Positions 1 to 64,000 of a stretch of DNA of 64,000 bases are shown piece by piece. The DNA lies in NCBI GenBank assembly GCA_017881725.1, contig JADGQO010000042.1:1-64000 (forward strand). The letters are read 5' to 3'. The stretch is from Fibrobacteria bacterium. Its GTDB lineage: Bacteria > Fibrobacterota > Fibrobacteria > UBA11236. The notes beneath the pieces were generated by a model. That model was not told where the DNA came from. It made no database searches and saw only the letters and a list, made by a program, of their open reading frames with translations. A program made the translations under genes and the position numbers. Position 1 is the stretch's first letter. Every line of letters starts with the position of its first letter.

Positions 1-386
1 AACACTTTGCAAAACAACCAGAAGATATAGACCAAAATCAGGATCGAGAGGGTATCGCGCGATCGTTCCTTATTCAGAATCCACAACAAGAGCAGGGCCA
101 GAATCAATCCGCCCATCACGCCGTCGGAGATGAGCATCAGGTAATCCAGGGCCGGGCGCTCGCCGATCAAGTAATACAGACGCCGGAAAAATGGAATGAA
201 AAGGGAAAGGCAGAAAATGTAATAGACTCCCAGCTTGGGAAATTTCAAGGTGGGCAGCACCAACAGGCAGATCATGAATATCGCCGTTTCCAACCGCGAA
301 GGAATATGGCTTAGACGGTATGCGAAAAAAGTTCCGGCGGGAATTAGGAACAGGTAACCCAGGTATTTGGACTGCACGGATTTCAC
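1..386 (-). CDS. Membrane protein of polysaccharide cluster, O-antigen polymerase/ligase-like (partial)
   Basis: Only the N-terminal 128 residues lie in the window; the gene continues past base 1. The reading frame starts at a GTG at 386 that overlaps the TGA of the preceding glycosyltransferase by 4 bp (GTGA), so it is translationally coupled to it. The visible part is very hydrophobic, with several membrane spans such as YLGYLFLIPAGTFFAY and LILALLLLWIL separated by short basic loops. A multi-span protein at the end of a Wza/Wzc/Wzx/glycosyltransferase operon is most often the Wzy-type polymerase or an O-antigen ligase; this family call rests on position and topology, not on a motif. No polymerase is otherwise present in the operon, which favours Wzy. 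Confidence 0.6.
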   Translation of the reverse strand, partial: MKSVQSKYLGYLFLIPAGTFFAYRLSHIPSRLETAIFMICLLVLPTLKFPKLGVYYIFCLSLFIPFFRRLYYLIGERPALDYLMLISDGVMGGLILALLLLWILNKERSRDTLSILILVYIFWLFCKV

Positions 387-1465
387 GTTGGGCGCTCCTG
401 GATTCTCGCCCGGGTGATCCGGTACAGGTCTTCGTAGGCTGATGCCACCGCCATGGGCGTGAACCGTTGCGCGAAGGCCTGGGCGCGCCTGCCGAATTCA
501 GCGCAGACTTTGGCGTCCGCTAGGACGGCCCGCACGGCCGCTTCCATTGACTCCAGCGGCGCGATAATCCCCGTATCGCCGTCCCGCACCAAAAATTCGC
601 TGCCGGGATGCGGCGTGGTCACAACTACGCATGCCGATGCCATCGCTTCAATGATTCCGACGCCGAAACCTTCATAGCTGGATAGGCATAAATACACCCA
701 GCTGCGGGCATACAAAGCTGCCAATTCCGATCCGGGCAATTGGGTATGGAATTCCACCCCGGCGTTTCCTCCCTCTCGTCGAAGTAGCTCCACTTCCGGT
801 TTCGGTCCTACGTACGCGAGCGTCAAGCCGGGGTTGGACTTTCGCAAGCGGCCGAAAATTTCCAAAGCGGCTTCGCCGCGTTTCCGGGAGTAACGGGATC
901 CGATGAATATCAGGCTGGGATGGTTGGTTTTAACGAGCGGGGCGGCATTCGGCGCCGACTCGAGCAAGCAGGGAACGACTCTATCGATTCCGGGCAGGTG
1001 GGCCGCCACATGCGGGGATATTCCGACGCTCAGGCGGCAACGGCGGGCCTCGCGCCTTTCCATCCAGTAGGAAAACCCTTGCGCCAATTTTCCTTTCCAG
1101 GATCTCGCGTGCCGGAATTCCAAAGCGGCCGTGCCGTAAAAGGTGCGCACGAAATTTCCACGGTAGCGTAAAAACGCCCCGTCCCCATGGACATGTACGG
1201 CGTCCCATCCCGTCATTTTCAGGTTACGGTAACGCAGAGGATACCAGATCCGTTTGCATACCGGGAAGCACCGCATGGCCGCCGACAGTAGTTTGGATTC
1301 GATGGCCCGCACTTGGTAGCGCGCATCGGCCGGCAGGGCGCTTTGCGTCAAGACCATCACCTCATGCCCCAGATCAACCAGGGCATTGGCCAGGCGATGC
1401 ACCTGGGTGGCGACGCCGGTAAAGCTGTCCGGAGGCAAATCCCGGTGCAGGAACAGTAGTTTCAC
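383..1465 (-). CDS. GT4-family glycosyltransferase
   Basis: A 360-residue GT-B glycosyltransferase predicted to transfer a sugar onto the lipid-linked repeat unit on the cytoplasmic face of the inner membrane. The N-terminal Rossmann half starts VKLLFLHRDLPPDSFTGVA, with the usual G-rich acceptor loop. The C-terminal half has FIGSRYSRKRGEAALEIF and the donor-binding EX7E motif in SSYEGFGVGIIEAMA, followed by a PHPGSEFLV segment. The open frame extends upstream to 1606, but that extension is inside the neighbour and does not resemble the family. The GTG at 1465 overlaps the upstream stop as GTGA and starts right at the first beta strand. The sugar donor and linkage cannot be told from sequence. 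Confidence 0.88.
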   Translation of the reverse strand: MKLLFLHRDLPPDSFTGVATQVHRLANALVDLGHEVMVLTQSALPADARYQVRAIESKLLSAAMRCFPVCKRIWYPLRYRNLKMTGWDAVHVHGDGAFLRYRGNFVRTFYGTAALEFRHARSWKGKLAQGFSYWMERREARRCRLSVGISPHVAAHLPGIDRVVPCLLESAPNAAPLVKTNHPSLIFIGSRYSRKRGEAALEIFGRLRKSNPGLTLAYVGPKPEVELLRREGGNAGVEFHTQLPGSELAALYARSWVYLCLSSYEGFGVGIIEAMASACVVVTTPHPGSEFLVRDGDTGIIAPLESMEAAVRAVLADAKVCAEFGRRAQAFAQRFTPMAVASAYEDLYRITRARIQERPT

Positions 1466-2673
1466 CGCGTTGGCTCCTTGCGATGTTGTCGCTGTGGGGA
1501 TGTCGAACTCGCACTGCCGACTTTCGTGCCGGCGACCGCGCCGAGGAATTCCGCCGTCTTGGCCGCTACGGCCTTCGCCGTATACCGGGCCTGGACGTTG
1601 CGCCATTGTCCGGAGCGGACCGCGTCTCGGTTCGCGAGTGGAAGATTTCCCAACAACTCGGCCAGGGATTCGACGTCGCTTTGGCGGAAGGTCGTTTCGG
1701 AGAACAAAGTCAGTTCCGGGATACTCCCGGAGTCACTGCCCAGCACGATGACGCCGCAAAGAATCGCTTCGATTAAAAAGCGGCCCACTTGTTCTTTCCA
1801 ATGGCCTTGATCCTGCGAGGGCAGAATGGCATAGTCCGCCGCCTGGTAGAGGCTTCGCAAGGCATCGACCCGCAATGCGCCCAAGTGCCGGTACTGGAGG
1901 CCCAGGGCCGTCCGCAGATCGTTTACCAAGGGACCAGTACCCGCGGTAAATAGCCGGAGTCGGGGGAATCGAGGCAGCGCGCGGGCCAACAGGAGCAGGC
2001 CCTTGGCCGAAACCAGGCTTCCCGCGAAGACCAGTAATACTTCGTCGTCCGCCAAACCGTACTTGCGGCGTAAGATTGCGCGCGTTTCCGCCGGAGCGGG
2101 ATGGAAAACATCTTCCGATGCCCATAAGGGAATCACCGCCGTCGGGCCGCGAAATCCGTGGCCGCGAGCGACGTTTTCGGATTCAACTGTGGCCGCAATC
2201 ACAAAATCAACCAGCCGATTGTTCAGCGCCAGGGCCAAGCGATGTCGGCGGCGATAGTAGTCGGGCTGCGGAAGGTTTTGCAAAGCGTACGCCGTGATGC
2301 GGGCGCGTGGCCAAAACAATTTGGCCACCAAAGCGTGGCACGTGAGGCTTAACCGATCCAAATCGTCCATTATGTACAGAATATCCGGGCGATAGGTCCG
2401 GAGATGTCTGGGCAAAGCGGGTACGAAGTAACGAGCGCTGCGCTCCGGCCAGAAACGGGTCCGGAACAGCTCCCAATGCGTCCCGACTCTGGAGGCGGGT
2501 TCGGCGGAGAAATTCCGCGAGTCGTCCGTGTCCGCCTTAGAATCAAATGACATTGATCCATGCGTCCATCGATAGGGCGCCAAAACGCGCACTCGGAAGG
2601 CCTTCGCCAGTTCGGTGAAGAATTGCCGATAGGCCGGAACGCCTCCGCCGGACCATACAATGAGGATCTTCAT
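1462..2673 (-). CDS. GT4-family glycosyltransferase
   Basis: A 403-residue GT-B glycosyltransferase. It begins MKILIVWSGGGVPAYRQFF, a typical first strand and loop. The second Rossmann domain starts near VLLVFAGSLVSAKGLLLL and carries the donor site LPSQDQGHWKEQVGRFLIEA, followed by GSDSGSIPEL. In place of the common E-x7-E there is a longer spacing (E...E in KEQVGRFLIEA), so donor specificity may differ from the neighbouring GT4 enzymes. The start ATG at 2673 overlaps the stop of the upstream GT2 gene by 4 bp and its stop overlaps the next gene by 4 bp, placing it firmly in the polysaccharide operon. The C-terminal 20 residues are Ser/Arg rich and look disordered. Confidence 0.87.
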   Translation of the reverse strand: MKILIVWSGGGVPAYRQFFTELAKAFRVRVLAPYRWTHGSMSFDSKADTDDSRNFSAEPASRVGTHWELFRTRFWPERSARYFVPALPRHLRTYRPDILYIMDDLDRLSLTCHALVAKLFWPRARITAYALQNLPQPDYYRRRHRLALALNNRLVDFVIAATVESENVARGHGFRGPTAVIPLWASEDVFHPAPAETRAILRRKYGLADDEVLLVFAGSLVSAKGLLLLARALPRFPRLRLFTAGTGPLVNDLRTALGLQYRHLGALRVDALRSLYQAADYAILPSQDQGHWKEQVGRFLIEAILCGVIVLGSDSGSIPELTLFSETTFRQSDVESLAELLGNLPLANRDAVRSGQWRNVQARYTAKAVAAKTAEFLGAVAGTKVGSASSTSPQRQHRKEPTR

Positions 2674-3620
2674 CGTGCCCTCAATTTGGAAAGCGAATTA
2701 GCCTGCTTGGCCGAAACGAGGATCACGCAAAACTGTTCGAAGCCGGCCACGACCATGGCCTGCAGGGCCCGCGCCCAACCCCGCAACATCTCCATCCTGC
2801 TCAGGCCCTGTGAATGGAAGAGGTAATTCCGGCATTCGCGGGCATGGAGAGCGGAGTATTTCCAGCACCAATTGCGCACTGTGCCGTAGGCATCGGGAAA
2901 ATGTCGCAGGCGCCGGTAGCTTACGGGATGCTTTTGGAAAAGGCGCATTTCGGAGCGGATCAACCGTTCCTGCATGGACATCGCGCGCCGCAGGGAAAAC
3001 AGGAATTTCCGTTCGAGGTGGGGATGGATTACTTGGAGGTCAGGGCAGAAAGGTATTGATCCGCGATGCTCGAGAAGGGTCAGGGCCAAATCGGAATCTT
3101 CCCGGAAATTCAGGAATGCTTCATCGAATCCGCCCAACTCCAGTAAGGTCGGCACGTGGAATACCATGTTCGCGGTGGCGAAGGTGCCGCCTTGGACATT
3201 GAACATCGAATGGGTAAAAGGTGGTTTCGGACCTGGCGGCGGCACCACGGCCCCTTCCACGGCGGGGTCGTTCCGGAACCGGTCCGGCAGTGAAGGGAGA
3301 ATATCAAAATACCGTTCGTCCAGAATGCAGTCGGTATCCGAGAAAGCCAGCCACGGCGTAGGCGCTTCGCGCAAGGCGTGATTGCGGGCCTTGGCGATGG
3401 AACTGTGCGGGATGCGATGCATTCGCAGCCGCGGCCGGCGCGCCCACGCGCGGAGGATTTTCGGGGTCGCATCGTCGGACCCGTCATCCACCACGGTCAA
3501 CGCCACCCGCGCGGATCCGAACTTAAGCCATCGTTCGAGAAAACCCGTCAGCAAGTCCGCTTGGTTATATGTCACCACCGCCAAGCTTATCGACGTGGAG
3601 AAGGGCAGATCGGAATTCAC
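2670..3620 (-). CDS. GT2-family glycosyltransferase
   Basis: A 316-residue GT-A fold inverting glycosyltransferase. The N-terminus SISLAVVTYNQADLL is the nucleotide-sugar binding strand, VVDDGSDDAT the second motif, and FSDTDC the metal-binding DxD. FREDSDLALTL supplies the ED catalytic-base motif. The C-terminal half is amphipathic and probably membrane-apposed. I take the GTG at 3620, which overlaps the upstream stop by 4 bp like nearly every junction in this operon; the frame stays open to 3764 but that region lies inside the phosphoglycosyl transferase gene. It probably adds one residue of the polysaccharide repeat; the sugar is unknown. Confidence 0.87.
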   Translation of the reverse strand: MNSDLPFSTSISLAVVTYNQADLLTGFLERWLKFGSARVALTVVDDGSDDATPKILRAWARRPRLRMHRIPHSSIAKARNHALREAPTPWLAFSDTDCILDERYFDILPSLPDRFRNDPAVEGAVVPPPGPKPPFTHSMFNVQGGTFATANMVFHVPTLLELGGFDEAFLNFREDSDLALTLLEHRGSIPFCPDLQVIHPHLERKFLFSLRRAMSMQERLIRSEMRLFQKHPVSYRRLRHFPDAYGTVRNWCWKYSALHARECRNYLFHSQGLSRMEMLRGWARALQAMVVAGFEQFCVILVSAKQANSLSKLRAR

Positions 3621-4255
3621 ACCGCCCCCCGTCCCAGGAAAACGGTCGGTAAGGTGGCCGCCAGGATTTTCATGTCCAGTCGCAAGCCAGCGTGTAAGGC
3701 GTAGTGCACGTCCAAATCCACCATGGCGTCGAATTTCAGATTGGACCGTCCGCGTACTTGCCACAACCCGGTCATTCCTTGCGGCACCGTCATGCGCACT
3801 TTTTGAATGTCGTTGTATTGGCTGACCTCGCGCAGCAAAGGAGGACGCGGTCCTACCAAGGTCATCTGACCGAACAATACATTCCAGAATTGGGGAATTT
3901 CATCCAGGCTGGTTCGGCGCAGGAAGCGGCCCACGCGCGTGATTCGGGGATCATGTTGTAATTTGAAAGTCAGTCCGCCCGATTCATTCAGGTTGTCCAA
4001 TTCCCATTGCTTCAGGTATGCGCCCACCTTCATGGTCCGGAACTTGATGAATTTAAATCGATGTCCATATTGGCCCACCCGGGTTTGCACGAAGAAAATC
4101 GGTCCGCGCGAATCGAGTTTAATGAGCGCCGACAAAGGCAGGAAAGCGATGAAGAAAAACGCCAGTCCGACCAAGGCTCCGCAAATATCCATCCAGCGTT
4201 TTCCGATTCGGTAAACGCTATTCCGGAAACCTTTCCGCAAGGCCTGACGCACCAT
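3617..4255 (-). CDS. Undecaprenyl-phosphate sugar-1-phosphate transferase (monotopic PGT)
   Basis: A 212-residue initiating enzyme that would move a sugar-1-phosphate from a nucleotide sugar to undecaprenyl phosphate, the first step of repeat-unit assembly. It is the short, catalytic-domain-only form (PglC/WcaJ C-terminal family). One re-entrant hydrophobic helix, ICGALVGLAFFFIAFLPL, precedes the conserved LDSRGPIFFVQTRVG and KFIKFRTM. The catalytic Asp-Glu pair is in SLDEIPQFWNVL, followed by MTLVGPRPPL. It lacks the four-helix N-terminal extension of WbaP-type enzymes. The ATG at 4255 gives a 38-bp overlap with the upstream glycosyltransferase; no later in-frame start before the membrane helix looks better. 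Confidence 0.92.
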   Translation of the reverse strand: MVRQALRKGFRNSVYRIGKRWMDICGALVGLAFFFIAFLPLSALIKLDSRGPIFFVQTRVGQYGHRFKFIKFRTMKVGAYLKQWELDNLNESGGLTFKLQHDPRITRVGRFLRRTSLDEIPQFWNVLFGQMTLVGPRPPLLREVSQYNDIQKVRMTVPQGMTGLWQVRGRSNLKFDAMVDLDVHYALHAGLRLDMKILAATLPTVFLGRGAV

Positions 4256-5456
4256 ACGCTTCCATCATTCGCCGGTAACCGGCCTCAGGTCCGAATTCAC
4301 TTTGGAACGATTCGGACGTCATCCGCAATCCGGCGGACAGGCCTTCCCAGCGTCCCCTACATTCTCGTATTTTTCCCGCCAATTGTGCCCGGTTTTCCGG
4401 TTCAAATAATTCGCCGCGCTCACGACTCTTGACAATTTCCGGCAGTCCGCCGACATCGCTGGCCAAGATGTAACATCCTCTGGAAATGGCCTCCAAAGCC
4501 ACATACGGGTAATTTTCCATGAGGGATGGAATGATGGAAATACCGGCCCAGTCAAAATGATGGTACAAGTCCGCATGCCCGCAGGGCCCCGCGTATTCGA
4601 GGCGGAAGCCGTTTTTTCCGGAGGCGTGGGTTTCCAGGCAGTGCCGGAATTGGTCCATGGATCGCAGGTCCGACTCGCGCTTCGACGGATGCATTTCTCC
4701 CACCACGCGCAGGGTAAGACCTTCAGACTCGCTTCCCATAATTTCCAAAGCATCCAACAGGATCTGCAAGCCTTTCCGGTGTTCAATGCGTCCGACATAA
4801 AGCAAATGTTCGGCGGATTTGGCGGTCCAATCGATGGGCTGGTTCCAAAGTACGGCCGGGTTGCGGCTGATTTTCACCGGTTTCCGGACGCGCAGGATTT
4901 CCCGCGTATAATGCCCGGCCATGTAAGCGCTGGGCGAAACCAGGATGTCGGCCCGTTCGCAAGCCTTTTGCTGTAGCGAAAGCAAAAGCCGGCGCTCCTG
5001 GGAGTTGCTGCCGGAGTCGTCCGTCCACCCGCTATGGATGCGGCACACCAAGCGAGGTCGATTTTCAGATTCCGGATTCCAGGTCAATAGTGCGCCCTCG
5101 CCCATGGTTTCGGGGTACTCGCAAACATCGAAGGCATTGAAATCCGGGTTGCGGCCCACATAGTCCGCCGCCGTGCGTGCCCAGGTCATCGCATCCAGGT
5201 AATGCGGCAATCGCGCCCGGTACCAAGCGCGATAGGGATAATAAATTCTTGAGGCGGGGAAATGATGATTCAACATGGCGACGCGGTGGACTTGAACTCC
5301 TTCCACCGAGTGACGCTCGGTGATGGGTCCATTGCAAATCACGTGGACTTCGTGGCCGTGGTCAGCCAGTAATTTCGCCGCTGCGGCTGCGTAGGTTCCA
5401 ATTCCGCCGACGTGCGTGAGAGGCGGGAATTCACGTGAAATGATGGCGACTTTCAT
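4218..5456 (-). CDS. GT4-family glycosyltransferase
   Basis: A 412-residue GT-B glycosyltransferase with a full GT4 layout. MKVAIISREFPPLTHVGGIG is the N-terminal strand with a glycine loop, LLYVGRIEHRKGLQILLDAL begins the donor domain, and PSLMENYPYVALEAI holds the E-x7-E donor-binding motif, followed by ASDVGGLPEIV. It sits between the phosphoglycosyl transferase and another GT4 gene, with 25 bp to the upstream neighbour. The N-terminal half resembles glycosyltransferases that act on lipid-linked acceptors, but the acceptor cannot be specified. Confidence 0.9.
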   Translation of the reverse strand: MKVAIISREFPPLTHVGGIGTYAAAAAKLLADHGHEVHVICNGPITERHSVEGVQVHRVAMLNHHFPASRIYYPYRAWYRARLPHYLDAMTWARTAADYVGRNPDFNAFDVCEYPETMGEGALLTWNPESENRPRLVCRIHSGWTDDSGSNSQERRLLLSLQQKACERADILVSPSAYMAGHYTREILRVRKPVKISRNPAVLWNQPIDWTAKSAEHLLYVGRIEHRKGLQILLDALEIMGSESEGLTLRVVGEMHPSKRESDLRSMDQFRHCLETHASGKNGFRLEYAGPCGHADLYHHFDWAGISIIPSLMENYPYVALEAISRGCYILASDVGGLPEIVKSRERGELFEPENRAQLAGKIRECRGRWEGLSAGLRMTSESFQSEFGPEAGYRRMMEAYGASGLAERFPE

Positions 5457-5481
5457 ATTTGCATTCTCCGCCCGGGTGGAT

Positions 5482-6723
5482 TTATCCTGCCGCGACCTTC
5501 CGGTAATAATCGATCATTTGGCGTGGGATTTCCTGTCTCCGGTTGCGAATATATTCCGTTTGCAAGGGGATGGACTCCCAACTCACGCCGGAAGCGACCG
5601 ATTCGAGAGCGCGTACCCAGTCGGAAACGTCGCCGGAATTGGCCAGGGGAGCTTTTGTGATCGACGCCACGGATTTCATTTCTCCCGTCGCTGAACCTAG
5701 GCAGAGCAAGCCGGCAGCCATGCCCTCGAAATAAACATAGGGGCTATTTTCCCATCGGGAAGGCACGGCCAGCACGTTAAAGCGTCGGAACAAGGCGATT
5801 CGGCGTTCGGGCGCGCAAGGCGGTTCCCAAGTAATGCGGTTGCGTATGCCCAGGGGAGCGGCATGCATGGCGGTGCGAACGGCATGCGAATACTCTGCCT
5901 GGCCCTCGCTTCCGACCAGGGTAAGGCTGGCATTTGGATGCGTTCGGGAGAACTCCAGAAAGGCTTTAACCAAATCCAAAGTACCCTTGCGCGGTTCCAC
6001 GCGGCCCAAACAAAGGATTCGCAACTCGTCCGTATTTGTTTGCACCGGCGCCAATTCGGAAACTTGACCCAGTGTCGAATCGGGATTTCGATCCGGTGCC
6101 GAACCGGGATTTTGCCCCGGCTCGGTAAGCGGAGGAACCGGGTTGGGGATATGCACCCAATTTTTCAGCGTGGGCAATTTTTCCGCCACGAATTGGGGAG
6201 AGGGCACGGTCAGGCGTTGGGTCCGCGCGAGGCATGCCGATTCCCTGCGTCGGCATGAGGCGTCCGCGAGTTTTTGGCGCAGTCGGCGCAATGAAAGAAA
6301 ACTCCCATTGGAATACGATTCTTCGCTCACGAGGAAATTCGGAGTGTGGATGCGCACGATGCATCTCGTTTGCAACGCCTGGTTTCGCATGGTGAAAAAG
6401 GTGTAACCCAGGAAATCACAGAACTCATAGACGCGTCCGGGACGATCCGTTCGTGATAATTCCTTTTCCAGCCATCGCGAATGTTCCCACAGGGCGTTTT
6501 CGCCGGCCGCCCATCGGTACGCCATTCCGCGCCAGGGGTAGGGCAACCAGGGTTCTCGCCCAATGGGAATGGTCGTCTCACCGGGATAGGCCTCCGGACT
6601 ATGCGTGTAAATCCGCGTCGTCACGCCATGCTCGCGGCAAGCCGCCATGGCCAACCGGAAATAGGTGCGAATGCCTCCGCCTATGGGGTGGGGTGGTTCG
6701 GAATCAATATAGGTGACATCCAT
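5482..6723 (-). CDS. GT4-family glycosyltransferase with internal low-complexity linker
   Basis: A 413-residue GT-B glycosyltransferase. MDVTYIDSEPPHPIGGGIRT is the first strand and acceptor loop, and LRILCLGRVEPRKGTLDLV opens the donor domain. VPSRWENSPYVYFEGM holds the E-x7-E donor site, then GSATGEM. Between the two halves lies a Gly/Pro/Asp/Asn-rich linker (PGQNPGSAPDRNPDSTLGQ) built from imperfect seven-residue repeats, visible in DNA around 6060-6130. Such a linker is unusual in a GT-B interdomain hinge. The gene is separated from the flippase by 40 bp, one of the few non-overlapping junctions in the operon. Confidence 0.88.
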   Translation of the reverse strand: MDVTYIDSEPPHPIGGGIRTYFRLAMAACREHGVTTRIYTHSPEAYPGETTIPIGREPWLPYPWRGMAYRWAAGENALWEHSRWLEKELSRTDRPGRVYEFCDFLGYTFFTMRNQALQTRCIVRIHTPNFLVSEESYSNGSFLSLRRLRQKLADASCRRRESACLARTQRLTVPSPQFVAEKLPTLKNWVHIPNPVPPLTEPGQNPGSAPDRNPDSTLGQVSELAPVQTNTDELRILCLGRVEPRKGTLDLVKAFLEFSRTHPNASLTLVGSEGQAEYSHAVRTAMHAAPLGIRNRITWEPPCAPERRIALFRRFNVLAVPSRWENSPYVYFEGMAAGLLCLGSATGEMKSVASITKAPLANSGDVSDWVRALESVASGVSWESIPLQTEYIRNRRQEIPRQMIDYYRKVAAG

Positions 6724-6763
6724 GTTACGTTATATTTCCCGAAGGGTTACGGAAGCGAAACCT

Positions 6764-8389
6764 TCACCGCAAGGTTTCCGCGTCTGCTGGGCGTTTACGA
6801 TCCAAAATCCAGGTCAGAGGACGCGGAAGGAAGCGTTGCATGGCGGAAAGGATTTTTAGGTCGTCGCCTTGGGGCCTGAACCAGGCCAGCACCAGGATGA
6901 GGTAGGCCGATCCGGCGACGGCGCATGCAAAGGCCAGTCGCACCGTGCGGGGTCCGAAAAGGCTTTCCGCGTCGTGTCCGGTCCATTCCAAGAGCAGCGA
7001 TTGCATGGGTTGAAACAGGCGGAAGGCGGGATGCTCCAGGGTCAAGAGGTAGGCGAGCAAGACGCCCATCAACCCGGAAGCGCAGGCGGATTTGATCCAG
7101 GCTCCCCAGGGAATGGATAGGCCCATGCTCCGATTGGTAAAAATGAATCCCCCGATGACGCCCAGCGAAGTGGTGGTGCCATAACAGGCCGCGGCTCCCG
7201 GAGCGCCGTAGCGCGGTATCAGCCAGATATCGAGCAGGATGTTGAGCACGGCCAGTACCGATCCATAGCGGAGCACGAATCCCTGCTTATTGCTGGCGTA
7301 AATGGCGGCCGCGCCCGGTTGGGCGAGATTGGACAGCAAGGCGCCCAGGCAAAGTATTTGAAAACACACCTTGGCTTCGGAATAGGCATGGCCGTAGAAG
7401 ATCACGATTAATTCGTAGGAGGCGATGAAGCAGGCCGTGACCGAGGGGAAGGCGAAAAAAGCCACGTAGCGCAAGGCATGGTGGTAGGTCCGTTTGATTT
7501 TGTCGGTTTCCTGGCGGCCCTGCTGCTCGGCCGCGATAGGCAATAGGATGCGCCACATCAAGTTGGGCAAAGCTCCGGTGAATTTCGTGATGAGGTTATG
7601 GGCCAGATTGTAATACGCGATTTGCGGGGCGGCGCAATATTTACCCAGGAAAAAATTTTCCGATCGCGACCAGACGATCAAGTCCACGAAATGGATGCCG
7701 ATCAAGCTGCGATTGTAGGTGAGGACTTCCTTTTTCCAGGTCGAGCCTCCCCGAGTCCTGAACCATCCCCGCAAGAGACCCTCGCGCCGGCAGGCGAAAA
7801 AGAAAAAGATAAGGTTGACGATTGAGAAAATGAGGTTGGTCCAAAACAGCGAGAGCAGGCCGTAACCGTGCGTCATCAGGTAGACCTTGGTCAAAAGGGC
7901 CAGCGGCGTGACCGTCAGGGAATGCAGGCTCTGGTAGCGGAAGATTTGCGCGCCCTCCAACGTCGCGGAAAAAATCGCGGTTTGGATTCCCGGTGTGATG
8001 GCCATGAAGGCCAACCTGAAAAGCCAGGTCTGCTTTCCGGTGAAATAATGTTCCGCGATGCGGGGGGAAAGGAAAATCAGCCCGGCAGTCGTGACCACGG
8101 TAATGGCCAATTCCACGTAGAAAATGAACCGCACCGCCGCCACGATGTCGGCGTCCCGGCCTTCGGCGCGGTATTGCGCCGTGAACTTTGTGATACAGGT
8201 GATGAATCCGAGGGAAACCACGACCGATACGGTTCCGGCGAACCAGGAAACCTGGTGGAAAATGCCCAGGTCATTGGGTCCCAGGCTGCGCGCCATGAAC
8301 ACCGATGCCGCCATCCCTAGGCAGAAGGAAACGATATGCGAGCACAGGAAGTGGACGACGTTGCGGGCGGCCTTCCGTAGCGTGGACAT
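6764..8389 (-). CDS. Wzx-type lipid-linked oligosaccharide flippase
   Basis: A 541-residue multi-span membrane protein of the polysaccharide-transporter branch of the MATE/MOP superfamily. It would flip undecaprenyl-PP-linked repeat units to the periplasmic side. The N-terminus shows the family signature FLCSHIVSFCLGMAASVFMARSLGPNDLGIF in broken form: a transmembrane helix, then the R-x-L-G-x-x-x-L/F-G turn (RSLGPNDLGIF). About 14 hydrophobic segments follow, and the C-terminal region carries KSACASGLMGVLLAYLL-type helices. A mid-protein segment (IKRTYHHALRYVAFFAFP) matches the usual second repeat. It lies 16 bp downstream of the tyrosine autokinase, as expected in Wzy-dependent pathways. Confidence 0.88.
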   Translation of the reverse strand: MSTLRKAARNVVHFLCSHIVSFCLGMAASVFMARSLGPNDLGIFHQVSWFAGTVSVVVSLGFITCITKFTAQYRAEGRDADIVAAVRFIFYVELAITVVTTAGLIFLSPRIAEHYFTGKQTWLFRLAFMAITPGIQTAIFSATLEGAQIFRYQSLHSLTVTPLALLTKVYLMTHGYGLLSLFWTNLIFSIVNLIFFFFACRREGLLRGWFRTRGGSTWKKEVLTYNRSLIGIHFVDLIVWSRSENFFLGKYCAAPQIAYYNLAHNLITKFTGALPNLMWRILLPIAAEQQGRQETDKIKRTYHHALRYVAFFAFPSVTACFIASYELIVIFYGHAYSEAKVCFQILCLGALLSNLAQPGAAAIYASNKQGFVLRYGSVLAVLNILLDIWLIPRYGAPGAAACYGTTTSLGVIGGFIFTNRSMGLSIPWGAWIKSACASGLMGVLLAYLLTLEHPAFRLFQPMQSLLLEWTGHDAESLFGPRTVRLAFACAVAGSAYLILVLAWFRPQGDDLKILSAMQRFLPRPLTWILDRKRPADAETLR

Positions 8390-8405
8390 TCGGCGGCGAC
8401 CCGGG

Positions 8406-10562
8406 TCAGTCCTTCTTGGTCAGGTAATAGTGGTAATAATGCTTGTAATATCCGTAGGAGTTGTAGCCCTTGGTGATGTCCACGTCGTTCAGGATGCAGC
8501 CGAGCACCCTGGCGTTTACGTTTCGCAGGGTTTGCAGCGTGCGCGCGCTCAACGTCAAACTCGTCTTGTTGGCGCGGATTACGAGCACCACGCCGTCCAA
8601 CTTGTTGGCGAGAATGGCCGCGTCGGTCACGGCTATGATCGGCGGAGTGTCGAACAGGATGTAGCGGTAACGCTTCTTAAGCTCCACGAGGAAGGCGTCC
8701 ATTTTTTTAGAGCCCAGCAGTTCGGCCGGATTCGGCATGTAGGCGCCGGCGGTCATTACGCGCAGGTTGGTGCCTTCCACCTCGCGGCAAACTTCGTCGA
8801 TGGTATTGGTTCCCGCGAAAAAATCGCCGAAACCCGGTCCGCGATCGAATCCGAAGAGATGATGGTTCACGGGACGGCGCAAATCCGCGTCGATGATCAG
8901 CGTCGGCTCGCCTTGTTGCGCGAAGGAAAGCGCGGTATTGGCCATGGTGAGGGATTTGCCTTCGCCCGGCCCGCTGCTGGTGATGAGCAAGGTTTGAATC
9001 ACCTTGTCTGGACTGGAAAAGACGATATTGGTGCGGAGCGAACGGTACGCTTCGGCGACCACGCTTTCCTCGCTTTGCGGGCCGACCACCAACTCGGGAT
9101 ATTTGTTCCGGATTTGTTGCTTTTTCCCCTTGGTCACCGTGCGCTTCACTTCCAGGTCCGTCTTCTTTGGGACGATGTGGGGGATGGTCCCGAGCAAGGT
9201 CAAGGCCAGGGTTTTTTCGACATCATCAGGCGACTTCACGGTGTCGTCCATCAGCTCCCGCAAGAGGCTGAGGCCCACGCCGATGGCGGTGCCGATGAAA
9301 AGGGACACCAGATAAAACGCGTAGTCGCGCCGCTGGATGGGATCGGTCGGCAATTGGGCCGCGTCCACGAGCTTGATTCCCCCGCTCTTGGATTGGACCT
9401 GGATGACCGCGTCTTCCAACCGCTCCGAAAGCCGCTGTTGGGTCGCGATATAACGCGCGAGGAGATTATCCAACTGGCTCATTTCGAATTCGGTTTTCCC
9501 GATGTCGGGATGCCCCTGCCGATACGCAATGATGGCCCGCTTGAAGGCGTCCAAGCGCGCGTTTTTAAGCCGCATTTCCCCTTCGGCCAGCGCCACTTCC
9601 TTGCGCAGCGCCTGCCATTGGTTCAGCATGCCGATGTCCTGCTGCGAGTCGTTATGCGGGGTAAGCTTTACGATGCGCTCTTCCAGTGACTGCATGTCCG
9701 TATTCAATTTGCTGTCCGGCGTGATGGTGATGCCCAGGCGGATTTTCTTTTCTTTTTCTTTTTCCAATTGCGCCATTTGCACCCGCAGCGAGGCCAGTAG
9801 GGAGTCGTTTTTTCCGGCCGCCGGTTTGTTGATGGTGTTATCGAGGGATTTGAAATAGCTCCGCTTGGCCTCCAGATTGGCCTTGTCCAATTCCAGTTTG
9901 ACCAATTCGTCCTGGTAGTTTTTTTCCAACGCGGCCAGCCCGGCCGCGTCGCCGAGACTGGATAATTTGGAGACGTCCAGTTTTTTATTGCGCTCCAGTT
10001 GGATTTCATCCCGCTTGCGAACGCATAAGTCGATTTGCTCCTTAATGGCCGAGACGGCCTTCTCGGCTTCCTCGTTGTCCACTTTCCGGCAAAAGACAAT
10101 CAGGCTGTCCGTGGCGTTTTTAACCAGTGTGTAACTCAACGCCGCCGAATTGGTTTTGGCGGAAATCGCAATGAAGGAATGCACGCTGCCTTCATTCACC
10201 GTGATGGTTTGCGCCAGGTATTCTTTTTGGTGGGACAATATTTTCGAGTGAGCCAATTCCGGCGCCAAGGCTTGGGCCAGCCGTTCGAGAAACGCCTGGC
10301 TCTGGAAAATGGCTCGGTAATATCCGATGTCTTTTTGGCTGGCGCCGTTGTCCATCATCATGGGTGTTTCCGGACTGAATTTTTCATCCATCACCAGTTG
10401 GCTTGAGGTGATGAAGGAGTCCGGCAGGTGCTTTACGAACCACCAGGTGGGGCCCAGGAACGCGGAAAGGGAAAACAAGATCATCCACCGGTTCTTGACC
10501 AGGATCCGGAAATAATCCCCGAGCGCCAACTCGCGCGTGGGCTTGTGTGGAGCCTGGCTCAT
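8406..10562 (-). CDS. Wzc-type polysaccharide co-polymerase with BY-kinase domain
   Basis: A 718-residue inner-membrane tyrosine autokinase that sets chain length and works with the outer-membrane exporter. It has an N-terminal Wzz domain with TM1 at about 26-43, a periplasmic part dominated by coiled coil (about 165-400), and TM2 at about 414-434. The cytoplasmic BY-kinase has Walker A GPGEGKS (531-537), Walker A' LIIDADLRRP and Walker B YILFDTPP. The last 20 residues contain eight tyrosines, the autophosphorylation cluster. I start at the ATG at 10562, which forms an ATGA overlap with the upstream gene, rather than the GTG ten codons earlier. Kinase and co-polymerase are fused in one chain, as in proteobacterial Wzc. 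Confidence 0.94.
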   Translation of the reverse strand: MSQAPHKPTRELALGDYFRILVKNRWMILFSLSAFLGPTWWFVKHLPDSFITSSQLVMDEKFSPETPMMMDNGASQKDIGYYRAIFQSQAFLERLAQALAPELAHSKILSHQKEYLAQTITVNEGSVHSFIAISAKTNSAALSYTLVKNATDSLIVFCRKVDNEEAEKAVSAIKEQIDLCVRKRDEIQLERNKKLDVSKLSSLGDAAGLAALEKNYQDELVKLELDKANLEAKRSYFKSLDNTINKPAAGKNDSLLASLRVQMAQLEKEKEKKIRLGITITPDSKLNTDMQSLEERIVKLTPHNDSQQDIGMLNQWQALRKEVALAEGEMRLKNARLDAFKRAIIAYRQGHPDIGKTEFEMSQLDNLLARYIATQQRLSERLEDAVIQVQSKSGGIKLVDAAQLPTDPIQRRDYAFYLVSLFIGTAIGVGLSLLRELMDDTVKSPDDVEKTLALTLLGTIPHIVPKKTDLEVKRTVTKGKKQQIRNKYPELVVGPQSEESVVAEAYRSLRTNIVFSSPDKVIQTLLITSSGPGEGKSLTMANTALSFAQQGEPTLIIDADLRRPVNHHLFGFDRGPGFGDFFAGTNTIDEVCREVEGTNLRVMTAGAYMPNPAELLGSKKMDAFLVELKKRYRYILFDTPPIIAVTDAAILANKLDGVVLVIRANKTSLTLSARTLQTLRNVNARVLGCILNDVDITKGYNSYGYYKHYYHYYLTKKD

Positions 10563-11509
10563 TTTTTCAGCACCGAGGAAACCACGAACCATGCCGTGAT
10601 CAACGTGACGAGATCACGAGCCACTTCCAGGCTCTTGGTCCAGGTAATGGCCTTGGTATAAACAATCATGACGTCCCCTTCGGCCAAGAGGGGGAGGTCC
10701 TCGGTTTTTCCGTTGTCGATGAATTTCTGCATGTCCAGCAAGTAATCGGCCCGTTGCCCACCCGGCGATCCGATGATACGCACGCGGTTCAGGTTCGCGT
10801 CCCCGGACGGCCCTCCGGCCAGATAAAGCATGTCGAATACCGACGCCGATTCCCCCACGGGATAAAATCCGGGCTTGTTCACGGCCCCGAGAATTTTCAC
10901 GTAGCGGGATTTTTTCGAGGAGAGGATGATGATGCGATCGCCGTCCGCCAGAGTCGGCAACAGCGCGAGGTCTCCGGAAGACATGAATTTTTGCAGGTCA
11001 TAGTAGCTGGCGTTTTCGTCCCCTTGGTTTTTATGCACCAATTTGACGCGCTGCAAATCCGCCTGATCCATGGTGCCCATCGCGGCCAGCAGAACTTCCT
11101 GCAGGCTCGCCTTGGGGGAAACCGTGACCAGCCCCGGCTTCTTAACCTGGCCCAACACCATGATGGAAATCGGCGTTTCGGAAAGCACGCTGACGAGCAC
11201 TAGCGGCGACTCCACGACCTTGGCCAATTTATACGCGAGGATGTCCTGCAATTCGCTGGTGGTTTTGTCGACGACGGATGCGTCCTGATAAAGCGGGTAA
11301 TCGATGGTGCCGTTGTCCTTGACGCGCACCACTTCGGAGAGCTCCTTGTCGTTCTTCACGATGATGTTGAGGGTCATGCCGGCCTTGATGACGGTTGCTT
11401 GGGAAGGAACGAAAGCGAAAAGTAAAATGGCAAAGGTTAAAAGGAAAACGGCAAACGGGAAGGCGCAGCCCTTTTCACCGATCCGGCTCCAGGAATTTGT
11501 ATTCATCAT
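10559..11509 (-). CDS. Wza/SLBB-family polysaccharide export protein
   Basis: A secreted protein of about 316 residues that should form the periplasm-outer membrane channel for the polysaccharide. After the signal peptide comes the Poly_export domain (IKAGMTLNIIVKNDKELSEV, GTIDYPLYQDASV). Two SLBB-like modules follow (ISIMVLGQVKKPGLVTVSP and KILGAVNKPGFYPVGESASV), then a C-terminal hydrophobic helix SLEVARDLVTLITAWFVVSSV. There is no lipobox; cleavage is predicted at PSQA/TV by signal peptidase I, unlike lipoprotein Wza. The start is uncertain: two adjacent ATGs at 11509 and 11506 and an ATG at 11530 all lie in heptamer repeats with no Shine-Dalgarno. The frame remains open to 11572. Confidence 0.85.
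   Translation of the reverse strand: MMNTNSWSRIGEKGCAFPFAVFLLTFAILLFAFVPSQATVIKAGMTLNIIVKNDKELSEVVRVKDNGTIDYPLYQDASVVDKTTSELQDILAYKLAKVVESPLVLVSVLSETPISIMVLGQVKKPGLVTVSPKASLQEVLLAAMGTMDQADLQRVKLVHKNQGDENASYYDLQKFMSSGDLALLPTLADGDRIIILSSKKSRYVKILGAVNKPGFYPVGESASVFDMLYLAGGPSGDANLNRVRIIGSPGGQRADYLLDMQKFIDNGKTEDLPLLAEGDVMIVYTKAITWTKSLEVARDLVTLITAWFVVSSVLKK
11407..11455 (-). repeat. Heptanucleotide repeat block B, inside the signal-peptide codons
   Basis: Seven in-phase 7-bp units on the minus strand: TTTGCCG, TTTTCCT, TTTAACC, TTTGCCA, TTTTACT, TTTCGCT, TTCGTTC. The block begins exactly on a codon boundary of the Wza-like gene (residue 19 if translation starts at 11509). It encodes FAVFLLT, FAILLFA and FV, a seven-residue periodicity that forms the signal-peptide hydrophobic core. 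Its A-rich strand is the plus strand, opposite to block A at 11509-11550. Confidence 0.8.
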
Positions 11510-11550
11510 TTTGACTTTTAGCTTTTGCATTTTGAATTTTGAATTTTCAA
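11509..11550 (-). repeat. Heptanucleotide repeat block A, at the start of the Wza-like gene
   Basis: Six in-phase 7-bp units on the minus strand with the form NNNAAAA: TTGAAAA, TTCAAAA, TTCAAAA, TGCAAAA, GCTAAAA, GTCAAAA. The block begins 3 bp after the stop of the TonB-like gene and its last A is the first base of the ATG at 11509. It occupies the position where a ribosome binding site would be. It is far more A-rich than the surrounding GC-rich genes. Confidence 0.85.
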
Positions 11551-11552
11551 GA

Positions 11553-12608
11553 TCACGCCGGCTTGAAAACAAAGGGCGATTTCATTTCCACCGGGCCCCC
11601 CGTGGAGGGAGGAAAAATCCAACGCTTGATCCGGCGCAGCAATTCGGCGGTGAAATCCGGATCGTCCAAAGTGGTCTCCGATCGCATGGTGGTCGCCGAA
11701 GATACCGCACCGTCTTCTTCGATGACCATTACGACCGTGATTTTACCTTCCAAGGCGGGATTGATCTTCAGACGTTCCTCATACATCATGCTGATTACCG
11801 ATTGTTTTTTGTTGATGAAGGCGGCCACGTCCGATAAGCTCCGGTTGCCCGTGTATTTGGATGATTTGTCGAGCAACTCCGGTTTCTCGAGCTCGGTCAC
11901 GCCGATTTTTTCCATCACACTGCTCTTAGCATTTTGGAATCCTTTCACGAGCTTGTCAATGCCGGATGTCGCCGCGACCGCGTCATCCTTGGTTTGCGGG
12001 GCGGATCCATCCTGGTTCACGGTTCCCTTTTTGCCGTCATACTTGGTCAGTCCATCGATGTTTCCGAGTTTGGATTCGAGGTCGCCGAAGCCCGCGAATC
12101 CGCCGCCTTGGCTTTGTCGCCCCACCGGCCTGCCCTGGGCGCTGGGCCCCTTTCCGGAAAGGATGGACAGTACCGCCGCCTTGGTGATGCGCTCCTGGAC
12201 TTTGCCGATTTGCTCCGTGACGGTTTTGCGGGAACGTTCTATGCGCGCGGACGCCGATGCGTCTCCGGCGGCTCCGGCCGGACTCTGTCCGGCTGGTCCA
12301 CGGGCATGTCCGGAGCGGCCTTTACCGGATTGAGGCGACGCGGGCTTAGGCACGATTTTCCCCGGGGGTTTCAAGGGCATGATGATTTTGGCTACGCGCT
12401 CGGAAATGTCCTCCAGGCTGGATTTTTCCAATCCGCTATAATCGATCGATTTAACGCCGACCAGCAATAGCACGAAGAGGAGCGCGCACGCGGTGAAGCT
12501 TGTAATGGCCGGCACGTCAATTTGATCGAACAGCCCGCCTTTATAGGCGGACCGCAAGCCATCCGGCAACTTTTCCCGCGGCTTTTCCTTTAACTTCTCA
12601 GTCAACAT
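11553..12608 (-). CDS. TonB-like protein with AgmX/PglI C-terminal domain
   Basis: A 351-residue energy-transducer-like protein. A cytoplasmic basic N-terminus is followed by one transmembrane helix (about 34-52, ITSFTACALLFVLLLVGV), a proline/glycine-rich periplasmic linker (about 80-130) and a coiled-coil-like middle. The C-terminal domain (about 268-350) has the AgmX/PglI pattern: MMYEERLKINPALEGKITVV, then EEDGAVSSATTM, ELLRRIKRWIFPPS and SPFVFKPA. AgmX was named from Myxococcus gliding-motility work. The gene overlaps the second exbD by 11 bp and is followed directly by the Wza-like gene. No TonB-dependent receptor is nearby, so the partner is probably another envelope protein, perhaps of the polysaccharide exporter. 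Confidence 0.85.
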   Translation of the reverse strand: MLTEKLKEKPREKLPDGLRSAYKGGLFDQIDVPAITSFTACALLFVLLLVGVKSIDYSGLEKSSLEDISERVAKIIMPLKPPGKIVPKPASPQSGKGRSGHARGPAGQSPAGAAGDASASARIERSRKTVTEQIGKVQERITKAAVLSILSGKGPSAQGRPVGRQSQGGGFAGFGDLESKLGNIDGLTKYDGKKGTVNQDGSAPQTKDDAVAATSGIDKLVKGFQNAKSSVMEKIGVTELEKPELLDKSSKYTGNRSLSDVAAFINKKQSVISMMYEERLKINPALEGKITVVMVIEEDGAVSSATTMRSETTLDDPDFTAELLRRIKRWIFPPSTGGPVEMKSPFVFKPA

Positions 12609-13086
12609 CGTGTTTCATCACCGCCAGGGAAAAACTGCTGTATCCGTTTTCACCGCAGGTCGCCAAAACTTTTTGCAGCAACCAGTAGGGAATTTTTTTA
12701 TCGCCCTGTACCGTGAGTTTTCCGTTGAAGGTCACGTTTTTGTCGTACTCGGCGATGGCTTCGGTTTGTTTCCGCTTATCCTCCAAAAAGGTGGAGAGCC
12801 CGGGAATCTGGGTTCCGGAGCGCTCCTGCTCTTCGCTGACCAAGGCCACCGGAGTCCCTTCCACCAGGATGTGCTTTTCGCTGATGGCGACGATTATCGT
12901 ATTCTCGGGCCTGGTTTTGGACGTGCTCATCGGCAGTTCGAGATTCTTGCTTTGGGTGATGATGTCGCCTTCGCTGGAAAAATTCTTCAAGAGGAAAAAG
13001 ACGAGTACCGTCAACACGTCGACCAGCGAGGTCATTTGCGGCTTGGCCATGTCCGGTGGGCCGCGGCGTTTCCGTCTCATGGTCAT
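12598..13086 (-). CDS. ExbD/TolR-family protein, second copy (keeps the proton-path Asp)
   Basis: A 162-residue proton-channel subunit. A short basic N-terminus leads to one transmembrane helix, MTSLVDVLTVLVFFLLKNF, in which Asp23 is at the position of the protonatable aspartate of ExbD/TolR/MotB. A periplasmic domain of about 115 residues follows, with the strand-helix pattern of the family (VAISEKHILVEGTPVALV, then ITVQGDKKIPYWLLQKVLATCG in shortened form). It is 4 bp downstream of the first exbD and overlaps the TonB-like gene. Two different ExbD proteins with a single ExbB match the AglR-AglQ-AglS composition of the Myxococcus motor. Confidence 0.9.
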   Translation of the reverse strand: MTMRRKRRGPPDMAKPQMTSLVDVLTVLVFFLLKNFSSEGDIITQSKNLELPMSTSKTRPENTIIVAISEKHILVEGTPVALVSEEQERSGTQIPGLSTFLEDKRKQTEAIAEYDKNVTFNGKLTVQGDKKIPYWLLQKVLATCGENGYSSFSLAVMKHDVD

Positions 13087-13090
13087 GGAT

Positions 13091-13606
13091 TCACCCCCCG
13101 GACAAGAGGATTTTCGGAAATTTGTTTTCGCGCAGCACGTCCATCGAAGTGATGATGTCCTGGTAGACGATGTTCGAATCGATCAGCATCACCACGCTTT
13201 CGGCGCTCGGATACTCTTCCTTCAGCCGTTTCATGAATTGTCCCAAACGCGGAAAGTCGTAGCCCTGGGCCCCTTTGGGAATGGGGTCCAGCTTACGGCC
13301 CTCGCCGATGACCTGGAATCCGTTTTCGGATACCACCAAGGTGATATCGACCTCCGGGTGTGTCGCTGTATCGGCGGCTGATTGGGTGCCTGCTTCACCG
13401 GGTCCGGAAGGGGGCAAGTTGAATTTGATCACGGCCAATTGCGTGAAGACCACCATGGTGACCAGAAAGGAAATGAGGATGATGAGCATGTTCATCATCG
13501 GCGTCATGTCCAGATCAATTGGCGCGGACTGCGCCAACCCACCTTTGGAGGCGATACCGCCCCTCGATTTCCCCCCCGGCGCGGGTCCGGAGACCGACCC
13601 GCTCAT
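13091..13606 (-). CDS. ExbD/TolR-family protein, first copy (Asn replaces the proton-path Asp)
   Basis: A 171-residue ExbD/TolR homologue. The transmembrane helix reads LDMTPMMNMLIILISFLV; residue 39 is Asn (codon AAC on the minus strand at 13490-13492) where the family normally has the essential Asp. A long Gly/Ser/Lys-rich cytoplasmic N-terminus precedes the helix. The periplasmic part contains a family-like DITLVVSENGFQVIGEG strand-helix and ends with SVVMLIDSNIVYQDIITSMD and FPKILLSGG. The start ATG overlaps the exbB stop by 4 bp. Together with the second ExbD it would make a stator with only one type of ionizable helix. Confidence 0.9.
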   Translation of the reverse strand: MSGSVSGPAPGGKSRGGIASKGGLAQSAPIDLDMTPMMNMLIILISFLVTMVVFTQLAVIKFNLPPSGPGEAGTQSAADTATHPEVDITLVVSENGFQVIGEGRKLDPIPKGAQGYDFPRLGQFMKRLKEEYPSAESVVMLIDSNIVYQDIITSMDVLRENKFPKILLSGG

Positions 13607-14400
13607 CCCCGGCCCATTCCGGGCATAACGCCGCCCACCGGTCCCTGACCGACCGGACTTGGTCCGACCGGTCCCTGACCGCCATAATCGGGGCCCCCTA
13701 AACCTTGACCGCCCGGACCCTGTCCGGCCGGCCCCGATTGTCCGTATCGATTTCCCGGATTGGTCTTACGTTGCGCGTTGAGAAAGTTCACCAGTCGCAA
13801 CACGGTCTCATCGATTTGCTCCAGTAAATGATTCGACTTCGAACCCAGCCAGGAAAATGCCGCCATGCAAATCATGGCCGACATGAGGCCAAGCGCCGTG
13901 GCATTGAGCGCCAAGGTGATTCCTCGCGCCAATAGCTTGCTTTTCTGGGAAGGGTCGGCGGATTCCAAGGCCGAAAAGGCTTCCTGAAGGCCGAAAATGG
14001 TGCCCAATAATCCCACCAGGGTGCACAAATTGGCGAGGAGGCCCAAGTAATGGGTGCGCTTTTGCAGGCGGGGAACTTCGCGAAGAGAAACCTCTTCGAG
14101 GGCATCCTTGATTTCCTCGGGAGTGGCGACTTGCTCGTATTTCCAAATGCCTGCTTCCAAGATTAGGCCCAGCGGAGTCCCGGTTTGCGCGCACAGCTTA
14201 CGCGCCTCCGCAATTTTTTCCTTGCGAATCAAAGCCGTGGTATCCGCCAAAAGTTTCTTGGAATTGATACGGCACTTGATGAAAAAGAACCAAACCCGCT
14301 CGAATATCACGGACAGGCCTAGGCCCAACAGGCCCAGGATGAGGTATTCGACGGTACCGCCTTCATTGATGAATTTGGCAATTTTCATCAGGATTTCCAT
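13603..14400 (-). CDS. MotA/TolQ/ExbB-family proton channel with Gly/Pro-rich tail
   Basis: A 265-residue inner-membrane channel protein of the ExbB/TolQ/AglR family. TM1 is at about 17-37, then a cytoplasmic domain; TM2 (about 119-140) contains LVGLLGTIFGLQEAF and TM3 (about 163-185) contains ITLALNATALGLMSAM. The conserved Thr/Ala-Thr positions of the proton path are kept. I choose the ATG at 14400 because AGAGG stands just upstream; the open frame reaches 14571 but has no family similarity there. From residue 215 to the end there is a Gly/Gln/Pro-rich tail made of GQGPGG-like units, which ExbB proteins normally lack. This is the first gene of the polysaccharide operon. Confidence 0.92.
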   Translation of the reverse strand: MEILMKIAKFINEGGTVEYLILGLLGLGLSVIFERVWFFFIKCRINSKKLLADTTALIRKEKIAEARKLCAQTGTPLGLILEAGIWKYEQVATPEEIKDALEEVSLREVPRLQKRTHYLGLLANLCTLVGLLGTIFGLQEAFSALESADPSQKSKLLARGITLALNATALGLMSAMICMAAFSWLGSKSNHLLEQIDETVLRLVNFLNAQRKTNPGNRYGQSGPAGQGPGGQGLGGPDYGGQGPVGPSPVGQGPVGGVMPGMGRG

Positions 14401-14437
14401 AATTCCTCTGACTTTCCAAAAGACTCGGTGTGCGGCT

Positions 14438-14467
14438 ATTATACCGTTCCGGTTTTTTGGGGTGCAA
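14438..14467 (-). promoter_or_regulatory. Sigma70-like promoter of the motor/polysaccharide operon
   Basis: On the minus strand, TTGCAC (14462-14467), an 18-bp spacer and a perfect TATAAT (14438-14443). Transcription would begin near 14431, about 30 nt before the exbB ATG. It is the only clear promoter seen upstream of the 14-kb operon. Confidence 0.65.
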
Positions 14468-14667
14468 TCGAGGAGAGCGGGTAAATCAGGGTGATGGATT
14501 GAACGTGCACCCAGGTTGAATAGAGTTCCTTGAGTTACGGGTCCGACCGTCGGTCCAATCCGAGGCCTCAAACTTGCATGCGGACGATCCGAACTTTCCC
14601 TATTCTTGAGGTCTTCATTCTTTCCTTGAGCAACCGAAAAAATGCTGAATTTATCCTGTAGTAGCCC

Positions 14668-14696
14668 TTGTGCATTCCAAAGGTTGGCTATATATT
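14668..14696 (+). promoter_or_regulatory. Sigma70-like promoter of the SH3-domain gene
   Basis: TTGTGC (14668-14673), 17-bp spacer, TATATT (14691-14696), followed by AAGGA about 10 nt before the ATG at 14742. Confidence 0.6.
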
Positions 14697-14741
14697 GCTA
14701 ACCAACGGACACGGTTCCCCACCGGTTTTAAGGAAGGGTGT

Positions 14742-15200
14742 ATGAAGAAAATCGCTGTATTTTTGATTCTGTCATTAGCGACTTGGGCTTTCTCCAAGGA
14801 TAAAGTGGAAACAACGACGGTGACCCGGATCAAGTCTGGCGGCGCCGCTATCTTTAAGGCGGAAGCCTCCGAAGAAAGCGAAAAAATCGCGGATCTGACC
14901 GCCGGCGATGAAATCACCGTCCTGAAACAAAGTAAAGCTCGTTCCATGGTGAAAACCTCCGGTAGCATCAAGGGCTGGGTCGACAATGGTCAAATCGAAC
15001 GCGTCAAAATCAGTAGCGGTGGAACGCATAACCTGAAAAACGTAGAAGTCGTAGGCTGGCTGGATAATCCCTCGGCCGTGTACATTTTGGACAATACCAA
15101 TCCGGATTTGAACGCCTTGCCCATTGATCGCAATTTCAATAGTGAAATCGTCGAAAAGAAGGACCGTGAAGAGGTCGAGCGCACCTACGACGAAAATTAG
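14742..15200 (+). CDS. Secreted SH3-like domain protein
   Basis: A 152-residue exported protein. The signal peptide is MKKIAVFLILSLATWAFS. A bacterial SH3 domain (about 25-85) follows, with the typical IADLTAGDEITVLKQSKARS and SGSIKGWVDNGQIERV strands. The C-terminal 60 residues (VEVVGWLDNPSAVYILD, then an acidic KKDREEVERTYDEN end) match no family I recognise. The ATG at 14742 has a good Shine-Dalgarno (AAGGAAGG) and starts the signal peptide; the frame is open further upstream without one. The gene is monocistronic, with its own promoter and a strong terminator. It probably binds or senses a cell-wall or outer-membrane component, but no function is assigned. Confidence 0.8.
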   Translation: MKKIAVFLILSLATWAFSKDKVETTTVTRIKSGGAAIFKAEASEESEKIADLTAGDEITVLKQSKARSMVKTSGSIKGWVDNGQIERVKISSGGTHNLKNVEVVGWLDNPSAVYILDNTNPDLNALPIDRNFNSEIVEKKDREEVERTYDEN

Positions 15201-15258
15201 TTTACAGACCGCCGCAAGGTGAGTCGGGTCGAGTCTCTTAGGTAATTGATGTAAATGA

Positions 15259-15285
15259 CCCCGCAGCTGACTGCGGGGTTTTTTT
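15259..15285 (+). terminator. Intrinsic terminator after the SH3-domain gene
   Basis: Perfect 8-bp stem CCCCGCAG/CTGCGGGG (15259-15266, 15271-15278) with a CTGA tetraloop, followed by seven T. Confidence 0.92.
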
Positions 15286-15381
15286 GTGTCCTAAGCGGAC
15301 GCGACGCCTTGAAGGATGTCGAAAAGGGCTAAAGCGGAAGCGATGCTTTGAGGCAAGCCGAAAGGCTGCAGCAGACCTCGA

Positions 15382-16200
15382 TTACCAGTATTCTTCGGTG
15401 TGCAGGCTACCGGGCTGCTGGGTGCCGTGGATGGTATAGCCCAAGGGTTTTAAAGTGTTTTCCACCTCGTGGATCATGGCCGGGTTCCCGCACAGGAAAA
15501 CCGAGGTCTTATTCGGATCCCACTCCAACTCCAACCGCTTGGCCAACTCCGGGTCTTGAAACCATTTCGTGATGCGCCCCGTATCGCCGGTCCACCAAGG
15601 ATCTTCTTTCATGCGCGTAACGGAGGGAATGTAAGTCACGCGCGGCAAGTGGCGCGCCTGCATACGCAATTCGTCCAGATACCCAAGCTCCCAACTGCGC
15701 GGCGCCCCATGTAGAATAACGAATCGGAAAGGGTAGGGATGGGCGCTATGTCTCCGCATCATGGAAATGTAGGGAGCCAAGCCCGTTCCCGTGGCCGCGA
15801 GCACGACGGTGGAATGTTCCCGGGGAACCGTATCCAGAGTGAAGAACCCACGGATTTTATCCCCTACCATCAAGCGATCGCCGGGATGCAGTTGGGCCAA
15901 GCGTGGCGTTAAAGCGCCGTTGGAAACCACGGAGATATAGAACTCCAGAAGATCCGGTTCGTGGCCCGATGAAGCGATGGAATAGGCTCGCAGCACCATC
16001 CGGTCCGGTTTGCTTTCCTTGAACTCCGGTTCGCTCCCGGGGCGACGCGCTAGATTGGAAGACAACCCCAACAAAACATATTGACCGGAGACGAACTCGG
16101 CCAATGGTTTATCCGGCTTGACTTTCAAAATGAATAAGTCCGACGTAAAGCTGACTTTGGCCGTTACCACGGCATTGTATTTTTCCGCTATCGCATCCAT
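15382..16200 (-). CDS. Ferredoxin-NADP+ reductase (Fpr-like)
   Basis: A 272-residue flavoprotein that exchanges electrons between NADP(H) and ferredoxin or flavodoxin in the cytoplasm. The FAD-binding barrel has the RAYSIASS motif (R-x-Y-S) and GQYVLLGL. The NAD(P) domain has ATGTGLAPYISMMR and CGNPAMI. The C-terminus ends in EEYW, with the aromatic last residue stacking on flavin as in Fpr enzymes. The ATG at 16200 is used here; a TTG five codons upstream (16215) with GGAGG eleven bases before it is an alternative. It is transcribed alone and away from the orphan gene at 16332. Confidence 0.9.
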   Translation of the reverse strand: MDAIAEKYNAVVTAKVSFTSDLFILKVKPDKPLAEFVSGQYVLLGLSSNLARRPGSEPEFKESKPDRMVLRAYSIASSGHEPDLLEFYISVVSNGALTPRLAQLHPGDRLMVGDKIRGFFTLDTVPREHSTVVLAATGTGLAPYISMMRRHSAHPYPFRFVILHGAPRSWELGYLDELRMQARHLPRVTYIPSVTRMKEDPWWTGDTGRITKWFQDPELAKRLELEWDPNKTSVFLCGNPAMIHEVENTLKPLGYTIHGTQQPGSLHTEEYW

Positions 16201-16331
16201 TAAACCACCCGCCAAAAATGTAATATCCTCCGATCGATTCGATGAATTCTTTTACATTTTGATGGGCCGATTCGCCAAAAAGACCACCAAAAAGACCTCA
16301 AAAGGTACGGTATTCCGACCGAGCTTCCACC

Positions 16332-16694
16332 ATGTCAACCTATGTCATAAACAACCGCATCCCCCGGTTCCCGATTAAGGGCCACTATGTCGATATGGCA
16401 TGGCTCCAAAGGCGGCTGGAGGAGGTATTCCAGATCTGGTTAAAAGAAGTGCTGATTTCCAACCTGGTCCGCAGAAAGGCCTGTTCCCAGCTGTACGATT
16501 ATTCCGTTTGGCTGACGGATCAAAAAAAATGTGTGGAAAGTCTCCGCGCCGTGGATTTCCTCGACTGGTGCGCTCAAGAAAATTCCCGGCCGCAGTCGGA
16601 TTGGGGCCATTTCCTGGCCTATGCCCGCAAGCGGCTTCCGGAATTGGCCTGGGAGTCGCATACTTCGGATGGAATTAAATTAGGGTCGCCATGA
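16332..16694 (+). CDS. Uncharacterised protein coupled to pyrF
   Basis: A 120-residue soluble protein that I do not recognise. It is rich in Trp, Leu and charged residues, mostly helical in appearance (MAWLQRRLEEVFQIWLKEV, VESLRAVDFLDWCAQ), with three Cys, no signal peptide and no membrane segment. Its stop overlaps the pyrF start as ATGA, so the two are translated together. The start is not well defined: neither the ATG at 16332 nor that at 16395 has a clear Shine-Dalgarno. Codon use looks like the neighbours. A role linked to pyrimidine synthesis is only a guess from coupling. Confidence 0.6.
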   Translation: MSTYVINNRIPRFPIKGHYVDMAWLQRRLEEVFQIWLKEVLISNLVRRKACSQLYDYSVWLTDQKKCVESLRAVDFLDWCAQENSRPQSDWGHFLAYARKRLPELAWESHTSDGIKLGSP

Positions 16695-17557
16695 AATATT
16701 CCGAAAAAGTTTTGCAAAGAACCCGCGCCTGCGGAAATACCGTCTGCGTGGGCATGGACCCGGTACTTAAAAAAATCCCCGGAACCGGATCGCCCGTCGA
16801 TCGGATCAAACGCTTTTATCTCGATATGCTGGAGGCCATGGACGCCAAGCGGATGCTGCCCGCCGCGGTCAAGCCCAATATGGCCTATTACGAGGCGTTG
16901 GGATTGGATTGCCTCCTGGTATTGAAGGACTTGATCACTGCATGCAAGCAGTTGGGGATCCTGGTCGTGCTGGACGCCAAGCGCGGCGATATCGCCAGTA
17001 CTTCCGGCGCTTACGCGACCATGGCGTTCGACGTTTTCGGGGCCGATGCCGTGACGGTCGCGCCGTACATGGGGCTGGATACCGTCAAACCTTTCCAGGA
17101 CGTTGCGGAGGGCCAGGGCATTTACGTCTTGGTCCGCACCTCCAATCCCAGCGCTAAGGATTTTCAGGATCTCGTCGTCATGCCGGAAGGCGTTCCTTTG
17201 TATCGCAAGGTCGCGCAAAAATTAGGCGAATGGAACGATGGCAATCTCGGTGCTGTGATCGGCGCCACGGCTCCGCGTGAATTACGGGACCTGTTGTCGG
17301 GGTGGAAATCCCAGGGGCAGGAAATCCCGGTTTTGATACCCGGCATCGCCATCGCGGGCGTTTCCGGCGGGCAAACGGGAAGCGTGGCCGAAGTGTATCA
17401 GGCCATCCGCGAGGCGGGCAGCGAATCCGGTCTGCACCTGATCAACAGTTCGTCGGGAATCAATTATGCCTCGGAAAAATTTCCCGGCTTGAAGCCCGCC
17501 GAAGCGTCCGTGCGCGCGTTGGAAGAATTGATGGAAGAGATAGCCCGGTACCGTTGA
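16691..17557 (+). CDS. pyrF: Orotidine 5'-phosphate decarboxylase, type 2
   Basis: A 288-residue TIM-barrel enzyme converting OMP to UMP, the last step of de novo pyrimidine synthesis. The catalytic Lys-Asp array is in VVLDAKRGDIASTSGAYATM. Also seen are the early barrel strand VCVGMDPVLKKIPG, VAPYMGLDTVKPF and the phosphate-binding LINSSSGINY segment near the C-terminus. Length and motif spacing are those of the long type-2 (mycobacterial-type) family, not the 230-residue E. coli type. It overlaps the upstream orphan gene by 4 bp. Confidence 0.96.
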   Translation: MKYSEKVLQRTRACGNTVCVGMDPVLKKIPGTGSPVDRIKRFYLDMLEAMDAKRMLPAAVKPNMAYYEALGLDCLLVLKDLITACKQLGILVVLDAKRGDIASTSGAYATMAFDVFGADAVTVAPYMGLDTVKPFQDVAEGQGIYVLVRTSNPSAKDFQDLVVMPEGVPLYRKVAQKLGEWNDGNLGAVIGATAPRELRDLLSGWKSQGQEIPVLIPGIAIAGVSGGQTGSVAEVYQAIREAGSESGLHLINSSSGINYASEKFPGLKPAEASVRALEELMEEIARYR

Positions 17558-17573
17558 ACGGGGCTCTGGCATC

Positions 17574-17594
17574 GGCGGAGTCCGCCTTTTATTT
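17574..17594. terminator. Terminator between convergent pyrF and thioesterase genes
   Basis: GGCGG (17574-17578), AGT loop, CCGCC (17582-17586), then TTTTATTT. It serves pyrF; the thioesterase stop codon (17589-17591) lies inside the T tract. Confidence 0.7.
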
Positions 17595-17978
17595 CCCTGG
17601 ATAATCCGGAAAAAATGCGATGATTTCCTTCGGAGGCCGGATGGCCTTGCCCGAAGGATGCATAAAGGCATGCTCGGTGAATCCGGTAGCCAGTAATTCA
17701 TCGTCGCGCAATACGGAATATTCGAAGCGCAGGCGCGCCGCGCCCAGCCGCCAACGCAACGTGCGCAAGGTCAGCAAGTCGCCGTAACGCGCAGGTTTCT
17801 GGTATTCGCAGTGCGCCTTGAGCACGGGAATCAGGACCTCGCGTTTTTCCATTTCCCAATACGGATGGCCCAGTTCCGCCAGGGCGGACGTTCGCGCCAC
17901 TTCGAAATAAACCAGATAATTGGCGTAGTATACGAAGCGCATGGCGTCGGTTTCCGAATACCGAACCTGGATTTTCAT
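17589..17978 (-). CDS. Acyl-CoA thioesterase, YbgC/4HBT family
   Basis: A 129-residue hot-dog-fold thioesterase. It begins MKIQVRYSETDAMRFVYYAN; the Asp in ETDAMRFVYYANY is at the catalytic position of the 4-hydroxybenzoyl-CoA thioesterase family. YLVYFEVARTSALAELG is the following helix. I start at the ATG at 17978 because it begins at the conserved domain. The frame is open to a TTG at 18077 that overlaps the MATE stop (TTGA), so a 33-residue N-terminal extension by translational coupling is possible. YbgC usually sits in tol-pal operons; here it follows a MATE pump. Confidence 0.87.
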   Translation of the reverse strand: MKIQVRYSETDAMRFVYYANYLVYFEVARTSALAELGHPYWEMEKREVLIPVLKAHCEYQKPARYGDLLTLRTLRWRLGAARLRFEYSVLRDDELLATGFTEHAFMHPSGKAIRPPKEIIAFFPDYPGK

Positions 17979-18073
17979 TTCACTTTGATTCGCCGTCGTG
18001 TCTGATTTTGAGTTGGGAAGCCGGGGGGCTTCCGAGGGGCGACCCTGTTCCGGAAACCCGGATTCACCAACGT

Positions 18074-19477
18074 TCAAGCCGACACCGTAACGCTTTGGAC
18101 GGCCGTTTGAGGCAGCCGTCTCAGGTTGCGCACCGCGATGAGAATCCAGCTCGTGGCAATCAGCGCGGTAAATCCGCTGGCGATCAGCGGGGAATAGTGC
18201 AAGGCGTATTCGCCGTGGTAATGGGCCATGTAATAACCCAGGGGGGCGGCGATGAGCACCATGCGCATGAAGTTCAAGGTCAGGAAAGGCAGGCCGCGTC
18301 CGAGGCCCTGGAACGCGCCGCTGGAAACGATGCTGATGCCGGCGAATCCGTATCCCAAGGTGGTGATGCCGATGAAATGGAAAGCCGATGGGAGAGTGGC
18401 GGGATCGGGATGGAACATTTCGATCAAGCTCGCGCGCGTGAAATGCACCAGGATGCCGATGGCGGCCAAGGTCAGGAAGGCCGTGGCCAATCCCATGCGC
18501 ACGCTCTGTTCCACCCGGTCATATTTTTTCGCGCCGTAATTTTGTCCCACTAAAGAAAGGACCGCGACCATGATGGCCAGTGATGGGAAAATCGCCAAGG
18601 TTTCCAAGCGCGATCCGATGCCGATGGCGGCCGTGGCGGTCGGTCCAAAGGCCGATGCCAGGCGAGTAAAAATGAAAACGTTAATGCCGATTAAGGACTG
18701 GGAAAGAATGGAGGGTCCTCCAACTTTGAACGCGTCCCACATCCCCGACCGATCCGACCAATCCGGCCAAATGCGCAATTGCAAAGTCGTTTTTTTCCGG
18801 GCATAAATCGAGAAGACGATCAACGCCGTGAGAAAGTTGGCGCCCGCGGTCGCCAAGCCCGCGCCTGTAACGCCCCAACCCAATCCCTGCCAATCGATCC
18901 CGGCGAAATGGAAATGATCGAAAATCATGAACGGCGCCACGGCAATGTTCGCCAAGGTCCCGACGAGCATACCCATCATCAAGGTTCGCGTATTGCCTTC
19001 CGCGCGCAACCCCGATCCCCACAACAGGCTCAAGACTAAAAAGGGGACTCCGATAAACAGGGTATTCAGGTAATTCCGAGTAAACGCCGCGCCCTCGGGA
19101 GAGGCTTTTTGCATGGTGAGATAGGCCGGCAGGATAAACGGATAGACCAGCAGGAAAATTGCGAAAAGGCCAAAGGCCACCCAAACCAATTGGCCGAGGG
19201 CATTTTCCGCTTTGGCCTGTTCCTTCGCTCCAATATAGCGGGCCATGACCGAAGTGGACCCACTGGTTAGTCCATTAAAGACGGCAAAAATCAGATAAAA
19301 AAATGGGAACCCATAATTCAAAACAGACAGGCTTTCCTGGATGCCCAGGCGGCTTACCATGACTCCATCGATGATGTTCAAAAACATATGAGCCATCATG
19401 CCAATCATCATGGGGATGGCGATTTTGAGAAGAAGAGGGAAGATGGGGCCTTCGGTTAAATCTTTGCTTTTGCTCAA
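18074..19477 (-). CDS. MATE-family efflux transporter
   Basis: A 467-residue 12-helix transporter of the DinF/NorM superfamily, expected to export cationic compounds using a Na+ or H+ gradient. The N-terminal repeat begins LLLKIAIPMMIGMMAHMFLN, with INIIDGVMVSRLG-like helix 1-2 residues. The inter-repeat symmetry is seen in FKVGGPSILSQSLIGINVF. It starts with TTG at 19477, supported by AAGGTGA at the right spacing; no ATG gives the full first helix. The thioesterase gene follows directly. Substrate is unknown. Confidence 0.92.
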   Translation of the reverse strand: MSKSKDLTEGPIFPLLLKIAIPMMIGMMAHMFLNIIDGVMVSRLGIQESLSVLNYGFPFFYLIFAVFNGLTSGSTSVMARYIGAKEQAKAENALGQLVWVAFGLFAIFLLVYPFILPAYLTMQKASPEGAAFTRNYLNTLFIGVPFLVLSLLWGSGLRAEGNTRTLMMGMLVGTLANIAVAPFMIFDHFHFAGIDWQGLGWGVTGAGLATAGANFLTALIVFSIYARKKTTLQLRIWPDWSDRSGMWDAFKVGGPSILSQSLIGINVFIFTRLASAFGPTATAAIGIGSRLETLAIFPSLAIMVAVLSLVGQNYGAKKYDRVEQSVRMGLATAFLTLAAIGILVHFTRASLIEMFHPDPATLPSAFHFIGITTLGYGFAGISIVSSGAFQGLGRGLPFLTLNFMRMVLIAAPLGYYMAHYHGEYALHYSPLIASGFTALIATSWILIAVRNLRRLPQTAVQSVTVSA

Positions 19478-19621
19478 GTTAAGTCACCTTGTCTGACCCG
19501 GAAGAAGAATTGCTTGGGCATATCCAGGTGGGCCTAATGATAGATTTTCGGCCCCTGCGCGTAAATGTCGGTAAACTGTGTGTGGAATTGCCCATCCAAC
19601 AGGTTTAAGTATTTTAACGCC

Positions 19622-20422
19622 ATGCGAACGGTGGCATTTCTTTTGCTTATTTCCCTGGCCTTTTTAGGGGGGCAAACCGGCTGTACACATTTGGATGAGC
19701 CACCTAAATCCAAGGTTCCGATTAAAGAATTGCCCTTGGCGGAATATCATGACACCACCATTTTGGATATGTATGAAGGCTCCCACCTAAGCTGGATTCT
19801 CAAAACCATGCACTTGGTGAAATGGCCCCGCACGGATTTGGTCCGGGCGCGGCCCGTGGACTTGAACGTCTACGACAGCCTGGGAAAAATCCTGGTGCGC
19901 GTGACTTCGGATTCCGGAACCGTGGACGAAGCGGTTTCTTTCCTGGTCGCCTCGGGTCATGTGCACGGCCATTCCGAGAAGGGCGTGGACATCGTCACGG
20001 ATTCCTTACGTTGGAACAAAGCCATCAATCAAATCAGTACCGAAGCGCATGTACGCGTGGTTTCCGAAGACGGCGATATATTAACAGGGCGAGGATTCCT
20101 TTCGGATGCCAAGCTGGACAATTGGCAAATCTTATCCGACGTGCACGGGGTATTCCGCAAGGTTCAGGAGCGATTTCAAAAAGCTGATCAAGATACGTCG
20201 CACGTGAAGCCGGATACGTCCCACGCTAAACCGGATATTTCCCAGCCCAAGCCCACGACGGTGAATCGTCAGCCGGAACGTCCCGCAGTCAAACCCCCGC
20301 CCAATCCGGATCTGCCTCGCCTTCCGCCCGGTTTTCCGACTACGGCTGCGGAAGCCGCCGAGCATTCCGGTGCCCCGTCCGCCGTTCCTCCCAAAGCACT
20401 TCCTGCGAGATCAAAACCATGA
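19622..20422 (+). CDS. lptC: LPS export protein LptC, lipoprotein form with repeat tail
   Basis: A 266-residue periplasmic bridge component of the LPS transporter. The N-terminus MRTVAFLLLISLAFLGG is followed by QTGC, giving a probable lipidated Cys20; FCB-type LptC proteins are often lipoproteins, unlike the E. coli one. The LptC beta-jellyroll spans about 40-190 (LDMYEGSHLSWILKTMHLV, TSDSGTVDEAVSFLVASGHV). After it comes a Pro-rich tail with three 7-residue repeats, DTSHVKP, DTSHAKP and DISQPKP, encoded by 21-bp units at 20192-20254. The ATG at 19622 is chosen over an upstream GTG/ATG because it opens the signal peptide. Its stop overlaps lptA by 4 bp. Confidence 0.87.
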   Translation: MRTVAFLLLISLAFLGGQTGCTHLDEPPKSKVPIKELPLAEYHDTTILDMYEGSHLSWILKTMHLVKWPRTDLVRARPVDLNVYDSLGKILVRVTSDSGTVDEAVSFLVASGHVHGHSEKGVDIVTDSLRWNKAINQISTEAHVRVVSEDGDILTGRGFLSDAKLDNWQILSDVHGVFRKVQERFQKADQDTSHVKPDTSHAKPDISQPKPTTVNRQPERPAVKPPPNPDLPRLPPGFPTTAAEAAEHSGAPSAVPPKALPARSKP

Positions 20423-22146
20423 TCGTCTTTCGGGGCCACGTCCGAGTCATGAGTAGAATCGTTGGGATCCGATTATTCGCCTTATGCCTGGCAGTGGGAG
20501 TTCACTGGACTTGGGCCGCTTCGGGCCAAACTGAAAAGGAAAAAGACGAGCCGTTGATTATGGATAACGCGGATCATTTCGAGGGAAGTCGCAGCCGCGG
20601 CGAATATATCCTCACGGGCAAGGTCCGGTTTACCCACGGCGCTTTGAAATTGGAAACCGAACGCGCCGTCTGGATGAAGGACAAAAACCAGGTCATCTGC
20701 GAATCGGGGATGAAAATCCGCCAACGCGGCTCTTTGTTGACCGCCGACCGGGGCAGCTATGACAAGAGCCAGGGCAAGGCCGACGCGGAAGGCAACGTCT
20801 TTATGCGGGACAGCAGCGGGGACGTGGTCGCTACGGGACGAAGCGTCGTTTATATGCGCTTCAAGCATCTCGCCACCTTGTCCGGCGATCCTGTCCTGCG
20901 CAGGTTTTATACATCCAAGGATTCCACCGCAAGCAAGGCGCGGCCGGATACCGCGCGCGCGGATTCTCTGCCATCCGCAAATCACAAAATGGACTCCGCC
21001 GGCCGCGATCCCACCGTGGTTCGCCCTGGAGTTGCGGCCACCGATAGCGCCGCTTCCGCCTCCGATGCGGGCAAACGGTTCGCGGCTTTGCCTTTCGAAG
21101 TCGCGCGTAAGGGAAAAATGCCGGCACCCGCCCGCGATAAGTCCCTGGGTAACGCGGAGGTTACCCCGAAAAAAGACACCTTGGTCATACGCGGGGACGT
21201 GATGACCTACGACGATTCCCTGCAAGTGGCCATCGCCGACGGCCGCGTGCGCATCGATCGGGACAAGCTTAAAATCACCTGCAAAAAGGCCGAATACCAT
21301 GACGCTTCGGACTCGCTCTTCCTGCTCGGCGATCCGCAAATGGTGATGGAAGACAACCAGGTGAAGGGCCTGATCATGCGGATGGGAATGCATGGCGAGG
21401 ATATCCGCAGTTTGTTGGTGAAAGGCCAAGCCCAAGCCCATAGCAGCGAACCGGCCACCGACAGCACCGTGGCGCGGCAATCGGACGTTTCCGGCGATTC
21501 GCTGTTCCTGACCTTCAAAGAAAAGGCCATCGACAGCGTGCAGGTTTTCAAGAACGCCAAAGGCGCCTATTTCGATGTCGACAAGCCGGAGTTCGTGAAC
21601 AAAATGAGCGGCGAGTACATGGTGTTGCGGTTCCGCGATAAGCAAATCCACGGCGCGAACGTGGTGGGCGGAGCGAAAAGCACTTATTACCATTTTGAAA
21701 AGAAAAAGCTGAAAGGGCGCAACGACGCGGAAGGGGATACCATCGACTTCGCTTTTAAGAAGGGCAAGGTCGACGAAGTGGTCGTGACGGGGAGAGCCAA
21801 GGGCACCTATTTCGGGGAGAAGCAAAAGAAAAACCGCGACAGCACGGCCGTCCAGGGGAAGGCTACAGCCAAGGCAACGCGCGATTCCACCGGGAATATT
21901 TCCGCTTCCGAAAAGGCCGGCATTAAGCTCGGGGCTGGCGGGAAGAATGCGGCGAAAGCAGAATCGGGCAGGCCGAACCCCGGGACCGCCGCCTCCACAA
22001 CCCAATCGGCGGATTCGAAAACCCCACCGGCTTCCCCGGCCTCTCCGGCGACGACCGGCGCCGCGACAGACCCGGCCCAAGCGGGCCCGCCCGGGACCCC
22101 GGCCCCCGGGACGGGGACGCCCATCAAAACCTGGAGGAAAAAGTAG
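20419..22146 (+). CDS. lptA: LptA/OstA-like periplasmic LPS-transport protein, long form
   Basis: A 575-residue exported protein of the OstA/LptA superfamily that forms the periplasmic beta-jellyroll bridge carrying LPS. The signal peptide includes VGIRLFALCLAVGVHWTWAAS. A first jellyroll (about 45-150) contains NADHFEGSRSRGEYILTGKV and SLLTADRGSYDKSQGKADA. A second module (about 255-340) contains VIRGDVMTYDDSLQVAIADG. Further OstA-like strands follow to about 480. The final 100 residues are Ala/Pro/Lys-rich and disordered. It is three times the length of E. coli LptA and could span the periplasm in one chain. It overlaps lptC by 4 bp and lptB by 1 bp. Confidence 0.85.
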   Translation: MIVFRGHVRVMSRIVGIRLFALCLAVGVHWTWAASGQTEKEKDEPLIMDNADHFEGSRSRGEYILTGKVRFTHGALKLETERAVWMKDKNQVICESGMKIRQRGSLLTADRGSYDKSQGKADAEGNVFMRDSSGDVVATGRSVVYMRFKHLATLSGDPVLRRFYTSKDSTASKARPDTARADSLPSANHKMDSAGRDPTVVRPGVAATDSAASASDAGKRFAALPFEVARKGKMPAPARDKSLGNAEVTPKKDTLVIRGDVMTYDDSLQVAIADGRVRIDRDKLKITCKKAEYHDASDSLFLLGDPQMVMEDNQVKGLIMRMGMHGEDIRSLLVKGQAQAHSSEPATDSTVARQSDVSGDSLFLTFKEKAIDSVQVFKNAKGAYFDVDKPEFVNKMSGEYMVLRFRDKQIHGANVVGGAKSTYYHFEKKKLKGRNDAEGDTIDFAFKKGKVDEVVVTGRAKGTYFGEKQKKNRDSTAVQGKATAKATRDSTGNISASEKAGIKLGAGGKNAAKAESGRPNPGTAASTTQSADSKTPPASPASPATTGAATDPAQAGPPGTPAPGTGTPIKTWRKK

Positions 22147-22871
22147 TGCTCCAAATCAAGGCGGATGCCTTAGTTAAAATTTATAACGGCCGCCGCGTGG
22201 TGGACGGGGTCAGTTTTCACGTGAACCAAGGTGAGGTTGTCGGCCTCCTGGGTCCGAACGGAGCGGGAAAAACCACCTCGTTCTACATGATTGTGGGGAT
22301 GATCCGGGCCAATTCCGGGCGCATCCATATCGGCGAAGAAGACGTCTCCTCCATGCCCATGTACAAACGCGCGCGGCGCGGATTGGGCTATCTCGCGCAG
22401 GAATCCTCGGTGTTTCGGAAATTGACCGTCGAGGAAAATATTTTAGCGATCTTGCAAACGCGTCCCCTTTCGCGCGCAGATCGCAAAGCCGAAACCGAAC
22501 GGCTCATGGAAGAGTTTAAAATCACCCACCTCCGGAAAAGCCGGGCCTATACATTAAGCGGCGGGGAACGCAGACGCCTGGAAATCGCCCGCGCCTTGAC
22601 GACCAACCCCAAGTTCCTGCTCTTGGACGAACCTTTCGCCGGGATCGACCCCATCGCCGTCGAAGACATCCAATCAGTTATATTTAATCTCCGGGATAAG
22701 GGAATGGGCATTTTGATTACGGACCACAGCGTTCGCGAAACCCTGGCCACCACCAATCGGGCCTATATCATGTTTGAAGGCAAGGTGTTGGTGGAAGGCT
22801 CGGCGGGCCATTTGGCGCAGGACGAGGAAGCCCGTCGGATTTATCTGGGTAAATCCTTTTCTCTGGGATAA
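22146..22871 (+). CDS. lptB: LPS export ABC transporter ATPase LptB
   Basis: A 241-residue ABC ATPase that powers extraction of LPS from the inner membrane with LptF/LptG, which are not in this window. Walker A is GPNGAGKTTSFYMI, the signature is LSGGERRRLEIARAL and Walker B is FLLLDEPFAGIDPIAVEDIQ. The H-loop is ITDHSVRETL and LAQESSVFRKLTVEENI is the LptB-type Q-loop. The start is a GTG overlapping the lptA stop by one base. Location directly before rpoN is a widely conserved arrangement. Confidence 0.97.
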   Translation: MLQIKADALVKIYNGRRVVDGVSFHVNQGEVVGLLGPNGAGKTTSFYMIVGMIRANSGRIHIGEEDVSSMPMYKRARRGLGYLAQESSVFRKLTVEENILAILQTRPLSRADRKAETERLMEEFKITHLRKSRAYTLSGGERRRLEIARALTTNPKFLLLDEPFAGIDPIAVEDIQSVIFNLRDKGMGILITDHSVRETLATTNRAYIMFEGKVLVEGSAGHLAQDEEARRIYLGKSFSLG

Positions 22872-22881
22872 CGAGAGGCGC

Positions 22882-24828
22882 ATGAATTTCGGACTTGACC
22901 TAAATCTTCACGTCGGGCTGGAGCAAAAGCTTTCGCCCCAGATGATCCAATCCCTCAAGCTTCTGCAAATGAATTCGCTGGAGCTGGAAATGGTCGTCAA
23001 GCAGGAGTTGGAAACCAATCCCTTGCTCGAACCCGTGGAGGAAGGCGAGGAAATTCAGGACGAGAATTCTTCCGAAGACGCCGAGCGAAAAAATGAAACC
23101 GACGAGCCGCCCGTCGAAACGGCTGCTAATGAAAGCGACTCGGCCAACGAACCGTCTACCCAAGACGTAGAGTCCGCTCCCGCTGATCAATCCGATCTCG
23201 ATCGTGTCATTCCCGATGATCCGAAGGAAAATAAGGAAATCGATTGGGAAAGCTATTTGGAAGAGGGCTTTGATCTCGGCAGCAAGCGCACCGAGGAAAT
23301 GGAAAGCCCGGACGAACGGTTTGAAAAGGTTCCCGTTTATTCCAAAACGCTACAGGATTTCTTGCTTGGGCAACTGCAGGACAGGACTTTAGACGCGAAG
23401 GTTGCCGAATTGGTCGAGTATTTGATCAATAGCCTGGATGAGCGCGGATACCTGGTTCCCGAAGCCAAATTCGAAGAGCCGGAAGAGGATAATAAAGCGG
23501 GCTCTGAATCGGATCGAAGGAAATCTGCCAAGACGGAAGCTCCGACGGACGTTGCCGATGAAATGGTCGGACATTCCTCCGCGGTCCCGAAAAATCACAA
23601 CCTGAGCTATCAGGCCTCGGGTGGAAATGGTTCCTTCCACGCCGGACCCGGACCCGGTCCGGCCGGTCCGGCCGGTGACAGGAACATCATCGGTGGCGAC
23701 TATGACCAGGCCGTGACGGCCGCGAGCGATAAGGCCTTGGCCGATTCCGCCGTCCCACCTGAAGCCATGCCGGCGTCCTCGACCATCAATGGGACCCGGG
23801 AGAAAAAACATCCGGAACGCCGCGTCGGCCGGGAAGCGCCTCTTTCCATTCCTTCGCCCGCCATCGAAGAAATCCAGACTATCATCGAGGGTACCAAACC
23901 CCTCGACGCAGCCAGCCACGATGTTCGGGAAGCCTTCCATGTGATCCAAAGCATGGATCCGTCCGGAATCGGCGCCCGGAATTTGCGCGAATGCCTGCTT
24001 TTGCAAATCCACCGCTTCGGCCGGGTCAGCCCCTTGGCCCGTCGCATCGTCGAGGAAGAATTCGAACTCCTCGAAAAATTAAAGGTCGCGGCCATCGGGA
24101 AAAAATTCGACGTTCCACCGGAACAAATCCAGGCTGCCATCCGGGAAATCGGAACGTTGGAGCCCCACCCTGGAAGGTTGGTCAGCGCGACGGTGGCCAA
24201 TTCCATCACCCCGGATCTCATCGTCGAGGACGTGGACGGCGTTTTGGTTCTCATGCTGAACGATCGCAGCATTCCCTCGCTTAAGGTTTCCCGCGCTTAC
24301 GCCGAGCTTTTGAAAAAGGGGAGCCGCGCCAGCACGGACGAGAAGAAATACGTGAGGGAAAAGCTCAACTCCGCCACTTGGCTCATCCGCGCCATCGAAC
24401 AAAGAAAGTCCACCATGCTCAAGGTGATGCAAGCCATCATGGAGAGCCAGCCGGATTTCTTCAAGCTCGGGCCCACGCATTTACGTCCCCTGATCCTGCA
24501 GGACGTGGCCGATAAAATCGGCATGCACATCTCCACCGTCAGCCGCGTGACCAACGGGAAATACGTGCAAACGGGGCATGGAATTTTCGAGCTGAAATAC
24601 TTTTTCACCGCCGGCGTGACGCAATCCGACGGCCGGGAAATTTCCTCGGTTACCACTAAGGATGAAATCAAAAAATTGATCGAATCCGAGGATACGAAAC
24701 GCCCGCTCAGCGACCAAAAGATCGTCGAGATCCTGAAGGCCAAGGGGCTGGATGTCGCGCGCCGTACCGTGGCCAAGTATCGCGACCAACTGGAAATTCT
24801 TCCCGCGCGGCTTCGTAAGCAATACTGA
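22882..24828 (+). CDS. rpoN: RNA polymerase sigma-54 factor with a large insertion
   Basis: A 648-residue sigma-54. Region I (1-50) carries the activator-response helix MIQSLKLLQMNSLELEM. Region II (about 53-150) is acidic. The core-binding domain starts at TLQDFLLGQLQDRTL (156-170) but is interrupted at about 194-347 by a charged, then Gly/Pro/Ala-rich insertion. It resumes at VREAFHVIQSMDPSGIGARN (348-367). The DNA-binding helix-turn-helix is DKIGMHISTVSRVTNGKYV (544-562) and the RpoN box ARRTVAKYRD is at 626-635. Most sigma-54 proteins are 430-500 residues. The ATG at 22882 has GAGAGG upstream. It is 10 bp from lptB. Confidence 0.95.
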   Translation: MNFGLDLNLHVGLEQKLSPQMIQSLKLLQMNSLELEMVVKQELETNPLLEPVEEGEEIQDENSSEDAERKNETDEPPVETAANESDSANEPSTQDVESAPADQSDLDRVIPDDPKENKEIDWESYLEEGFDLGSKRTEEMESPDERFEKVPVYSKTLQDFLLGQLQDRTLDAKVAELVEYLINSLDERGYLVPEAKFEEPEEDNKAGSESDRRKSAKTEAPTDVADEMVGHSSAVPKNHNLSYQASGGNGSFHAGPGPGPAGPAGDRNIIGGDYDQAVTAASDKALADSAVPPEAMPASSTINGTREKKHPERRVGREAPLSIPSPAIEEIQTIIEGTKPLDAASHDVREAFHVIQSMDPSGIGARNLRECLLLQIHRFGRVSPLARRIVEEEFELLEKLKVAAIGKKFDVPPEQIQAAIREIGTLEPHPGRLVSATVANSITPDLIVEDVDGVLVLMLNDRSIPSLKVSRAYAELLKKGSRASTDEKKYVREKLNSATWLIRAIEQRKSTMLKVMQAIMESQPDFFKLGPTHLRPLILQDVADKIGMHISTVSRVTNGKYVQTGHGIFELKYFFTAGVTQSDGREISSVTTKDEIKKLIESEDTKRPLSDQKIVEILKAKGLDVARRTVAKYRDQLEILPARLRKQY

Positions 24829-25174
24829 GGCCGGATTTCACCGCGCTGGAATAGCCGCAAACCATTGTTTTTGAGAAAATTACGGCAAGGGAAAAGCGCC
24901 TGAATTGGCCCGAAAAACGACTTGACAGATCCCAGACATCACGGGTAAGATGATTTATATGCGCCTCCGGTTTCCCTTCGGATCAAAATTCACGCTACGG
25001 GGAACCGATACTCTGACGCATTGGGCCGATGGAAACCACCCGGACGACCTCGGCCATTCAAGGTAAGAATGCCAAGAGAAGTGTTTACCCTCATCTTGGT
25101 CAATTATGTAAATTGAATCATGGGACGCCTGAGTCCATTCGATTCGGACGGCCTGTTTGCAAAGGAGATCGAAA
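24829..25174. other. Intergenic region between rpoN and hpf
   Basis: These 346 bp hold a strong promoter (24922-24951) and a leader of about 215 nt ahead of hpf. A 38-codon frame starts at the ATG at 24951 but lacks a Shine-Dalgarno, and I see no conserved RNA structure. Confidence 0.5.
24922..24951 (+). promoter_or_regulatory. Sigma70-like promoter of the hpf-hprK operon
   Basis: Perfect TTGACA (24922-24927), 18-bp spacer, TAAGAT (24946-24951). It would uncouple hpf-hprK and downstream genes from the lpt-rpoN transcript. Confidence 0.7.
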
Positions 25175-25498
25175 ATGAAAATCCAGATCACTGCACGGCA
25201 TTTCCACGCTTCGCCGCAACTTCATGCCAGTCTAACGGAAAGTTTAAACACCATCGAGAAGTTCAATGATTCCATCACGGGTGCCCATGTCATCTTGGAT
25301 GCTGAAAAGAGCGGGGTCAGGCGCGCGGAAATCATCGTGAAGATTCTGGATAAGTCCGTTTGCGCCCATGCCGAAGAAGACAATATGTATAAGGCCATTG
25401 AAGCGATGTTGGAAAAGGTCGAGCGCCAACTCAAAAAGGAAAACGAAAAATTGAAGGCGCATAAATCCATTCCGACGTCCGAACTTATCGTCGAGTGA
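25175..25498 (+). CDS. hpf: Short ribosome hibernation-promoting factor
   Basis: A 107-residue HPF/RaiA (S30AE) protein that binds the decoding centre of the small subunit and promotes ribosome dimerisation on starvation. It begins MKIQITARHFHASPQLHASL and ends with a basic helix KVERQLKKENEKLKAHK. It has the short form without the C-terminal dimerisation domain. AAAGGAGAT lies 5 nt before the ATG. rpoN-hpf adjacency is widely conserved, and the strong promoter upstream fits a stress-induced abundant protein. Confidence 0.95.
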   Translation: MKIQITARHFHASPQLHASLTESLNTIEKFNDSITGAHVILDAEKSGVRRAEIIVKILDKSVCAHAEEDNMYKAIEAMLEKVERQLKKENEKLKAHKSIPTSELIVE

Positions 25499-25513
25499 GG
25501 TTAAATCCCAACT

Positions 25514-26530
25514 TTGCCAGATAGCATCGAATTCAACCGGCTCGAAATCAATCGCAAGAGATCCCTCCCAGTGAGGGATTTCTATTATCAGTTCAAGGAA
25601 GAATTGTCCCTGAACCTGAAAACCCCTGAGTCTTCCCTGTGTACGGAAATCATTGAGGCTAACCTCCATCGGCCCGGCCTGGCCTTGGCTGGCTTCACGG
25701 GCGTTTATTCCTACCAGCGGGTGCAAATCATCGGAACCACCGAATGGTCCTATCTCGAAAGCGTAGGATCGGACAAACGCAAGGAAATTTTCGGGCGCCT
25801 GCACGATTACCGTTCGCCCTTGTGGGTGTTGACCCATAACGCGGGACTCCATGAAGAACTTCTGGAGATGTGCCTGACGCAGAACGTCCCCATCATTACG
25901 ACGTCGCGGGAAACGCTCGACTTCTGCACGGAAGTCCAGGACATCCTTGAGGATTGGTTCGCTCCTTATTGCTCCGTCCATGCCTCGCTCGTGGACGTGT
26001 ACGGTGTGGGCATGCTCTACGTGGGTGAAAGCGGCGTCGGCAAAAGCGAATGCGTGCTCGACCTGGTCGAACGTGGCCACCGCCTGGTGGCGGACGATAT
26101 CGTGCATCTAATCCGCAAGGGCCATTCCATCATCGGCAAAGGAAATAAAATCCTGGGCCACCACATGGAAATCCGCGGCATCGGCATCGTGGACGTCGGA
26201 AAGTTGTTCGGCATCCGGGCCATCCGCAATACGAAAAAGGTCGAAGTCGTCGTGGAGTTGCAAAAGTGGCGCGAGGGCGAGAATTACGAACGCACGGGAT
26301 TGGATCCGCTCAATACCGACGTCATCGGCATTCCGGTTTCCAAAGTCATCATACCGATATCGCCGGGCAAGAACATCACGGTGATCTCGGAGGTCATCGC
26401 CATGAATATGTTGTTGAAAATGAACGGCATAGACGCGGCGAAACTCTTCAACGAAAAACTGATCGAGACGATGAAAAATAAAAGCCGGCTCAATTCCTTG
26501 ACGCGGCTCTCTACCGAAGTCTACGAATAG
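25514..26530 (+). CDS. hprK: HPr kinase/phosphorylase
   Basis: A 338-residue bifunctional enzyme that phosphorylates HPr at Ser46 with ATP and removes the group with phosphate. The N-terminal domain ends near 150. The C-terminal kinase has HASLVDVYGVGMLYV with catalytic His156, the P-loop GESGVGKS at 171-178, the capping-loop Asp-Asp in LVADDIVHL and the family signature MEIRGIGIVDV. The first start in frame is TTG at 25514 with GAGG thirteen bases upstream; a GTG at 25571 is possible but would trim the first strand. It is about 25 residues longer than most HprK proteins. It lies 15 bp after hpf. Confidence 0.95.
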   Translation: MPDSIEFNRLEINRKRSLPVRDFYYQFKEELSLNLKTPESSLCTEIIEANLHRPGLALAGFTGVYSYQRVQIIGTTEWSYLESVGSDKRKEIFGRLHDYRSPLWVLTHNAGLHEELLEMCLTQNVPIITTSRETLDFCTEVQDILEDWFAPYCSVHASLVDVYGVGMLYVGESGVGKSECVLDLVERGHRLVADDIVHLIRKGHSIIGKGNKILGHHMEIRGIGIVDVGKLFGIRAIRNTKKVEVVVELQKWREGENYERTGLDPLNTDVIGIPVSKVIIPISPGKNITVISEVIAMNMLLKMNGIDAAKLFNEKLIETMKNKSRLNSLTRLSTEVYE

Positions 26531-26548
26531 ATTGTTCCAAACAATCTA
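26528..26548 (+). repeat. Perfect inverted repeat containing the hprK stop codon
   Basis: TAGATTGTT, CCA loop, AACAATCTA: a 9-bp stem whose first three bases are the hprK stop. It is AT-rich and lacks a full T tract, so it could protect the 3' end or weakly terminate transcription before mlaD. Confidence 0.6.
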
Positions 26549-26614
26549 TATTTGCCATAATAACGGGAAACGGAGGTTCCTGAAGGGCCGTCGACCCGGC
26601 CCACGGTATTCACC

Positions 26615-27520
26615 ATGACCAATCGCAAAAACAATATCGTGGTGGGACTTTTCGTCATCCTTTCCCTGGTGATCCTCTTATTCGGCGTTTACTTCCTCAA
26701 GGAAACCATGCCGGGGCGCAAATCCGATACCTTCTTCGTCCTCTTTGATCAGGTTTCAACCTTGCAGGACGGCGATCCCGTGAAGGTCAACGGTGTCAAA
26801 ATGGGCAAGGTGCAGGGCATCGAATTGCAGGGGAATCGCGTCAAGGTTGGATTAAAACTCGATCGCGGCGTGCGGTTGCCCAAAGACTCTGAGGTTCGCA
26901 TCCAGAATATCGGCCTGATGGGCGAACGGCAGATCGGAATTTTATTGGGCCGCTCCGCGGAATATTTTCCCATCGGCGCCAGCCTCGAAGGCAAGCTCGA
27001 CGCGGGCATCGCCGAGGCCATGGGCGTGGCCGGTGAGGTTTTCGTGCAATCGGAAACCATGGTCAAACAACTTCAATCGGTCATGGACAGCACGGTAGGC
27101 AAGCCGCAATTCGTGGCCACCTTCAACGACGTGATGGCGCAGACCCAGGATTTAAGCCATCGCCTCAACGCCTTCCTGGTGGAAGTGAATCCCAAGGTGA
27201 AGCATAGCCTGAATAATCTCGAGGAGGCCAGTTCCCGCGTGCATATCCTTTTGCGCGATCAGGAAATCCCGGTCAAGAACATCATCCAGAATGGTCAGGA
27301 AGTTTCCTCCAAGCTCCGCGACGTGGTGGACAAGGCGGATCACGTGGCCGATGAAATGAACCGGTTGCTGGCGAAAGTCAATTCCAGCAATAGCACCGTC
27401 GGCGCCATGCTGAATGACTCCACTTTCTACCTAGAGCTCCGATCGACCATGACCAGCGCGGATTCCCTTTTCCGCCACATCGATAAGAAGGGCCTGGACG
27501 TCAACGTGAACCTTTTCTGA
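26615..27520 (+). CDS. mlaD: MlaD-family (MCE) lipid-transport protein
   Basis: A 301-residue inner-membrane-anchored substrate-binding subunit of an Mla-type phospholipid transporter. One TM helix is at about 8-28 (IVVGLFVILSLVILLFGVYF). The MCE domain is at about 37-115, with LFDQVSTLQDGDPVKVNGVK and RIQNIGLMGERQIGILLG. A long amphipathic helical region follows (about 120-270) that in the family lines the hexameric pore. The partner permease mlaE lies 12 kb downstream and the ATPase mlaF is absent from the window. It starts 84 bp after hprK and ends 10 bp before the GH57 gene. Confidence 0.93.
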   Translation: MTNRKNNIVVGLFVILSLVILLFGVYFLKETMPGRKSDTFFVLFDQVSTLQDGDPVKVNGVKMGKVQGIELQGNRVKVGLKLDRGVRLPKDSEVRIQNIGLMGERQIGILLGRSAEYFPIGASLEGKLDAGIAEAMGVAGEVFVQSETMVKQLQSVMDSTVGKPQFVATFNDVMAQTQDLSHRLNAFLVEVNPKVKHSLNNLEEASSRVHILLRDQEIPVKNIIQNGQEVSSKLRDVVDKADHVADEMNRLLAKVNSSNSTVGAMLNDSTFYLELRSTMTSADSLFRHIDKKGLDVNVNLF

Positions 27521-27530
27521 AGGTCTTTCC

Positions 27531-29909
27531 ATGATCAACCTGCATTGGGCCATTCACAACCATCAGCCGGTTGGGAATTTCGATTTCATCTTTGAACGCG
27601 CTTTCCAACAAGCCTACCGGCCTTTCCTTGAGGTGCTCGAAGCTCATCCCCGCATTCGGATGAGCATGCATTTTTCCGGCATCCTGTTGGATTGGCTGGA
27701 ACGGAATCACGCTGAGTACATCGCCGAATTGCGCAAGGTGGTCGACCGGGGCCAACTGGAAATCCTGGGAGGCGGTTTCTACGAACCCATCCTGCCCGTT
27801 ATCTCCGATGCCGATAAAGTGGGCCAGCTTCGCAAACTGTCGCTGGCCGTGCACCGGCTTTTTGGGACCATGCCCAAGGGCATTTGGCTTGCCGAGCGGG
27901 TGTGGGAGCCGACCTTGGTGAAGCCCATCGCCGAAGCGGGTTTGGAATACGTGCTGCTGGACGGCAGCCATTTCAAGATGGTGGGGAAGACCGAAAAGGA
28001 CATGGACGGGTATTTCGTATCCGAGGACCAGGGCCATACCCTCAAGTTGTTTCCCATCCACGACGTCATCCGCGACTATATCCCGTTCCGCGGCGTGGAC
28101 GAAGTGATCGATACTTTGTTGGCCCTCGAAAAGCCTTTGTCGCATGGTGCGCGGGACTTGCTCGCACAGGGCGCGGTCGCACAGGATGCGGTCGCACAGG
28201 ATGCGGTCGCACAGGATGCGGTCGCACAAGGTGCGAATACCCCCGGTAACTCCGGAGTGACGTCGGGCGGAGTAGTCGTCAGCCCCACGGCCGACGTGCA
28301 AGTGGTCTTCGGCGATGACGGCGAGAAGTTCGGCGACTGGCCGTTTACGCATGACACCGTTTATAAAAGCGGGTGGCTGCACCGGTTTTTCGAGCGTGTG
28401 GAAGGTCTTTCCGACCGCATCCGCGTCGAGCCGGTAGGCGCGGGACTCAAGCCGGAGAAAAATCTTGGGTTGGTGTATCTCCCTCCCGCATCCTACCAGG
28501 AAATGATGGTTTGGGCCCAGGACGCGCGCGACATCCCGAAATTCCGCAAGGCCCAGCAAATCGTAATTGAAAAGGAGGGCCAGGACTCGGCCAAATTCCT
28601 GCGCGGTACCTTCTGGCGGAATTTCTTCAACAAATATTCCGAGAGCAATCAAATCCATAAGCAGGGGATTCGCCTGTCGCAGACCCTGGCCAAGGCCCGG
28701 GCGTCGATGGCGGAGGAAAAGGCATCTGAGGCGCAGGATCATATTTGGCAAGCCCAATGCAATTGCGCCTATTGGCATGGTGTGTTCGGCGGTTTATACT
28801 TGCCGCATCTGCGTTTCGGTCTGTATCGCAACCTGGTGGCGGCGCAAAAAATTTTGGACGCTGAGGCCCCCAAAGACTCGGTCTGGCCGCAATGGGAAAT
28901 CCAGGATTGGAATTGCGACGGCAAGCTGGAGTACAGCCTGAATACTCCCGAAGCCTATATCAGCTTTTCCCAGCAAGGTGAAATCGACCAATTTTGGCTC
29001 AAGGCCTCGGGCTTCAATCTGGTGGACACCTTGACGCGGCGTTTCGAGGCCTATCATGCCTTCGTGGGCGGACAGGGCGAGGCGGGCGACAAATTGGAAA
29101 ACCAGTTGGGCGAAAAGGAGTCGGGCCTGCGCGGTTATCTCGTTTACGATCGGAAAATCCGGCGATCGGTTTCCGACGTTTACCTCAAGCCGGGGACGGA
29201 TTTCCAGGAGTATGCGGCCCAGGGATTCACCGAGGCCTTCGACTTCGTCAGCAAGGAAGTTTCCCTGCAGCGATTGGAGCGCGAAACGCGAATTCTTTTT
29301 CAAGGAGTTGCGCACACGCCGGACGGCCGCCGGCTGCAAGTGGAAAAATGTTTCGTTCTCGAAAAAGGCCAGGTGAATCTGCGCGTCGAATGGACGTTTC
29401 GCGCGGCGGAAAATACTGCGGGCACGGGTGCGGGCGCGCGGGCGGACAAGAGTGGTGCGCGGACGGAATCGGAATTCCGGACGGAATTAGATTTCCGCTT
29501 CGGTTCGGAAACCTTGTTTTGCCTCTTGGCCGGCAATGCGCATGATCGGTACATCGAGTGGAATTCAGCGGGCAACGGAACCGGACCGGGAAGTTCGGCC
29601 GGCGGAGGAACAGCGCGGGCAATTCCGGCGCAAGCGGCCTTGGCGCGCGACATTCTCGCCTCCCACGGCGACATGGGACCACAATCCAAAGTGACGATTA
29701 CGGACGAATGGTTGAAAGTGCGCTGCGAAACTACCTTTGCGGGAGCATCGTCGGTATGGCGCGACGCCATCGAAACGGTCAGCCAATCCGAAGGCGGATA
29801 TGAGCGGGTCTATCAGGGGACGGTCGTACTGCCCGTTTGGGACTTCCATCTGGCACCCGGACAAACAGGCAAGGCGGCCATGTCCATCCAAATACGCGAA
29901 GGGGTTTAG
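27531..29909 (+). CDS. GH57 4-alpha-glucanotransferase/alpha-amylase
   Basis: A 792-residue cytoplasmic GH57 enzyme expected to rearrange or cut alpha-1,4-glucans such as glycogen or maltodextrin. The catalytic barrel begins INLHWAIHNHQPVGNFDFIF. The nucleophile is Glu122 in WLAERVWEP, equivalent to Glu123 of the Thermococcus litoralis enzyme. The acid/base Asp is in FGDDGEKFG (261-262). An insertion of about 50 residues with VAQDA repeats (212-235) separates the two. The DUF1925 middle and DUF1926 beta-rich end follow, with a second low-complexity insertion near 625-650. No signal peptide. It sits between mlaD and HPr, 5 bp before the latter, tying glucan metabolism to the phosphorelay. Confidence 0.92.
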   Translation: MINLHWAIHNHQPVGNFDFIFERAFQQAYRPFLEVLEAHPRIRMSMHFSGILLDWLERNHAEYIAELRKVVDRGQLEILGGGFYEPILPVISDADKVGQLRKLSLAVHRLFGTMPKGIWLAERVWEPTLVKPIAEAGLEYVLLDGSHFKMVGKTEKDMDGYFVSEDQGHTLKLFPIHDVIRDYIPFRGVDEVIDTLLALEKPLSHGARDLLAQGAVAQDAVAQDAVAQDAVAQGANTPGNSGVTSGGVVVSPTADVQVVFGDDGEKFGDWPFTHDTVYKSGWLHRFFERVEGLSDRIRVEPVGAGLKPEKNLGLVYLPPASYQEMMVWAQDARDIPKFRKAQQIVIEKEGQDSAKFLRGTFWRNFFNKYSESNQIHKQGIRLSQTLAKARASMAEEKASEAQDHIWQAQCNCAYWHGVFGGLYLPHLRFGLYRNLVAAQKILDAEAPKDSVWPQWEIQDWNCDGKLEYSLNTPEAYISFSQQGEIDQFWLKASGFNLVDTLTRRFEAYHAFVGGQGEAGDKLENQLGEKESGLRGYLVYDRKIRRSVSDVYLKPGTDFQEYAAQGFTEAFDFVSKEVSLQRLERETRILFQGVAHTPDGRRLQVEKCFVLEKGQVNLRVEWTFRAAENTAGTGAGARADKSGARTESEFRTELDFRFGSETLFCLLAGNAHDRYIEWNSAGNGTGPGSSAGGGTARAIPAQAALARDILASHGDMGPQSKVTITDEWLKVRCETTFAGASSVWRDAIETVSQSEGGYERVYQGTVVLPVWDFHLAPGQTGKAAMSIQIREGV
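28164..28235 (+). repeat. 15-bp tandem repeat inside the GH57 gene
   Basis: Unit GCACAGGATGCGGTC: four in-frame copies (28164-28223, the first with GGCGCG) and a partial fifth (28224-28235). They encode AQGAV, three AQDAV and AQGA. The near-identity of three copies indicates recent slippage or expansion. Confidence 0.95.
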
Positions 29910-29914
29910 AGAGA

Positions 29915-30181
29915 ATGGTCAGCGTCGAACTTACGGTCATCAATGATTCCGGTATCCATGCCCGCCCGGCGGCGCTTATCGTGGAAGCGGCAACCAAGTT
30001 CAAGAGCAACGTTATTTTCATCAAGGACGGGATGCGCGCCAATGCGAAAAGCATCATGAACATCATGCTCCTGGCCGCCGAGCCCGGGGCGCTGATTCGC
30101 GTGGAGACGGAAGGGCCGGACGAAACCGACGCTCTCTCCGCCATCGAAGCGCTCTTTCTATCCAAATTCAAGTACGACTAA
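29915..30181 (+). CDS. ptsH: Phosphocarrier protein HPr
   Basis: An 88-residue phosphocarrier. His15 in GIHARPAAL receives phosphate from enzyme I, and Ser46 in ANAKSIMNIM is the target of HPr kinase; both sites are intact, as is the surrounding helix. The ATG at 29915 has AGAGAG just upstream; the longer open frame to 29837 lies inside the GH57 gene. It is followed 7 bp later by ptsI. No sugar-specific EIIA/B/C gene is near, so the likely output is regulatory. Confidence 0.97.
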   Translation: MVSVELTVINDSGIHARPAALIVEAATKFKSNVIFIKDGMRANAKSIMNIMLLAAEPGALIRVETEGPDETDALSAIEALFLSKFKYD

Positions 30182-30188
30182 AGCCCGC

Positions 30189-31985
30189 ATGGCCGGTCCC
30201 AAACCCAAACGAGCCGTGCTGACGGGGGTTCCGGCCTCCCCTGGATACGCCATCGGCCCAGCCTATTTGCTCCACCCCGAGGAAAGGGTGGTCAAAAAGC
30301 GAGTGATCCCGCCCGAAAAAGCCGAGCAGGAAGTGGCGCGTTTAAAACGCGCTTTGGAAAAGGCCCACAAGGAAATCCTCGGCGTCAAAACCCGAATCAG
30401 CGGCGACGTGGGCGAATACGAAGCCCGCATTTTCGACACGCACATGATGATGCTCCAGGATTCGGAAATCGTCGACGTGGTGATTAAGGATATCCGGGAC
30501 CACCATTACAACGCCGAATACGCGTACAGCGACCGCATCAATGCCCTGGCGGAAAAATTCGAATCGCTATCGGGAGGATTTCTCAAGGATCATATGAGCG
30601 ATTTGCGCGATGTGGGCACACGGGTCATCGATATTCTCATGCTCTCGGAAAACAATTTGTCCTATTTGGACGTGCCCGAGCCGGTCATCGTCATGAGCCG
30701 GAACCTCACGCCGTCCGTCCTTTCGCAATTCAACCGAAAAAACACCCTGGGACTCACGACGGAAGTGGGCGGCAAAACTTCGCACGTATCCATCCTGGCG
30801 CGGTCGCTGGAAATCCCGGCCGTGTCCGGCGTTTCCTGGCAGGGCGTCGATCTGGAGCCGGGCCAGACGGTGATCGTCGACGGGACCATGGGACTCGTCA
30901 TCATCAATCCCACCCTCCGTGACATCAAGGAATACGAGGTCAAGAAGGCCGCGTTTTTCGCCAATCAAAGCGAACTCTCGACCTTGCGCGATCTGGAACC
31001 CGTGACGACGGATGGGAAGTACATCGAACTCTCCGCCAACATTGAATTGCCAATTGAGGTGGAAACCGTGCTGCAATACGGCGCGGATTCGGTGGGCCTG
31101 TACCGATCGGAATTCCTGTTCCTCACACGCGAGGATATGCCCAGCGAGGAAGAACAGTACCAGGCCTACAAATACATGGGCGAAAGAATGAGCCCCCGGG
31201 CCGTGACCATCCGCACCATGGACGCGGGCGGCGACAAACTGGTTCCCGCGCTGAAAATGGCGGGAGAGTTGAATCCCTACATGGGTTGGCGATCCATTCG
31301 CGTTTGCTTGGACAACCGCGAAATCTTCAAGATCCAATTGCGCGCGGTGTTGCGGGCATCGGCGTTCAGCAATATCCGGCTGATGTTCCCCATGATCTCC
31401 AATTTGTGGGAAATCCGCGAGACCAAGAAAATCCTGGACGAGGTGCGCAAGGAGCTGGACGGCGCCGGCACCGCATATAATCCGCGCATGGAAATCGGGT
31501 GCATGATCGAGGTTCCCTCGGCTGTCGTCATGGCGGATGAAATCGCCCGGGAAGTCGATTTTTTCAGCATCGGCACCAATGATTTAATCCAGTTCACCTT
31601 GGCGGTCGATCGCGCCAACGAACGCATCGCCGAATTATTCGAACCGAATTCCCCGGCCGTGTGGCGTCAAATCAAGAGAGTGATCGAAGTTTCCCGCGTG
31701 CATGGAATTCAGGTCTGCGTCTGCGGCGAAATGGCCGGCGATCCGCTGGCCGCCATCGTATTAATCGGCATGGGCATCGACGAATTGAGCATGGGTCCGG
31801 GCATGCTGTTGGAAATGAAAAAACTAATCCGTTCCGTCTCTTTCGAAGAAGCCCGGGCCTTGAGCGAATCGGTTTTGCGATTGATCACGGCCAATGAAAT
31901 CACGGAACTCCTGCGTTCCCGTTATGTGGCCAAGTTGGCGGCCTTGGGTATCTCCAAATTTCCCGTCACCCGCGCGCCGGGCTGA
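30189..31985 (+). CDS. ptsI: Phosphoenolpyruvate-protein phosphotransferase (enzyme I)
   Basis: A 598-residue enzyme I that transfers phosphate from PEP to His15 of HPr. The HPr-binding helical part is N-terminal. The active His199 is in GGKTSHVSILARSL. The PEP-binding barrel has SVGLYRSEFLFL, RTMDAGGDKL and SIGTNDLIQFTLAVDR. The catalytic Cys lies in VCVCGEMAGDP. Length is slightly above the usual 575. It is the last gene of the hpf-hprK-mlaD-GH57-HPr-ptsI run. Confidence 0.97.
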   Translation: MAGPKPKRAVLTGVPASPGYAIGPAYLLHPEERVVKKRVIPPEKAEQEVARLKRALEKAHKEILGVKTRISGDVGEYEARIFDTHMMMLQDSEIVDVVIKDIRDHHYNAEYAYSDRINALAEKFESLSGGFLKDHMSDLRDVGTRVIDILMLSENNLSYLDVPEPVIVMSRNLTPSVLSQFNRKNTLGLTTEVGGKTSHVSILARSLEIPAVSGVSWQGVDLEPGQTVIVDGTMGLVIINPTLRDIKEYEVKKAAFFANQSELSTLRDLEPVTTDGKYIELSANIELPIEVETVLQYGADSVGLYRSEFLFLTREDMPSEEEQYQAYKYMGERMSPRAVTIRTMDAGGDKLVPALKMAGELNPYMGWRSIRVCLDNREIFKIQLRAVLRASAFSNIRLMFPMISNLWEIRETKKILDEVRKELDGAGTAYNPRMEIGCMIEVPSAVVMADEIAREVDFFSIGTNDLIQFTLAVDRANERIAELFEPNSPAVWRQIKRVIEVSRVHGIQVCVCGEMAGDPLAAIVLIGMGIDELSMGPGMLLEMKKLIRSVSFEEARALSESVLRLITANEITELLRSRYVAKLAALGISKFPVTRAPG

Positions 31986-32032
31986 AGCCTTGGACGTTTT
32001 TATTTCGGGATGATTGTTAGTTTATCCAAGCG

Positions 32033-34576
32033 ATGGCTGAAAAATTTTCGAATTCATTCCGGCGGCGAACTTTAATCGTTGTCGGATTGGCTTCCATCCT
32101 AGGGTTAACCGATGTACTGGCGCGCGCCGCGCCCAACCGTGCGCCCGAAGCTCCCGCAGTTAAATCAGTAGACACCATTGCGGTGAAAACGCCTGATACG
32201 GCCAAAGCGAAAACGGCTCCAACCGCGCCACTTAAAACCGTTCCGGCCGGTCCATCAGTCTCGTCGAAGTTGAACTCTTCCATGGACTCGGTATTGAAAC
32301 AAGGCGCCTTGGTCAACCGCGATGAAGACAGCGCGGCGCAGGTCGAAGCGGACTCGAACGAGTCCGGGGGATCGATGGAACCTCCCAAGTCGTCCACCGG
32401 AAATGGATCGTTGACGCCGAACGGCACTCCGCCTGGACCAGGCCCGGGTGCATCAAGTTCCCCTCCGGTCGCCGGGCATCCTGCTGCCAAGCCTGGACTC
32501 CCCTTCATCATGAAAAAGCCTTCCAAAAAGGATATCGCGGGTTTTCAGGCTGCGGTACTCAAAGCCTTGACGGCGTTGGAAAAAAAAGATTACGCCAAGG
32601 CCCGGATGGCATTGGCCAAGTCCTGGCCCACCGAGCGTTTGGCGCAGGTATACCGCACCGTGCTGTTGTCCAAAGCGTATCAGGGGGAAGGTGACTTGGT
32701 CCGCGCGGATAGCGTGCTGCAGGCTTGTTTGGAATGGGTGGGCGGAACGGTATGGCAAAGTTATTTGCTGAATCGCCGCGTCGAATTGTTTCCCGGGACG
32801 CATCCCTCGGATTCCTTGCGACTTGTGTTCCTGGCCCATGTCATACAAGCTCCGGTTTCCGTTCAAGTCAAAGTGAATTTTCTCTACGACTTATTGCGAT
32901 TGCAGGGCTTTACCGGAAATCCGACAGGCTTCATGGAACCCCTGAGACGCATCGTTTCTTTGGCTCCGGCCGATCGACGCTTAGACTCCCTGTACCATGC
33001 CCTGGCGCCGAACCTGCCTCCCGGCAAAGGCCTTTGGGAAGATCAAAATCTGATGTTGGAGTTGGAAACCAAACTCAGCCTGCATACGCAAGCCTTGGCC
33101 CGCTGCGAGGCCATGGTGAAAATGGTTCCCGGCAAGTCGGAAAAACAGCAACTGCATTGGACTTTCGCGACCCTGATTTATTCCTCCAAGGATTTCACCA
33201 AAGCCATCGCGGCCTACAACAAATTCATCGAGCGGTACGGCGAGACGCCGGAAGCGGTCTTGCAAATCGCCCGCAGTTATGACCGTTTGCAGGAACCCAA
33301 AAAAGCCCTGATTTGGTACGACAAATATCTGGAAAAATATCCCAAGCAGGATAAGACCTCGGAAATCTATTGGCTGAGGGCTTGGGACCTGGAGTCCCAA
33401 GGGGACTATGTCGAGGCCATCGAATTCTATTATCGCGAGTTGGCGGATTTCAGCGGGAATAAACGCGGCGACTGGGCCAATTTCCGAGTCGGTGTTTGCC
33501 AGTTGAAAGCCGGGAATCTGGCGGCAGCGCTCCAGGCGTTCCAAGCTATCCGGAGCCAGCAAAGCTCGAATGCTTATGCGGCCGGATTGTTCTGGGAGGC
33601 CCGCTTACGGGAAGCCATGGGGGATTCCGCGGCGGCGAAATCCGTTTTCCTGGAAGTGCATCGGAAATATCCGTTCAATTTTTATGGACACCTGGCGCGC
33701 CAGACCCTGACGGCGCGGGGCGATTGGGCGGATAGCCTCGAACCCTGGAAGCGTTTCGCGCCTTCCACGGCGGAAAGCGTTAAGGCCTGGATGAAATCCG
33801 AGATGAGCGGCTTCAGGGAAAAAATCGACAACGGGTTCGAAAGCGAATACCTGAGCATGGGCAAACTTTTGCAATTCAAGCTGGACACCTTGGCCATCCT
33901 CACCCTCAAAACCACTCCAGACAAAGTCAAAAGCAATCCCTGGTATCTGTATCTCTACGGCCGTATGTTCGCCAATCGGGAATTGTGGCGCGAATCCTAC
34001 CGGTTGGGCCTCCAATTGAGCTACAGGATCCCCCCCGACAAGTGGGGGATGGCCCCGAAAGAAGTTTTACGTCTATTGTATCCTCGGCCCTATGAAGGAT
34101 TAGTTCAGAAATATTCGGCCAAGAACCGTTTGGATCCCTCTTTCGTTTACGCCTTGATGCGCCAGGAATCCGCCTTTGAATGGGATATCAAATCCGGCGC
34201 CGGGGCCGTGGGACTGATGCAATTGATGCCCGCGACCGGTAAGATGATGGCCAAAAAAGAGAAATGGAGCGCATTCGATCCTTACGCATTAATCAACCCG
34301 GACGTGAACATCAATCTGGGCACGGCTTATCTGAGGGATCTCAAAAAGGAATACAACGACAATCCATATTTCGTACTCTCGAATTATAACGCCGGTCCCG
34401 AGCCCACGCGGAGATGGAAATCCGGATCCGCCGCGAAGCCGGTGGAAATGGTCATCGAAGACATCAACTATTGGGAAACGCGCGACTATGTGAAAAAAGT
34501 GATGGGGAATTATTGGACGTATCGCCTGCTGTGGAACAATAGGGCGCCTGGGGCGCGCCGAACAGCCGTACGCTAG
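32033..34576 (+). CDS. Soluble lytic transglycosylase with TPR-like solenoid
   Basis: An 847-residue periplasmic murein-cleaving enzyme of the Slt70 type. An N-terminal export signal (RRRTLIVVGLASILGLTDVLARA) is followed by a Pro/Ala/Ser-rich low-complexity stretch (about 30-160). A helical TPR-like solenoid spans about 165-640 (for example FTKAIAAYNKFIERYGETPE). The C-terminal SLT domain spans about 690-840. The catalytic Glu712 lies in LMRQESAFEW, with GAVGLMQLMPATG and LSNYNAGP completing the motif set. The disordered N-terminal part is longer than in E. coli Slt. It is expressed in the same direction as ptsI but 47 bp away. Confidence 0.92.
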   Translation: MAEKFSNSFRRRTLIVVGLASILGLTDVLARAAPNRAPEAPAVKSVDTIAVKTPDTAKAKTAPTAPLKTVPAGPSVSSKLNSSMDSVLKQGALVNRDEDSAAQVEADSNESGGSMEPPKSSTGNGSLTPNGTPPGPGPGASSSPPVAGHPAAKPGLPFIMKKPSKKDIAGFQAAVLKALTALEKKDYAKARMALAKSWPTERLAQVYRTVLLSKAYQGEGDLVRADSVLQACLEWVGGTVWQSYLLNRRVELFPGTHPSDSLRLVFLAHVIQAPVSVQVKVNFLYDLLRLQGFTGNPTGFMEPLRRIVSLAPADRRLDSLYHALAPNLPPGKGLWEDQNLMLELETKLSLHTQALARCEAMVKMVPGKSEKQQLHWTFATLIYSSKDFTKAIAAYNKFIERYGETPEAVLQIARSYDRLQEPKKALIWYDKYLEKYPKQDKTSEIYWLRAWDLESQGDYVEAIEFYYRELADFSGNKRGDWANFRVGVCQLKAGNLAAALQAFQAIRSQQSSNAYAAGLFWEARLREAMGDSAAAKSVFLEVHRKYPFNFYGHLARQTLTARGDWADSLEPWKRFAPSTAESVKAWMKSEMSGFREKIDNGFESEYLSMGKLLQFKLDTLAILTLKTTPDKVKSNPWYLYLYGRMFANRELWRESYRLGLQLSYRIPPDKWGMAPKEVLRLLYPRPYEGLVQKYSAKNRLDPSFVYALMRQESAFEWDIKSGAGAVGLMQLMPATGKMMAKKEKWSAFDPYALINPDVNINLGTAYLRDLKKEYNDNPYFVLSNYNAGPEPTRRWKSGSAAKPVEMVIEDINYWETRDYVKKVMGNYWTYRLLWNNRAPGARRTAVR

Positions 34577-34680
34577 AGGTTTCCCCGCCGACACTCGCAA
34601 TCCTGTCCCCGCCGCGTTTCCGCGGCCGCATCACTGCACCAGGACTTGCTATTTTAAATCCAATGCTAACGCTTGTGACG

Positions 34681-35442
34681 ATGCGGAGTATCCGCTGGGC
34701 CCTGCCGCTACTGTTTACCGCGTTGGCCGATTCTTCGTTTCCGGCCTTCGCTTCGGCGGATTTTCCCAGCTCGGTGGCTTTAACCGGTTCCCAAGCATCC
34801 TCGGCGGTGCCCTCCCCGGCTCGGGAAAAATGCTGGTCCGTGGCACGGTTGAAGTATGGAGGAGGCGGGGATTGGTACGCTGGTCCGACCATGCTCGTCA
34901 ATTTGTCCCGACGTCTACGGGTGGATTTACAAATTCCGGCCTGCCAGGAGGAACAAACGGTCGGGTTATTGGACGGCAACCTTTACGCCTTTCCCATCCT
35001 CTTCATGACCGGCCATGGTAACGTCGCTTTTTCGGAAGAGGAACGGAAAGTCTTGCGCGAGTACTTGCTGCGCGGAGGCCTGCTTTTCGCCGATGATAAT
35101 TACGGGCTCGACACCTCCTTTCGTCGGGAAATGAAAATTCTTTTTCCGAACCACCCCTTCGCTCCCATGGAGCGCAAACATCCCGTATTTTCCGCGTACT
35201 ATGATTTTCCCGATGGGCTCCCGAAAATCCATGAACATGACGGCAAGCGCGCCACGGCTTACGGCATTGTCGTGGAGGGGCGCACGGTCGTATTCTACAG
35301 TTATGAAAGCGATCTCGGAAACGGATGGGAAGATTTGGGTACCTATAAGGATCCGCCGGAGTTGCATGAAGCCGCTTTGCGCATGGGCGTAAACGTCGTC
35401 GCCTGGTTCCTTCAGGGAGCACGTCCGGCGGCAACACGTTGA
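34681..35442 (+). CDS. DUF4159-domain exported protein
   Basis: A 253-residue protein with a signal peptide (MRSIRWALPLLFTALADSS, then FPAFASA). The DUF4159 domain starts at ARLKYGGGGDWYAGP and includes LFMTGHGNVAFSEEERKVL and YLLRGGLLFADDNYGLD, a glutamine-amidotransferase-like fold without an obvious catalytic triad. DUF4159 proteins often accompany MoxR, DUF58 and BatA-type genes; here only the DUF4175 partner is present. An ATG six codons upstream (34663) is an alternative start. The stop overlaps the next ATG by one base (TGATG). Molecular function is unknown. Confidence 0.85.
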   Translation: MRSIRWALPLLFTALADSSFPAFASADFPSSVALTGSQASSAVPSPAREKCWSVARLKYGGGGDWYAGPTMLVNLSRRLRVDLQIPACQEEQTVGLLDGNLYAFPILFMTGHGNVAFSEEERKVLREYLLRGGLLFADDNYGLDTSFRREMKILFPNHPFAPMERKHPVFSAYYDFPDGLPKIHEHDGKRATAYGIVVEGRTVVFYSYESDLGNGWEDLGTYKDPPELHEAALRMGVNVVAWFLQGARPAATR

Positions 35443-38400
35443 TGGGAGTCGAGACGTCGATGGAATCCGAGGCGCGGAACGGGGCGGCTTTTCCACCCCT
35501 TGAAAAATTGCTGCATGCCTACCAACGTTCCCAGGCCACGGCATTCACCGCCCGCATCGGCGCCTACCTCGTTGCCGTCCATCTAATCATTGTCTCAGCA
35601 TTGGCATTATGGTCCATGTTTATGCCGCTATCGGCCACGCCGCTGCGTTTGTTGGCCGCATCCTATCTGGTTTATTTGTCCTTGCCCGTTGCTTATTGGA
35701 TCCAAAAGTCCTCGCGTGCCCTTTCCTTTCCCCGCCTCGCTGAAGAATTGGATCATGCCCATCCGTCCGCTCCGGATCCTTTCCGCGTCAGCCAATCCTT
35801 GGGAAACCATCATGGAGACACCCGCCGCGAGTTGGAGGAAATGCTTTCCCGTAGCCTACCCGACCTCCATTTGCCGAAACCAAGGCGAATTTCATCATGG
35901 GGAATCCGTCTTTTATTTGGCGCGGCCTTTGTCTTCCTTTTGGCAGGAGGTGTTTCGCAGCGGCCAATGGAGTTTTCGCGCCGATCGTTTCTCCCCTGGG
36001 TCGCCCTGCGCCAATTACCGGTATTGCGCTTTCAAATCGATCCCGTGCCGTTGGAATTGGCCATCGGTGATACCACGCATGTTTCGGGCCGCATGTTGCG
36101 TTATGCCGCCGGACAAGGTGTATTCGCATATGTAAAGGTTGGGACCCGGGAAATCAGGTACCCGTTGCATGTGACGTCCGATACCGGATTCGCCTTCCAA
36201 TATGGTCCCGTGGAGAAAGATTTTTCCTTGGAGTTCTCCGGGGCCAATGGAAGCAGCTCTACCTTGCGCTTCAAGGTCGGCGCGCCGCCATCGTTCTCGC
36301 GGGTGGAAACCGTCATTTTACCTCCGGCTTATACGCGATTAAAGGCGGACACCTTGCCTCCGGGTTTGGGACAATTTCCCGTGCTGCCGGGTACGCTTGT
36401 GCGTTGGACGGTAACGTCGGATCGAAATTTATCAGCATTAAATTTTCATACCTGGTCCGACAGCGCAAATGCAAGCAGACGAACCGATTCCTTAGGCCGG
36501 GGACGGACCTTCCAAATTTCACGTACCATCCTTGAGAGCATGAATTTCGCTTTCGATTTGCGCGATGAAAAAGGGTTGCAGTCGCTGGGTTTCCAGCCGG
36601 GAATCATTTCACTCTTGCCGGATGCGCCTCCGGAAGCGGAATGGATGGCTCCCGGCGCTGACACGACCATCGACCGCGACGGATCGTTTTTCGTCGCGGC
36701 GCGCCTGAAGGATGATTTCGGAATATCCTCCCTGAAACTTTCCTATACCTCAATCGACGGCGCCAAGACGCCCGTGACGCGCTTACGGGATTGCCGGGAT
36801 TGGCTCAAAGAGGCCAAGGGCGGGGTGGTCGCTGCTAATTGGAGCCTGGCTGACTTGGGGTTGCTGCCCGGCCAAGCGGTCGACCTGCAATGGATTGTTT
36901 TGGACAACGACACGGTTACGGGTCCGAAAGTGGGAAAGTCGTCGGTGCGCCGCGTTCGCATCGCCACGCTCGACGAAGTCCTGGCCACCGCGCACCAGCG
37001 TGAACAGAGCGCGGAGTCGAATTTAAAGAGCGCCTTGCAACGGGAACGCCAGTTAGTGAAAAAACTGGAGCGCCAAAATCAAACGCCGCATGAGGAGGGC
37101 CCTCCCATGTTGAGCGACTACGAAATCAACCGCATCATGGTGGATGATCCGCGTGAAAATGCCAAGCGCATCGAAGCGATGCTGGCCCAGGTCCAACCGA
37201 GCCTGTCCCGATTCGCCAAGGAAAAAAACCATGCCCTGACCCCGGCAGGCTCCCCGAACGCGGCTTCCCGCATGGAAGCCAGCCAAATGGAAACGGCCGC
37301 CAAGGAAATCGCCGAAATGACGCGGAAGAGTGAGGCTAGCCTTCCCCACGGAAACCAAAGTCTGATTCCGCCGGAAGAACGTCGTAACAACCTCGATTCG
37401 CTGATGCGACAACAAACGGATCAAAGCGATAGGCTGGCAGCCTTCCAAAAAAAAATGGAAAAGTTGCCGCCCGGTTTGCGGCCGGAGGTCGAGGCCGCCC
37501 GCGCGCAATTGGAGAGCGTCGCGAGAGAGCTGGCCAAGAACCGGGAAAACCAAACCGACCTGAAGAAACTTCTCCAGGATCAAGCCCTGCAAGCGAAAGC
37601 TAAAAGCGATATGCTGGACCAAGCCATCGCCGAACAAATGCACATGAACCAGGACGTAAAATCCGCCGTCGACGACGTGAACAAATCCTTGCAGCAAGGC
37701 ATGAAAAACGGAATGCTGAGCAAGGAATTGCTGGACAAGATGCAAAAGGTCCAGGACCTTCTGAAAGAGGTCATTCCGGACAGCTTGCGCCGTCTGATGG
37801 AACAAAAAATGCAGGGGCAGGAGGTGGACTCGAAAGAGTTGCAAGAGCGGCTGCAACAGATGCTGGACAAACAATCCGAGTTGTCGGAAAATCTCACGCG
37901 GGCCCTGGCGATGCTGGAACAGCTAAAGGATAAAAAGCGCATGCAGGAGTTTAAGCAAAGGTTGAACGAATTGTCCGCCCGTGAAAAGGCCTTGCAAAAA
38001 GATTTGGAGTCCACTGCGGCGAACCCGGACCGTCACGCGGACCAGACGGCGGCCCAACCATCGGTCAAGGAAGCGCCTCAAGAAGCGGCCCAACAAGCGT
38101 CCCAGGAGGCCGCGCAGAAATCCATTCAAAAGGATTTTGAGAAATCCCTGGCGGATTTCAACGCGCAAACGGCGGGGAAAAAGGGATTGGAGGAACTTAA
38201 AAAGACCCTGCAGTCCGTGGGCGCGCAAGCGGATATGCAAAAGGTGCGCGATGCGCTCGCCGAAGCGCGCAAATCCCGAAGCAAGGCCTCGACGGCGGCA
38301 TCCCAATCGGCGCAAAGCGCGGCCGGCAAAATGGCGTCCATGGCCGGTGAACTAGAGTCCGCCATGCAGCCTCAAGGCGAAGCCATCGACATTGGGGAAA

Positions 38401-39500
38401 TCCAGGATATGCTGGAGGAAACCTTGCAACTATCGCGGTTGCAATTGACCCTGCGCGCCGGCGCTGCCAAGCGCCTTGCGGAGGGTTGGACTCAAGATGA
38501 AACGGCGCTTTACGGAACCATCGCCCAGACTGCCGACTGGCTCAATACGCGCGTAAAAACGCTGGCCGAAAAGATTCCCTTCGTCGGTTCCGCCATGCTC
38601 GCCTCGGCCCGAAACCTTTCCACGACGGCTCACGAAGCCGCCGACCACTATTCGTGGGAAGCCGGCGAACAAGCCCTGAAACAGACGCAAAACTTATCGC
38701 GCGAATTGCTCAAGCTATTGAAAATGGCCCAGGCCTCCGGATCGGGTAGCGGTTCAGGTTCGGGCAGCTCAGGCGGTCAAAACTCCGGGGATGGTTCAAG
38801 TGGCGGCGACATGGCCGGCCAATTGCAAGGCATGAGCGGCAAGCAAATGGCCATCAATCAGGCTACCTATAAATTACTGCAATCGATGTTGCAGTCCCGA
38901 CAGGGTAGTGGCCGCGGTCAGCAGCCCGGAAAAGCCGGACCGGGCCCGGACGGACAGAGTCCGGACGGACAGAGTCCGGGCGGGCAGGCTCCAGGTGGGC
39001 AGGCTCCAGCTGGACAAAGTCCAGGTGGACAAAATCCAGGGGGCAATGGATCGGAGGGTGGCGAAGGCGCCTCAGGTACGAGTCTGGCCAATCAGCAAGG
39101 TGAGTTAGGTGAAAAACTGGAAGGCCTGGCCGAAGGCATGGACGAAGGGGGAGGCGCCGCCCAAAAAATCCGCAGCTTGGCGGATGAGGCGCGAAAACTG
39201 GAAGAAGACTTGCGTCAGGGCCGGTTCTCGCCCGAAGATTTGCGGCGGCGTCAGGAACGTTTTCAATCCCGATTGCTCGATGCGTCCAATGCGTTTCAGG
39301 AGCGCGGTCAAAGCGAAAAGCGGCAAGGCGAAACTGCGCGTGGGAACCCGGGTACGGCTCTCGACAACGGACCGACCTTGCCGGAAGCGCGCATCTTGCA
39401 AATGCTGCGTGAGGCCCGCAAAGGGTCCAAGGCGCTGCGTCTCAACTACGGCCAGCGAAAGTATCTTGATGAGTACTACGAGAGCATGCTGACGCGCTGA
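35442..39500 (+). CDS. DUF4175-family giant membrane protein with coiled coil and Gly/Gln repeats
   Basis: A 1352-residue protein. Two TM helices at about 39-60 and 68-88 and a third near 152-172 anchor a periplasmic or extracytoplasmic beta-rich part (about 190-510; VETVILPPAYTRLKADTLPP). A very long charged coiled coil, rich in Lys, Glu and Gln, spans about 520-1000. The region from about 1105 to 1240 is Gly/Ser/Gln low complexity with six GQSPG-like pentapeptides, and the C-terminus returns to a helical domain (ARILQMLREARKGSKALRLN). This matches DUF4175 as found next to DUF4159 in several diderm phyla. It may act as a scaffold in the envelope; no enzyme motif is visible. Confidence 0.82.
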   Translation: MGVETSMESEARNGAAFPPLEKLLHAYQRSQATAFTARIGAYLVAVHLIIVSALALWSMFMPLSATPLRLLAASYLVYLSLPVAYWIQKSSRALSFPRLAEELDHAHPSAPDPFRVSQSLGNHHGDTRRELEEMLSRSLPDLHLPKPRRISSWGIRLLFGAAFVFLLAGGVSQRPMEFSRRSFLPWVALRQLPVLRFQIDPVPLELAIGDTTHVSGRMLRYAAGQGVFAYVKVGTREIRYPLHVTSDTGFAFQYGPVEKDFSLEFSGANGSSSTLRFKVGAPPSFSRVETVILPPAYTRLKADTLPPGLGQFPVLPGTLVRWTVTSDRNLSALNFHTWSDSANASRRTDSLGRGRTFQISRTILESMNFAFDLRDEKGLQSLGFQPGIISLLPDAPPEAEWMAPGADTTIDRDGSFFVAARLKDDFGISSLKLSYTSIDGAKTPVTRLRDCRDWLKEAKGGVVAANWSLADLGLLPGQAVDLQWIVLDNDTVTGPKVGKSSVRRVRIATLDEVLATAHQREQSAESNLKSALQRERQLVKKLERQNQTPHEEGPPMLSDYEINRIMVDDPRENAKRIEAMLAQVQPSLSRFAKEKNHALTPAGSPNAASRMEASQMETAAKEIAEMTRKSEASLPHGNQSLIPPEERRNNLDSLMRQQTDQSDRLAAFQKKMEKLPPGLRPEVEAARAQLESVARELAKNRENQTDLKKLLQDQALQAKAKSDMLDQAIAEQMHMNQDVKSAVDDVNKSLQQGMKNGMLSKELLDKMQKVQDLLKEVIPDSLRRLMEQKMQGQEVDSKELQERLQQMLDKQSELSENLTRALAMLEQLKDKKRMQEFKQRLNELSAREKALQKDLESTAANPDRHADQTAAQPSVKEAPQEAAQQASQEAAQKSIQKDFEKSLADFNAQTAGKKGLEELKKTLQSVGAQADMQKVRDALAEARKSRSKASTAASQSAQSAAGKMASMAGELESAMQPQGEAIDIGEIQDMLEETLQLSRLQLTLRAGAAKRLAEGWTQDETALYGTIAQTADWLNTRVKTLAEKIPFVGSAMLASARNLSTTAHEAADHYSWEAGEQALKQTQNLSRELLKLLKMAQASGSGSGSGSGSSGGQNSGDGSSGGDMAGQLQGMSGKQMAINQATYKLLQSMLQSRQGSGRGQQPGKAGPGPDGQSPDGQSPGGQAPGGQAPAGQSPGGQNPGGNGSEGGEGASGTSLANQQGELGEKLEGLAEGMDEGGGAAQKIRSLADEARKLEEDLRQGRFSPEDLRRRQERFQSRLLDASNAFQERGQSEKRQGETARGNPGTALDNGPTLPEARILQMLREARKGSKALRLNYGQRKYLDEYYESMLTR
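38952..39041 (+). repeat. 15-bp tandem repeats in the DUF4175 gene
   Basis: Six in-frame 15-bp units, each coding GQ[S/A/N]P[D/G/A] (first unit GGACAGAGTCCGGAC). The first two are identical apart from the last codon; later copies diverge. Confidence 0.93.
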
Positions 39501-39512
39501 GAGGATCTGGAG

Positions 39513-40304
39513 ATGAAGCTATGGGCATGGTTGGACGGTGGGATGGTGCGATTGGGCGCCTGGTTCCTGCAATCCTGCCGCAGCACCTTGGAGTTCCTAC
39601 GCTTCACGCTGGAAATGTTCCTCAACATCCCCTCGGTCTTTAAAAATTTCCACTTCGCCATCGATCAAATGTACCAGATCGGCATCACGTCCATCCCCTT
39701 GGTCGGACTCACCTCCATCTTCACCGGTGCGGTGGCTGCGTGGCAGGCGGCCTATAATTTCGCCGACTACGTTCCCTTGCGGTATGTCGGCACGGCGGTG
39801 GGCAAATCCGTCATGCTGGAAGTCGGCCCGGTGCTCACGGCCCTGGTCGTCGCCGGCCGTGTCGGCGCCGCGATGACGGCGGAACTCGGCACCATGGCGG
39901 TCACGGAACAGTTGGACGCCATGAAAGTACTGGATCTCAATCCTTTCCGCTTTCTCATGGCGCCGCGTCTTCTGGCCAGCATGATCATGCTGCCCATGCT
40001 CACCATCTTTTCTTCCTTCATCGCCATTCTCGGGGCTTTGGCGGTGGTGACCTTGTTCAAAGACCTGTCCCCGGAATCCTTTTTTTACGGCGTGCGCCTT
40101 TTCTACACCAACTGGGACATGTTCGTCGGTCTCCTCAAGTCCTTCGTCTTCGGCATCATCATCGCCTTGTTCGGCTGCTACTACGGTTATACCAGCACCC
40201 ACGGCGCGGAAGGCGTCGGCCGCGCGACCATGGCCTCGGTGGTCGCCAGCAACGTGTCGGTCCTGATTTCAGGATTTCTGATTTCTAATTTTCTATTGCG
40301 GTAG
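39513..40304 (+). CDS. mlaE: MlaE-family lipid-transport permease
   Basis: A 263-residue permease of an Mla/MCE ABC transporter. The family core is present: GITSIPLVGLTSIFTGAVAA, YVGTAVGKSVMLEVGPVLTA, VAGRVGAAMTAELGTMAVTE and EQLDAMKVLDLNPFRFL. The amphipathic N-terminal helix precedes five or so TM segments. It ends with LISGFLISNFLLR. It starts 12 bp after the DUF4175 gene. The matching ATPase (mlaF) does not follow; instead a repeat-filled gap separates it from glnD. It presumably works with MlaD encoded at 26.6 kb. Confidence 0.94.
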   Translation: MKLWAWLDGGMVRLGAWFLQSCRSTLEFLRFTLEMFLNIPSVFKNFHFAIDQMYQIGITSIPLVGLTSIFTGAVAAWQAAYNFADYVPLRYVGTAVGKSVMLEVGPVLTALVVAGRVGAAMTAELGTMAVTEQLDAMKVLDLNPFRFLMAPRLLASMIMLPMLTIFSSFIAILGALAVVTLFKDLSPESFFYGVRLFYTNWDMFVGLLKSFVFGIIIALFGCYYGYTSTHGAEGVGRATMASVVASNVSVLISGFLISNFLLR

Positions 40305-40328
40305 GGAAGCAGGGGCTGAGAAGAAGAA

Positions 40329-40363
40329 GGGGTTAGGGATTAGGGGAAATGGGTTAGGAAGAG
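40329..40363 (+). repeat. Heptanucleotide repeat, left arm
   Basis: In-phase units GGGGTTA, GGGATTA, GGGGAAA, TGGGTTA, GGAAGAG. The first 17 bp are the exact reverse complement of 40559-40575. Confidence 0.85.
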
Positions 40364-40488
40364 AATGCGAATGCGAACTCGTGGGAGATGGGCGGCGTGG
40401 TCTTACGCGGGGGGCATCGAAGCGCAGCTTCTGCGCCCCGCAGACCCTGAATCGCCAGGCAAGAATTGCCGTCCCAACCGACGCAACA

Positions 40489-40530
40489 ATTTGACCTTTC
40501 CCCTTTCACTTCTGACTTTTAACTTTTCCC
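40489..40530 (-). repeat. Heptanucleotide repeat of the A-rich type
   Basis: Six in-phase 7-bp units on the minus strand: GGGAAAA, GTTAAAA, GTCAGAA, GTGAAAG, GGGAAAG, GTCAAAT. Same NNNAAAA form as the block at 11509-11550, about 29 kb away. Confidence 0.8.
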
Positions 40531-40558
40531 GCACTTCCCCAAACCCCATGCCGCCCCA

Positions 40559-40579
40559 CCCTAATCCCTAACCCCTCTC
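40559..40579 (+). repeat. Heptanucleotide repeat, right arm
   Basis: Units CCCTAAT, CCCTAAC, CCCTCTC. Its first 17 bp pair with the left arm at 40329-40345. Confidence 0.85.
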
Positions 40580-40631
40580 CACGCATCGACCCACCGAATC
40601 TTTTCGCAGCTCAGACCCCACGGAGTTCCTC

Positions 40632-43304
40632 ATGATCCAACGCTTTCTCACCAACCTCGGAATGCAGGGTGACTTCGTCGACTCCCTCCGCGAGTGCTAC
40701 AACAAGCGGGAACCCGCCGAGCGCATCACCTCCATCAAGGCGGTCTTGGCGCGGCACCGGGAACGCATCCGCATCATCAACCGCAGCGGCGCGTCGGGCG
40801 CCGACACCGTCCGTTTCATCAGCGAGATGGCCGACACCTTGATCCGCGTGATGTGGGACCAAGTGGAGATGTCGCAACCCAACGAAGCCAATCTCGTGGC
40901 TGTGGTCGCCGTGGGCGGCTATGGCCGGATGGAGCTTTGCCCCCAATCGGACATCGACTTGCTCATCTTGACTTCCGAAAAACCCACCAAGCATGAAATC
41001 GATCAGGCGGAAACCATCGTCCGCAACTTCTGGGATTACGGATTCATCCTGGGCAGCTCCGTACGCAGCATCTCGCAGTGCAAGGAGGCCTCCACCAAGG
41101 ATCCGGAGACTTGGACGTCCTTCCTGAACGAACGCTTCCTAACGGGCAACCATGACCTTTACCGCAAGTTCGTCGAACTGATGGAGAAACGGCTTTACCC
41201 CTGGCGCACGAGCGCACTCATCGAAGCCAAGATCCAGGAGCGGGAAATCCGCAAAAGCCAGTTAGGTTCGTTGGTGCAATTGTTGGAGCCAAACCTCAAG
41301 GAAGGCATCGGTTGCCTCCGGGACGTCCATTCCATGATGTGGATCGCCAAGGTGAAGCATGATTGCGACAATTTCGGCGACCTGGTCCGCGAGGGGCTCA
41401 TCACTCCCCAGGAGTTGGAAGACATCCGGGTCGGATACGATTTCCTCTTGCAAGTGCGTTGCTGCCTGCACTTCATGACCAATAAGAAGGACGATCACCT
41501 GGGTTTTCAAATCCAGCCGGAAGTGGCGGCCGAACTGGGGTTCGAGGAGGACGGCAACCAGAAACCCGTGGAGGTTTTTCTCAAGGTCTTTTACCATCAC
41601 ACCAAGACCATTCTGCGCGTCACCGAAATCGTCGTCTCGCGCTGGGTGAAGACCAAGGAAAAATCCGGCAAACCCGTCGCCGTGAAGGACCATCCGCATT
41701 TCCAAACCGTGGACGACGCCTTGGATTTGAAAGCGCGCGTCGGCAATCCCTTCCTGGACGATATGCGACTCATGCTGGAGTATTTTGAGATCGCGAATCG
41801 TCTGGACCTCGGCTATTCCCATCATGCCATTTTGCGCATCAAGCAAGCGGTCAGCATTTTGTCCACGAACCCGTCGCTGGACATCAAGCCGCAACTGCCG
41901 GAATTTCTGCGCCTCTGCGGCAGCAAGGCCAGGGTCGGACGCATGTTGCGCTTGATGAACGACGTCCGGTTGATAGGCCTATTGATTACGGACTTCAACT
42001 ACATCTACTGCCACAGCCAGCATGACATCTACCATATCTATACCACGGACGAGCATACGATCACCGTGGTCCGCCAGTTGGCGTACATGCAACAAAACAC
42101 CGACAAGGACTTGGAGTCGTTGAAAAAAGCGCATACCCTGGTTGAAGACATGGAAGTGCTCATCCTCGCCTGCTTCTACCATGATATCGGCAAGGGCGTA
42201 GGCCCCCAGCACAGCATCAGCGGCGCGCGCATGATTTTCGAATACATGGAGCGGATGGGTTTCTCCCCCGCGCGTTGCAAGGAAGCGTCCAATCTGGTGT
42301 TATACCATCTGCTCATGAACGAGGTCATCCAGCGCCGTGACCTGGACGATCCCAAGACCATTCGGGATTTCATCACCAAGGTGGAAACACCCGCCACCCT
42401 GCACAAGCTTTACGTATTAACCTACTGCGATGTTTCCTCGGTTCACCCTGACGCTTGGTCGAGTTGGAAAGCGACGCTTCTCCGCAAGCTGTACGAAAGC
42501 GCGCTGGAAGAAATGCAGACGCCTTTCCAGGCGGTTTTGGCCTCTAAGAGCTTCGAGGATCAGCTGATCGAAAACGTGTCCCGGCGTATATCGGAACAGG
42601 AAGTCCGGTTGCACCTGGAAATGCTGCCTCGGCAATACGCCTCCAGCACCACGCCCGAGGATATCGTCACCCATATCAACCTCCTGGCCACCTTGAATTC
42701 GCAACGGTTCAACGCCCGCATCCTGGAAAAGCCGACCCATTGGGAGATTACCGTAGTCGCCAATGACGACGACGCCCTGTTGCGCACCATCGCCGGGACC
42801 TTGACGCATCTGGAGTTCTCCATCCTCAGCGCCCGCATTTTCACGCGCATCGACGGGAAGGCCATCGATAAATTCTGGGTCTCCGTGCCTGACGAAAAGC
42901 CTTCCAGCATCACGCTGGAGCGGCGATTAGTGGATGACTTGGAAAAAAACTTCCGGCTCTCCGGCGAGGAATTGCACGAGTTGCAAACCCGCATCGTGCC
43001 CAAAAACGTGTATGGCAAGGTCCGCGATCGCCCCATGACGCCCTCCGTGACGTTTTCCAATACCGTCTCGGACAGTTTCAGCACCGTGGATCTCACTTGC
43101 AGCGATCGAATCGGCCTGCTTTTCCAGGTCACCAAGGTTTTCAGCGAGCTCAGTCTCAACGTTCACGGCGCGATTCTTACTACTGAAGCCGACAAGGCGA
43201 TGGACGCGTTCTTCATCACCGACAAGACGAACAAGAAGATCGACGGCGTGGAACTCATTGATACGATTGTGAATACGTTGATCACGGAGCTCGGTGACGC
43301 GTAA
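40632..43304 (+). CDS. glnD: [Protein-PII] uridylyltransferase/uridylyl-removing enzyme
   Basis: An 890-residue nitrogen sensor that uridylylates PII proteins when glutamine is low. The nucleotidyltransferase site is GGYGRMELCPQSDIDLL (95-111). The GlnE-like helical domain follows (FLNERFLTGNHDLYRKF). The HD uridylyl-removing domain has CFYHDIGKGVGPQHS (His-Asp at about 516-517). Two C-terminal ACT domains (about 705-770 and 815-885) bind glutamine. All four modules are intact. Neither glnB nor amtB is in the window. With rpoN in the same 20 kb, nitrogen control genes cluster loosely here. It is the last gene before a promoter for the lysine-rich peptide. Confidence 0.96.
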   Translation: MIQRFLTNLGMQGDFVDSLRECYNKREPAERITSIKAVLARHRERIRIINRSGASGADTVRFISEMADTLIRVMWDQVEMSQPNEANLVAVVAVGGYGRMELCPQSDIDLLILTSEKPTKHEIDQAETIVRNFWDYGFILGSSVRSISQCKEASTKDPETWTSFLNERFLTGNHDLYRKFVELMEKRLYPWRTSALIEAKIQEREIRKSQLGSLVQLLEPNLKEGIGCLRDVHSMMWIAKVKHDCDNFGDLVREGLITPQELEDIRVGYDFLLQVRCCLHFMTNKKDDHLGFQIQPEVAAELGFEEDGNQKPVEVFLKVFYHHTKTILRVTEIVVSRWVKTKEKSGKPVAVKDHPHFQTVDDALDLKARVGNPFLDDMRLMLEYFEIANRLDLGYSHHAILRIKQAVSILSTNPSLDIKPQLPEFLRLCGSKARVGRMLRLMNDVRLIGLLITDFNYIYCHSQHDIYHIYTTDEHTITVVRQLAYMQQNTDKDLESLKKAHTLVEDMEVLILACFYHDIGKGVGPQHSISGARMIFEYMERMGFSPARCKEASNLVLYHLLMNEVIQRRDLDDPKTIRDFITKVETPATLHKLYVLTYCDVSSVHPDAWSSWKATLLRKLYESALEEMQTPFQAVLASKSFEDQLIENVSRRISEQEVRLHLEMLPRQYASSTTPEDIVTHINLLATLNSQRFNARILEKPTHWEITVVANDDDALLRTIAGTLTHLEFSILSARIFTRIDGKAIDKFWVSVPDEKPSSITLERRLVDDLEKNFRLSGEELHELQTRIVPKNVYGKVRDRPMTPSVTFSNTVSDSFSTVDLTCSDRIGLLFQVTKVFSELSLNVHGAILTTEADKAMDAFFITDKTNKKIDGVELIDTIVNTLITELGDA

Positions 43305-43374
43305 ACGACGACACTTTCGCGCGACGTTCGATCATTCGCGACAAAATTTTTTTTTCGATCTTTTGAATAATTGC

Positions 43375-43403
43375 TTGACTAATCAAGTCAACAACTTTAT
43401 CAT
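43375..43403 (+). promoter_or_regulatory. Strong sigma70-like promoter with palindromic -35
   Basis: TTGACT (43375-43380), 17-bp spacer, TATCAT (43398-43403), preceded by an A/T tract (43341-43365) that could act as an UP element. TTGACT with AGTCAA (43386-43391) forms an inverted repeat over the -35 region, a possible operator. Confidence 0.75.
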
Positions 43404-43421
43404 TTAGACATCAACAAGCCG

Positions 43422-43559
43422 ATGCAGGATAGATTGAAGCGCAACAACAAGAACATGCAACGATACAACGAGAAGCAAATTGCTACTCGGGTTGTTTCGG
43501 GACCAATAAACACGGGCCTGAAATGCTATCCTACCGAATTCCGAATTCAAGTACACTAA
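43422..43559 (+). CDS. Possible 45-residue leader ORF
   Basis: An open frame of 45 codons between the promoter and the lysine-rich peptide gene, from the ATG at 43422 to TAA. It begins MQDRLKRNNKNMQRYNEKQI and ends FRIQVH, and is basic and hydrophilic. It has no recognisable Shine-Dalgarno and I know no homologue. It may be real, a regulatory upstream ORF, or chance in a 190-nt untranslated leader. The base composition is much more A-rich than the flanking glnD and argS genes. Confidence 0.3.
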   Translation: MQDRLKRNNKNMQRYNEKQIATRVVSGPINTGLKCYPTEFRIQVH

Positions 43560-43592
43560 TAAAAATTTTAAAAGCCGGAGGGAGGTGATTAA

Positions 43593-43679
43593 ATGGCCGC
43601 CAAGAAAAAGGTGACGAAGAAAGCTGCTAAGAAGGTGACGAAGAAGGCAGCTAAGAAAGCTTCCAAGAAGAAGAAGTAG
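43593..43679 (+). CDS. 28-residue lysine-rich histone-H1-tail-like protein
   Basis: A 28-residue protein that opens MAAKKKVTKKAAKKVTKKAA and ends in four lysines: 16 Lys, Ala next, only two Val, three Thr and one Ser, no acidic residue. The KKAAKK/KKVTKK pattern matches histone H1 C-terminal tails and AlgP/HctB-like bacterial DNA- or RNA-binding tails, but here it is the whole protein. Support for expression is strong: a near-perfect anti-16S match GGAGGTGAT 4-5 nt before ATG, a strong promoter 190 bp upstream and an intrinsic terminator right after. It likely binds nucleic acid or ribosomes. A standalone protein this short may be missed in routine annotation. Confidence 0.78.
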   Translation: MAAKKKVTKKAAKKVTKKAAKKASKKKK

Positions 43680-43688
43680 TTATTGATG

Positions 43689-43705
43689 TCAGCCTATATG
43701 GCTGA
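43689..43705 (+). repeat. Small hairpin between the lysine-rich gene and its terminator
   Basis: TCAGCC, TATAT loop, GGCTGA. It is framed by two direct copies of GATGTC and lacks a T tract. Confidence 0.5.
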
Positions 43706-43719
43706 TGTCCTAGACTAGA

Positions 43720-43749
43720 GGAGATCAGGAATTCCTGATCTCCTTTTTT
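43720..43749 (+). terminator. Intrinsic terminator of the lysine-rich peptide gene
   Basis: Perfect 12-bp palindrome GGAGATCAGGAA/TTCCTGATCTCC (43720-43743) followed by six T. Confidence 0.93.
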
Positions 43750-43999
43750 GTTTTGAAGAGTGGTGACGCAGCGACTCAGTCCGCGTAAGACGTTGATTTA
43801 ACAAGAGAAGCTTGAATCAGATCTTCGCTTAGCAATACCGTCACGCCCCAGTTTTGACTACTTGTCGTAACTGGAAATTCCGTTTATACCATGAAAGCGG
43901 CGGAACGCCGGAGCGATCCACGCTTGATACCGGCAAAAAATTCCTAGTTGAAGTCGAAAGGATGTCTGCGGAAAAGCGAGAAGTGAATTCCCGATGCCT
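43750..43999. other. Gap after the terminator, downstream of argS
   Basis: A plus-strand frame of 63 codons (43854-44045) runs into the argS 3' end in antisense, lacks a Shine-Dalgarno and is judged spurious. I see no other feature. Confidence 0.5.
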
Positions 44000-45745
44000 C
44001 TACATAGACTCGATTGGGGGGACGCCGATCATGGCTAAGGCCTGACCCAGCACGATGCGCGCGCAGTCCACCAGGAACAAGCGTTCTTTTTCTTCGGCAC
44101 TCCCAAGCGCGCGGCATACATGCAAAAAGCTGTGCGTGCCTTCGGCGATTTCCAATGCGTACTGCGCGATGGGGCAGGGATCATTCGCGTCAATGGCATT
44201 GCGAATCCGATCGGCGAATAGGCTGAGGCTCCGGATCAGGGTTTGGGCCTGCGGTTCCGGAAATTTTCCGAAGTCGATGCCGTCCAAACTTCCCGCTGCC
44301 GGGTGATCCGGTTCCGATTTTCCAAACCGCTCCGCGCTCTTGCGCAGGATGCTGCACAGGCGCACGTGCGCGTTCTGCACATAAGGCCCGGAGTCGCCTT
44401 CGAAGCTCAACGCCTTATCCCATTCGAAGCGGATGTCGTTCAGCCGGCGGTTTTTCAATTCGCTGAATACCAGTGCACCCACGCCGATTTGCCTCGCGAG
44501 GGTTTCTTTGTCCTTAGCGTCGGGGTTTTTCTCATTGATGATGCCCAGGATCTTTTCCTGCGCGGCCGTTATCACGTCTTTCAGCAAACTGCTTTGGCCG
44601 CTCCGGGTCTTGCCTTTTTCCCAGCCGCCGTCCTCGCCTTTAATCAATACCAGGCCGAAAGGAACGTGTTCGACTTCCTTATGCCAGGCGTAACCCATCA
44701 ATTCCAATACCTTGTTCAATTGCTGGAAGTGCAGGCTCTGCCCGTTGTCCACGATATATAGGCAGCGGTCGAAAGCGTAGTTTTCCTTGCGGTACACCGC
44801 CGCGGCGATGTCGCGGGTGATATACAAGGTCGCCCCATCCGATTTTCGCAGGAGAACCGGTGGCATATTATGCGCGGTCAAGTCCACGATGTCCGCGCCC
44901 TGACTGCGCGTCATCAGGCCTTTGGACTCCAGCTCCGCCAAAGTCTTGGGCATATGCGCTACGAAAAACGCCTCGCCGGTATAATGGTCGAATTGGACGT
45001 TGAGAAACCCGTAAATGCGTTGCAGTTCGTGCAGGGTGATGTCTCTGAAGGCGGCCCACAAACCTTGATACCGCGCATGTCCGGCTTCCAGTTGTTGGAA
45101 GGTCTCGCGGGCCTGGTCCTCCAAGGTAGCGTCCTCGCGCGCTGCGTTTTCAAACGCCTTGTATAAGGCGTTCAACCGCTCAATGCTCATGCCCTCCAGG
45201 TCGGATTCCCGCAGGCCTTCCCGCAAGAACATCACGATCAATTTCCCGTAGCTCGTGCCCCAGTCGCCCAGGTGGTTGATGCGAACGACTTGGAACCCCG
45301 CATGCCGGTAAAGGCGGCTTAGGGAATTACCGATCATGGTGCCGCGTAAATGATGGAAGGCCAGTTCCTTGCCCATGTTGGGGCTGGAATAGTCGATGAC
45401 GACGGTTTTGCCGTTGCCACGATCCGTGGCTCCGTAATTCGCGCCTTGTGCCGCGATGAGCGATAGCGTTCGACGCGCGAAATCGGACTCGTTGATAAAG
45501 AAGTTCAAATACCCGTTGAGCGGTTCGATTTTTTCGATTTCACCCTGGGCGGGAATCGCCGTGGCCAACTCTTGCGCGATGACGGGCGGCGCTTTTCTTA
45601 AGCGCTTGGCGAGCGGAAAACAGGGAAAGGAAAAATGGCCGTGTCCATCGTGTTGCGGTAAAGTCAGGGCGTCGCGGATTTCCGACGCAGGCAGTCCTAC
45701 ATGCGGAGCCAGGAGCTCCGCGATTTCTTCCTTATAAGTCTTCAT
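44000..45745 (-). CDS. argS: Arginyl-tRNA synthetase
   Basis: A 581-residue class I synthetase charging tRNA-Arg. The HIGH-like signature is SSPNMGKELAFHHLRGTMIG in which HHLRG replaces the usual GHLRS. The N-terminal tRNA-binding domain is at 1-110 and the DALR anticodon domain at about 455-581, ending MIGVPPIESM. The motif QLNKVLELMGYAW and GKTRSGQSSLLKDV (KMSK-like region) are in place. It overlaps rsfS by 14 bp and is the distal gene of a LytR_C-rsfS-argS operon. Confidence 0.96.
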   Translation of the reverse strand: MKTYKEEIAELLAPHVGLPASEIRDALTLPQHDGHGHFSFPCFPLAKRLRKAPPVIAQELATAIPAQGEIEKIEPLNGYLNFFINESDFARRTLSLIAAQGANYGATDRGNGKTVVIDYSSPNMGKELAFHHLRGTMIGNSLSRLYRHAGFQVVRINHLGDWGTSYGKLIVMFLREGLRESDLEGMSIERLNALYKAFENAAREDATLEDQARETFQQLEAGHARYQGLWAAFRDITLHELQRIYGFLNVQFDHYTGEAFFVAHMPKTLAELESKGLMTRSQGADIVDLTAHNMPPVLLRKSDGATLYITRDIAAAVYRKENYAFDRCLYIVDNGQSLHFQQLNKVLELMGYAWHKEVEHVPFGLVLIKGEDGGWEKGKTRSGQSSLLKDVITAAQEKILGIINEKNPDAKDKETLARQIGVGALVFSELKNRRLNDIRFEWDKALSFEGDSGPYVQNAHVRLCSILRKSAERFGKSEPDHPAAGSLDGIDFGKFPEPQAQTLIRSLSLFADRIRNAIDANDPCPIAQYALEIAEGTHSFLHVCRALGSAEEKERLFLVDCARIVLGQALAMIGVPPIESM

Positions 45746-46151
45746 CCTCTTCTTCGGCGGCGGCTTCTTCGTGGACCACGTAGTCCTCGGCCTTTAGCTT
45801 GGTGGCTTTGGCGTCGGCCCACAGCCGCTCCAGGGAATAGTAATTCCTGGTGTCCTTTTCGAAAAGATGAATGATGAGATCGCCGTAGTCCAATACCGCC
45901 CATCGGACACCGCCGTGATATTCGGAGCGCAGCGCCTTGATGCCTTCGCGCGACAGCATGCGATAGGTATTATGCAGCACGGCGCGCATCTGGGCTTCGT
46001 TCTGGCAGGTGCATATCAAATAGTAGTCGGTGAGGGAGCTTAGTCCGCGCAGGTCCAGGAGCACCATCTCCTCGGCCTTTTTGCTGAACAATATTCCCGC
46101 CGCCATATGGGCCAGCGCTTGTGGGTCTACAACGGTTTTGGTTTTTGCCAT
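45732..46151 (-). CDS. rsfS: Ribosomal silencing factor RsfS
   Basis: A 139-residue Iojap/RsfS protein that binds ribosomal protein uL14 and blocks subunit joining in starvation. Key segments are LLDLRGLSSLTDYYLICT and YGDLIIHLFEKDTRNYYSLE with the usual W-A-D end (LWADAK). A 20-residue acidic tail (EEAAAEEEDEDL) follows. It overlaps the upstream LytR_C gene by 25 bp and argS by 14 bp. Confidence 0.95.
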   Translation of the reverse strand: MAKTKTVVDPQALAHMAAGILFSKKAEEMVLLDLRGLSSLTDYYLICTCQNEAQMRAVLHNTYRMLSREGIKALRSEYHGGVRWAVLDYGDLIIHLFEKDTRNYYSLERLWADAKATKLKAEDYVVHEEAAAEEEDEDL

Positions 46152-46564
46152 CGCTTGATCAGCTCCTCATAATCCCTGCCGATAAATACCGTGGCGTCCA
46201 CCAGAGCCGTGGGATCAAACAGGTGGATTAAATTGTCCGTGTGCAATACTTTGGCCAGGTCGCGCGCGACGGGTTCGTTGGGCGTGCGCGCCACTACAAT
46301 CGTGTGGGCGTAATTCCAGCTCGCCGCGTTTCCAAACTCAATGATGTCGAATCCCGATGACGTCAAATAATCGCGGAATTGTTCGGCCGCTCCGCCCTTG
46401 CCGCATCCGTTGAGGATTTGGATTTGACCGGTATTCGGAACAAATACCGTGGGCTTCTCGACTTTTTCCTGGCATTGAAAAACCATGATCGCGGCGAATA
46501 CCGGGATCAGGTTGCCAGCAAAACGGAAAATGGAATAAACCTGATTCAAGAGGCGGCGGGGCAT
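46127..46564 (-). CDS. LytR C-terminal (LytR_C) domain protein
   Basis: A 145-residue protein with an N-terminal hydrophobic segment (FRFAGNLIPVFAAIMVF) and one LytR_C domain, IQILNGCGKGGAAEQFRDYL then GFDIIEFGNA. The LytR_C fold is a small envelope domain found behind LCP ligases or alone. Alone and just upstream of rsfS is a common arrangement in several diderm groups. Its biochemical role is unknown. The start ATG at 46564 precedes the membrane anchor. Confidence 0.82.
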   Translation of the reverse strand: MPRRLLNQVYSIFRFAGNLIPVFAAIMVFQCQEKVEKPTVFVPNTGQIQILNGCGKGGAAEQFRDYLTSSGFDIIEFGNAASWNYAHTIVVARTPNEPVARDLAKVLHTDNLIHLFDPTALVDATVFIGRDYEELIKRWQKPKPL

Positions 46565-46618
46565 TCTAGAGCGTGGGAGGGAAGCGGCGCGTGAAGGTCA
46601 AGGCGTAACAATAGTTGG

Positions 46619-47233
46619 TTATCGAAACGGGCTGAACGGGCCGGCGACGCCGTATGCCTTGTAGGCATCTTGCCCATTGAAAAGGTGAAGGGAGAACGTG
46701 GTGTTTTCGGTGGGTTTATACTCCAAGCCGACATGCGGGAAAATCAACCCGGAACCTTGGCGCGGGTCCTGCACGCCGCGCATGCTCAATGCGCCATTGC
46801 CTGAATAAAGGGGAGTATAAAAACCGACGTCCGCAGATAAGGTCAGAGGGTCGGCCAACTTATAGCTTAGGGTATTCATATACAACCCGGCGGAGTTGGT
46901 TCCCATTCCTCCCGAGGAAACATTCAGCGAATAGCTTTGACGCATGGAAAACCGATTCGGATTGAGAAAAGAAAATCCGGCAACGCTGTTTCCGGGCCGA
47001 TAATCCGGAGCCAACAATTGCGAACGGTCGAAATCCTGTTTTTGCGTTAAAACGGTATTCGATTCATTTAATGCTGGTGTTGTTGAAGATTTAAAAGCCG
47101 CCGGAGCGTTCGAGCCCGACGAGAATCCCGGGGTAGCCCCATCCTCAGCTGAGGCAACGGTATAAAAGGCAAGCAATCCCGAAAAAGCCAACACGAGGTT
47201 GGATTTCAGGAAGGTATTGCGCGCTTGGCTCAT
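46619..47233 (-). CDS. Exported protein of unknown function, beta-strand rich
   Basis: A 204-residue protein with a signal peptide (NTFLKSNLVLAFSGLLAFYT, cleavage near VASA). The mature part is rich in Ser, Gly, Asn and Tyr with alternating strands (MRQSYSLNVSSGGMGTNSAG, LYMNTLSYKLADPLTLSADV, VGLEYKPTENTTFSLHLF). That pattern suggests an outer-membrane or surface beta-structure. No known family is recognised. I start at the ATG at 47233; an upstream GTG at 47257 is less likely because it precedes no signal peptide. It stands alone between the LytR_C gene and panD. Confidence 0.72.
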   Translation of the reverse strand: MSQARNTFLKSNLVLAFSGLLAFYTVASAEDGATPGFSSGSNAPAAFKSSTTPALNESNTVLTQKQDFDRSQLLAPDYRPGNSVAGFSFLNPNRFSMRQSYSLNVSSGGMGTNSAGLYMNTLSYKLADPLTLSADVGFYTPLYSGNGALSMRGVQDPRQGSGLIFPHVGLEYKPTENTTFSLHLFNGQDAYKAYGVAGPFSPFR

Positions 47234-47275
47234 CGTACTTACCCGTCGCTTAACCACTAGTATAATATAGATTGG

Positions 47276-47629
47276 CTATGCGCCTAGAGGAAAGTTTTTG
47301 CCGTCGACCTTGATAATTCGGGGTTTATGGGCGGTCAGTTCTTGCGGCTCCATCATCGCAAAAGTCATGATAATGACGACATCCCCAACGTGAACCAATC
47401 GGGCAGCCGCGCCATTGACGCAAATTTCGCCGGATTCAGGTTTTCCCGCAATGGTATAGGTGTCGAATCTTTGGCCATTATTCAGATTGACGACACTGAC
47501 TTTCTCGAATTCAATAATATCGGCCAGCTTCAACAAAACGGGATCGATGGTTATCGATCCGTTATAGTTCAAATTGGCGTCGGTAATCGTGGCGCGATGG
47601 ATTTTAGACTTTAAGACATCCCTAAGCAT
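47276..47629 (-). CDS. panD: Aspartate 1-decarboxylase
   Basis: A 117-residue pyruvoyl enzyme making beta-alanine for pantothenate and CoA. The proenzyme self-cleaves between Gly24 and Ser25 in NYNGSITID, and Ser25 becomes the pyruvoyl group. The substrate site includes the N-terminal [10 protein letters not shown] and later Tyr ([20 protein letters not shown]). Length matches the family. It is 13 bp after the gene at 47642-48268, so the two may be cotranscribed. Confidence 0.96.
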
Positions 47630-47641
47630 TAGGCGAAATTA

Positions 47642-48268
47642 CTAAAAATGCAGGGAAAGCAAAGCGGAAGGGCCGCCTTTGGGGCTCAAGCCAAGATTCC
47701 AGCTGAAACGCGTAGCTTCCTGGTTGTCGATATACCGCGTTCCCTGCCACGCCTCACCGGCGGACCACATCATGGCACCCAAGGTCATGATGGGAAATTC
47801 CGGATAAATCGTATGCGTTTCCGTATTCTGGACTAAAATGGTCAGAGCGATTCCGGCCACGGCAATGGTTGAAAGGGCCAATCCGGTTTTGAGCCGGTTG
47901 GTCTTGTACTCATAGTAACCGGGCAACACAAAGGAAATGAAGGGCGTCATATTATTGGCGTCCTGCTTGCGATAGGAGCGATCGATGTCGTCGTCGGCCA
48001 TACCGGCTTTTTTTTCGTTCAGCCAATGATCCTCGGTCACTCCCAGTTTTTTCCAGGGTTCGGAAAAATATTCATTCGGGGAAATGCCCACTTCCAACAG
48101 CTTGAGGAACTTCGACTTGGACATGCCGCTTTCCTTGACCTTTTGAAATTCCTCCTGGCTGATGCCCATATCCTCGGCGGTGGTATTTTCCCACTCGTCC
48201 GCGTAAACCTTTAAGGCGGGGAGCAATAACAAGACGGCCAGGATCAAAGCTTTCTTAATCGCGTTCAT
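47642..48268 (-). CDS. Exported membrane protein of unknown function
   Basis: A 208-residue protein with a signal peptide (MNAIKKALILAVLLLLPALK, cleavage after VYA). An acidic helical region (about 25-105) contains two similar segments, MGISQEEFQKVKESGMSKSK and LGVTEDHWLNEKKAGMADDD, likely a duplicated motif. A hydrophobic hairpin (about 110-180) follows, LALSTIAVAGIALTILV and FPIMTLGAMMWSAGEAW. No known family. It is convergent to nothing and precedes panD on the same strand. Confidence 0.72.
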   Translation of the reverse strand: MNAIKKALILAVLLLLPALKVYADEWENTTAEDMGISQEEFQKVKESGMSKSKFLKLLEVGISPNEYFSEPWKKLGVTEDHWLNEKKAGMADDDIDRSYRKQDANNMTPFISFVLPGYYEYKTNRLKTGLALSTIAVAGIALTILVQNTETHTIYPEFPIMTLGAMMWSAGEAWQGTRYIDNQEATRFSWNLGLSPKGGPSALLSLHF

Positions 48269-48305
48269 ACGAAGAGAGTTCCTTTGAAGTTCTGGTTTAT
48301 AATAA

Positions 48306-48331
48306 GGCCATGTCCTGAAAAAAACATGGCC
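48306..48331 (-). terminator. Terminator hairpin after tRNA-Leu
   Basis: On the minus strand GGCCATGT, a T-rich 10-nt loop, ACATGGCC, then TTATTATAA. It lies 20 nt past the tRNA 3' end. Confidence 0.6.
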
Positions 48332-48350
48332 CGCGAGAAAAGCTTTTCGG

Positions 48351-48434
48351 TGCCGAGGGGGGGAATCGAACCCCCACAGAGTTGCCCCTACCGGATTTTG
48401 AGTCCGGCGCGTCTACCAATTTCACCACCTCGGC
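48351..48434 (-). tRNA. tRNA-Leu (anticodon CAA)
   Basis: An 84-nt class II tRNA. Acceptor GCCGAGG pairs with CCTCGGC, discriminator A at 48351. The anticodon loop CTCAAAA sits between CCGGA and TCCGG, giving CAA (reads UUG). The variable arm is long (GGTAGGGGCAACTC) and the T arm has GTTCGATTC. The CCA end is not encoded. Confidence 0.96.
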
Positions 48435-48636
48435 AATGAATGGCGCCCCTCATGGGGTGGAGAAATATAACTTAAAATGCAAAAAACAAGGAGGCTGTCG
48501 CCATCGTTTTCTTATCTCAATATCCTTTGCGGAGATAAATTCGCGGGTTCGATCGACATCTTCACGATGTCCCAATTAAATTCCCCGCGCACACTCGCTT
48601 CGCCCGATTCGATTCCGTAGAAAGGTCGCCTTCCCA

Positions 48637-51189
48637 ATGTCCAAACACATTCTCATCGACTCCCAATTCGGCCTGGTGCGCACGGCCATTGCCCAAGGCG
48701 CGCATCTTGTTGACTATTACGAGGAGCCGCCCGAACAGGGTCGATGCAAAGGGAATATTTATCGCGGTGTCGTGAAGCGCGTGGACCCGCATATCCAGGC
48801 TGCTTTTATTCGCTACGGCCAGGGCCGGGATGGGTTTTTACCCCTGCGTGACGCGGAATCCGTTTCCGCTGTCGGAGGCAGCTTGAGGGTCGGGGAACCG
48901 ATACTGGTGCAGGTCGTGAAGGATGAGGTAGCCGAGAAAGGCGCCGCGCTGACCGCCAAACTTTCCTTTTCCGGCAGGTACCTGGTTTACATTCCGGGAA
49001 AGGACGGCGACGATGGAATCAGCAGCCGCATCAACGACGAGGAACGCGCGGCGCTGAAAAAATTAATGTCCCAGTTGCAGATTCCGGAAGCCGCTTCGGT
49101 GATATTAAGGACGGCAGCCATTGAAAAGGGGCTTACGGAATTACAAGCGGATGTGGATCGCATGTCGGAAGCCCATCGTCGCATACAGGAAGAATTTCTT
49201 AAGGAGAAGGAACCGGCCCTGATGTTCCGGGAAGCGGATCCGGCTTCGCGGTATTTGCGCGAATATTATACTCCGGACGTCGAAAAAATCTGGGTGAACG
49301 AATCGGAAATTTTCGAAGAGTGCCGGCAGTTTTTCCGGACCTATGAGCCCGAGTCGGAGGCGAAGGTTTTTTTATCCAAAGACGGGCCGCAAATGTTCCA
49401 GCGTCACGGCCTGGAAACGGAAATCGAAAAACTCACTGCCCGGAAGGTGCATTTGCCGTCGGGAGCCAACATTGTGATCGATCAGGCCGAGGCTTTGGTG
49501 GCCATCGACGTGAACTCGGCGAAATCGCATGGACGCGGGGAAGACCGGGCGGGCCGCCAGGGCAGGCCACGGGACGCGGCGGCTATTCTCGACGATGCGC
49601 TGTTCGCCGTCAACAAGGAAGCGGCGATTGAAATCGCTCGTCAGTTGCGGCTGCGTGATCTGGGCGGCATCATCATCGTGGATTTCATCGATATGGAAAA
49701 CGATAAGCATCGGCGCCAAATCGAGGAATTGATGCGCCGGGCGTTGGCCGCGGATAAGGCCAAGGTCAGGGTTTTCGACATTTCGCCCCTGGGTATCATG
49801 CAGATTAGCCGGCAGCGATTGCGCAAGGCCGGCGCGCATTTTTCGCGCGTCAATTGCGAGGCCTGTTTCGGGCGCGGGTGGCATCCTTCCGCCGCCAACG
49901 GGGCTTATGCCGCGTTGCGGCGTATCGAAGAAAGGCTGATGCGCCAAGCCGGACCATTGATTTTGTCCGCTCCATATCCGGTGGCGAACCATTTAGTGAA
50001 CGATTTCCGCGAACATATTTTGGAATTGGAGCGGCGCTTCCACGGCAGTATCCGCATCTTGGCGTTGCCGTCTGCTTCCGGGGAAATCGTACTCCAAGGC
50101 GTAAACGGGCGCGAACCGGATCGTGACCTTGGTCCAAAAAAATCGGAAGGCTCACGCGAACCGGAAAGACAGCGTGGAAAAGAAGGGAGACGCGACAATA
50201 CTCAAGCCCGCAACCCCGTTGCGCGCGATCAAGTTCGGCGAGGCGGCCCTCCTCAGCGTCGTGAGGGAGCCCAATTCGGCGAGCGACAAACGCAAAACGA
50301 AAATCCCGGTGCCATCCAGCCTCAACCGACACCGTCCGCTTCGCCTGCGGAAGCCGCCACCAGCGGGCAGCACGCGGCTTCGGAAACTACGCAGCAAAAT
50401 GGGCCGAGGCAGGAACAACGCGAGGGCCGGGGTCGAAATCGCCGCCGCCGGGGACGACGAGGCGGTGAGCGCGAGGACAGGAATTTCCGGCCGTCTATGC
50501 CGAATCAGGCTCCAATTTCGGGCGAGTTGAACTCGCGCAGCGAACGCGAAGCCGAAATCCCACGAACGCCTGAATTCACACCGGGGGAAGTTGCGGCACA
50601 AGTCTTCAAGAATGAAGGTCGCGCCGTTTCGAACTTTTCGTCGGAAGCGCGCGATTCCGTTGTAAACGCGCAAAGCGGATCGGCAACAGGATTTCCGGCT
50701 GCGGGTCAAAGCGATAAGTCGGTGGCTCAAAGCAATAAAAATCCGGAACGGTCCATCTCGGACGTCATGCCGACCATCCGCCCGGAAACTTCCGATGGCA
50801 GCTTACCATCCTCCGAACGGAAAAGGGTACGGGCTGACGTTCCATCCGAAACGAAAACAAAATCGCCAGCCGCTCCAATTGGTCCTGGGCGCCGGGCCAA
50901 ATCGAACCCATCGCAAGTCGAGCACGAAATCGCGCCGAGAAACGGACGCATCGGAAAACCGCAAGCCGGTCGGTCGAAACCCATTCCGTCCCCATCCGGT
51001 CCATCCGCGTCGGCGGGAGTTAAGGTTTCCCGTGGCAACGCCTCCAAAGCGAAAATCGGCGTGAAGGTTAAAATCCCGGTGGCGCCGGGCGCTAAACCCG
51101 TCAAAGCGGTTAAATCGAAAAAGGAAAAACTCCCGGCGGGGAAAGCCCGAGTGCGGTCGATAGCCGCCAATCGCGGAGCTAAGGATTGA
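48637..51189 (+). CDS. Ribonuclease E/G with long arginine-rich tail
   Basis: An 850-residue endoribonuclease. The N-terminal catalytic half (about 1-490) has an S1-like domain (GNIYRGVVKRVDPHIQAAFI), the metal-binding Asp291 in VAIDVNS and Asp349 in IIVDFIDM. The zinc-link Cys407/Cys410 is in CEACFGRGW. The C-terminal 350 residues are disordered and Arg/Gln/Pro/Lys rich with a dense arginine block (GRGRNRRRRGRRGG), like the RNA-binding and scaffold region of RNase E rather than RNase G. It should process rRNA/tRNA and start mRNA decay. The gene is monocistronic and its 3' end overlaps the convergent SPOR gene by 11 bp. Confidence 0.93.
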   Translation: MSKHILIDSQFGLVRTAIAQGAHLVDYYEEPPEQGRCKGNIYRGVVKRVDPHIQAAFIRYGQGRDGFLPLRDAESVSAVGGSLRVGEPILVQVVKDEVAEKGAALTAKLSFSGRYLVYIPGKDGDDGISSRINDEERAALKKLMSQLQIPEAASVILRTAAIEKGLTELQADVDRMSEAHRRIQEEFLKEKEPALMFREADPASRYLREYYTPDVEKIWVNESEIFEECRQFFRTYEPESEAKVFLSKDGPQMFQRHGLETEIEKLTARKVHLPSGANIVIDQAEALVAIDVNSAKSHGRGEDRAGRQGRPRDAAAILDDALFAVNKEAAIEIARQLRLRDLGGIIIVDFIDMENDKHRRQIEELMRRALAADKAKVRVFDISPLGIMQISRQRLRKAGAHFSRVNCEACFGRGWHPSAANGAYAALRRIEERLMRQAGPLILSAPYPVANHLVNDFREHILELERRFHGSIRILALPSASGEIVLQGVNGREPDRDLGPKKSEGSREPERQRGKEGRRDNTQARNPVARDQVRRGGPPQRREGAQFGERQTQNENPGAIQPQPTPSASPAEAATSGQHAASETTQQNGPRQEQREGRGRNRRRRGRRGGEREDRNFRPSMPNQAPISGELNSRSEREAEIPRTPEFTPGEVAAQVFKNEGRAVSNFSSEARDSVVNAQSGSATGFPAAGQSDKSVAQSNKNPERSISDVMPTIRPETSDGSLPSSERKRVRADVPSETKTKSPAAPIGPGRRAKSNPSQVEHEIAPRNGRIGKPQAGRSKPIPSPSGPSASAGVKVSRGNASKAKIGVKVKIPVAPGAKPVKAVKSKKEKLPAGKARVRSIAANRGAKD

Positions 51190-52369
51190 TCGGCATTGGT
51201 TGCGAAAGCAACTGGTGGGGTTTCAAAACCTTGGTCGCATAATCGTTGGCCGCTTCCAAATTGGAAAAACGGCCGATTTGTACTTGGTAAACGCGTTTGC
51301 CGGCCCTTTGCGATTCCACCAATTGCGGGGCCAACCCCAATTTTCCGACGGTGGTCAACAGCGCTTCGGCATTTCCCTTTTGCGAGAATGCGCCTAATTG
51401 CAATGTGAATCCTGGCTTCGCCGCATCGGAGTTCGAGCTTGGGTTGGAACCCTCGGATGCAACCGCGTTGCCAAGGGCGGGTTTATTGCCATCGACTATT
51501 TGTTCCGCGCTGGGCGCTCCAGCTCGATTCGCCGGTGCGGCTATCAGGCCCGATCCGGATTTCCATTTTGAGGGATCTGCTCCTCCGTTTAGCCGTCGCA
51601 AATATCTCGCCTCGGGACTCTCCGGAAAACGTTTCAAAAGATCTTCCATCAGGCGCAATTCCTCCTTGCGGTCCTCTTTCTGCCGCAACTGCGCGGCCAG
51701 GAGCAGCATTGCGCCCATTTCTTCCTCAGGTGATTTTTCCAATGCCTCCTGCATCGACGCGATCGCGGCGCCGTGGTCTCCCAACGCAGCCTGCGCCTTC
51801 GCCAGGCCTTCCATCGCCAACGGGTAATAATAATCCGTGGGTTTCAAATCGATCCGCAATTGCTGAAAGTATGCCAACGCGGAATCCAAGTACGCGGTTT
51901 TTTCGGGCTTGGTCCGAGCCAGGGACAAGCACGCGTTGCCCATCCAATACCTGGCGGGATCCTTCCAGTCACCATCCGCAAATAAGTTCAGGTACATCCT
52001 GAAAAAGGGGATGGCGGTCGAGTACCTTCCGGCGGCATAGTCTATTTGTCCCAACCGGAAATAACTTTCAGCGGTTTCCGGGGAACGGTCGCCCGATTCC
52101 GTGACTTGTCGGAAGGCTTCGCGCGCTTCTTTTCCATTGGGGTTTAATTTCGCGGCCATGAATTTGAGAAAAGGATCATTCGGCTTGTCCGACAAAGCCT
52201 CCCGGCTCAGGGCGAACGCGGAATCCAGCAGTCCCACGCGTGCCAGGGCGCGGATTTCCTCGCGCGTGATGGTTCGTTTGCCCTCACCATCCGTTGACTG
52301 CGACGATACGACCGGAGACGGCGCATTCAGCAGCAGGGCAATGATGGAGAGCTTGAAGGGCGTGATCAT
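51179..52369 (-). CDS. TPR and SPOR domain periplasmic protein
   Basis: A 396-residue exported protein. The signal peptide begins MITPFKLSIIALLLNAPSPV. Tetratricopeptide-like repeats (about 50-280) contain SYFRLGQIDYAAGRYSTAIP and AQAALGDHGAAIASMQEALE. A Gly/Ser/Asn-rich linker leads to a SPOR domain (about 318-385), FTLQLGAFSQKGNAEALLTT and VYQVQIGRFSN. SPOR domains bind denuded glycan strands at division sites. I start at the ATG at 52369; the frame is open to 52462 but without signal-peptide sense. It overlaps RNase E/G by 11 bp at the 3' end. Confidence 0.9.
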   Translation of the reverse strand: MITPFKLSIIALLLNAPSPVVSSQSTDGEGKRTITREEIRALARVGLLDSAFALSREALSDKPNDPFLKFMAAKLNPNGKEAREAFRQVTESGDRSPETAESYFRLGQIDYAAGRYSTAIPFFRMYLNLFADGDWKDPARYWMGNACLSLARTKPEKTAYLDSALAYFQQLRIDLKPTDYYYPLAMEGLAKAQAALGDHGAAIASMQEALEKSPEEEMGAMLLLAAQLRQKEDRKEELRLMEDLLKRFPESPEARYLRRLNGGADPSKWKSGSGLIAAPANRAGAPSAEQIVDGNKPALGNAVASEGSNPSSNSDAAKPGFTLQLGAFSQKGNAEALLTTVGKLGLAPQLVESQRAGKRVYQVQIGRFSNLEAANDYATKVLKPHQLLSQPMPINP

Positions 52370-52398
52370 AAGGCGGTAAAAGCTTAGCGGCGATTCGT

Positions 52399-52713
52399 TC
52401 AAATACCCGTCGGGGGATCCGCGGGGTTTCTGAAAGGCGACGCGGCGACGGTCTTGGCCCATTCGATTTTAAGCTTGGCGAGCTCCTGTGATTTCTTCCG
52501 CAGTTCCCGCCTTAGGGCGAGATTACGCGGCACGTCAATCAGGAGCAACAAGGCGGCGCCGGACAGGAATCCAATCACCAGCCACAACCCCAGTACCAAG
52601 GTGACGTGAAATCGAAAACATTTCAACTCCACCGATTGGCCGAGCGACGCTTGGTTTTGGAAAATCAAATAGGCCAGCAAAGCCACCGTGAGGACCAGCA
52701 GTATCCTTTTCAT
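52399..52713 (-). CDS. LapA-domain small membrane protein
   Basis: A 104-residue protein with two TM helices (about 2-22 and 40-62) and a cytoplasmic basic coiled coil (LRRELRKKSQELAKLKIEWA). This is the lipopolysaccharide assembly protein A (LapA, DUF1049) layout. In E. coli LapA helps regulate LPS synthesis. The LapB TPR partner is not adjacent, although the next gene also has TPR repeats. It lies between miaB and the SPOR gene on one strand, 22 bp after miaB. Confidence 0.85.
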   Translation of the reverse strand: MKRILLVLTVALLAYLIFQNQASLGQSVELKCFRFHVTLVLGLWLVIGFLSGAALLLLIDVPRNLALRRELRKKSQELAKLKIEWAKTVAASPFRNPADPPTGI

Positions 52714-52735
52714 CCGGGAACCGCCTTTCTTAAGG

Positions 52736-54046
52736 TCACGTGGAGGTTACCCGGCCGCGCAAAGTGATTCCGCTGCGCGCTATGATTTCGGCGCGTACCA
52801 AAGCGCCTTTTGCCATCCCGGGCGCATCGGGCAAGATGACTTTCTTGAAGCAATCGGTCTTTCCCATCCATTCCGTGGCATCGCGCGACGATTTATCCTC
52901 GATCAGGATTTCTTCCGTACGGCCCACCATGGCATCCAATTTTTTTTCCGTAATGCCCATTTGCAGGGCGATCAATCTTTCCAAGCGTTCCTGTTTTTCC
53001 TGGGCGGTCAGGGTTTCAGGCTCCGCGAAAGCGGGTGTTCCCTCGCGCGGGCTATACGCGAACAAGTACGCGCTGTCGAATCCGACTTCCTCCACCAGGG
53101 ATAAAGTTTCGCCGAAATCCGACTCCGTTTCGCCCACGAAGCCGGCGATAATGTCCGTGCTCAAACCCACGTTGGGCATGACGGCGCGCAATTCCCGGAT
53201 GATTTCCAGGAACCGTGCCCGCGTGTACTGGCGGCGCATCTTTTTGAGCATGGCGTCGGATCCGGATTGCACCGGCATATGCACGTGGTTGCAAACCTTC
53301 TCCGATTCGGCCATGGCGCGAATGGTCTCCATGTCGAAATGCCGGGGATGCGGAGACATGAAGCGGATGCGTTGAAGGCCTGACACCGTATCGAGCCTGC
53401 GCAATAAGGATGCGAAAGAATCCTTCTCGGTGCGGTAGGAATTGACGGTTTGGCCCAAGAGGCTCACTTCGCGGACGCCTTCGGATACGGCCCGTTCCAC
53501 CTCGGCGACGATATCGTCGGCTTCGCGGCTTCTTTCCACGCCACGGACGGTCGGGACGATGCAATAGGTGCAGCGCTTGTTGCACCCCCGCATGATGGTG
53601 ATGTGGCAGGACACGGCGGAATCCAGACGCGCCATCACACCGGGATAATTTTCGAAGGCATTTTGCTCGGTCAGTACGCGCGTTACCTTGGGCTTCTTTT
53701 CGAAAAGCAAATTCTCCAGGCCGCGGTAATTGTCGGGTCCGACCACGTAGTCGACATGATCCAGCTCAACGGGTATTTTTTCACCGTGATTCTGAGCCAT
53801 GCATCCAATCACGGCAATACGGACATCGGGATTGCGCCGCTTATAATATTTCATGGCCGCGATGCGCGCATAGGCGCGGTCTTCGGCTCCGCCGCGGATG
53901 GAACAGGTATTGACGATGAGGACGTCAGCGGACTCCGGATCAGATGTGTTCTGCATGCCGCGTTTTTCCAACATGCCACCCAAAAGGTTGGAATCGTAAA
54001 CGTTCATCTGACAGCCGAAAGTGGCCAGGAAATATTTCCCGCTCAT
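52736..54046 (-). CDS. miaB: tRNA-2-methylthio-N6-dimethylallyladenosine synthase
   Basis: A 436-residue radical-SAM methylthiotransferase that adds the 2-methylthio group to i6A37 of tRNAs reading UNN codons. It has the UPF0004 domain (MSGKYFLATFGCQMNVYDSN) with an auxiliary [4Fe-4S] triad, then the radical-SAM motif RGCNKRCTYCIVPTVRGVER with CxxxCxxC. The C-terminal TRAM domain is at about 370-436 (EEILIEDKSS, VRAEIIARSGITLRGRV). Start overlaps the gph stop by 4 bp. MiaA is not in the window. Confidence 0.96.
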   Translation of the reverse strand: MSGKYFLATFGCQMNVYDSNLLGGMLEKRGMQNTSDPESADVLIVNTCSIRGGAEDRAYARIAAMKYYKRRNPDVRIAVIGCMAQNHGEKIPVELDHVDYVVGPDNYRGLENLLFEKKPKVTRVLTEQNAFENYPGVMARLDSAVSCHITIMRGCNKRCTYCIVPTVRGVERSREADDIVAEVERAVSEGVREVSLLGQTVNSYRTEKDSFASLLRRLDTVSGLQRIRFMSPHPRHFDMETIRAMAESEKVCNHVHMPVQSGSDAMLKKMRRQYTRARFLEIIRELRAVMPNVGLSTDIIAGFVGETESDFGETLSLVEEVGFDSAYLFAYSPREGTPAFAEPETLTAQEKQERLERLIALQMGITEKKLDAMVGRTEEILIEDKSSRDATEWMGKTDCFKKVILPDAPGMAKGALVRAEIIARSGITLRGRVTST

Positions 54047-54831
54047 GCGGACCTCAGGAATAGATTGGGAGTTGTGCTCAGCGAGGGACTATCCGCTGGA
54101 CCCGTTGGGGACGCGGCGATTCGCTCTTTGAGGCGATGGACGGCATCGGGTAATTCCTGCAAGTGCTCGACGGTGTACTGAGGTTTTTCATCCAGGAGCA
54201 GCTGGCGAGGCCCCATGCCATTGAGGAATCCGATGAATCCGGTTCCGGCATTCCGGGAGACGCGAAAGTCTTGAATCCCATCGCCAATCATAACCGCCTC
54301 GTTGGGGGCGATACCGAAGTCGGTGATCAGGGCCAACAGGGCTTCGGGATTCGGTTTTTGACCGTGGGGATTGTCCCCACCGACGATGCGCTCGAAATGA
54401 TGCGCCAAACCCAGCCCGCTCAGGATTTCCCGCGCCGGCGTCTCGGGTTTGTTGGTCAAAACGGCTTTGCGATAAACGGAGAGTTTTTCCAGCGCTTCCG
54501 GCACCCCTGGGTACGCGCGGGTTTCCAACATGCAATGGCTTCGATAATTCGTCAGAAAGGACTGCAAAACCCGGTCCAACTCCGGATCGGAAAATGGGCG
54601 CGGAGTCGGGGAGTTTGAATTGAACTTCGCGGAATCGTTTGACAAGGCCAGGGAGGCAGTCAGGCACCGCGCCAATAAATTCCGCGCGCCGTCACCCACG
54701 GCATTAATCACCGTTTGCATGCCTAAAGGGGCGTAACCCGTTTCCATCAATGCGGCATTCACGGAGTTCGCAAGGTCATGCCGCGTATCCGCCAAGGTGC
54801 CATCCAAATCAAAAACTAATAGCTTTATCAC
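54043..54831 (-). CDS. gph: HAD-family phosphoglycolate phosphatase-like hydrolase
   Basis: A 262-residue HAD hydrolase with an alpha-helical cap. Motif I is LLVFDLDGTLADTR, with Asp nucleophile and acid. Motif II is VLTNKPET, motif III the Lys in GQKPNPEALL, and motif IV MIGDGIQDFRVSRNAG. Gph-type enzymes remove 2-phosphoglycolate. I start at the GTG at 54831, right before the first strand; a GTG at 54861 would add ten residues. The loop between 80 and 100 is a Ser/Asn/Pro insertion in the cap. It overlaps miaB by 4 bp and is divergent from the deacetylase-like gene. Confidence 0.88.
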   Translation of the reverse strand: MIKLLVFDLDGTLADTRHDLANSVNAALMETGYAPLGMQTVINAVGDGARNLLARCLTASLALSNDSAKFNSNSPTPRPFSDPELDRVLQSFLTNYRSHCMLETRAYPGVPEALEKLSVYRKAVLTNKPETPAREILSGLGLAHHFERIVGGDNPHGQKPNPEALLALITDFGIAPNEAVMIGDGIQDFRVSRNAGTGFIGFLNGMGPRQLLLDEKPQYTVEHLQELPDAVHRLKERIAASPTGPADSPSLSTTPNLFLRSA

Positions 54832-54872
54832 ATCCCAAAGATAGACTCCCCTTAGCGGCACGGCCAGGTCCC

Positions 54873-55631
54873 ATGCGCTTCCTGCTCTCCATACACGATG
54901 TCTGGCCCGGAAACCGAGAATTGGTTCAAGGGTACTTGCGACGCTTGAAGTTATTGGGCGCGGGCCCCGTCGCCTTGCTTGTGGTGCCGTTTTATCATGG
55001 CCGGCAAACCATGGAATCGGATCCTGAATTCATAGCGTGGTTGCGCGCGGAGGCGATGGCTGGGACGGAAACCCTCCTCCATGGATTTTACCATCGCATG
55101 CCTGAGTTGGTGGAGGGCGATGGATTGACCGGGAAAGCTGTTTGCGGGCCGTCGCTACGACGGTCGAGGCTGGGAAAATGGATCAATAAAAATTTTGTGA
55201 ATCAGGAAGCGGAGTTTTGCGGATTGGATATTGCCTCGCGAGAAAAATTATTGAATGCGGGAATCGAATCCTTTCGGAAGATGGACATGACGGCGCCGGG
55301 ATTTGTTGCGCCCACCTGGCACGGTTCGCCGCCTGTGCAGAAACTTCGCGATGCCGGGCTTTCGTTTTGGGAAACGCGTTTTCGAATTCATGATTTGGAA
55401 TCGCAACGGTCACGTTGGGCGCTGCCCGTAGCATGGGATCAGTCGCGTGGCGGGCCCGTCCTCGCCGGTGGAGATCTTTGGTTAACCGCCTGCCTCCGCT
55501 TTCCCTTGATTAAAGTGGCGCTGCATCCGGGGGATTTATCCGGGGCCGAGACCGAAAAAACCATGGAACGAATTTTTTCCGCCGGATCAAATATTCAGTA
55601 TCGGGATTTGTTTCCCAAGTCGGCCTGCTAA
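54873..55631 (+). CDS. DUF2334/polysaccharide deacetylase-superfamily protein
   Basis: A 252-residue cytoplasmic protein. It begins MRFLLSIHDVWPGNRELVQG, where the strand-HD is the first metal-binding motif of the superfamily. LLHGFYHRM provides the HxxxH-like second motif. GFVAPTWHGSPP and KVALHPGDL are the later motifs. No signal peptide is present. DUF2334 members often sit in polysaccharide or lipid modification gene sets, here next to gph. The substrate is unknown. The ATG at 54873 begins at the first strand; the open frame upstream overlaps gph. Confidence 0.82.
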   Translation: MRFLLSIHDVWPGNRELVQGYLRRLKLLGAGPVALLVVPFYHGRQTMESDPEFIAWLRAEAMAGTETLLHGFYHRMPELVEGDGLTGKAVCGPSLRRSRLGKWINKNFVNQEAEFCGLDIASREKLLNAGIESFRKMDMTAPGFVAPTWHGSPPVQKLRDAGLSFWETRFRIHDLESQRSRWALPVAWDQSRGGPVLAGGDLWLTACLRFPLIKVALHPGDLSGAETEKTMERIFSAGSNIQYRDLFPKSAC

Positions 55632-55749
55632 GGCGGCGGGCGAAAAAGCCCCGGAGTTTTCCATTTGTCGAACCCCCTGTTCCCGTCCGCGAGGCGCATC
55701 GAAAGCGCTCCAGGTGCTGAGACCAACGGGCGGCAAGGGTCGTTGGGTA

Positions 55750-55779
55750 TTGGGAATGGTAGGCATATTGAGTTAATAT
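55750..55779 (+). promoter_or_regulatory. Possible sigma70 promoter of the M14 peptidase gene
   Basis: TTGGGA (55750-55755), 18-bp spacer, TAATAT (55774-55779), about 50 nt before the ATG. Confidence 0.45.
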
Positions 55780-55831
55780 AGATGTCATCCTGAAGCCGAA
55801 CTCGTGGTTTTCCAGGAAAGGCAGCCGACCT

Positions 55832-57100
55832 ATGCGTACGTTTTTGGTAACCGTTAAGAATGTCTTTGGACGGATTCTTCTCAAGAAGGCCCGATCCGTT
55901 TTGATGGCGTGCATGCTAATCGGAACCTTGGTCGCGAATTTTTCCTTGGTGTCCGCGGGAGAATCGTCGGTACAAGGCGAGGCCAAAGCTTTGGTCCGCA
56001 ATTTCGGTGACAGCACCAACCACTGGGGCTACGGCTACGATTCCCTTTTGCGCGACATCGAAGTCTGGCGGAAAAGCCCCTTCGTCAACGTCGATTCCAT
56101 CGGCGTGTCCGTGGAAGGACGGACGCTATGGATGATATCCATCAGCGCTCCGGGCGACAGTTTGGGCGGACCCGGGGACATGGGCCGCAAGCATCGCGTG
56201 TTCCTGCATGTGCGCACGCACCCTTCCGAGGTGCAAGTCGGATACGTCGCCCGCGAAGCCATCCGGTTCCTGACGGACTCAACCTCGGCAGCCGCGGCTA
56301 CGTTACGCGCCGGTTACCTCTTCAATTTCGTCCCCATGTACAATCCCGACGGCGTCATGTTGGGGCATTCGCGCTTGAACGCGCACCTGGTGGACCTGGA
56401 GGGCAATTGGGATAAGCCCGTAATGGAGCCGGAACCGCAATATCTGCGCGCCACCTTCCAGCGGTTTATGGGCGGGCCCATTCCCATCGACGTGGCCTTG
56501 AACCTGCACTCCGATACCGTGAATTGTTCGCGCTTCTTCTTTTACCACGTGGCGGCCGGCACTTCGGAAGCCTACACGGTGTTGGAGAAAAGTTTCATTG
56601 CCAAAACGCAAGCCTATTTTCCCGATAGTATTCGGAGTTGGAATTTTCTCCCGCCCCAATGGACCACTGGACCGCAGGCGCGTTATCCCGAAGGTTTCTG
56701 GTGGTTGAATTACCATGAATCCGTAATGGCCCTAACCTATGAGGATTCCAATTGTCCGGATGCGAGGGCATTCGATAGCACTGGCCGGGCCTTGGTATTA
56801 GGCGCGACGGATTATATCCGCAGTCGCTGGTTGGCTTCGATACAACCTTCGGCGCCCAAGAAATCCCGCCTGGTTTTGGCTCGCGAGGGAATCCGAATTG
56901 ATCCAGTTGCAGACGTCGACGGTACTGGGCTTTGGGAACTGCGCGATGTGCGCGGGAGAGTCATTTCCACCGGCGCCATCGGTCCGGCTGGCCTGTTCAT
57001 CCCGTGGAGCGCCGTGCCGAATACCAGTCCGGTTTTGTTAATCGTCCGGGAAGGGCGATCCGGGCATATGAATTATTGGATCCCCGCCACTCCCCGGTAA
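55832..57100 (+). CDS. Exported M14-family zinc carboxypeptidase
   Basis: A 422-residue secreted metallopeptidase. A long N-terminal segment with a basic front and a hydrophobic helix (MACMLIGTLVANFSLVS) serves as signal. Zinc ligands are His130 and Glu133 in RTHPSEVQ and His226 in NLHSDTVN. The substrate motif NPDG is at 171-174 and the catalytic Glu is in LTYEDSN (Glu304). The last 80 residues form a beta-rich domain (LWELRDVRGRVIST, LLIVREGRSG) that resembles type IX-like C-terminal sorting domains; this is inference. It is monocistronic. Confidence 0.88.
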   Translation: MRTFLVTVKNVFGRILLKKARSVLMACMLIGTLVANFSLVSAGESSVQGEAKALVRNFGDSTNHWGYGYDSLLRDIEVWRKSPFVNVDSIGVSVEGRTLWMISISAPGDSLGGPGDMGRKHRVFLHVRTHPSEVQVGYVAREAIRFLTDSTSAAAATLRAGYLFNFVPMYNPDGVMLGHSRLNAHLVDLEGNWDKPVMEPEPQYLRATFQRFMGGPIPIDVALNLHSDTVNCSRFFFYHVAAGTSEAYTVLEKSFIAKTQAYFPDSIRSWNFLPPQWTTGPQARYPEGFWWLNYHESVMALTYEDSNCPDARAFDSTGRALVLGATDYIRSRWLASIQPSAPKKSRLVLAREGIRIDPVADVDGTGLWELRDVRGRVISTGAIGPAGLFIPWSAVPNTSPVLLIVREGRSGHMNYWIPATPR

Positions 57101-57281
57101 TAATAGGCTACGCAGAGGCTAACAAAAGGCCACCGGTTCGGAAGAGGAATTGGAGGAATAGTCAAACCACGGGGTCACGGCCCATGAGATCTTTTCGGAA
57201 TTTGGACTGATGGGAGGTAGGAAGCCTCAGATTTTCCTAGACTCTGCTTGACCCATGCCGAGCTAAAAGTAGTTTTGGAAT

Positions 57282-57812
57282 ATGCGGTTCCTTTTTCTAT
57301 CGACCCTATTGTGCTTGGTGCTTGCAGCTTCCTCCAGCGCCGGAACGGGCTTTCCGTCCGGATGGAAAAATGAATCAAGTCCACATTCAGCATCGACTGC
57401 CGCGTCTCTCCATTTGCCTGCTCCGGATACTGAAACGCAGCAAGTTTTCAGGCAAGCTGCGCGTGTGGAAATGCCTTCGCGCGACATCGCGAATACCTAT
57501 TGGGAAAATGCTCCGCTCGCTTTTTTCAGCCTAGGATCTCTCGCTGTCGGCGGAGTTTTTTATGGAATTCAATCTTCGATGTCCAGTCCGCGGGTCGGAT
57601 ACGTAGCCGGCGACCGGACTACCTTTTTTACCGCCGTCGGCGCGGCGGGATTGACATCGCTCATTGCCGGGGGAGCCTACTTTTACTTTTGCCATAAAGA
57701 CTTGGAGTCGAACCGGAATTGGAATACGCAAGTGTCCGGTGGGACTACTGCGGAAGGCCATGCCTTGGTTTCGGCCGCATTGACCTTTCGATTACCCCTC
57801 GTTTTTTTCTAA
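57282..57812 (+). CDS. Exported protein of unknown function with two TM segments
   Basis: A 176-residue protein with a signal peptide (MRFLFLSTLLCLVLAASSSA). A Ser/Pro/Thr-rich stretch (about 25-70) is followed by two hydrophobic helices, LAFFSLGSLAVGGVFYGI (about 79-96) and FFTAVGAAGLTSLIAGGAYF (about 114-133). No family is recognised. The 3' end overlaps the small minus-strand ORF at 57792-57908. Confidence 0.65.
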   Translation: MRFLFLSTLLCLVLAASSSAGTGFPSGWKNESSPHSASTAASLHLPAPDTETQQVFRQAARVEMPSRDIANTYWENAPLAFFSLGSLAVGGVFYGIQSSMSSPRVGYVAGDRTTFFTAVGAAGLTSLIAGGAYFYFCHKDLESNRNWNTQVSGGTTAEGHALVSAALTFRLPLVFF

Positions 57813-57908
57813 CTCCCCGGTTTCGCGCGCTCCGTTCAGTCGGATAAAGTCACTTAGAGTCGTGAATATGGGTTGCAACCAGGCTCCTGACTTGTCATTA
57901 ATTTGCAT
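57792..57908 (-). CDS. Possible 38-residue protein with strong Shine-Dalgarno
   Basis: A small ORF antisense to the gap before nadA. It begins MQINDKSGAWLQPIFTTLSD and is followed by FIRLNGARETGELEKNEG. AAGGAGA lies 7 nt before the ATG at 57908, the ideal spacing. It is soluble, with a hydrophobic middle. I know no homologue. The real risk is that the polypurine run is only by chance SD-like, because the plus strand there is a run of T and C. Confidence 0.35.
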   Translation of the reverse strand: MQINDKSGAWLQPIFTTLSDFIRLNGARETGELEKNEG

Positions 57909-58008
57909 GCGCATTCTCCTTCCTTTTCCTCCAGGCCATGCGTAGGCTGAGTTTTCTAAATTGCTCCCAACCGGCTTCGGGTTTTTAGGTCGGGGAAGGA
58001 GATAGGGC

Positions 58009-59043
58009 ATGGTCACGGCCGAATCGCTGTTCGAAAAACTCCGCGACGTGAAGGTGAATTCCAATCTCTGCACCTACTCCCTGGAGAAATGCGCGGCGAT
58101 GGTTCCGCTCATCAACGCGATCAATGAGATCAAAAAAACCCGCAATGCGGTGATTTTGGCTCACTCGTACGTGGCTCCGGAAATCGTCTACGGCGTCGCC
58201 GATTTCACGGGAGACTCCTACGGCCTGAGCAAGGACGCCATGGGCACTCAAGCCGATACCATCGTCTTCGCGGCCGTGCGCTTCATGGGCGAGACCGCCA
58301 AAATCCTGAATCCCACCAAAGAGGTTTTGATTCCCGGGACCGATCCGGCCTGTTCCTTAGCCGATGCCGTGACGGGAGATCAGGTGCGCGAATTGCGCCG
58401 GCGCTTTCCGGATCATGCCTTCGTCTGCTATATCAATACCACCGCCGACGTGAAAGCGGAATGCGATGTTTGCGTCACCAGCTCCAACGTGAACGATATC
58501 GTGGAGGCGATTCCCAACGACAAGATTTATTTCCTGCCCGATCGCTTGATGGGCCTGAACCTGCGCGATGAAATGGCCAGGCGCGGCGTCAAAAAAGACA
58601 TCCAGGTATTCGACGGCACTTGTTATGTGCATGAACAATACGATCCCGAAGTCATCCGGCATATCCGGCTGAAGTTTCCCAAGGTGGAAGTGGTGACCCA
58701 CCCTGAGTGCGGACCGGAAGTGGTGAAGGCCTCGGATTTTGTGGGCAGCACGTCACAAATGTTGGCCCACGTGGCAAAATCCAAAAGCGAAACCTTTCTG
58801 ATCTTGACCGAATGCGGCCTGGTCTCGCGGCTACAAGCGGAGCAACCGGGAAAAAATTTCGTAGGCTCCTGCACCATGTGCCGGTACATGAAATCGAATT
58901 CTTTGGAAGGCATACTCCGCGTGCTGATCAAGCCCCGTCCCGAAGACAAAGTCACGCTCGACGAAGGCATTCGCGTGCGCGCCTTGAAGAGCATCGAGGC
59001 CATGTTCCGATATACGGAAGCCGCCGTGGCGCGCCGTGGCTAG
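58009..59043 (+). CDS. nadA: Quinolinate synthase
   Basis: A 344-residue [4Fe-4S] enzyme condensing iminoaspartate with dihydroxyacetone phosphate in NAD synthesis. The three cluster cysteines are in DPACSLAD, LTECGLVSR and SCTMCRYMK. VILAHSYVAPEIVYGVADFT and DGTCYVHEQ are the substrate-binding segments. GGAAGGAGATAGGGC precedes the ATG. NadB is not in the window. It overlaps the PfkB gene by 8 bp, so the two are coupled. Confidence 0.96.
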   Translation: MVTAESLFEKLRDVKVNSNLCTYSLEKCAAMVPLINAINEIKKTRNAVILAHSYVAPEIVYGVADFTGDSYGLSKDAMGTQADTIVFAAVRFMGETAKILNPTKEVLIPGTDPACSLADAVTGDQVRELRRRFPDHAFVCYINTTADVKAECDVCVTSSNVNDIVEAIPNDKIYFLPDRLMGLNLRDEMARRGVKKDIQVFDGTCYVHEQYDPEVIRHIRLKFPKVEVVTHPECGPEVVKASDFVGSTSQMLAHVAKSKSETFLILTECGLVSRLQAEQPGKNFVGSCTMCRYMKSNSLEGILRVLIKPRPEDKVTLDEGIRVRALKSIEAMFRYTEAAVARRG

Positions 59044-60268
59044 CAGCGCATTCCGGGTGCATGGGGCCGGCTGCGGCCTTGCCGATTTAATCCTGCCGCC
59101 CGTCGACTTTAGCTCCCAACGTTTCGACGCCTACCGCTCCCACCGTGCCGGAGACGGCGGCCTGGCTTTGGGATGCATTACGTTCAAAGAGGATTTGATC
59201 CGATACAGCGGAAAACCTTGGGAGGAAATCCGTTCCGAACTGCTTAGGGATGCTCGAATACTAAACGCCGGTGGCCCTGGAATGGTCTCCATGGCGGTCG
59301 CAGCCCAATTGCTAAGGCCCTCAAAAATCCCCGTGGTTTACCATGGATTTTCCGGCGACGATGCCACGGGAGCGCAGATCCGCCACGTGCTTGCGCAAAC
59401 GCCCTTGGACATCAGCGGGTATCGGCAACGTCCAGGTAGCACGCCGGTTACCTGGGTGTTCCATGATCCTTCGGCCCAGGGTGGCCATGGCGAACGCTTT
59501 TTCCTGCATGATCCGGGAACGGCGGTTTTTGACGACAATATCCTGGGCGAACCCTTCTTCCAGGCCACTTTTAACGTCTACGCGGGAACGGCGCTGGTTC
59601 CGCCCCTCCATGCCCAATTGCCGCAATTGTTGGCCAAGGGCCGACGGCGCGGCGCTTTGAACATCGTGGGCGCAATGCACGACGCGTATGCGGAAGTCTT
59701 GCATCCCGGGCGACTCTGGGGTTTCGGGGAAGGGGACGCCTATCCCTCTATGGATTTGCTCGTGGCCGACTCGGCGGAGTTGCACGGTCTGACAGGCGAT
59801 ACGGACATTCCCTCCGGTGTGCAAAAGCTCCTGGATCAAGGCCTGGCCGCAGCGGTCATCACCCAAGGCCCCGACCCGGTATACTATCGTTCCCTCGGAG
59901 GCATTTTCGGCGTCTCCGAAGGTTGGGTTCCCGCTCTTCCTGAGATAGTCGTTAAATCCCGTGACCGGAATCGCAATCCCGGTGATACCACGGGAGCAGG
60001 TGACAATTTCCTGGCGGGCCTCATCGCGGATTTTTGCCTGCAAATTTTTGCCGACGATTTTTTCACTAAAGGCGAGATGCATGTGGAGCGTGAGTTGCTG
60101 CAAATCGTCCCGCTCCGCTTACGCCATGCCGTTGATTTTGGAATCGCTGCGGGTGGATTGGCCTGCCTGCAAAGCGGCGGGTTAAAATTGGAAAAAGCGT
60201 CGGCGGAGCGCTTACACGCCATTCGCGCCTTGCTGCCGCAACCGCTTCCGGCCGGAAGGCCTTGGTAA
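59036..60268 (+). CDS. PfkB-family carbohydrate/nucleoside kinase
   Basis: A 410-residue sugar-kinase-fold protein, longer than the usual 300-330. NAGGPGMVSMAVAAQLL is the first glycine-rich signature. GDTTGAGDNFLAGLIADF is the second, holding the anion hole and catalytic Asp. Extra residues lie in the N-terminal lid (about 30-75) and at 120-180. The start GTG at 59036 overlaps the nadA stop. The substrate is unknown; coupling to nadA invites the thought of a nicotinamide- or nucleoside-related kinase, but nothing in the motif set settles it. Confidence 0.87.
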   Translation: MASSAFRVHGAGCGLADLILPPVDFSSQRFDAYRSHRAGDGGLALGCITFKEDLIRYSGKPWEEIRSELLRDARILNAGGPGMVSMAVAAQLLRPSKIPVVYHGFSGDDATGAQIRHVLAQTPLDISGYRQRPGSTPVTWVFHDPSAQGGHGERFFLHDPGTAVFDDNILGEPFFQATFNVYAGTALVPPLHAQLPQLLAKGRRRGALNIVGAMHDAYAEVLHPGRLWGFGEGDAYPSMDLLVADSAELHGLTGDTDIPSGVQKLLDQGLAAAVITQGPDPVYYRSLGGIFGVSEGWVPALPEIVVKSRDRNRNPGDTTGAGDNFLAGLIADFCLQIFADDFFTKGEMHVERELLQIVPLRLRHAVDFGIAAGGLACLQSGGLKLEKASAERLHAIRALLPQPLPAGRPW

Positions 60269-60277
60269 AGGAAATCC

Positions 60278-60796
60278 ATGTCGAGTCGCGTATTCATGTT
60301 CATCAATCTCATCCTTTCCACGGCAGCCATCGGTTTTCTGTTTTGGCTGCTTTACTTGAGGCATGGTGGGGGAGATCCATCCAGCTTGTCGTTCCTGCCC
60401 GCCGTGAACGCATCGTTGAACGCCGCCACGGCTTTGTGTTTGGTCCGAGGATATTTGGCCATTCGCTCCGGCAATCGCCTCTTGCATGCGTTTAGCCAGA
60501 AAAGTGCCTTCGTCTGCTCTTCCTTATTTTTGGCCTGTTACATCATTTATCATGCCGTCCATGGCGACTCGCTTTTCCATGGCATTGGCCTGATTCGACC
60601 GGTATACTTTTTCATTTTGATTAGCCATATCTCGCTTTCCGTGATCGCATTGCCCATGATTCTGGCGACTTTCTTTTTCGCCTTATCGGGTAAACTGGAG
60701 ACCCATAAAAAATGGGCCAAACTGACCTTACCCATCTGGCTTTACGTCTCCATTACCGGAGTCCTGATTTTTGCGTTATTGAAGGCGTATGCTTGA
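60278..60796 (+). CDS. DUF420 membrane protein
   Basis: A 172-residue protein with about five TM helices (FMFINLILSTAAIGFLFWLL, FVCSSLFLACYIIYHAV, VYFFILISHISLSVIALPMI, LTLPIWLYVSITGVLIFALL). It matches the DUF420 family seen beside cytochrome c oxidase assembly genes in Bacillus and Bacteroidetes (CtaM-like). The conserved His residues in the TM helices (for example ISHISLS and the HKKWAKL loop) fit heme or metal handling. It lies 9 bp after the PfkB gene and 128 bp before ctaA. Confidence 0.86.
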   Translation: MSSRVFMFINLILSTAAIGFLFWLLYLRHGGGDPSSLSFLPAVNASLNAATALCLVRGYLAIRSGNRLLHAFSQKSAFVCSSLFLACYIIYHAVHGDSLFHGIGLIRPVYFFILISHISLSVIALPMILATFFFALSGKLETHKKWAKLTLPIWLYVSITGVLIFALLKAYA

Positions 60797-60924
60797 TCGA
60801 ATGGATTTTCATCTAAACGCTTTGATGCCAAGCCGTTAAGACCATTCAATTTGGACCCGAATGGGTAACGACCGCGCTAGCCAATGGCGGGGTAAATTCG
60901 TAGCTTTTACCCATTTCCCAGCCT

Positions 60925-61971
60925 ATGAAACCTACTTCCACCAACGCCAATAACCGCAACAACCGATACCAGCCCGCTCTTTATGGCGCCTGTCTGGCGC
61001 TAATGATTTCCACGTTTCTGCTACTGTTCGCCGGTGGGATGGTGACAAGCACCAATTCCGGCTTGTCCGTCCCGGACTGGCCCACCACCTTTGGAAAAAA
61101 CATGTTTCTTTTTCCTCCCTCCATGATGAAGGGCGGGATTTTTTATGAGCATGGGCATCGCCTGTTTGCGTCTTTGGTCGGATTGCTCACCGTGATTATC
61201 GCCGTGGCTTTGTTTTTTTTCCAGGGCAGACGCTGGTTGAAAATGGCCGGTATTTCCGCGCTCGTTTTGGTCATTGTCCAAGGTGTGCTCGGGGGGATGA
61301 CGGTCCGATACAAGCTACCCATTTCGGTTTCCACCGCGCATGCCTGCGCTGCGGAAATATTTTTCATGCTTACCGTGATGTTGGCGTTTGCGACTTCGCG
61401 CGTCTGGGGACAGGTTCCCGACCAGCCCTTGCGCTGGAACCTTCCTGAACAATTTCTTGCTTTGGGGTTATGCATCGTTGTGTTCCTGCAAATCCTGGTT
61501 GGCGCGGTCATGCGTCATAGCTATGCCGGTCTCGCGATTCCCACTTTCCCCTCGGCGTTCGGCGAGTTGGCTCCGCCGTTTTGGAACTTTGGAATTGTGG
61601 TCAACTTTTCGCACACCCGTGTCGGTGCGTCCTTGGTTGTGTTGCTATCCGCCGCCTTGATCGTCTTCCTGTTGCGCTCGAAGGCGCAAGCGCGGGGCGT
61701 GAAGGCTCTAGCCCTATATTTGGCAATGGCCGTGGCGGCCCAATGCGTGTTGGGAATGTTCACCGTTTGGTCCGGAAAGGCGCCGGTACCCACCACTTTC
61801 CACCTTTCCATAGGCGCTTTGGTGTTCGCATTGGCCTTCCTGATTTTATTGGCTTCCCACCGATTGCGGCTCGACGGCGGCGCGAATCGCTCCAACTTGG
61901 GGTACAGTAACACGAAAGTTACGGTAGCGCCTGATAAAGCCGTCCCGACCAGCGGAGCCTTACGCGCATGA
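60925..61971 (+). CDS. ctaA: Heme A synthase
   Basis: A 348-residue, roughly eight-helix membrane enzyme of the CtaA/COX15 family oxidising the methyl group of heme O. The motif VTSTNSGLSVPDWPTTFGK with the conserved Ser-Gly-x-x-x-Pro-Asp-Trp is present. His residues for heme are in YEHGHRLFAS and STAHACAAEIFF in the first half and FSHTRVGASLVVL in the second. The C-terminal 30 residues are Ala/Pro-rich and extra-membrane. Stop and the next start overlap by 4 bp. Confidence 0.95.
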   Translation: MKPTSTNANNRNNRYQPALYGACLALMISTFLLLFAGGMVTSTNSGLSVPDWPTTFGKNMFLFPPSMMKGGIFYEHGHRLFASLVGLLTVIIAVALFFFQGRRWLKMAGISALVLVIVQGVLGGMTVRYKLPISVSTAHACAAEIFFMLTVMLAFATSRVWGQVPDQPLRWNLPEQFLALGLCIVVFLQILVGAVMRHSYAGLAIPTFPSAFGELAPPFWNFGIVVNFSHTRVGASLVVLLSAALIVFLLRSKAQARGVKALALYLAMAVAAQCVLGMFTVWSGKAPVPTTFHLSIGALVFALAFLILLASHRLRLDGGANRSNLGYSNTKVTVAPDKAVPTSGALRA

Positions 61972-62912
61972 CGGCGGTTGTGAGCGCTCCAGGCGTGAAA
62001 GCCGGGGAGGCGCAAACCGAGGCTCTCAAGTCTTCGGGGCGGCAACCGCATGCCGTAAGCTCTTTCATCGAAATGATGAAACTGCGCATGGTATTTCACA
62101 TTTTAATCACGACCTTCGTGGGCTATTATATCGGCAGTCCGGCGGAAATGGATATGCCCCGTCTTTGGCAAAGCTTAATCGGCACCGGAATTCTGGCCAT
62201 CGGAGCATTTGCCTTGAACCAGGCCATTGAAAAAGACTTCGATAAATTGATGGCCCGAACGCGTTCCCGGCCCTTGCCGACGGAGCGAGTGGGGAAGGGA
62301 GCAGCAATCCTTTTCGGCATCCTCTGCTTTTTTGCGGGTTCGATTTATTTGTGGATGCAAGTCAATGTACTGACGTCCATTCTGGGCGGGCTCACCGTAA
62401 TTCTCTATGCCGCTGTCTATACGCCGATGAAAAGGCTGACCAGCCTGAATACCTTGGTGGGGGCGATTCCTGGAGCCCTCCCGCCGCTCATGGGTTGGAC
62501 GGCGTCCCAAAACAATCTCGGTCTGGGCGGACTGATGCTGGCCGCCATTCTCTTCTTCTGGCAGCTCCCGCACTTCCTGGCGCTGGCCTTGATGTATAAG
62601 GACGATTATCGGATCGGCGGATTCAAAATGCTGAGCGTCACCGATCCCACCGGCGAAGCCTGCTATCGGCACATCATTTTGCAAACTTTGACCTTGATCC
62701 TGGTTACGATTTTCCCGTTCGTCTTCCATATGGCAGGCGCTTGGTATTTTGGATGCGCGTTGCTCTCCGGCGGATATTTTCTCTTGGCGGGCGTCAAGCT
62801 TGCAAACCGCCGGGATCATGCGGCAGCCCGGGGATTATTTTTGACCTCCTTGGTTTACCTTCCCCTGCTTTTAATTGTCATGGCATTGGACAAGGCCATG
62901 AATTTTGTTTGA
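61968..62912 (+). CDS. ctaB: Protoheme IX farnesyltransferase (heme O synthase)
   Basis: A 314-residue UbiA-superfamily enzyme adding farnesyl to heme B. The allylic-diphosphate motif is FALNQAIEKDFDKLMARTRS with the signature RTRSRPLP. The second motif is in YKDDYRIGGFKMLSVTDPTG. About nine TM helices. A 40-residue hydrophilic N-terminus precedes the first helix. It ends the ctaA-ctaB pair and supplies heme A for a cytochrome oxidase not seen here. Confidence 0.95.
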   Translation: MTAVVSAPGVKAGEAQTEALKSSGRQPHAVSSFIEMMKLRMVFHILITTFVGYYIGSPAEMDMPRLWQSLIGTGILAIGAFALNQAIEKDFDKLMARTRSRPLPTERVGKGAAILFGILCFFAGSIYLWMQVNVLTSILGGLTVILYAAVYTPMKRLTSLNTLVGAIPGALPPLMGWTASQNNLGLGGLMLAAILFFWQLPHFLALALMYKDDYRIGGFKMLSVTDPTGEACYRHIILQTLTLILVTIFPFVFHMAGAWYFGCALLSGGYFLLAGVKLANRRDHAAARGLFLTSLVYLPLLLIVMALDKAMNFV

Positions 62913-63142
62913 CGAATTTTTCCGTCAATCGTCAAGTAATCGTCAATTTCTGAATAAAGGTTCCGGCCGCGAACCCACTTCGCAGCTTCCCGGCGGTTAC
63001 CCCTGATCTTCCTAACCAACTGTCGATTCATCCTTTAGAAATATTTACTCCCTCCGTTGATTTTTCATCGTTCACGCGCGCGACTTTTCCGGACAATTTC
63101 GATCGCTATAAAAAGTGGCAATCATGGATAACGGTATCTAAT

Positions 63143-63295
63143 CTAGTGGAGGCCCGCGGTGAGATACTCAGGTATTAAAAAGTACCTATCAACCATATCC
63201 ACATGATTCAAAAATCCAGTCAACTTACATTGAATTTCAAATTTCCCATGATTATCTTTTCTGCCGTTGTGACGGACACGGACCAACTTTTTCAT
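63143..63295 (-). CDS. Possible 50-residue protein divergent from actA
   Basis: An open frame of 50 codons beginning MKKLVRVRHNGRKDNHGKFE and ending FLIPEYLTAGLH. GGAGC stands 7 nt before the ATG at 63295 and AAGGAG a little further. Its N-terminal half is strongly basic. I know no homologue. The candidate actA promoter lies inside it, so both may not be true. Confidence 0.3.
   Translation of the reverse strand: MKKLVRVRHNGRKDNHGKFEIQCKLTGFLNHVDMVDRYFLIPEYLTAGLH
63230..63258 (+). promoter_or_regulatory. Possible sigma70 promoter of the alternative complex III operon
   Basis: TTGAAT (63230-63235), 17-bp spacer, TATCTT (63253-63258), about 70 nt before actA, which has GGAGAG ahead of its ATG. 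Confidence 0.5.
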
Positions 63296-63330
63296 TTTTC
63301 CGCTCCACTCCTTAGACGGAGAGCTACTTA

Positions 63331-63972
63331 ATGGTATTCCCAAAGTGGACCAATAAGATACCGGCACTAGCCTTGGTATCAGCCCTTGGACTTTTACTCC
63401 TGACGATTTTCGTCTTGTGGTACTGGTTTTCTCCCAAGCATCTCAATGTCGGATATGCGCCGGAGCAGCCGATCAAGTACAGCCATAAGGTGCATGCTGG
63501 AACCTTAGGCATTGATTGTCGCTATTGCCACTACAATGTGGAACGCGGCCAATTTGCAGGCGTACCGCCCACCGAAGTGTGCATGAATTGCCACACCCTG
63601 GTTAAACCCGATTTTCCTGAAATCGTGAAAATCCGCGAGGCATTTTCCAGCGGCAACCCCATTCCTTGGGTGCGAGTCCACAAGCTCCCTGAGTTTGCGT
63701 ATTTCAATCACAGCGCGCATGTCAATAAAGGCGTGAGCTGCGTGGTTTGCCACGGGCGAATCGATCAGATGGACGTTGTGCGTCAGGATCAGCCGCTAAG
63801 CATGGGCTGGTGCATGGATTGCCATCGCGACCCGGCTAAAAATATCCGCGACCGTAAACTCGTAACCAACCTGGCCTGGCATCCCGATGGGGATCCGGTG
63901 GAGAATGGACGCAAGTTCATGGATAAATACCACGTCAATACCAGAACGGATTGTTCGACATGTCATCGCTAA
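63331..63972 (+). CDS. actA: Alternative complex III subunit A, pentaheme cytochrome c
   Basis: A 213-residue inner-membrane-anchored cytochrome. One N-terminal TM helix (ALALVSALGLLLLTIFVLWY) is followed by a periplasmic domain with five CxxCH heme sites: CRYCH, CMNCH, CVVCH, CMDCH and CSTCH. Distal His ligands are provided in KYSHKVHAGTLG and YFNHSAHVNKG. Five hemes and an N-terminal anchor fit ActA of the quinol:electron-acceptor oxidoreductase that replaces cytochrome bc1 in many FCB bacteria. The next gene overlaps its 3' end. Confidence 0.93.
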   Translation: MVFPKWTNKIPALALVSALGLLLLTIFVLWYWFSPKHLNVGYAPEQPIKYSHKVHAGTLGIDCRYCHYNVERGQFAGVPPTEVCMNCHTLVKPDFPEIVKIREAFSSGNPIPWVRVHKLPEFAYFNHSAHVNKGVSCVVCHGRIDQMDVVRQDQPLSMGWCMDCHRDPAKNIRDRKLVTNLAWHPDGDPVENGRKFMDKYHVNTRTDCSTCHR

Positions 63973-64000
63973 ATCTGGATCCCAAAAATAGCGGCAAGCA
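63960..64000 (+). CDS. actB: Probable alternative complex III subunit B (partial)
   Basis: Only 13 complete codons are in the window, MSSLNLDPKNSGK, overlapping the actA stop by 13 bp. actB, a molybdopterin-like iron-sulfur protein, follows actA in all known operons; the call is by position only. Confidence 0.5.
   Translation, partial: MSSLNLDPKNSGK

Follow-up and report, generated by a model that had tools for sequence, protein, structure and literature searches.

A conserved motor-exporter operon in Fibrobacterota

An AglR-type proton motor in Fibrobacterota is encoded directly ahead of the export and assembly genes of a Wzx/Wzy-type polysaccharide, in an order that is held across families. 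We estimate a probability of about 0.58 that these genes specify an Agl-Glt/Nfs-type machine dedicated to that polysaccharide, with the window (the whole 64,000-nucleotide stretch analysed, from a Fibrobacterota MAG) holding the inner-membrane half of the machine and the pathway that it serves. A new and unexpected feature is the conserved loss of the proton-binding Asp in one of the two ExbD subunits. A preliminary description of the window had recognised the AglR type and the link to wza/wzc, both of which stand, but had missed the outer-membrane half and the absent Asp.

Gene content and organization

Positions 14400 to 1 encode, all on the minus strand, one ExbB, two ExbDs, a TonB-like protein with an AgmX/PglI domain, OPX (Wza-like), Wzc, Wzx, five glycosyltransferases and a phosphoglycosyl transferase; this gene content, as originally proposed, agrees with domain identification by Pfam and NCBIfam profiles. 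The exbB gene (13603..14400; PF01618, 86.7 bits) encodes an AglR-type proton-channel subunit of 265 aa and starts at ATG 14400, as in its orthologs; a 322-aa frame considered for exbB exceeds the gene and was rejected. It is followed by exbD1 (13091..13606; PF02472, 47.0 bits), with Asn39 at the expected position of the proton-binding Asp, by exbD2 (12598..13086; PF02472, 52.7 bits), which keeps the Asp in the motif MTSLVDV, and by a gene for a GltG/AgmX-like TonB-type transducer (11553..12608), assigned by NF033768 (71.4 bits, cut-off 40) and by hhalign to GltG. The wza-like OPX gene (10559..11572) carries Poly_export, two SLBB domains and a conserved hydrophobic C-terminal segment. Next are wzc, a chain-length regulator with a BY-kinase (8406..10592; TIGR01007, 184.7 bits, cut-off 108), a wzx-type flippase (6764..8389; PF13440, Polysacc_synt_3, 88.7 bits), two glycosyltransferases with GT1 domains (5482..6723 and 4218..5456; Pfam) and the initiating phosphoglycosyl transferase (3617..4255; PF02397, Bac_transf, 199 bits). 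The other glycosyltransferases, identified by Pfam/NCBIfam, have a GT2 domain (2670..3764) or GT1 domains (1462..2673 and 383..1606). The operon is truncated at base 1 because the window begins at a contig end, which cuts a Wzy-like gene so that only its 5′ part remains (3..386), 66-70% identical to relatives of ~517-570 aa. Complete relatives reach 23 bits against PF04932, whose cut-off is 31.7, and glycosyltransferase genes come after them; the contig-end gene may encode the Wzy polymerase. The locus resembles known Wzx/Wzy capsule/EPS pathways with OPX/Wzc in having the phosphoglycosyl transferase, glycosyltransferases, flippase, Wzc-type co-polymerase with its kinase, OPX and likely Wzy, but differs from them in having its own proton motor and transducer.

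The close-set gene ends noted earlier were confirmed: from 14400 to 383 neighbouring genes overlap or are separated by at most ~40 bp. There is a 4-bp overlap between the exbB stop and the exbD1 start, and one of 11 bp between exbD2 and the start of the TonB-like gene; wza may start at TTG 11572 or, more likely, at an ATG near 11530 or 11509, and wzc has an in-frame ATG at 10562 that gives a 4-bp overlap with the wza stop. Terminator-like sites from the motor to the glycosyltransferases are no more frequent than in shuffled sequence. Given this lack of excess and the tight spacing, one transcript for the motor and polysaccharide genes is plausible. The way the genes are arranged, which is conserved within the genus, suggests a probable promoter region (14401..14741, minus strand), and an SH3-like gene on the plus strand (14742-15200) diverges from it; a minus-strand gene initially placed at 14651-15200 was dropped in favour of the latter. 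As had been stated, neither tolB, pal nor a TonB-dependent receptor gene was found in positions 1-18 kb of the window.

Conservation of the link between motor and wza

The orthologous motor, traced through ExbD1, is present in 27 of 168 genomes of the phylum. At 24 of the 25 loci where the contig permits the test, wza directly follows the TonB-like gene on the same strand, with the ends of the two genes overlapping or nearly so, and the order spans at least eight families, including those with ExbB only ~50% identical. The search for this order in other genomes, suggested in the preliminary description, therefore came out in favour of the linkage. The link is not absolute, since one genome (G167, family f14) has a complete Glt-type operon with no wza after it. 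Outside the phylum, three loci from other families have a GltG-like gene followed by an OPX gene, and two of them also carry a barrel-like gene and wzc. We found no report of a motor-wza link in the open-access literature.

An ExbD pair with a single proton-binding Asp

In the ExbB tree the Fibrobacterota protein shares a group with AglR-type proteins of myxobacteria to the exclusion of E. coli ExbB and TolQ (62-row group, 100/98; SH-aLRT 99), which supports the proposed AglR type, with the qualification that sampling was seeded with the Fibrobacterota motor family and so favours its relatives, and that the group is named from myxobacterial AglR-type copies among which true AglR is not singled out. 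Thr134 and Thr168 of ExbB align with polar residues in TM2 and TM3 of E. coli ExbB/TolQ, and two different TolR-like subunits adjoin this TolQ-like one. The Tol-Pal system (TolQRA) shares subunits of the ExbB/ExbD superfamily, but the operon described here has no TolB or Pal and its ExbB is separate from E. coli TolQ in the tree.

At the proton site, each of the 27 orthologous pairs has Asn in ExbD1 and retains Asp in ExbD2. Across the Fibrobacterota pairs tested, the first ExbD has Asn, Gly or Ser there, never Asp; three myxobacterial AglQ/AglS-type pairs are Asp/Asp. AglRQS motors are recognised by Asp in both TolR-like subunits and, because ExbD1 lacks it, we class the Fibrobacterota motor as Agl-like rather than as AglRQS. 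No report of an Asp/Asn ExbD pair was found in the open-access literature.

The residue pattern suggests an asymmetric one-Asp motor. The broader proposal, that many Agl/Glt-type motors, including the polysaccharide-linked one, are asymmetric 5:2 rotary motors built on an obligate ExbD1-ExbD2 heterodimer with one protonatable Asp, stands in our judgement at even odds. A 2022 review regards 10-fold symmetry as "almost certain to be a universal feature" of 5:2 motors (PMC9389320); an asymmetric motor, if real, would break that symmetry and move in five 72-degree steps or in a limping cycle. A tentative alternative places ExbD1 outside the rotating core, which would consist of an ExbB pentamer and an ExbD2 homodimer, with ExbD1 as a regulator or peptidoglycan anchor. 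The lack of the Asp from the first ExbD of every Fibrobacterota pair tested fits such a role, and whether AglQ and AglS hetero- or homodimerise is unknown (PMC9389320). However, the two ExbDs are always adjacent, share the same topology and are jointly conserved, and the Asp is present in both AglQ and AglS of myxobacteria; in Myxococcus the AglQ D28N mutant is inactive and sporulation is abolished (PMC3858216). This alternative rivals the asymmetric motor only and is compatible with any of the functions considered below.

The transducer has one TM helix, a periplasmic linker and a TonB-like C-terminal domain. The earlier label of an AgmX-type protein is borne out by the NF033768 score but not by the wider comparison: NF033760 (GltG/PglI) gives 54.9 bits over residues 27-351, far under its equivalog cut-off of 650, and the transducer family matches myxobacterial GltG by hhalign with E = 5.7e-20. 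By sequence the protein is nearer to GltG/PglI than to AgmX/GltJ, and for this reason we dropped the notion of a simple AgmX-linked motor. AglR is known to bind GltG and NfsG (PMC3858216).

The predicted outer-membrane half

Most wza-linked motor operons outside the window's genus open with genes for a pair of predicted outer-membrane barrels and a pair of large TPR proteins. Upstream of exbB, most of these non-genus operons have merR, genes for two signal-peptide proteins, a TPR protein of ~1160 (TPR1160), another of ~1000 that is a lipoprotein (TPR1000), and a small secreted protein. In the genus itself the outer-membrane-half genes form a separate cluster in six of six genomes (13241-4011 of contig C123 in the window's genome). 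Motor and barrel co-occur in 25 of the 168 genomes, with motor only in two, barrel only in one and neither in 140; all three genomes with one alone are incomplete MAGs.

By hhalign, the N-terminal half of GltD-type proteins from myxobacteria aligns with TPR1160 and their C-terminal half with TPR1000 (E 1e-17 to 5e-25, values inflated by the TPR repeats), and the matches are colinear in three myxobacterial paralogs. The barrels have no detectable sequence similarity to the myxobacterial barrels tested (GltA/B/H-type). The small secreted protein matches GltF weakly (E = 2.3e-4, probability 45%) and a GltF-like protein in the window's genus is a weak match in one genome only. Models of the u390 barrel and of the C-terminal domain of TPR1000 are of low confidence (pLDDT 41-43, four-row alignments), and Foldseek hits to porin-type barrels (E = 3e-4) and GH2/rhamnosidase jelly-rolls are hints only.

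Possible functions of the motor-exporter operon

Myxococcus uses AglRQS to drive Nfs complexes, which move Exo, a polymer exported through Wza (PMC3858216). From this precedent and the gene order, the Fibrobacterota motor probably moves polymer over the cell surface. Protons would pass via the single Asp of ExbD2, with an ExbB pentamer round the ExbD1-ExbD2 pair; the GltG-like protein would relay the motion through the periplasm to the TPR/barrel complex, and the latter would grip the polymer exported by OPX/Wzc and move it along the cell surface. The result may be a wrapped coat or a slime track, comparable to the action of Agl-Nfs on Exo polymer of Myxococcus spores. Since polymer still leaves Myxococcus cells that lack the motor, its role possibly comes later than export, or is different here.

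The machine shares with Myxococcus AglRQS, Nfs and Exo one TolQ-like and two TolR-like subunits, a GltG/NfsG-type TonB transducer, a GltD-type TPR protein and a served polymer exported by a Wza/Wzc-type system. It differs in that a single operon encodes both motor and exporter, GltD is divided between two proteins, most relatives have a STAS gene between the exbDs, and the first ExbD is without Asp; moreover, the barrels are not recognisably homologous, and OPX and kinase represent a lineage of their own. The Agl-Glt "core complex" of Luciano et al. 2011 included one member of Fibrobacteres and duplicated clusters in that group, and polysaccharide genes are absent from the main text of that paper (PMC3169522). 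Common to both is the clustering of aglR-Q-S and gltD/E/G-like genes. The only cluster in the Fibrobacter-type family is an unlinked one of core type (L076-L078); the wza-linked one is absent.

It is also conceivable, though unlikely, that the motor powers export itself, the GltG-like domain pushing OPX or a paired barrel to open it or ratchet polymer out. The immediate adjacency of the TonB-like gene and wza favours this, as does the position of the barrel-like gene, between the GltG-like and OPX genes, in the two outside-phylum loci. However, the conserved barrels and TPR proteins go with the motor and not with wza, from which they are split in the genus, and E. coli Wza is not known to need a motor of this kind. 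Furthermore, Exo and slime are exported from Myxococcus agl mutants regardless (PMC3858216).

Still less probable is a gliding machine, with the polymer as slime through which motor complexes pull the cell. Motor and transducer are of the same families as in Agl-Glt gliding, and slime is tied to Agl-Glt in Myxococcus (PMC3858216). Gliding is nevertheless unproven in these uncultured lineages, the window's genome yielded no MglA-like match at E 1e-5 in a generic Arf-family search, which is a weak test, and the GltG-like protein, at 351 aa, has no room for a cytoplasmic N-terminal region, whereas Myxococcus GltG has 640 aa with FHA (PMC3169522).

Ordinary TonB-dependent nutrient uptake, with the receptor elsewhere and the polysaccharide genes as mere neighbours, is very improbable and largely refuted by the conserved gene order, because chance adjacency would have decayed at the ExbB divergence observed. 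The partners with which the cluster co-occurs are predicted barrels and TPR proteins resembling GltD rather than a receptor. ExbBD-TonB systems share the subunit families, and a sister paralog clade of the Fibrobacterota motor (17 loci with exbB-exbD-exbD) continues, at the loci examined (L050 and L062), with an ordinary-looking pair of TonB and TonB-dependent receptor. The association of the motor with a receptor and not with wza, which the preliminary description had named as evidence against its reading, thus holds for those loci but not for the orthologs, whose operons have no TonB-dependent receptor, two different ExbDs and a GltG-type transducer.

The Agl-polysaccharide link in Myxococcus came from genetics and microscopy, the motor and exporter genes lying apart. 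Their union in one operon, kept across families, independently supports, on genetic grounds, the handling of polysaccharides by motors of this type, and it points out the barrels and TPR proteins that form part of the machine. The natural one-Asp motors would also allow tests of two open questions (PMC9389320), namely whether a 5:2 motor requires both of its protonatable residues and whether the two subunits at its centre form a heterodimer.

Organization and conservation of the motor-polysaccharide operon

The source MAG comprises 5.2 Mb in 235 contigs, and the window begins at a contig end; close homologues are found in Fibrobacterota MAGs. From 14400 to base 1, on the reverse strand, it carries exbB, exbD1, exbD2, the gene for a TonB-like (GltG/AgmX-like) transducer, wza, wzc, wzx, two glycosyltransferase genes, a phosphoglycosyltransferase gene, three more glycosyltransferase genes and a cut gene, with overlaps or gaps within about 40 bp. 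Gene and domain reading bears out the preliminary description of a motor followed by a wza/wzc polysaccharide gene run, with slight corrections to starts and names, and terminator-like sites within the motor-wza operon show no excess over shuffled sequences. The contig end truncates the operon; in relatives, a Wzy-like gene comes next and GT4/GT9 genes complete the run, beyond which lie housekeeping genes. Divergent from exbB lies a gene for a secreted SH3-like protein (14742-15200, forward strand; PF08239, 20.5 bits, below the cut-off). This neighbourhood is kept within the window's genus, and a strong terminator-like hairpin stands 3′ of the gene (15257-15280).

The order exbB-exbD-exbD-tonB-wza-wzc was kept in all eight loci first retrieved by ExbB similarity; in four of these, ExbB identity is about 50%. 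Using an ExbD1 profile against 168 genomes of the phylum, we identified strong orthologs in 27: every one of the six genomes in the window's genus, plus 21 belonging to other families. The large Fibrobacter-type family f4 yielded none. The gene wza directly follows the TonB-like gene on the same strand in 24 of the 27 loci, or 24 of the 25 that are readable, the contig stopping before the wza position in two. At the exception (L043, genome G167) the operon stops after the TonB-like gene, and the next genes carry T9SS sorting domains. Wherever the contig extends far enough, wzc lies 3′ of wza.

Predicted outer-membrane components

Outside the window's genus, the usual operon reads merR, u360, u390, TPR1160, TPR1000, a small secreted protein gene and exbB-exbD1-STAS-exbD2-tonB-wza-wzc. 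Both predicted outer-membrane barrels, u360 and u390, carry a signal peptide and are beta-rich in sequence, and the top fold matches of a low-confidence u390 model are outer-membrane barrels. Of the two large TPR proteins, TPR1000 has a lipobox. Its C-terminal domain passes the Bac_rhamnosid_N threshold of 25 bits in two members (26.2 and 31.1) and, according to a low-confidence model, is similar to GH2/rhamnosidase N-terminal sugar-binding-like domains (E 2.8e−5). In the window's own genome the merR-u360-u390-TPR1160-TPR1000 set is separate from the motor locus (13241-4011 on contig C123); the remaining five genomes of the genus likewise carry the barrel and TPR genes apart from the motor. 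Twenty-five genomes of the phylum have both u390 and the motor (Fisher p = 2e−26, shared descent ignored); two have only the motor and one only the barrel, all three being 68-83% complete. Linked genes in one lineage and joint occurrence in the other thus point to a single machine comprising the barrel/TPR genes and the motor.

The STAS-domain gene (L020:11161-11487 and equivalents), found between exbD1 and exbD2 in most operons outside the genus and absent from the window, possibly encodes a cytoplasmic motor regulator.

Relationship to Agl-Glt/Nfs and other ExbB systems

The ExbB tree unites the window clade with a paralog clade, with core-type motors of Fibrobacter and with AglR-type proteins of myxobacteria; E. 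coli ExbB and TolQ fall outside this group. The window-type TonB-like family matches the C-terminal region of GltG in profile comparison (E 5.7e−20); true GltG was recognized by NCBIfam in genomes G195 (9 Mb) and G342 (1033 and 760 bits, cut-off 650). The C-terminal half of TPR1160 matches the N-terminal half of GltD-type proteins, and the N-terminal half of TPR1000 their C-terminal half, for all three myxobacterial paralogs tested, which suggests that GltD is split into two proteins in Fibrobacterota, with the caveat that TPR repeats exaggerate matches of this kind. For the small secreted protein, the match to GltF is weak (E 2.3e−4), and the predicted Fibrobacterota barrels gave no profile match to the myxobacterial ones tested. 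An earlier study (PMC3169522) described a core AglRQS/GltDEGC cluster in one Fibrobacteres member; the word "polysaccharide" is absent from its main text.

Among 34 AglR-type loci sampled outside Fibrobacterota, two (L123 and L132) encode consecutively a GltG-like protein, a protein of ~200 aa, a barrel-like protein, a Wza-like export protein (OPX) and Wzc, and in a third (L122) the OPX gene lies a short distance downstream of the GltG-like gene. Mapping the OPX link on the ExbB tree requires six changes, so the joining to polysaccharide export was probably gained, or lost, more than once.

Several other ExbB systems were encountered. TonB-dependent receptors with their own TonB C-terminal domain ahead of the plug (L050:5680-8538 and L062:10733-13597; PF03544, 46 and 42 bits) adjoin exbB-exbD-exbD-TonB. 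A multi-SLBB OPX gene is directly upstream of the TonB/receptor-type exbB-exbD-exbD cluster in L060 (G032) and L062 (G031; OPX of 531 aa). The window's genome has a second system with a 518-aa ExbB and DUF3450 (L084:8283-14004, contig C73), about 2.7 kb upstream of an OPX-type gene (482 aa).

Asymmetric ExbD pair

At the proton-carrying Asp position, defined by E. coli ExbD (TPFID) and TolR (VPLLD), the window's ExbD1 carries Asn (TPMMN) and its ExbD2 Asp (TSLVD). The ExbB channel retains its two polar residues. The Asn/Asp pattern holds in 27/27 orthologs and 17/17 paralog loci, and nine other Fibrobacterota clusters have Asn, Gly or Ser in the first ExbD with Asp in the second. Of 25 further complete pairs read from outside the phylum, 23 are asymmetric in the same way (21 Asn, one Ser, one Gly), as are L073 and L075. 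Asp/Asp pairs occur in L119, L127 and three myxobacterial pairs (L070-L072). We found no mention of an Asp/Asn ExbD pair in the open-access texts searched. ExbB-ExbD fusions of about 430-445 aa, identified by domain reading between separate exbB and exbD genes in Fibrobacterota (L079:8051-9382, reverse strand; L085:9413-10711, forward; L086:8461-9756, reverse), likewise lack the Asp in their ExbD portion.

In Myxococcus, engineered AglQ D28N abolished function (PMC3858216). AglRQS has a two-Asp TolR-like pair, whereas the window motor does not; because of this difference we describe the locus as working like, rather than being, AglRQS-Nfs. Judged by sequence, it is a variant of the Agl-Glt/Nfs kind.

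Possible role of the motor

In Myxococcus, AglRQS with Nfs moves the spore-coat polymer Exo, whose exporter is a Wza homologue (PMC3858216). By analogy, the GltG-like protein would transmit the action of the proton-driven motor to an outer-membrane complex, which would handle the operon's own polymer and move it along the surface after export; we consider this the likeliest role. The main rivals are that the motor energizes export of the polymer itself, or that it drives a gliding machine. Nutrient uptake fits the sister clade of the window motor and is unlikely for the window clade. Fibrobacter-type loci L076 (G106), L077 (G102) and L078 (G145) have a ~1290-aa TPR gene followed by exbB-exbD-exbD-tonB, a Glt-core-like arrangement, and may be the same cluster as F. 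succinogenes FSU_2400-2403, which is raised on cellulose and was read as serving cellodextrin uptake (PMC6851124).

At the level of sequence, gene content, order and conservation, motor family membership, the GltG-type transducer, the GltD-like TPR proteins and the Asp/Asn pattern are established. The arrangement is real, conserved, made of known parts and, as far as we found, undescribed. According to a review of 5:2 motors, 10-fold symmetry is almost certainly universal, and whether AglQ and AglS form a heterodimer is unknown (PMC9389320). If ExbD1 and ExbD2 pair, the motor would have one protonatable residue instead of two.
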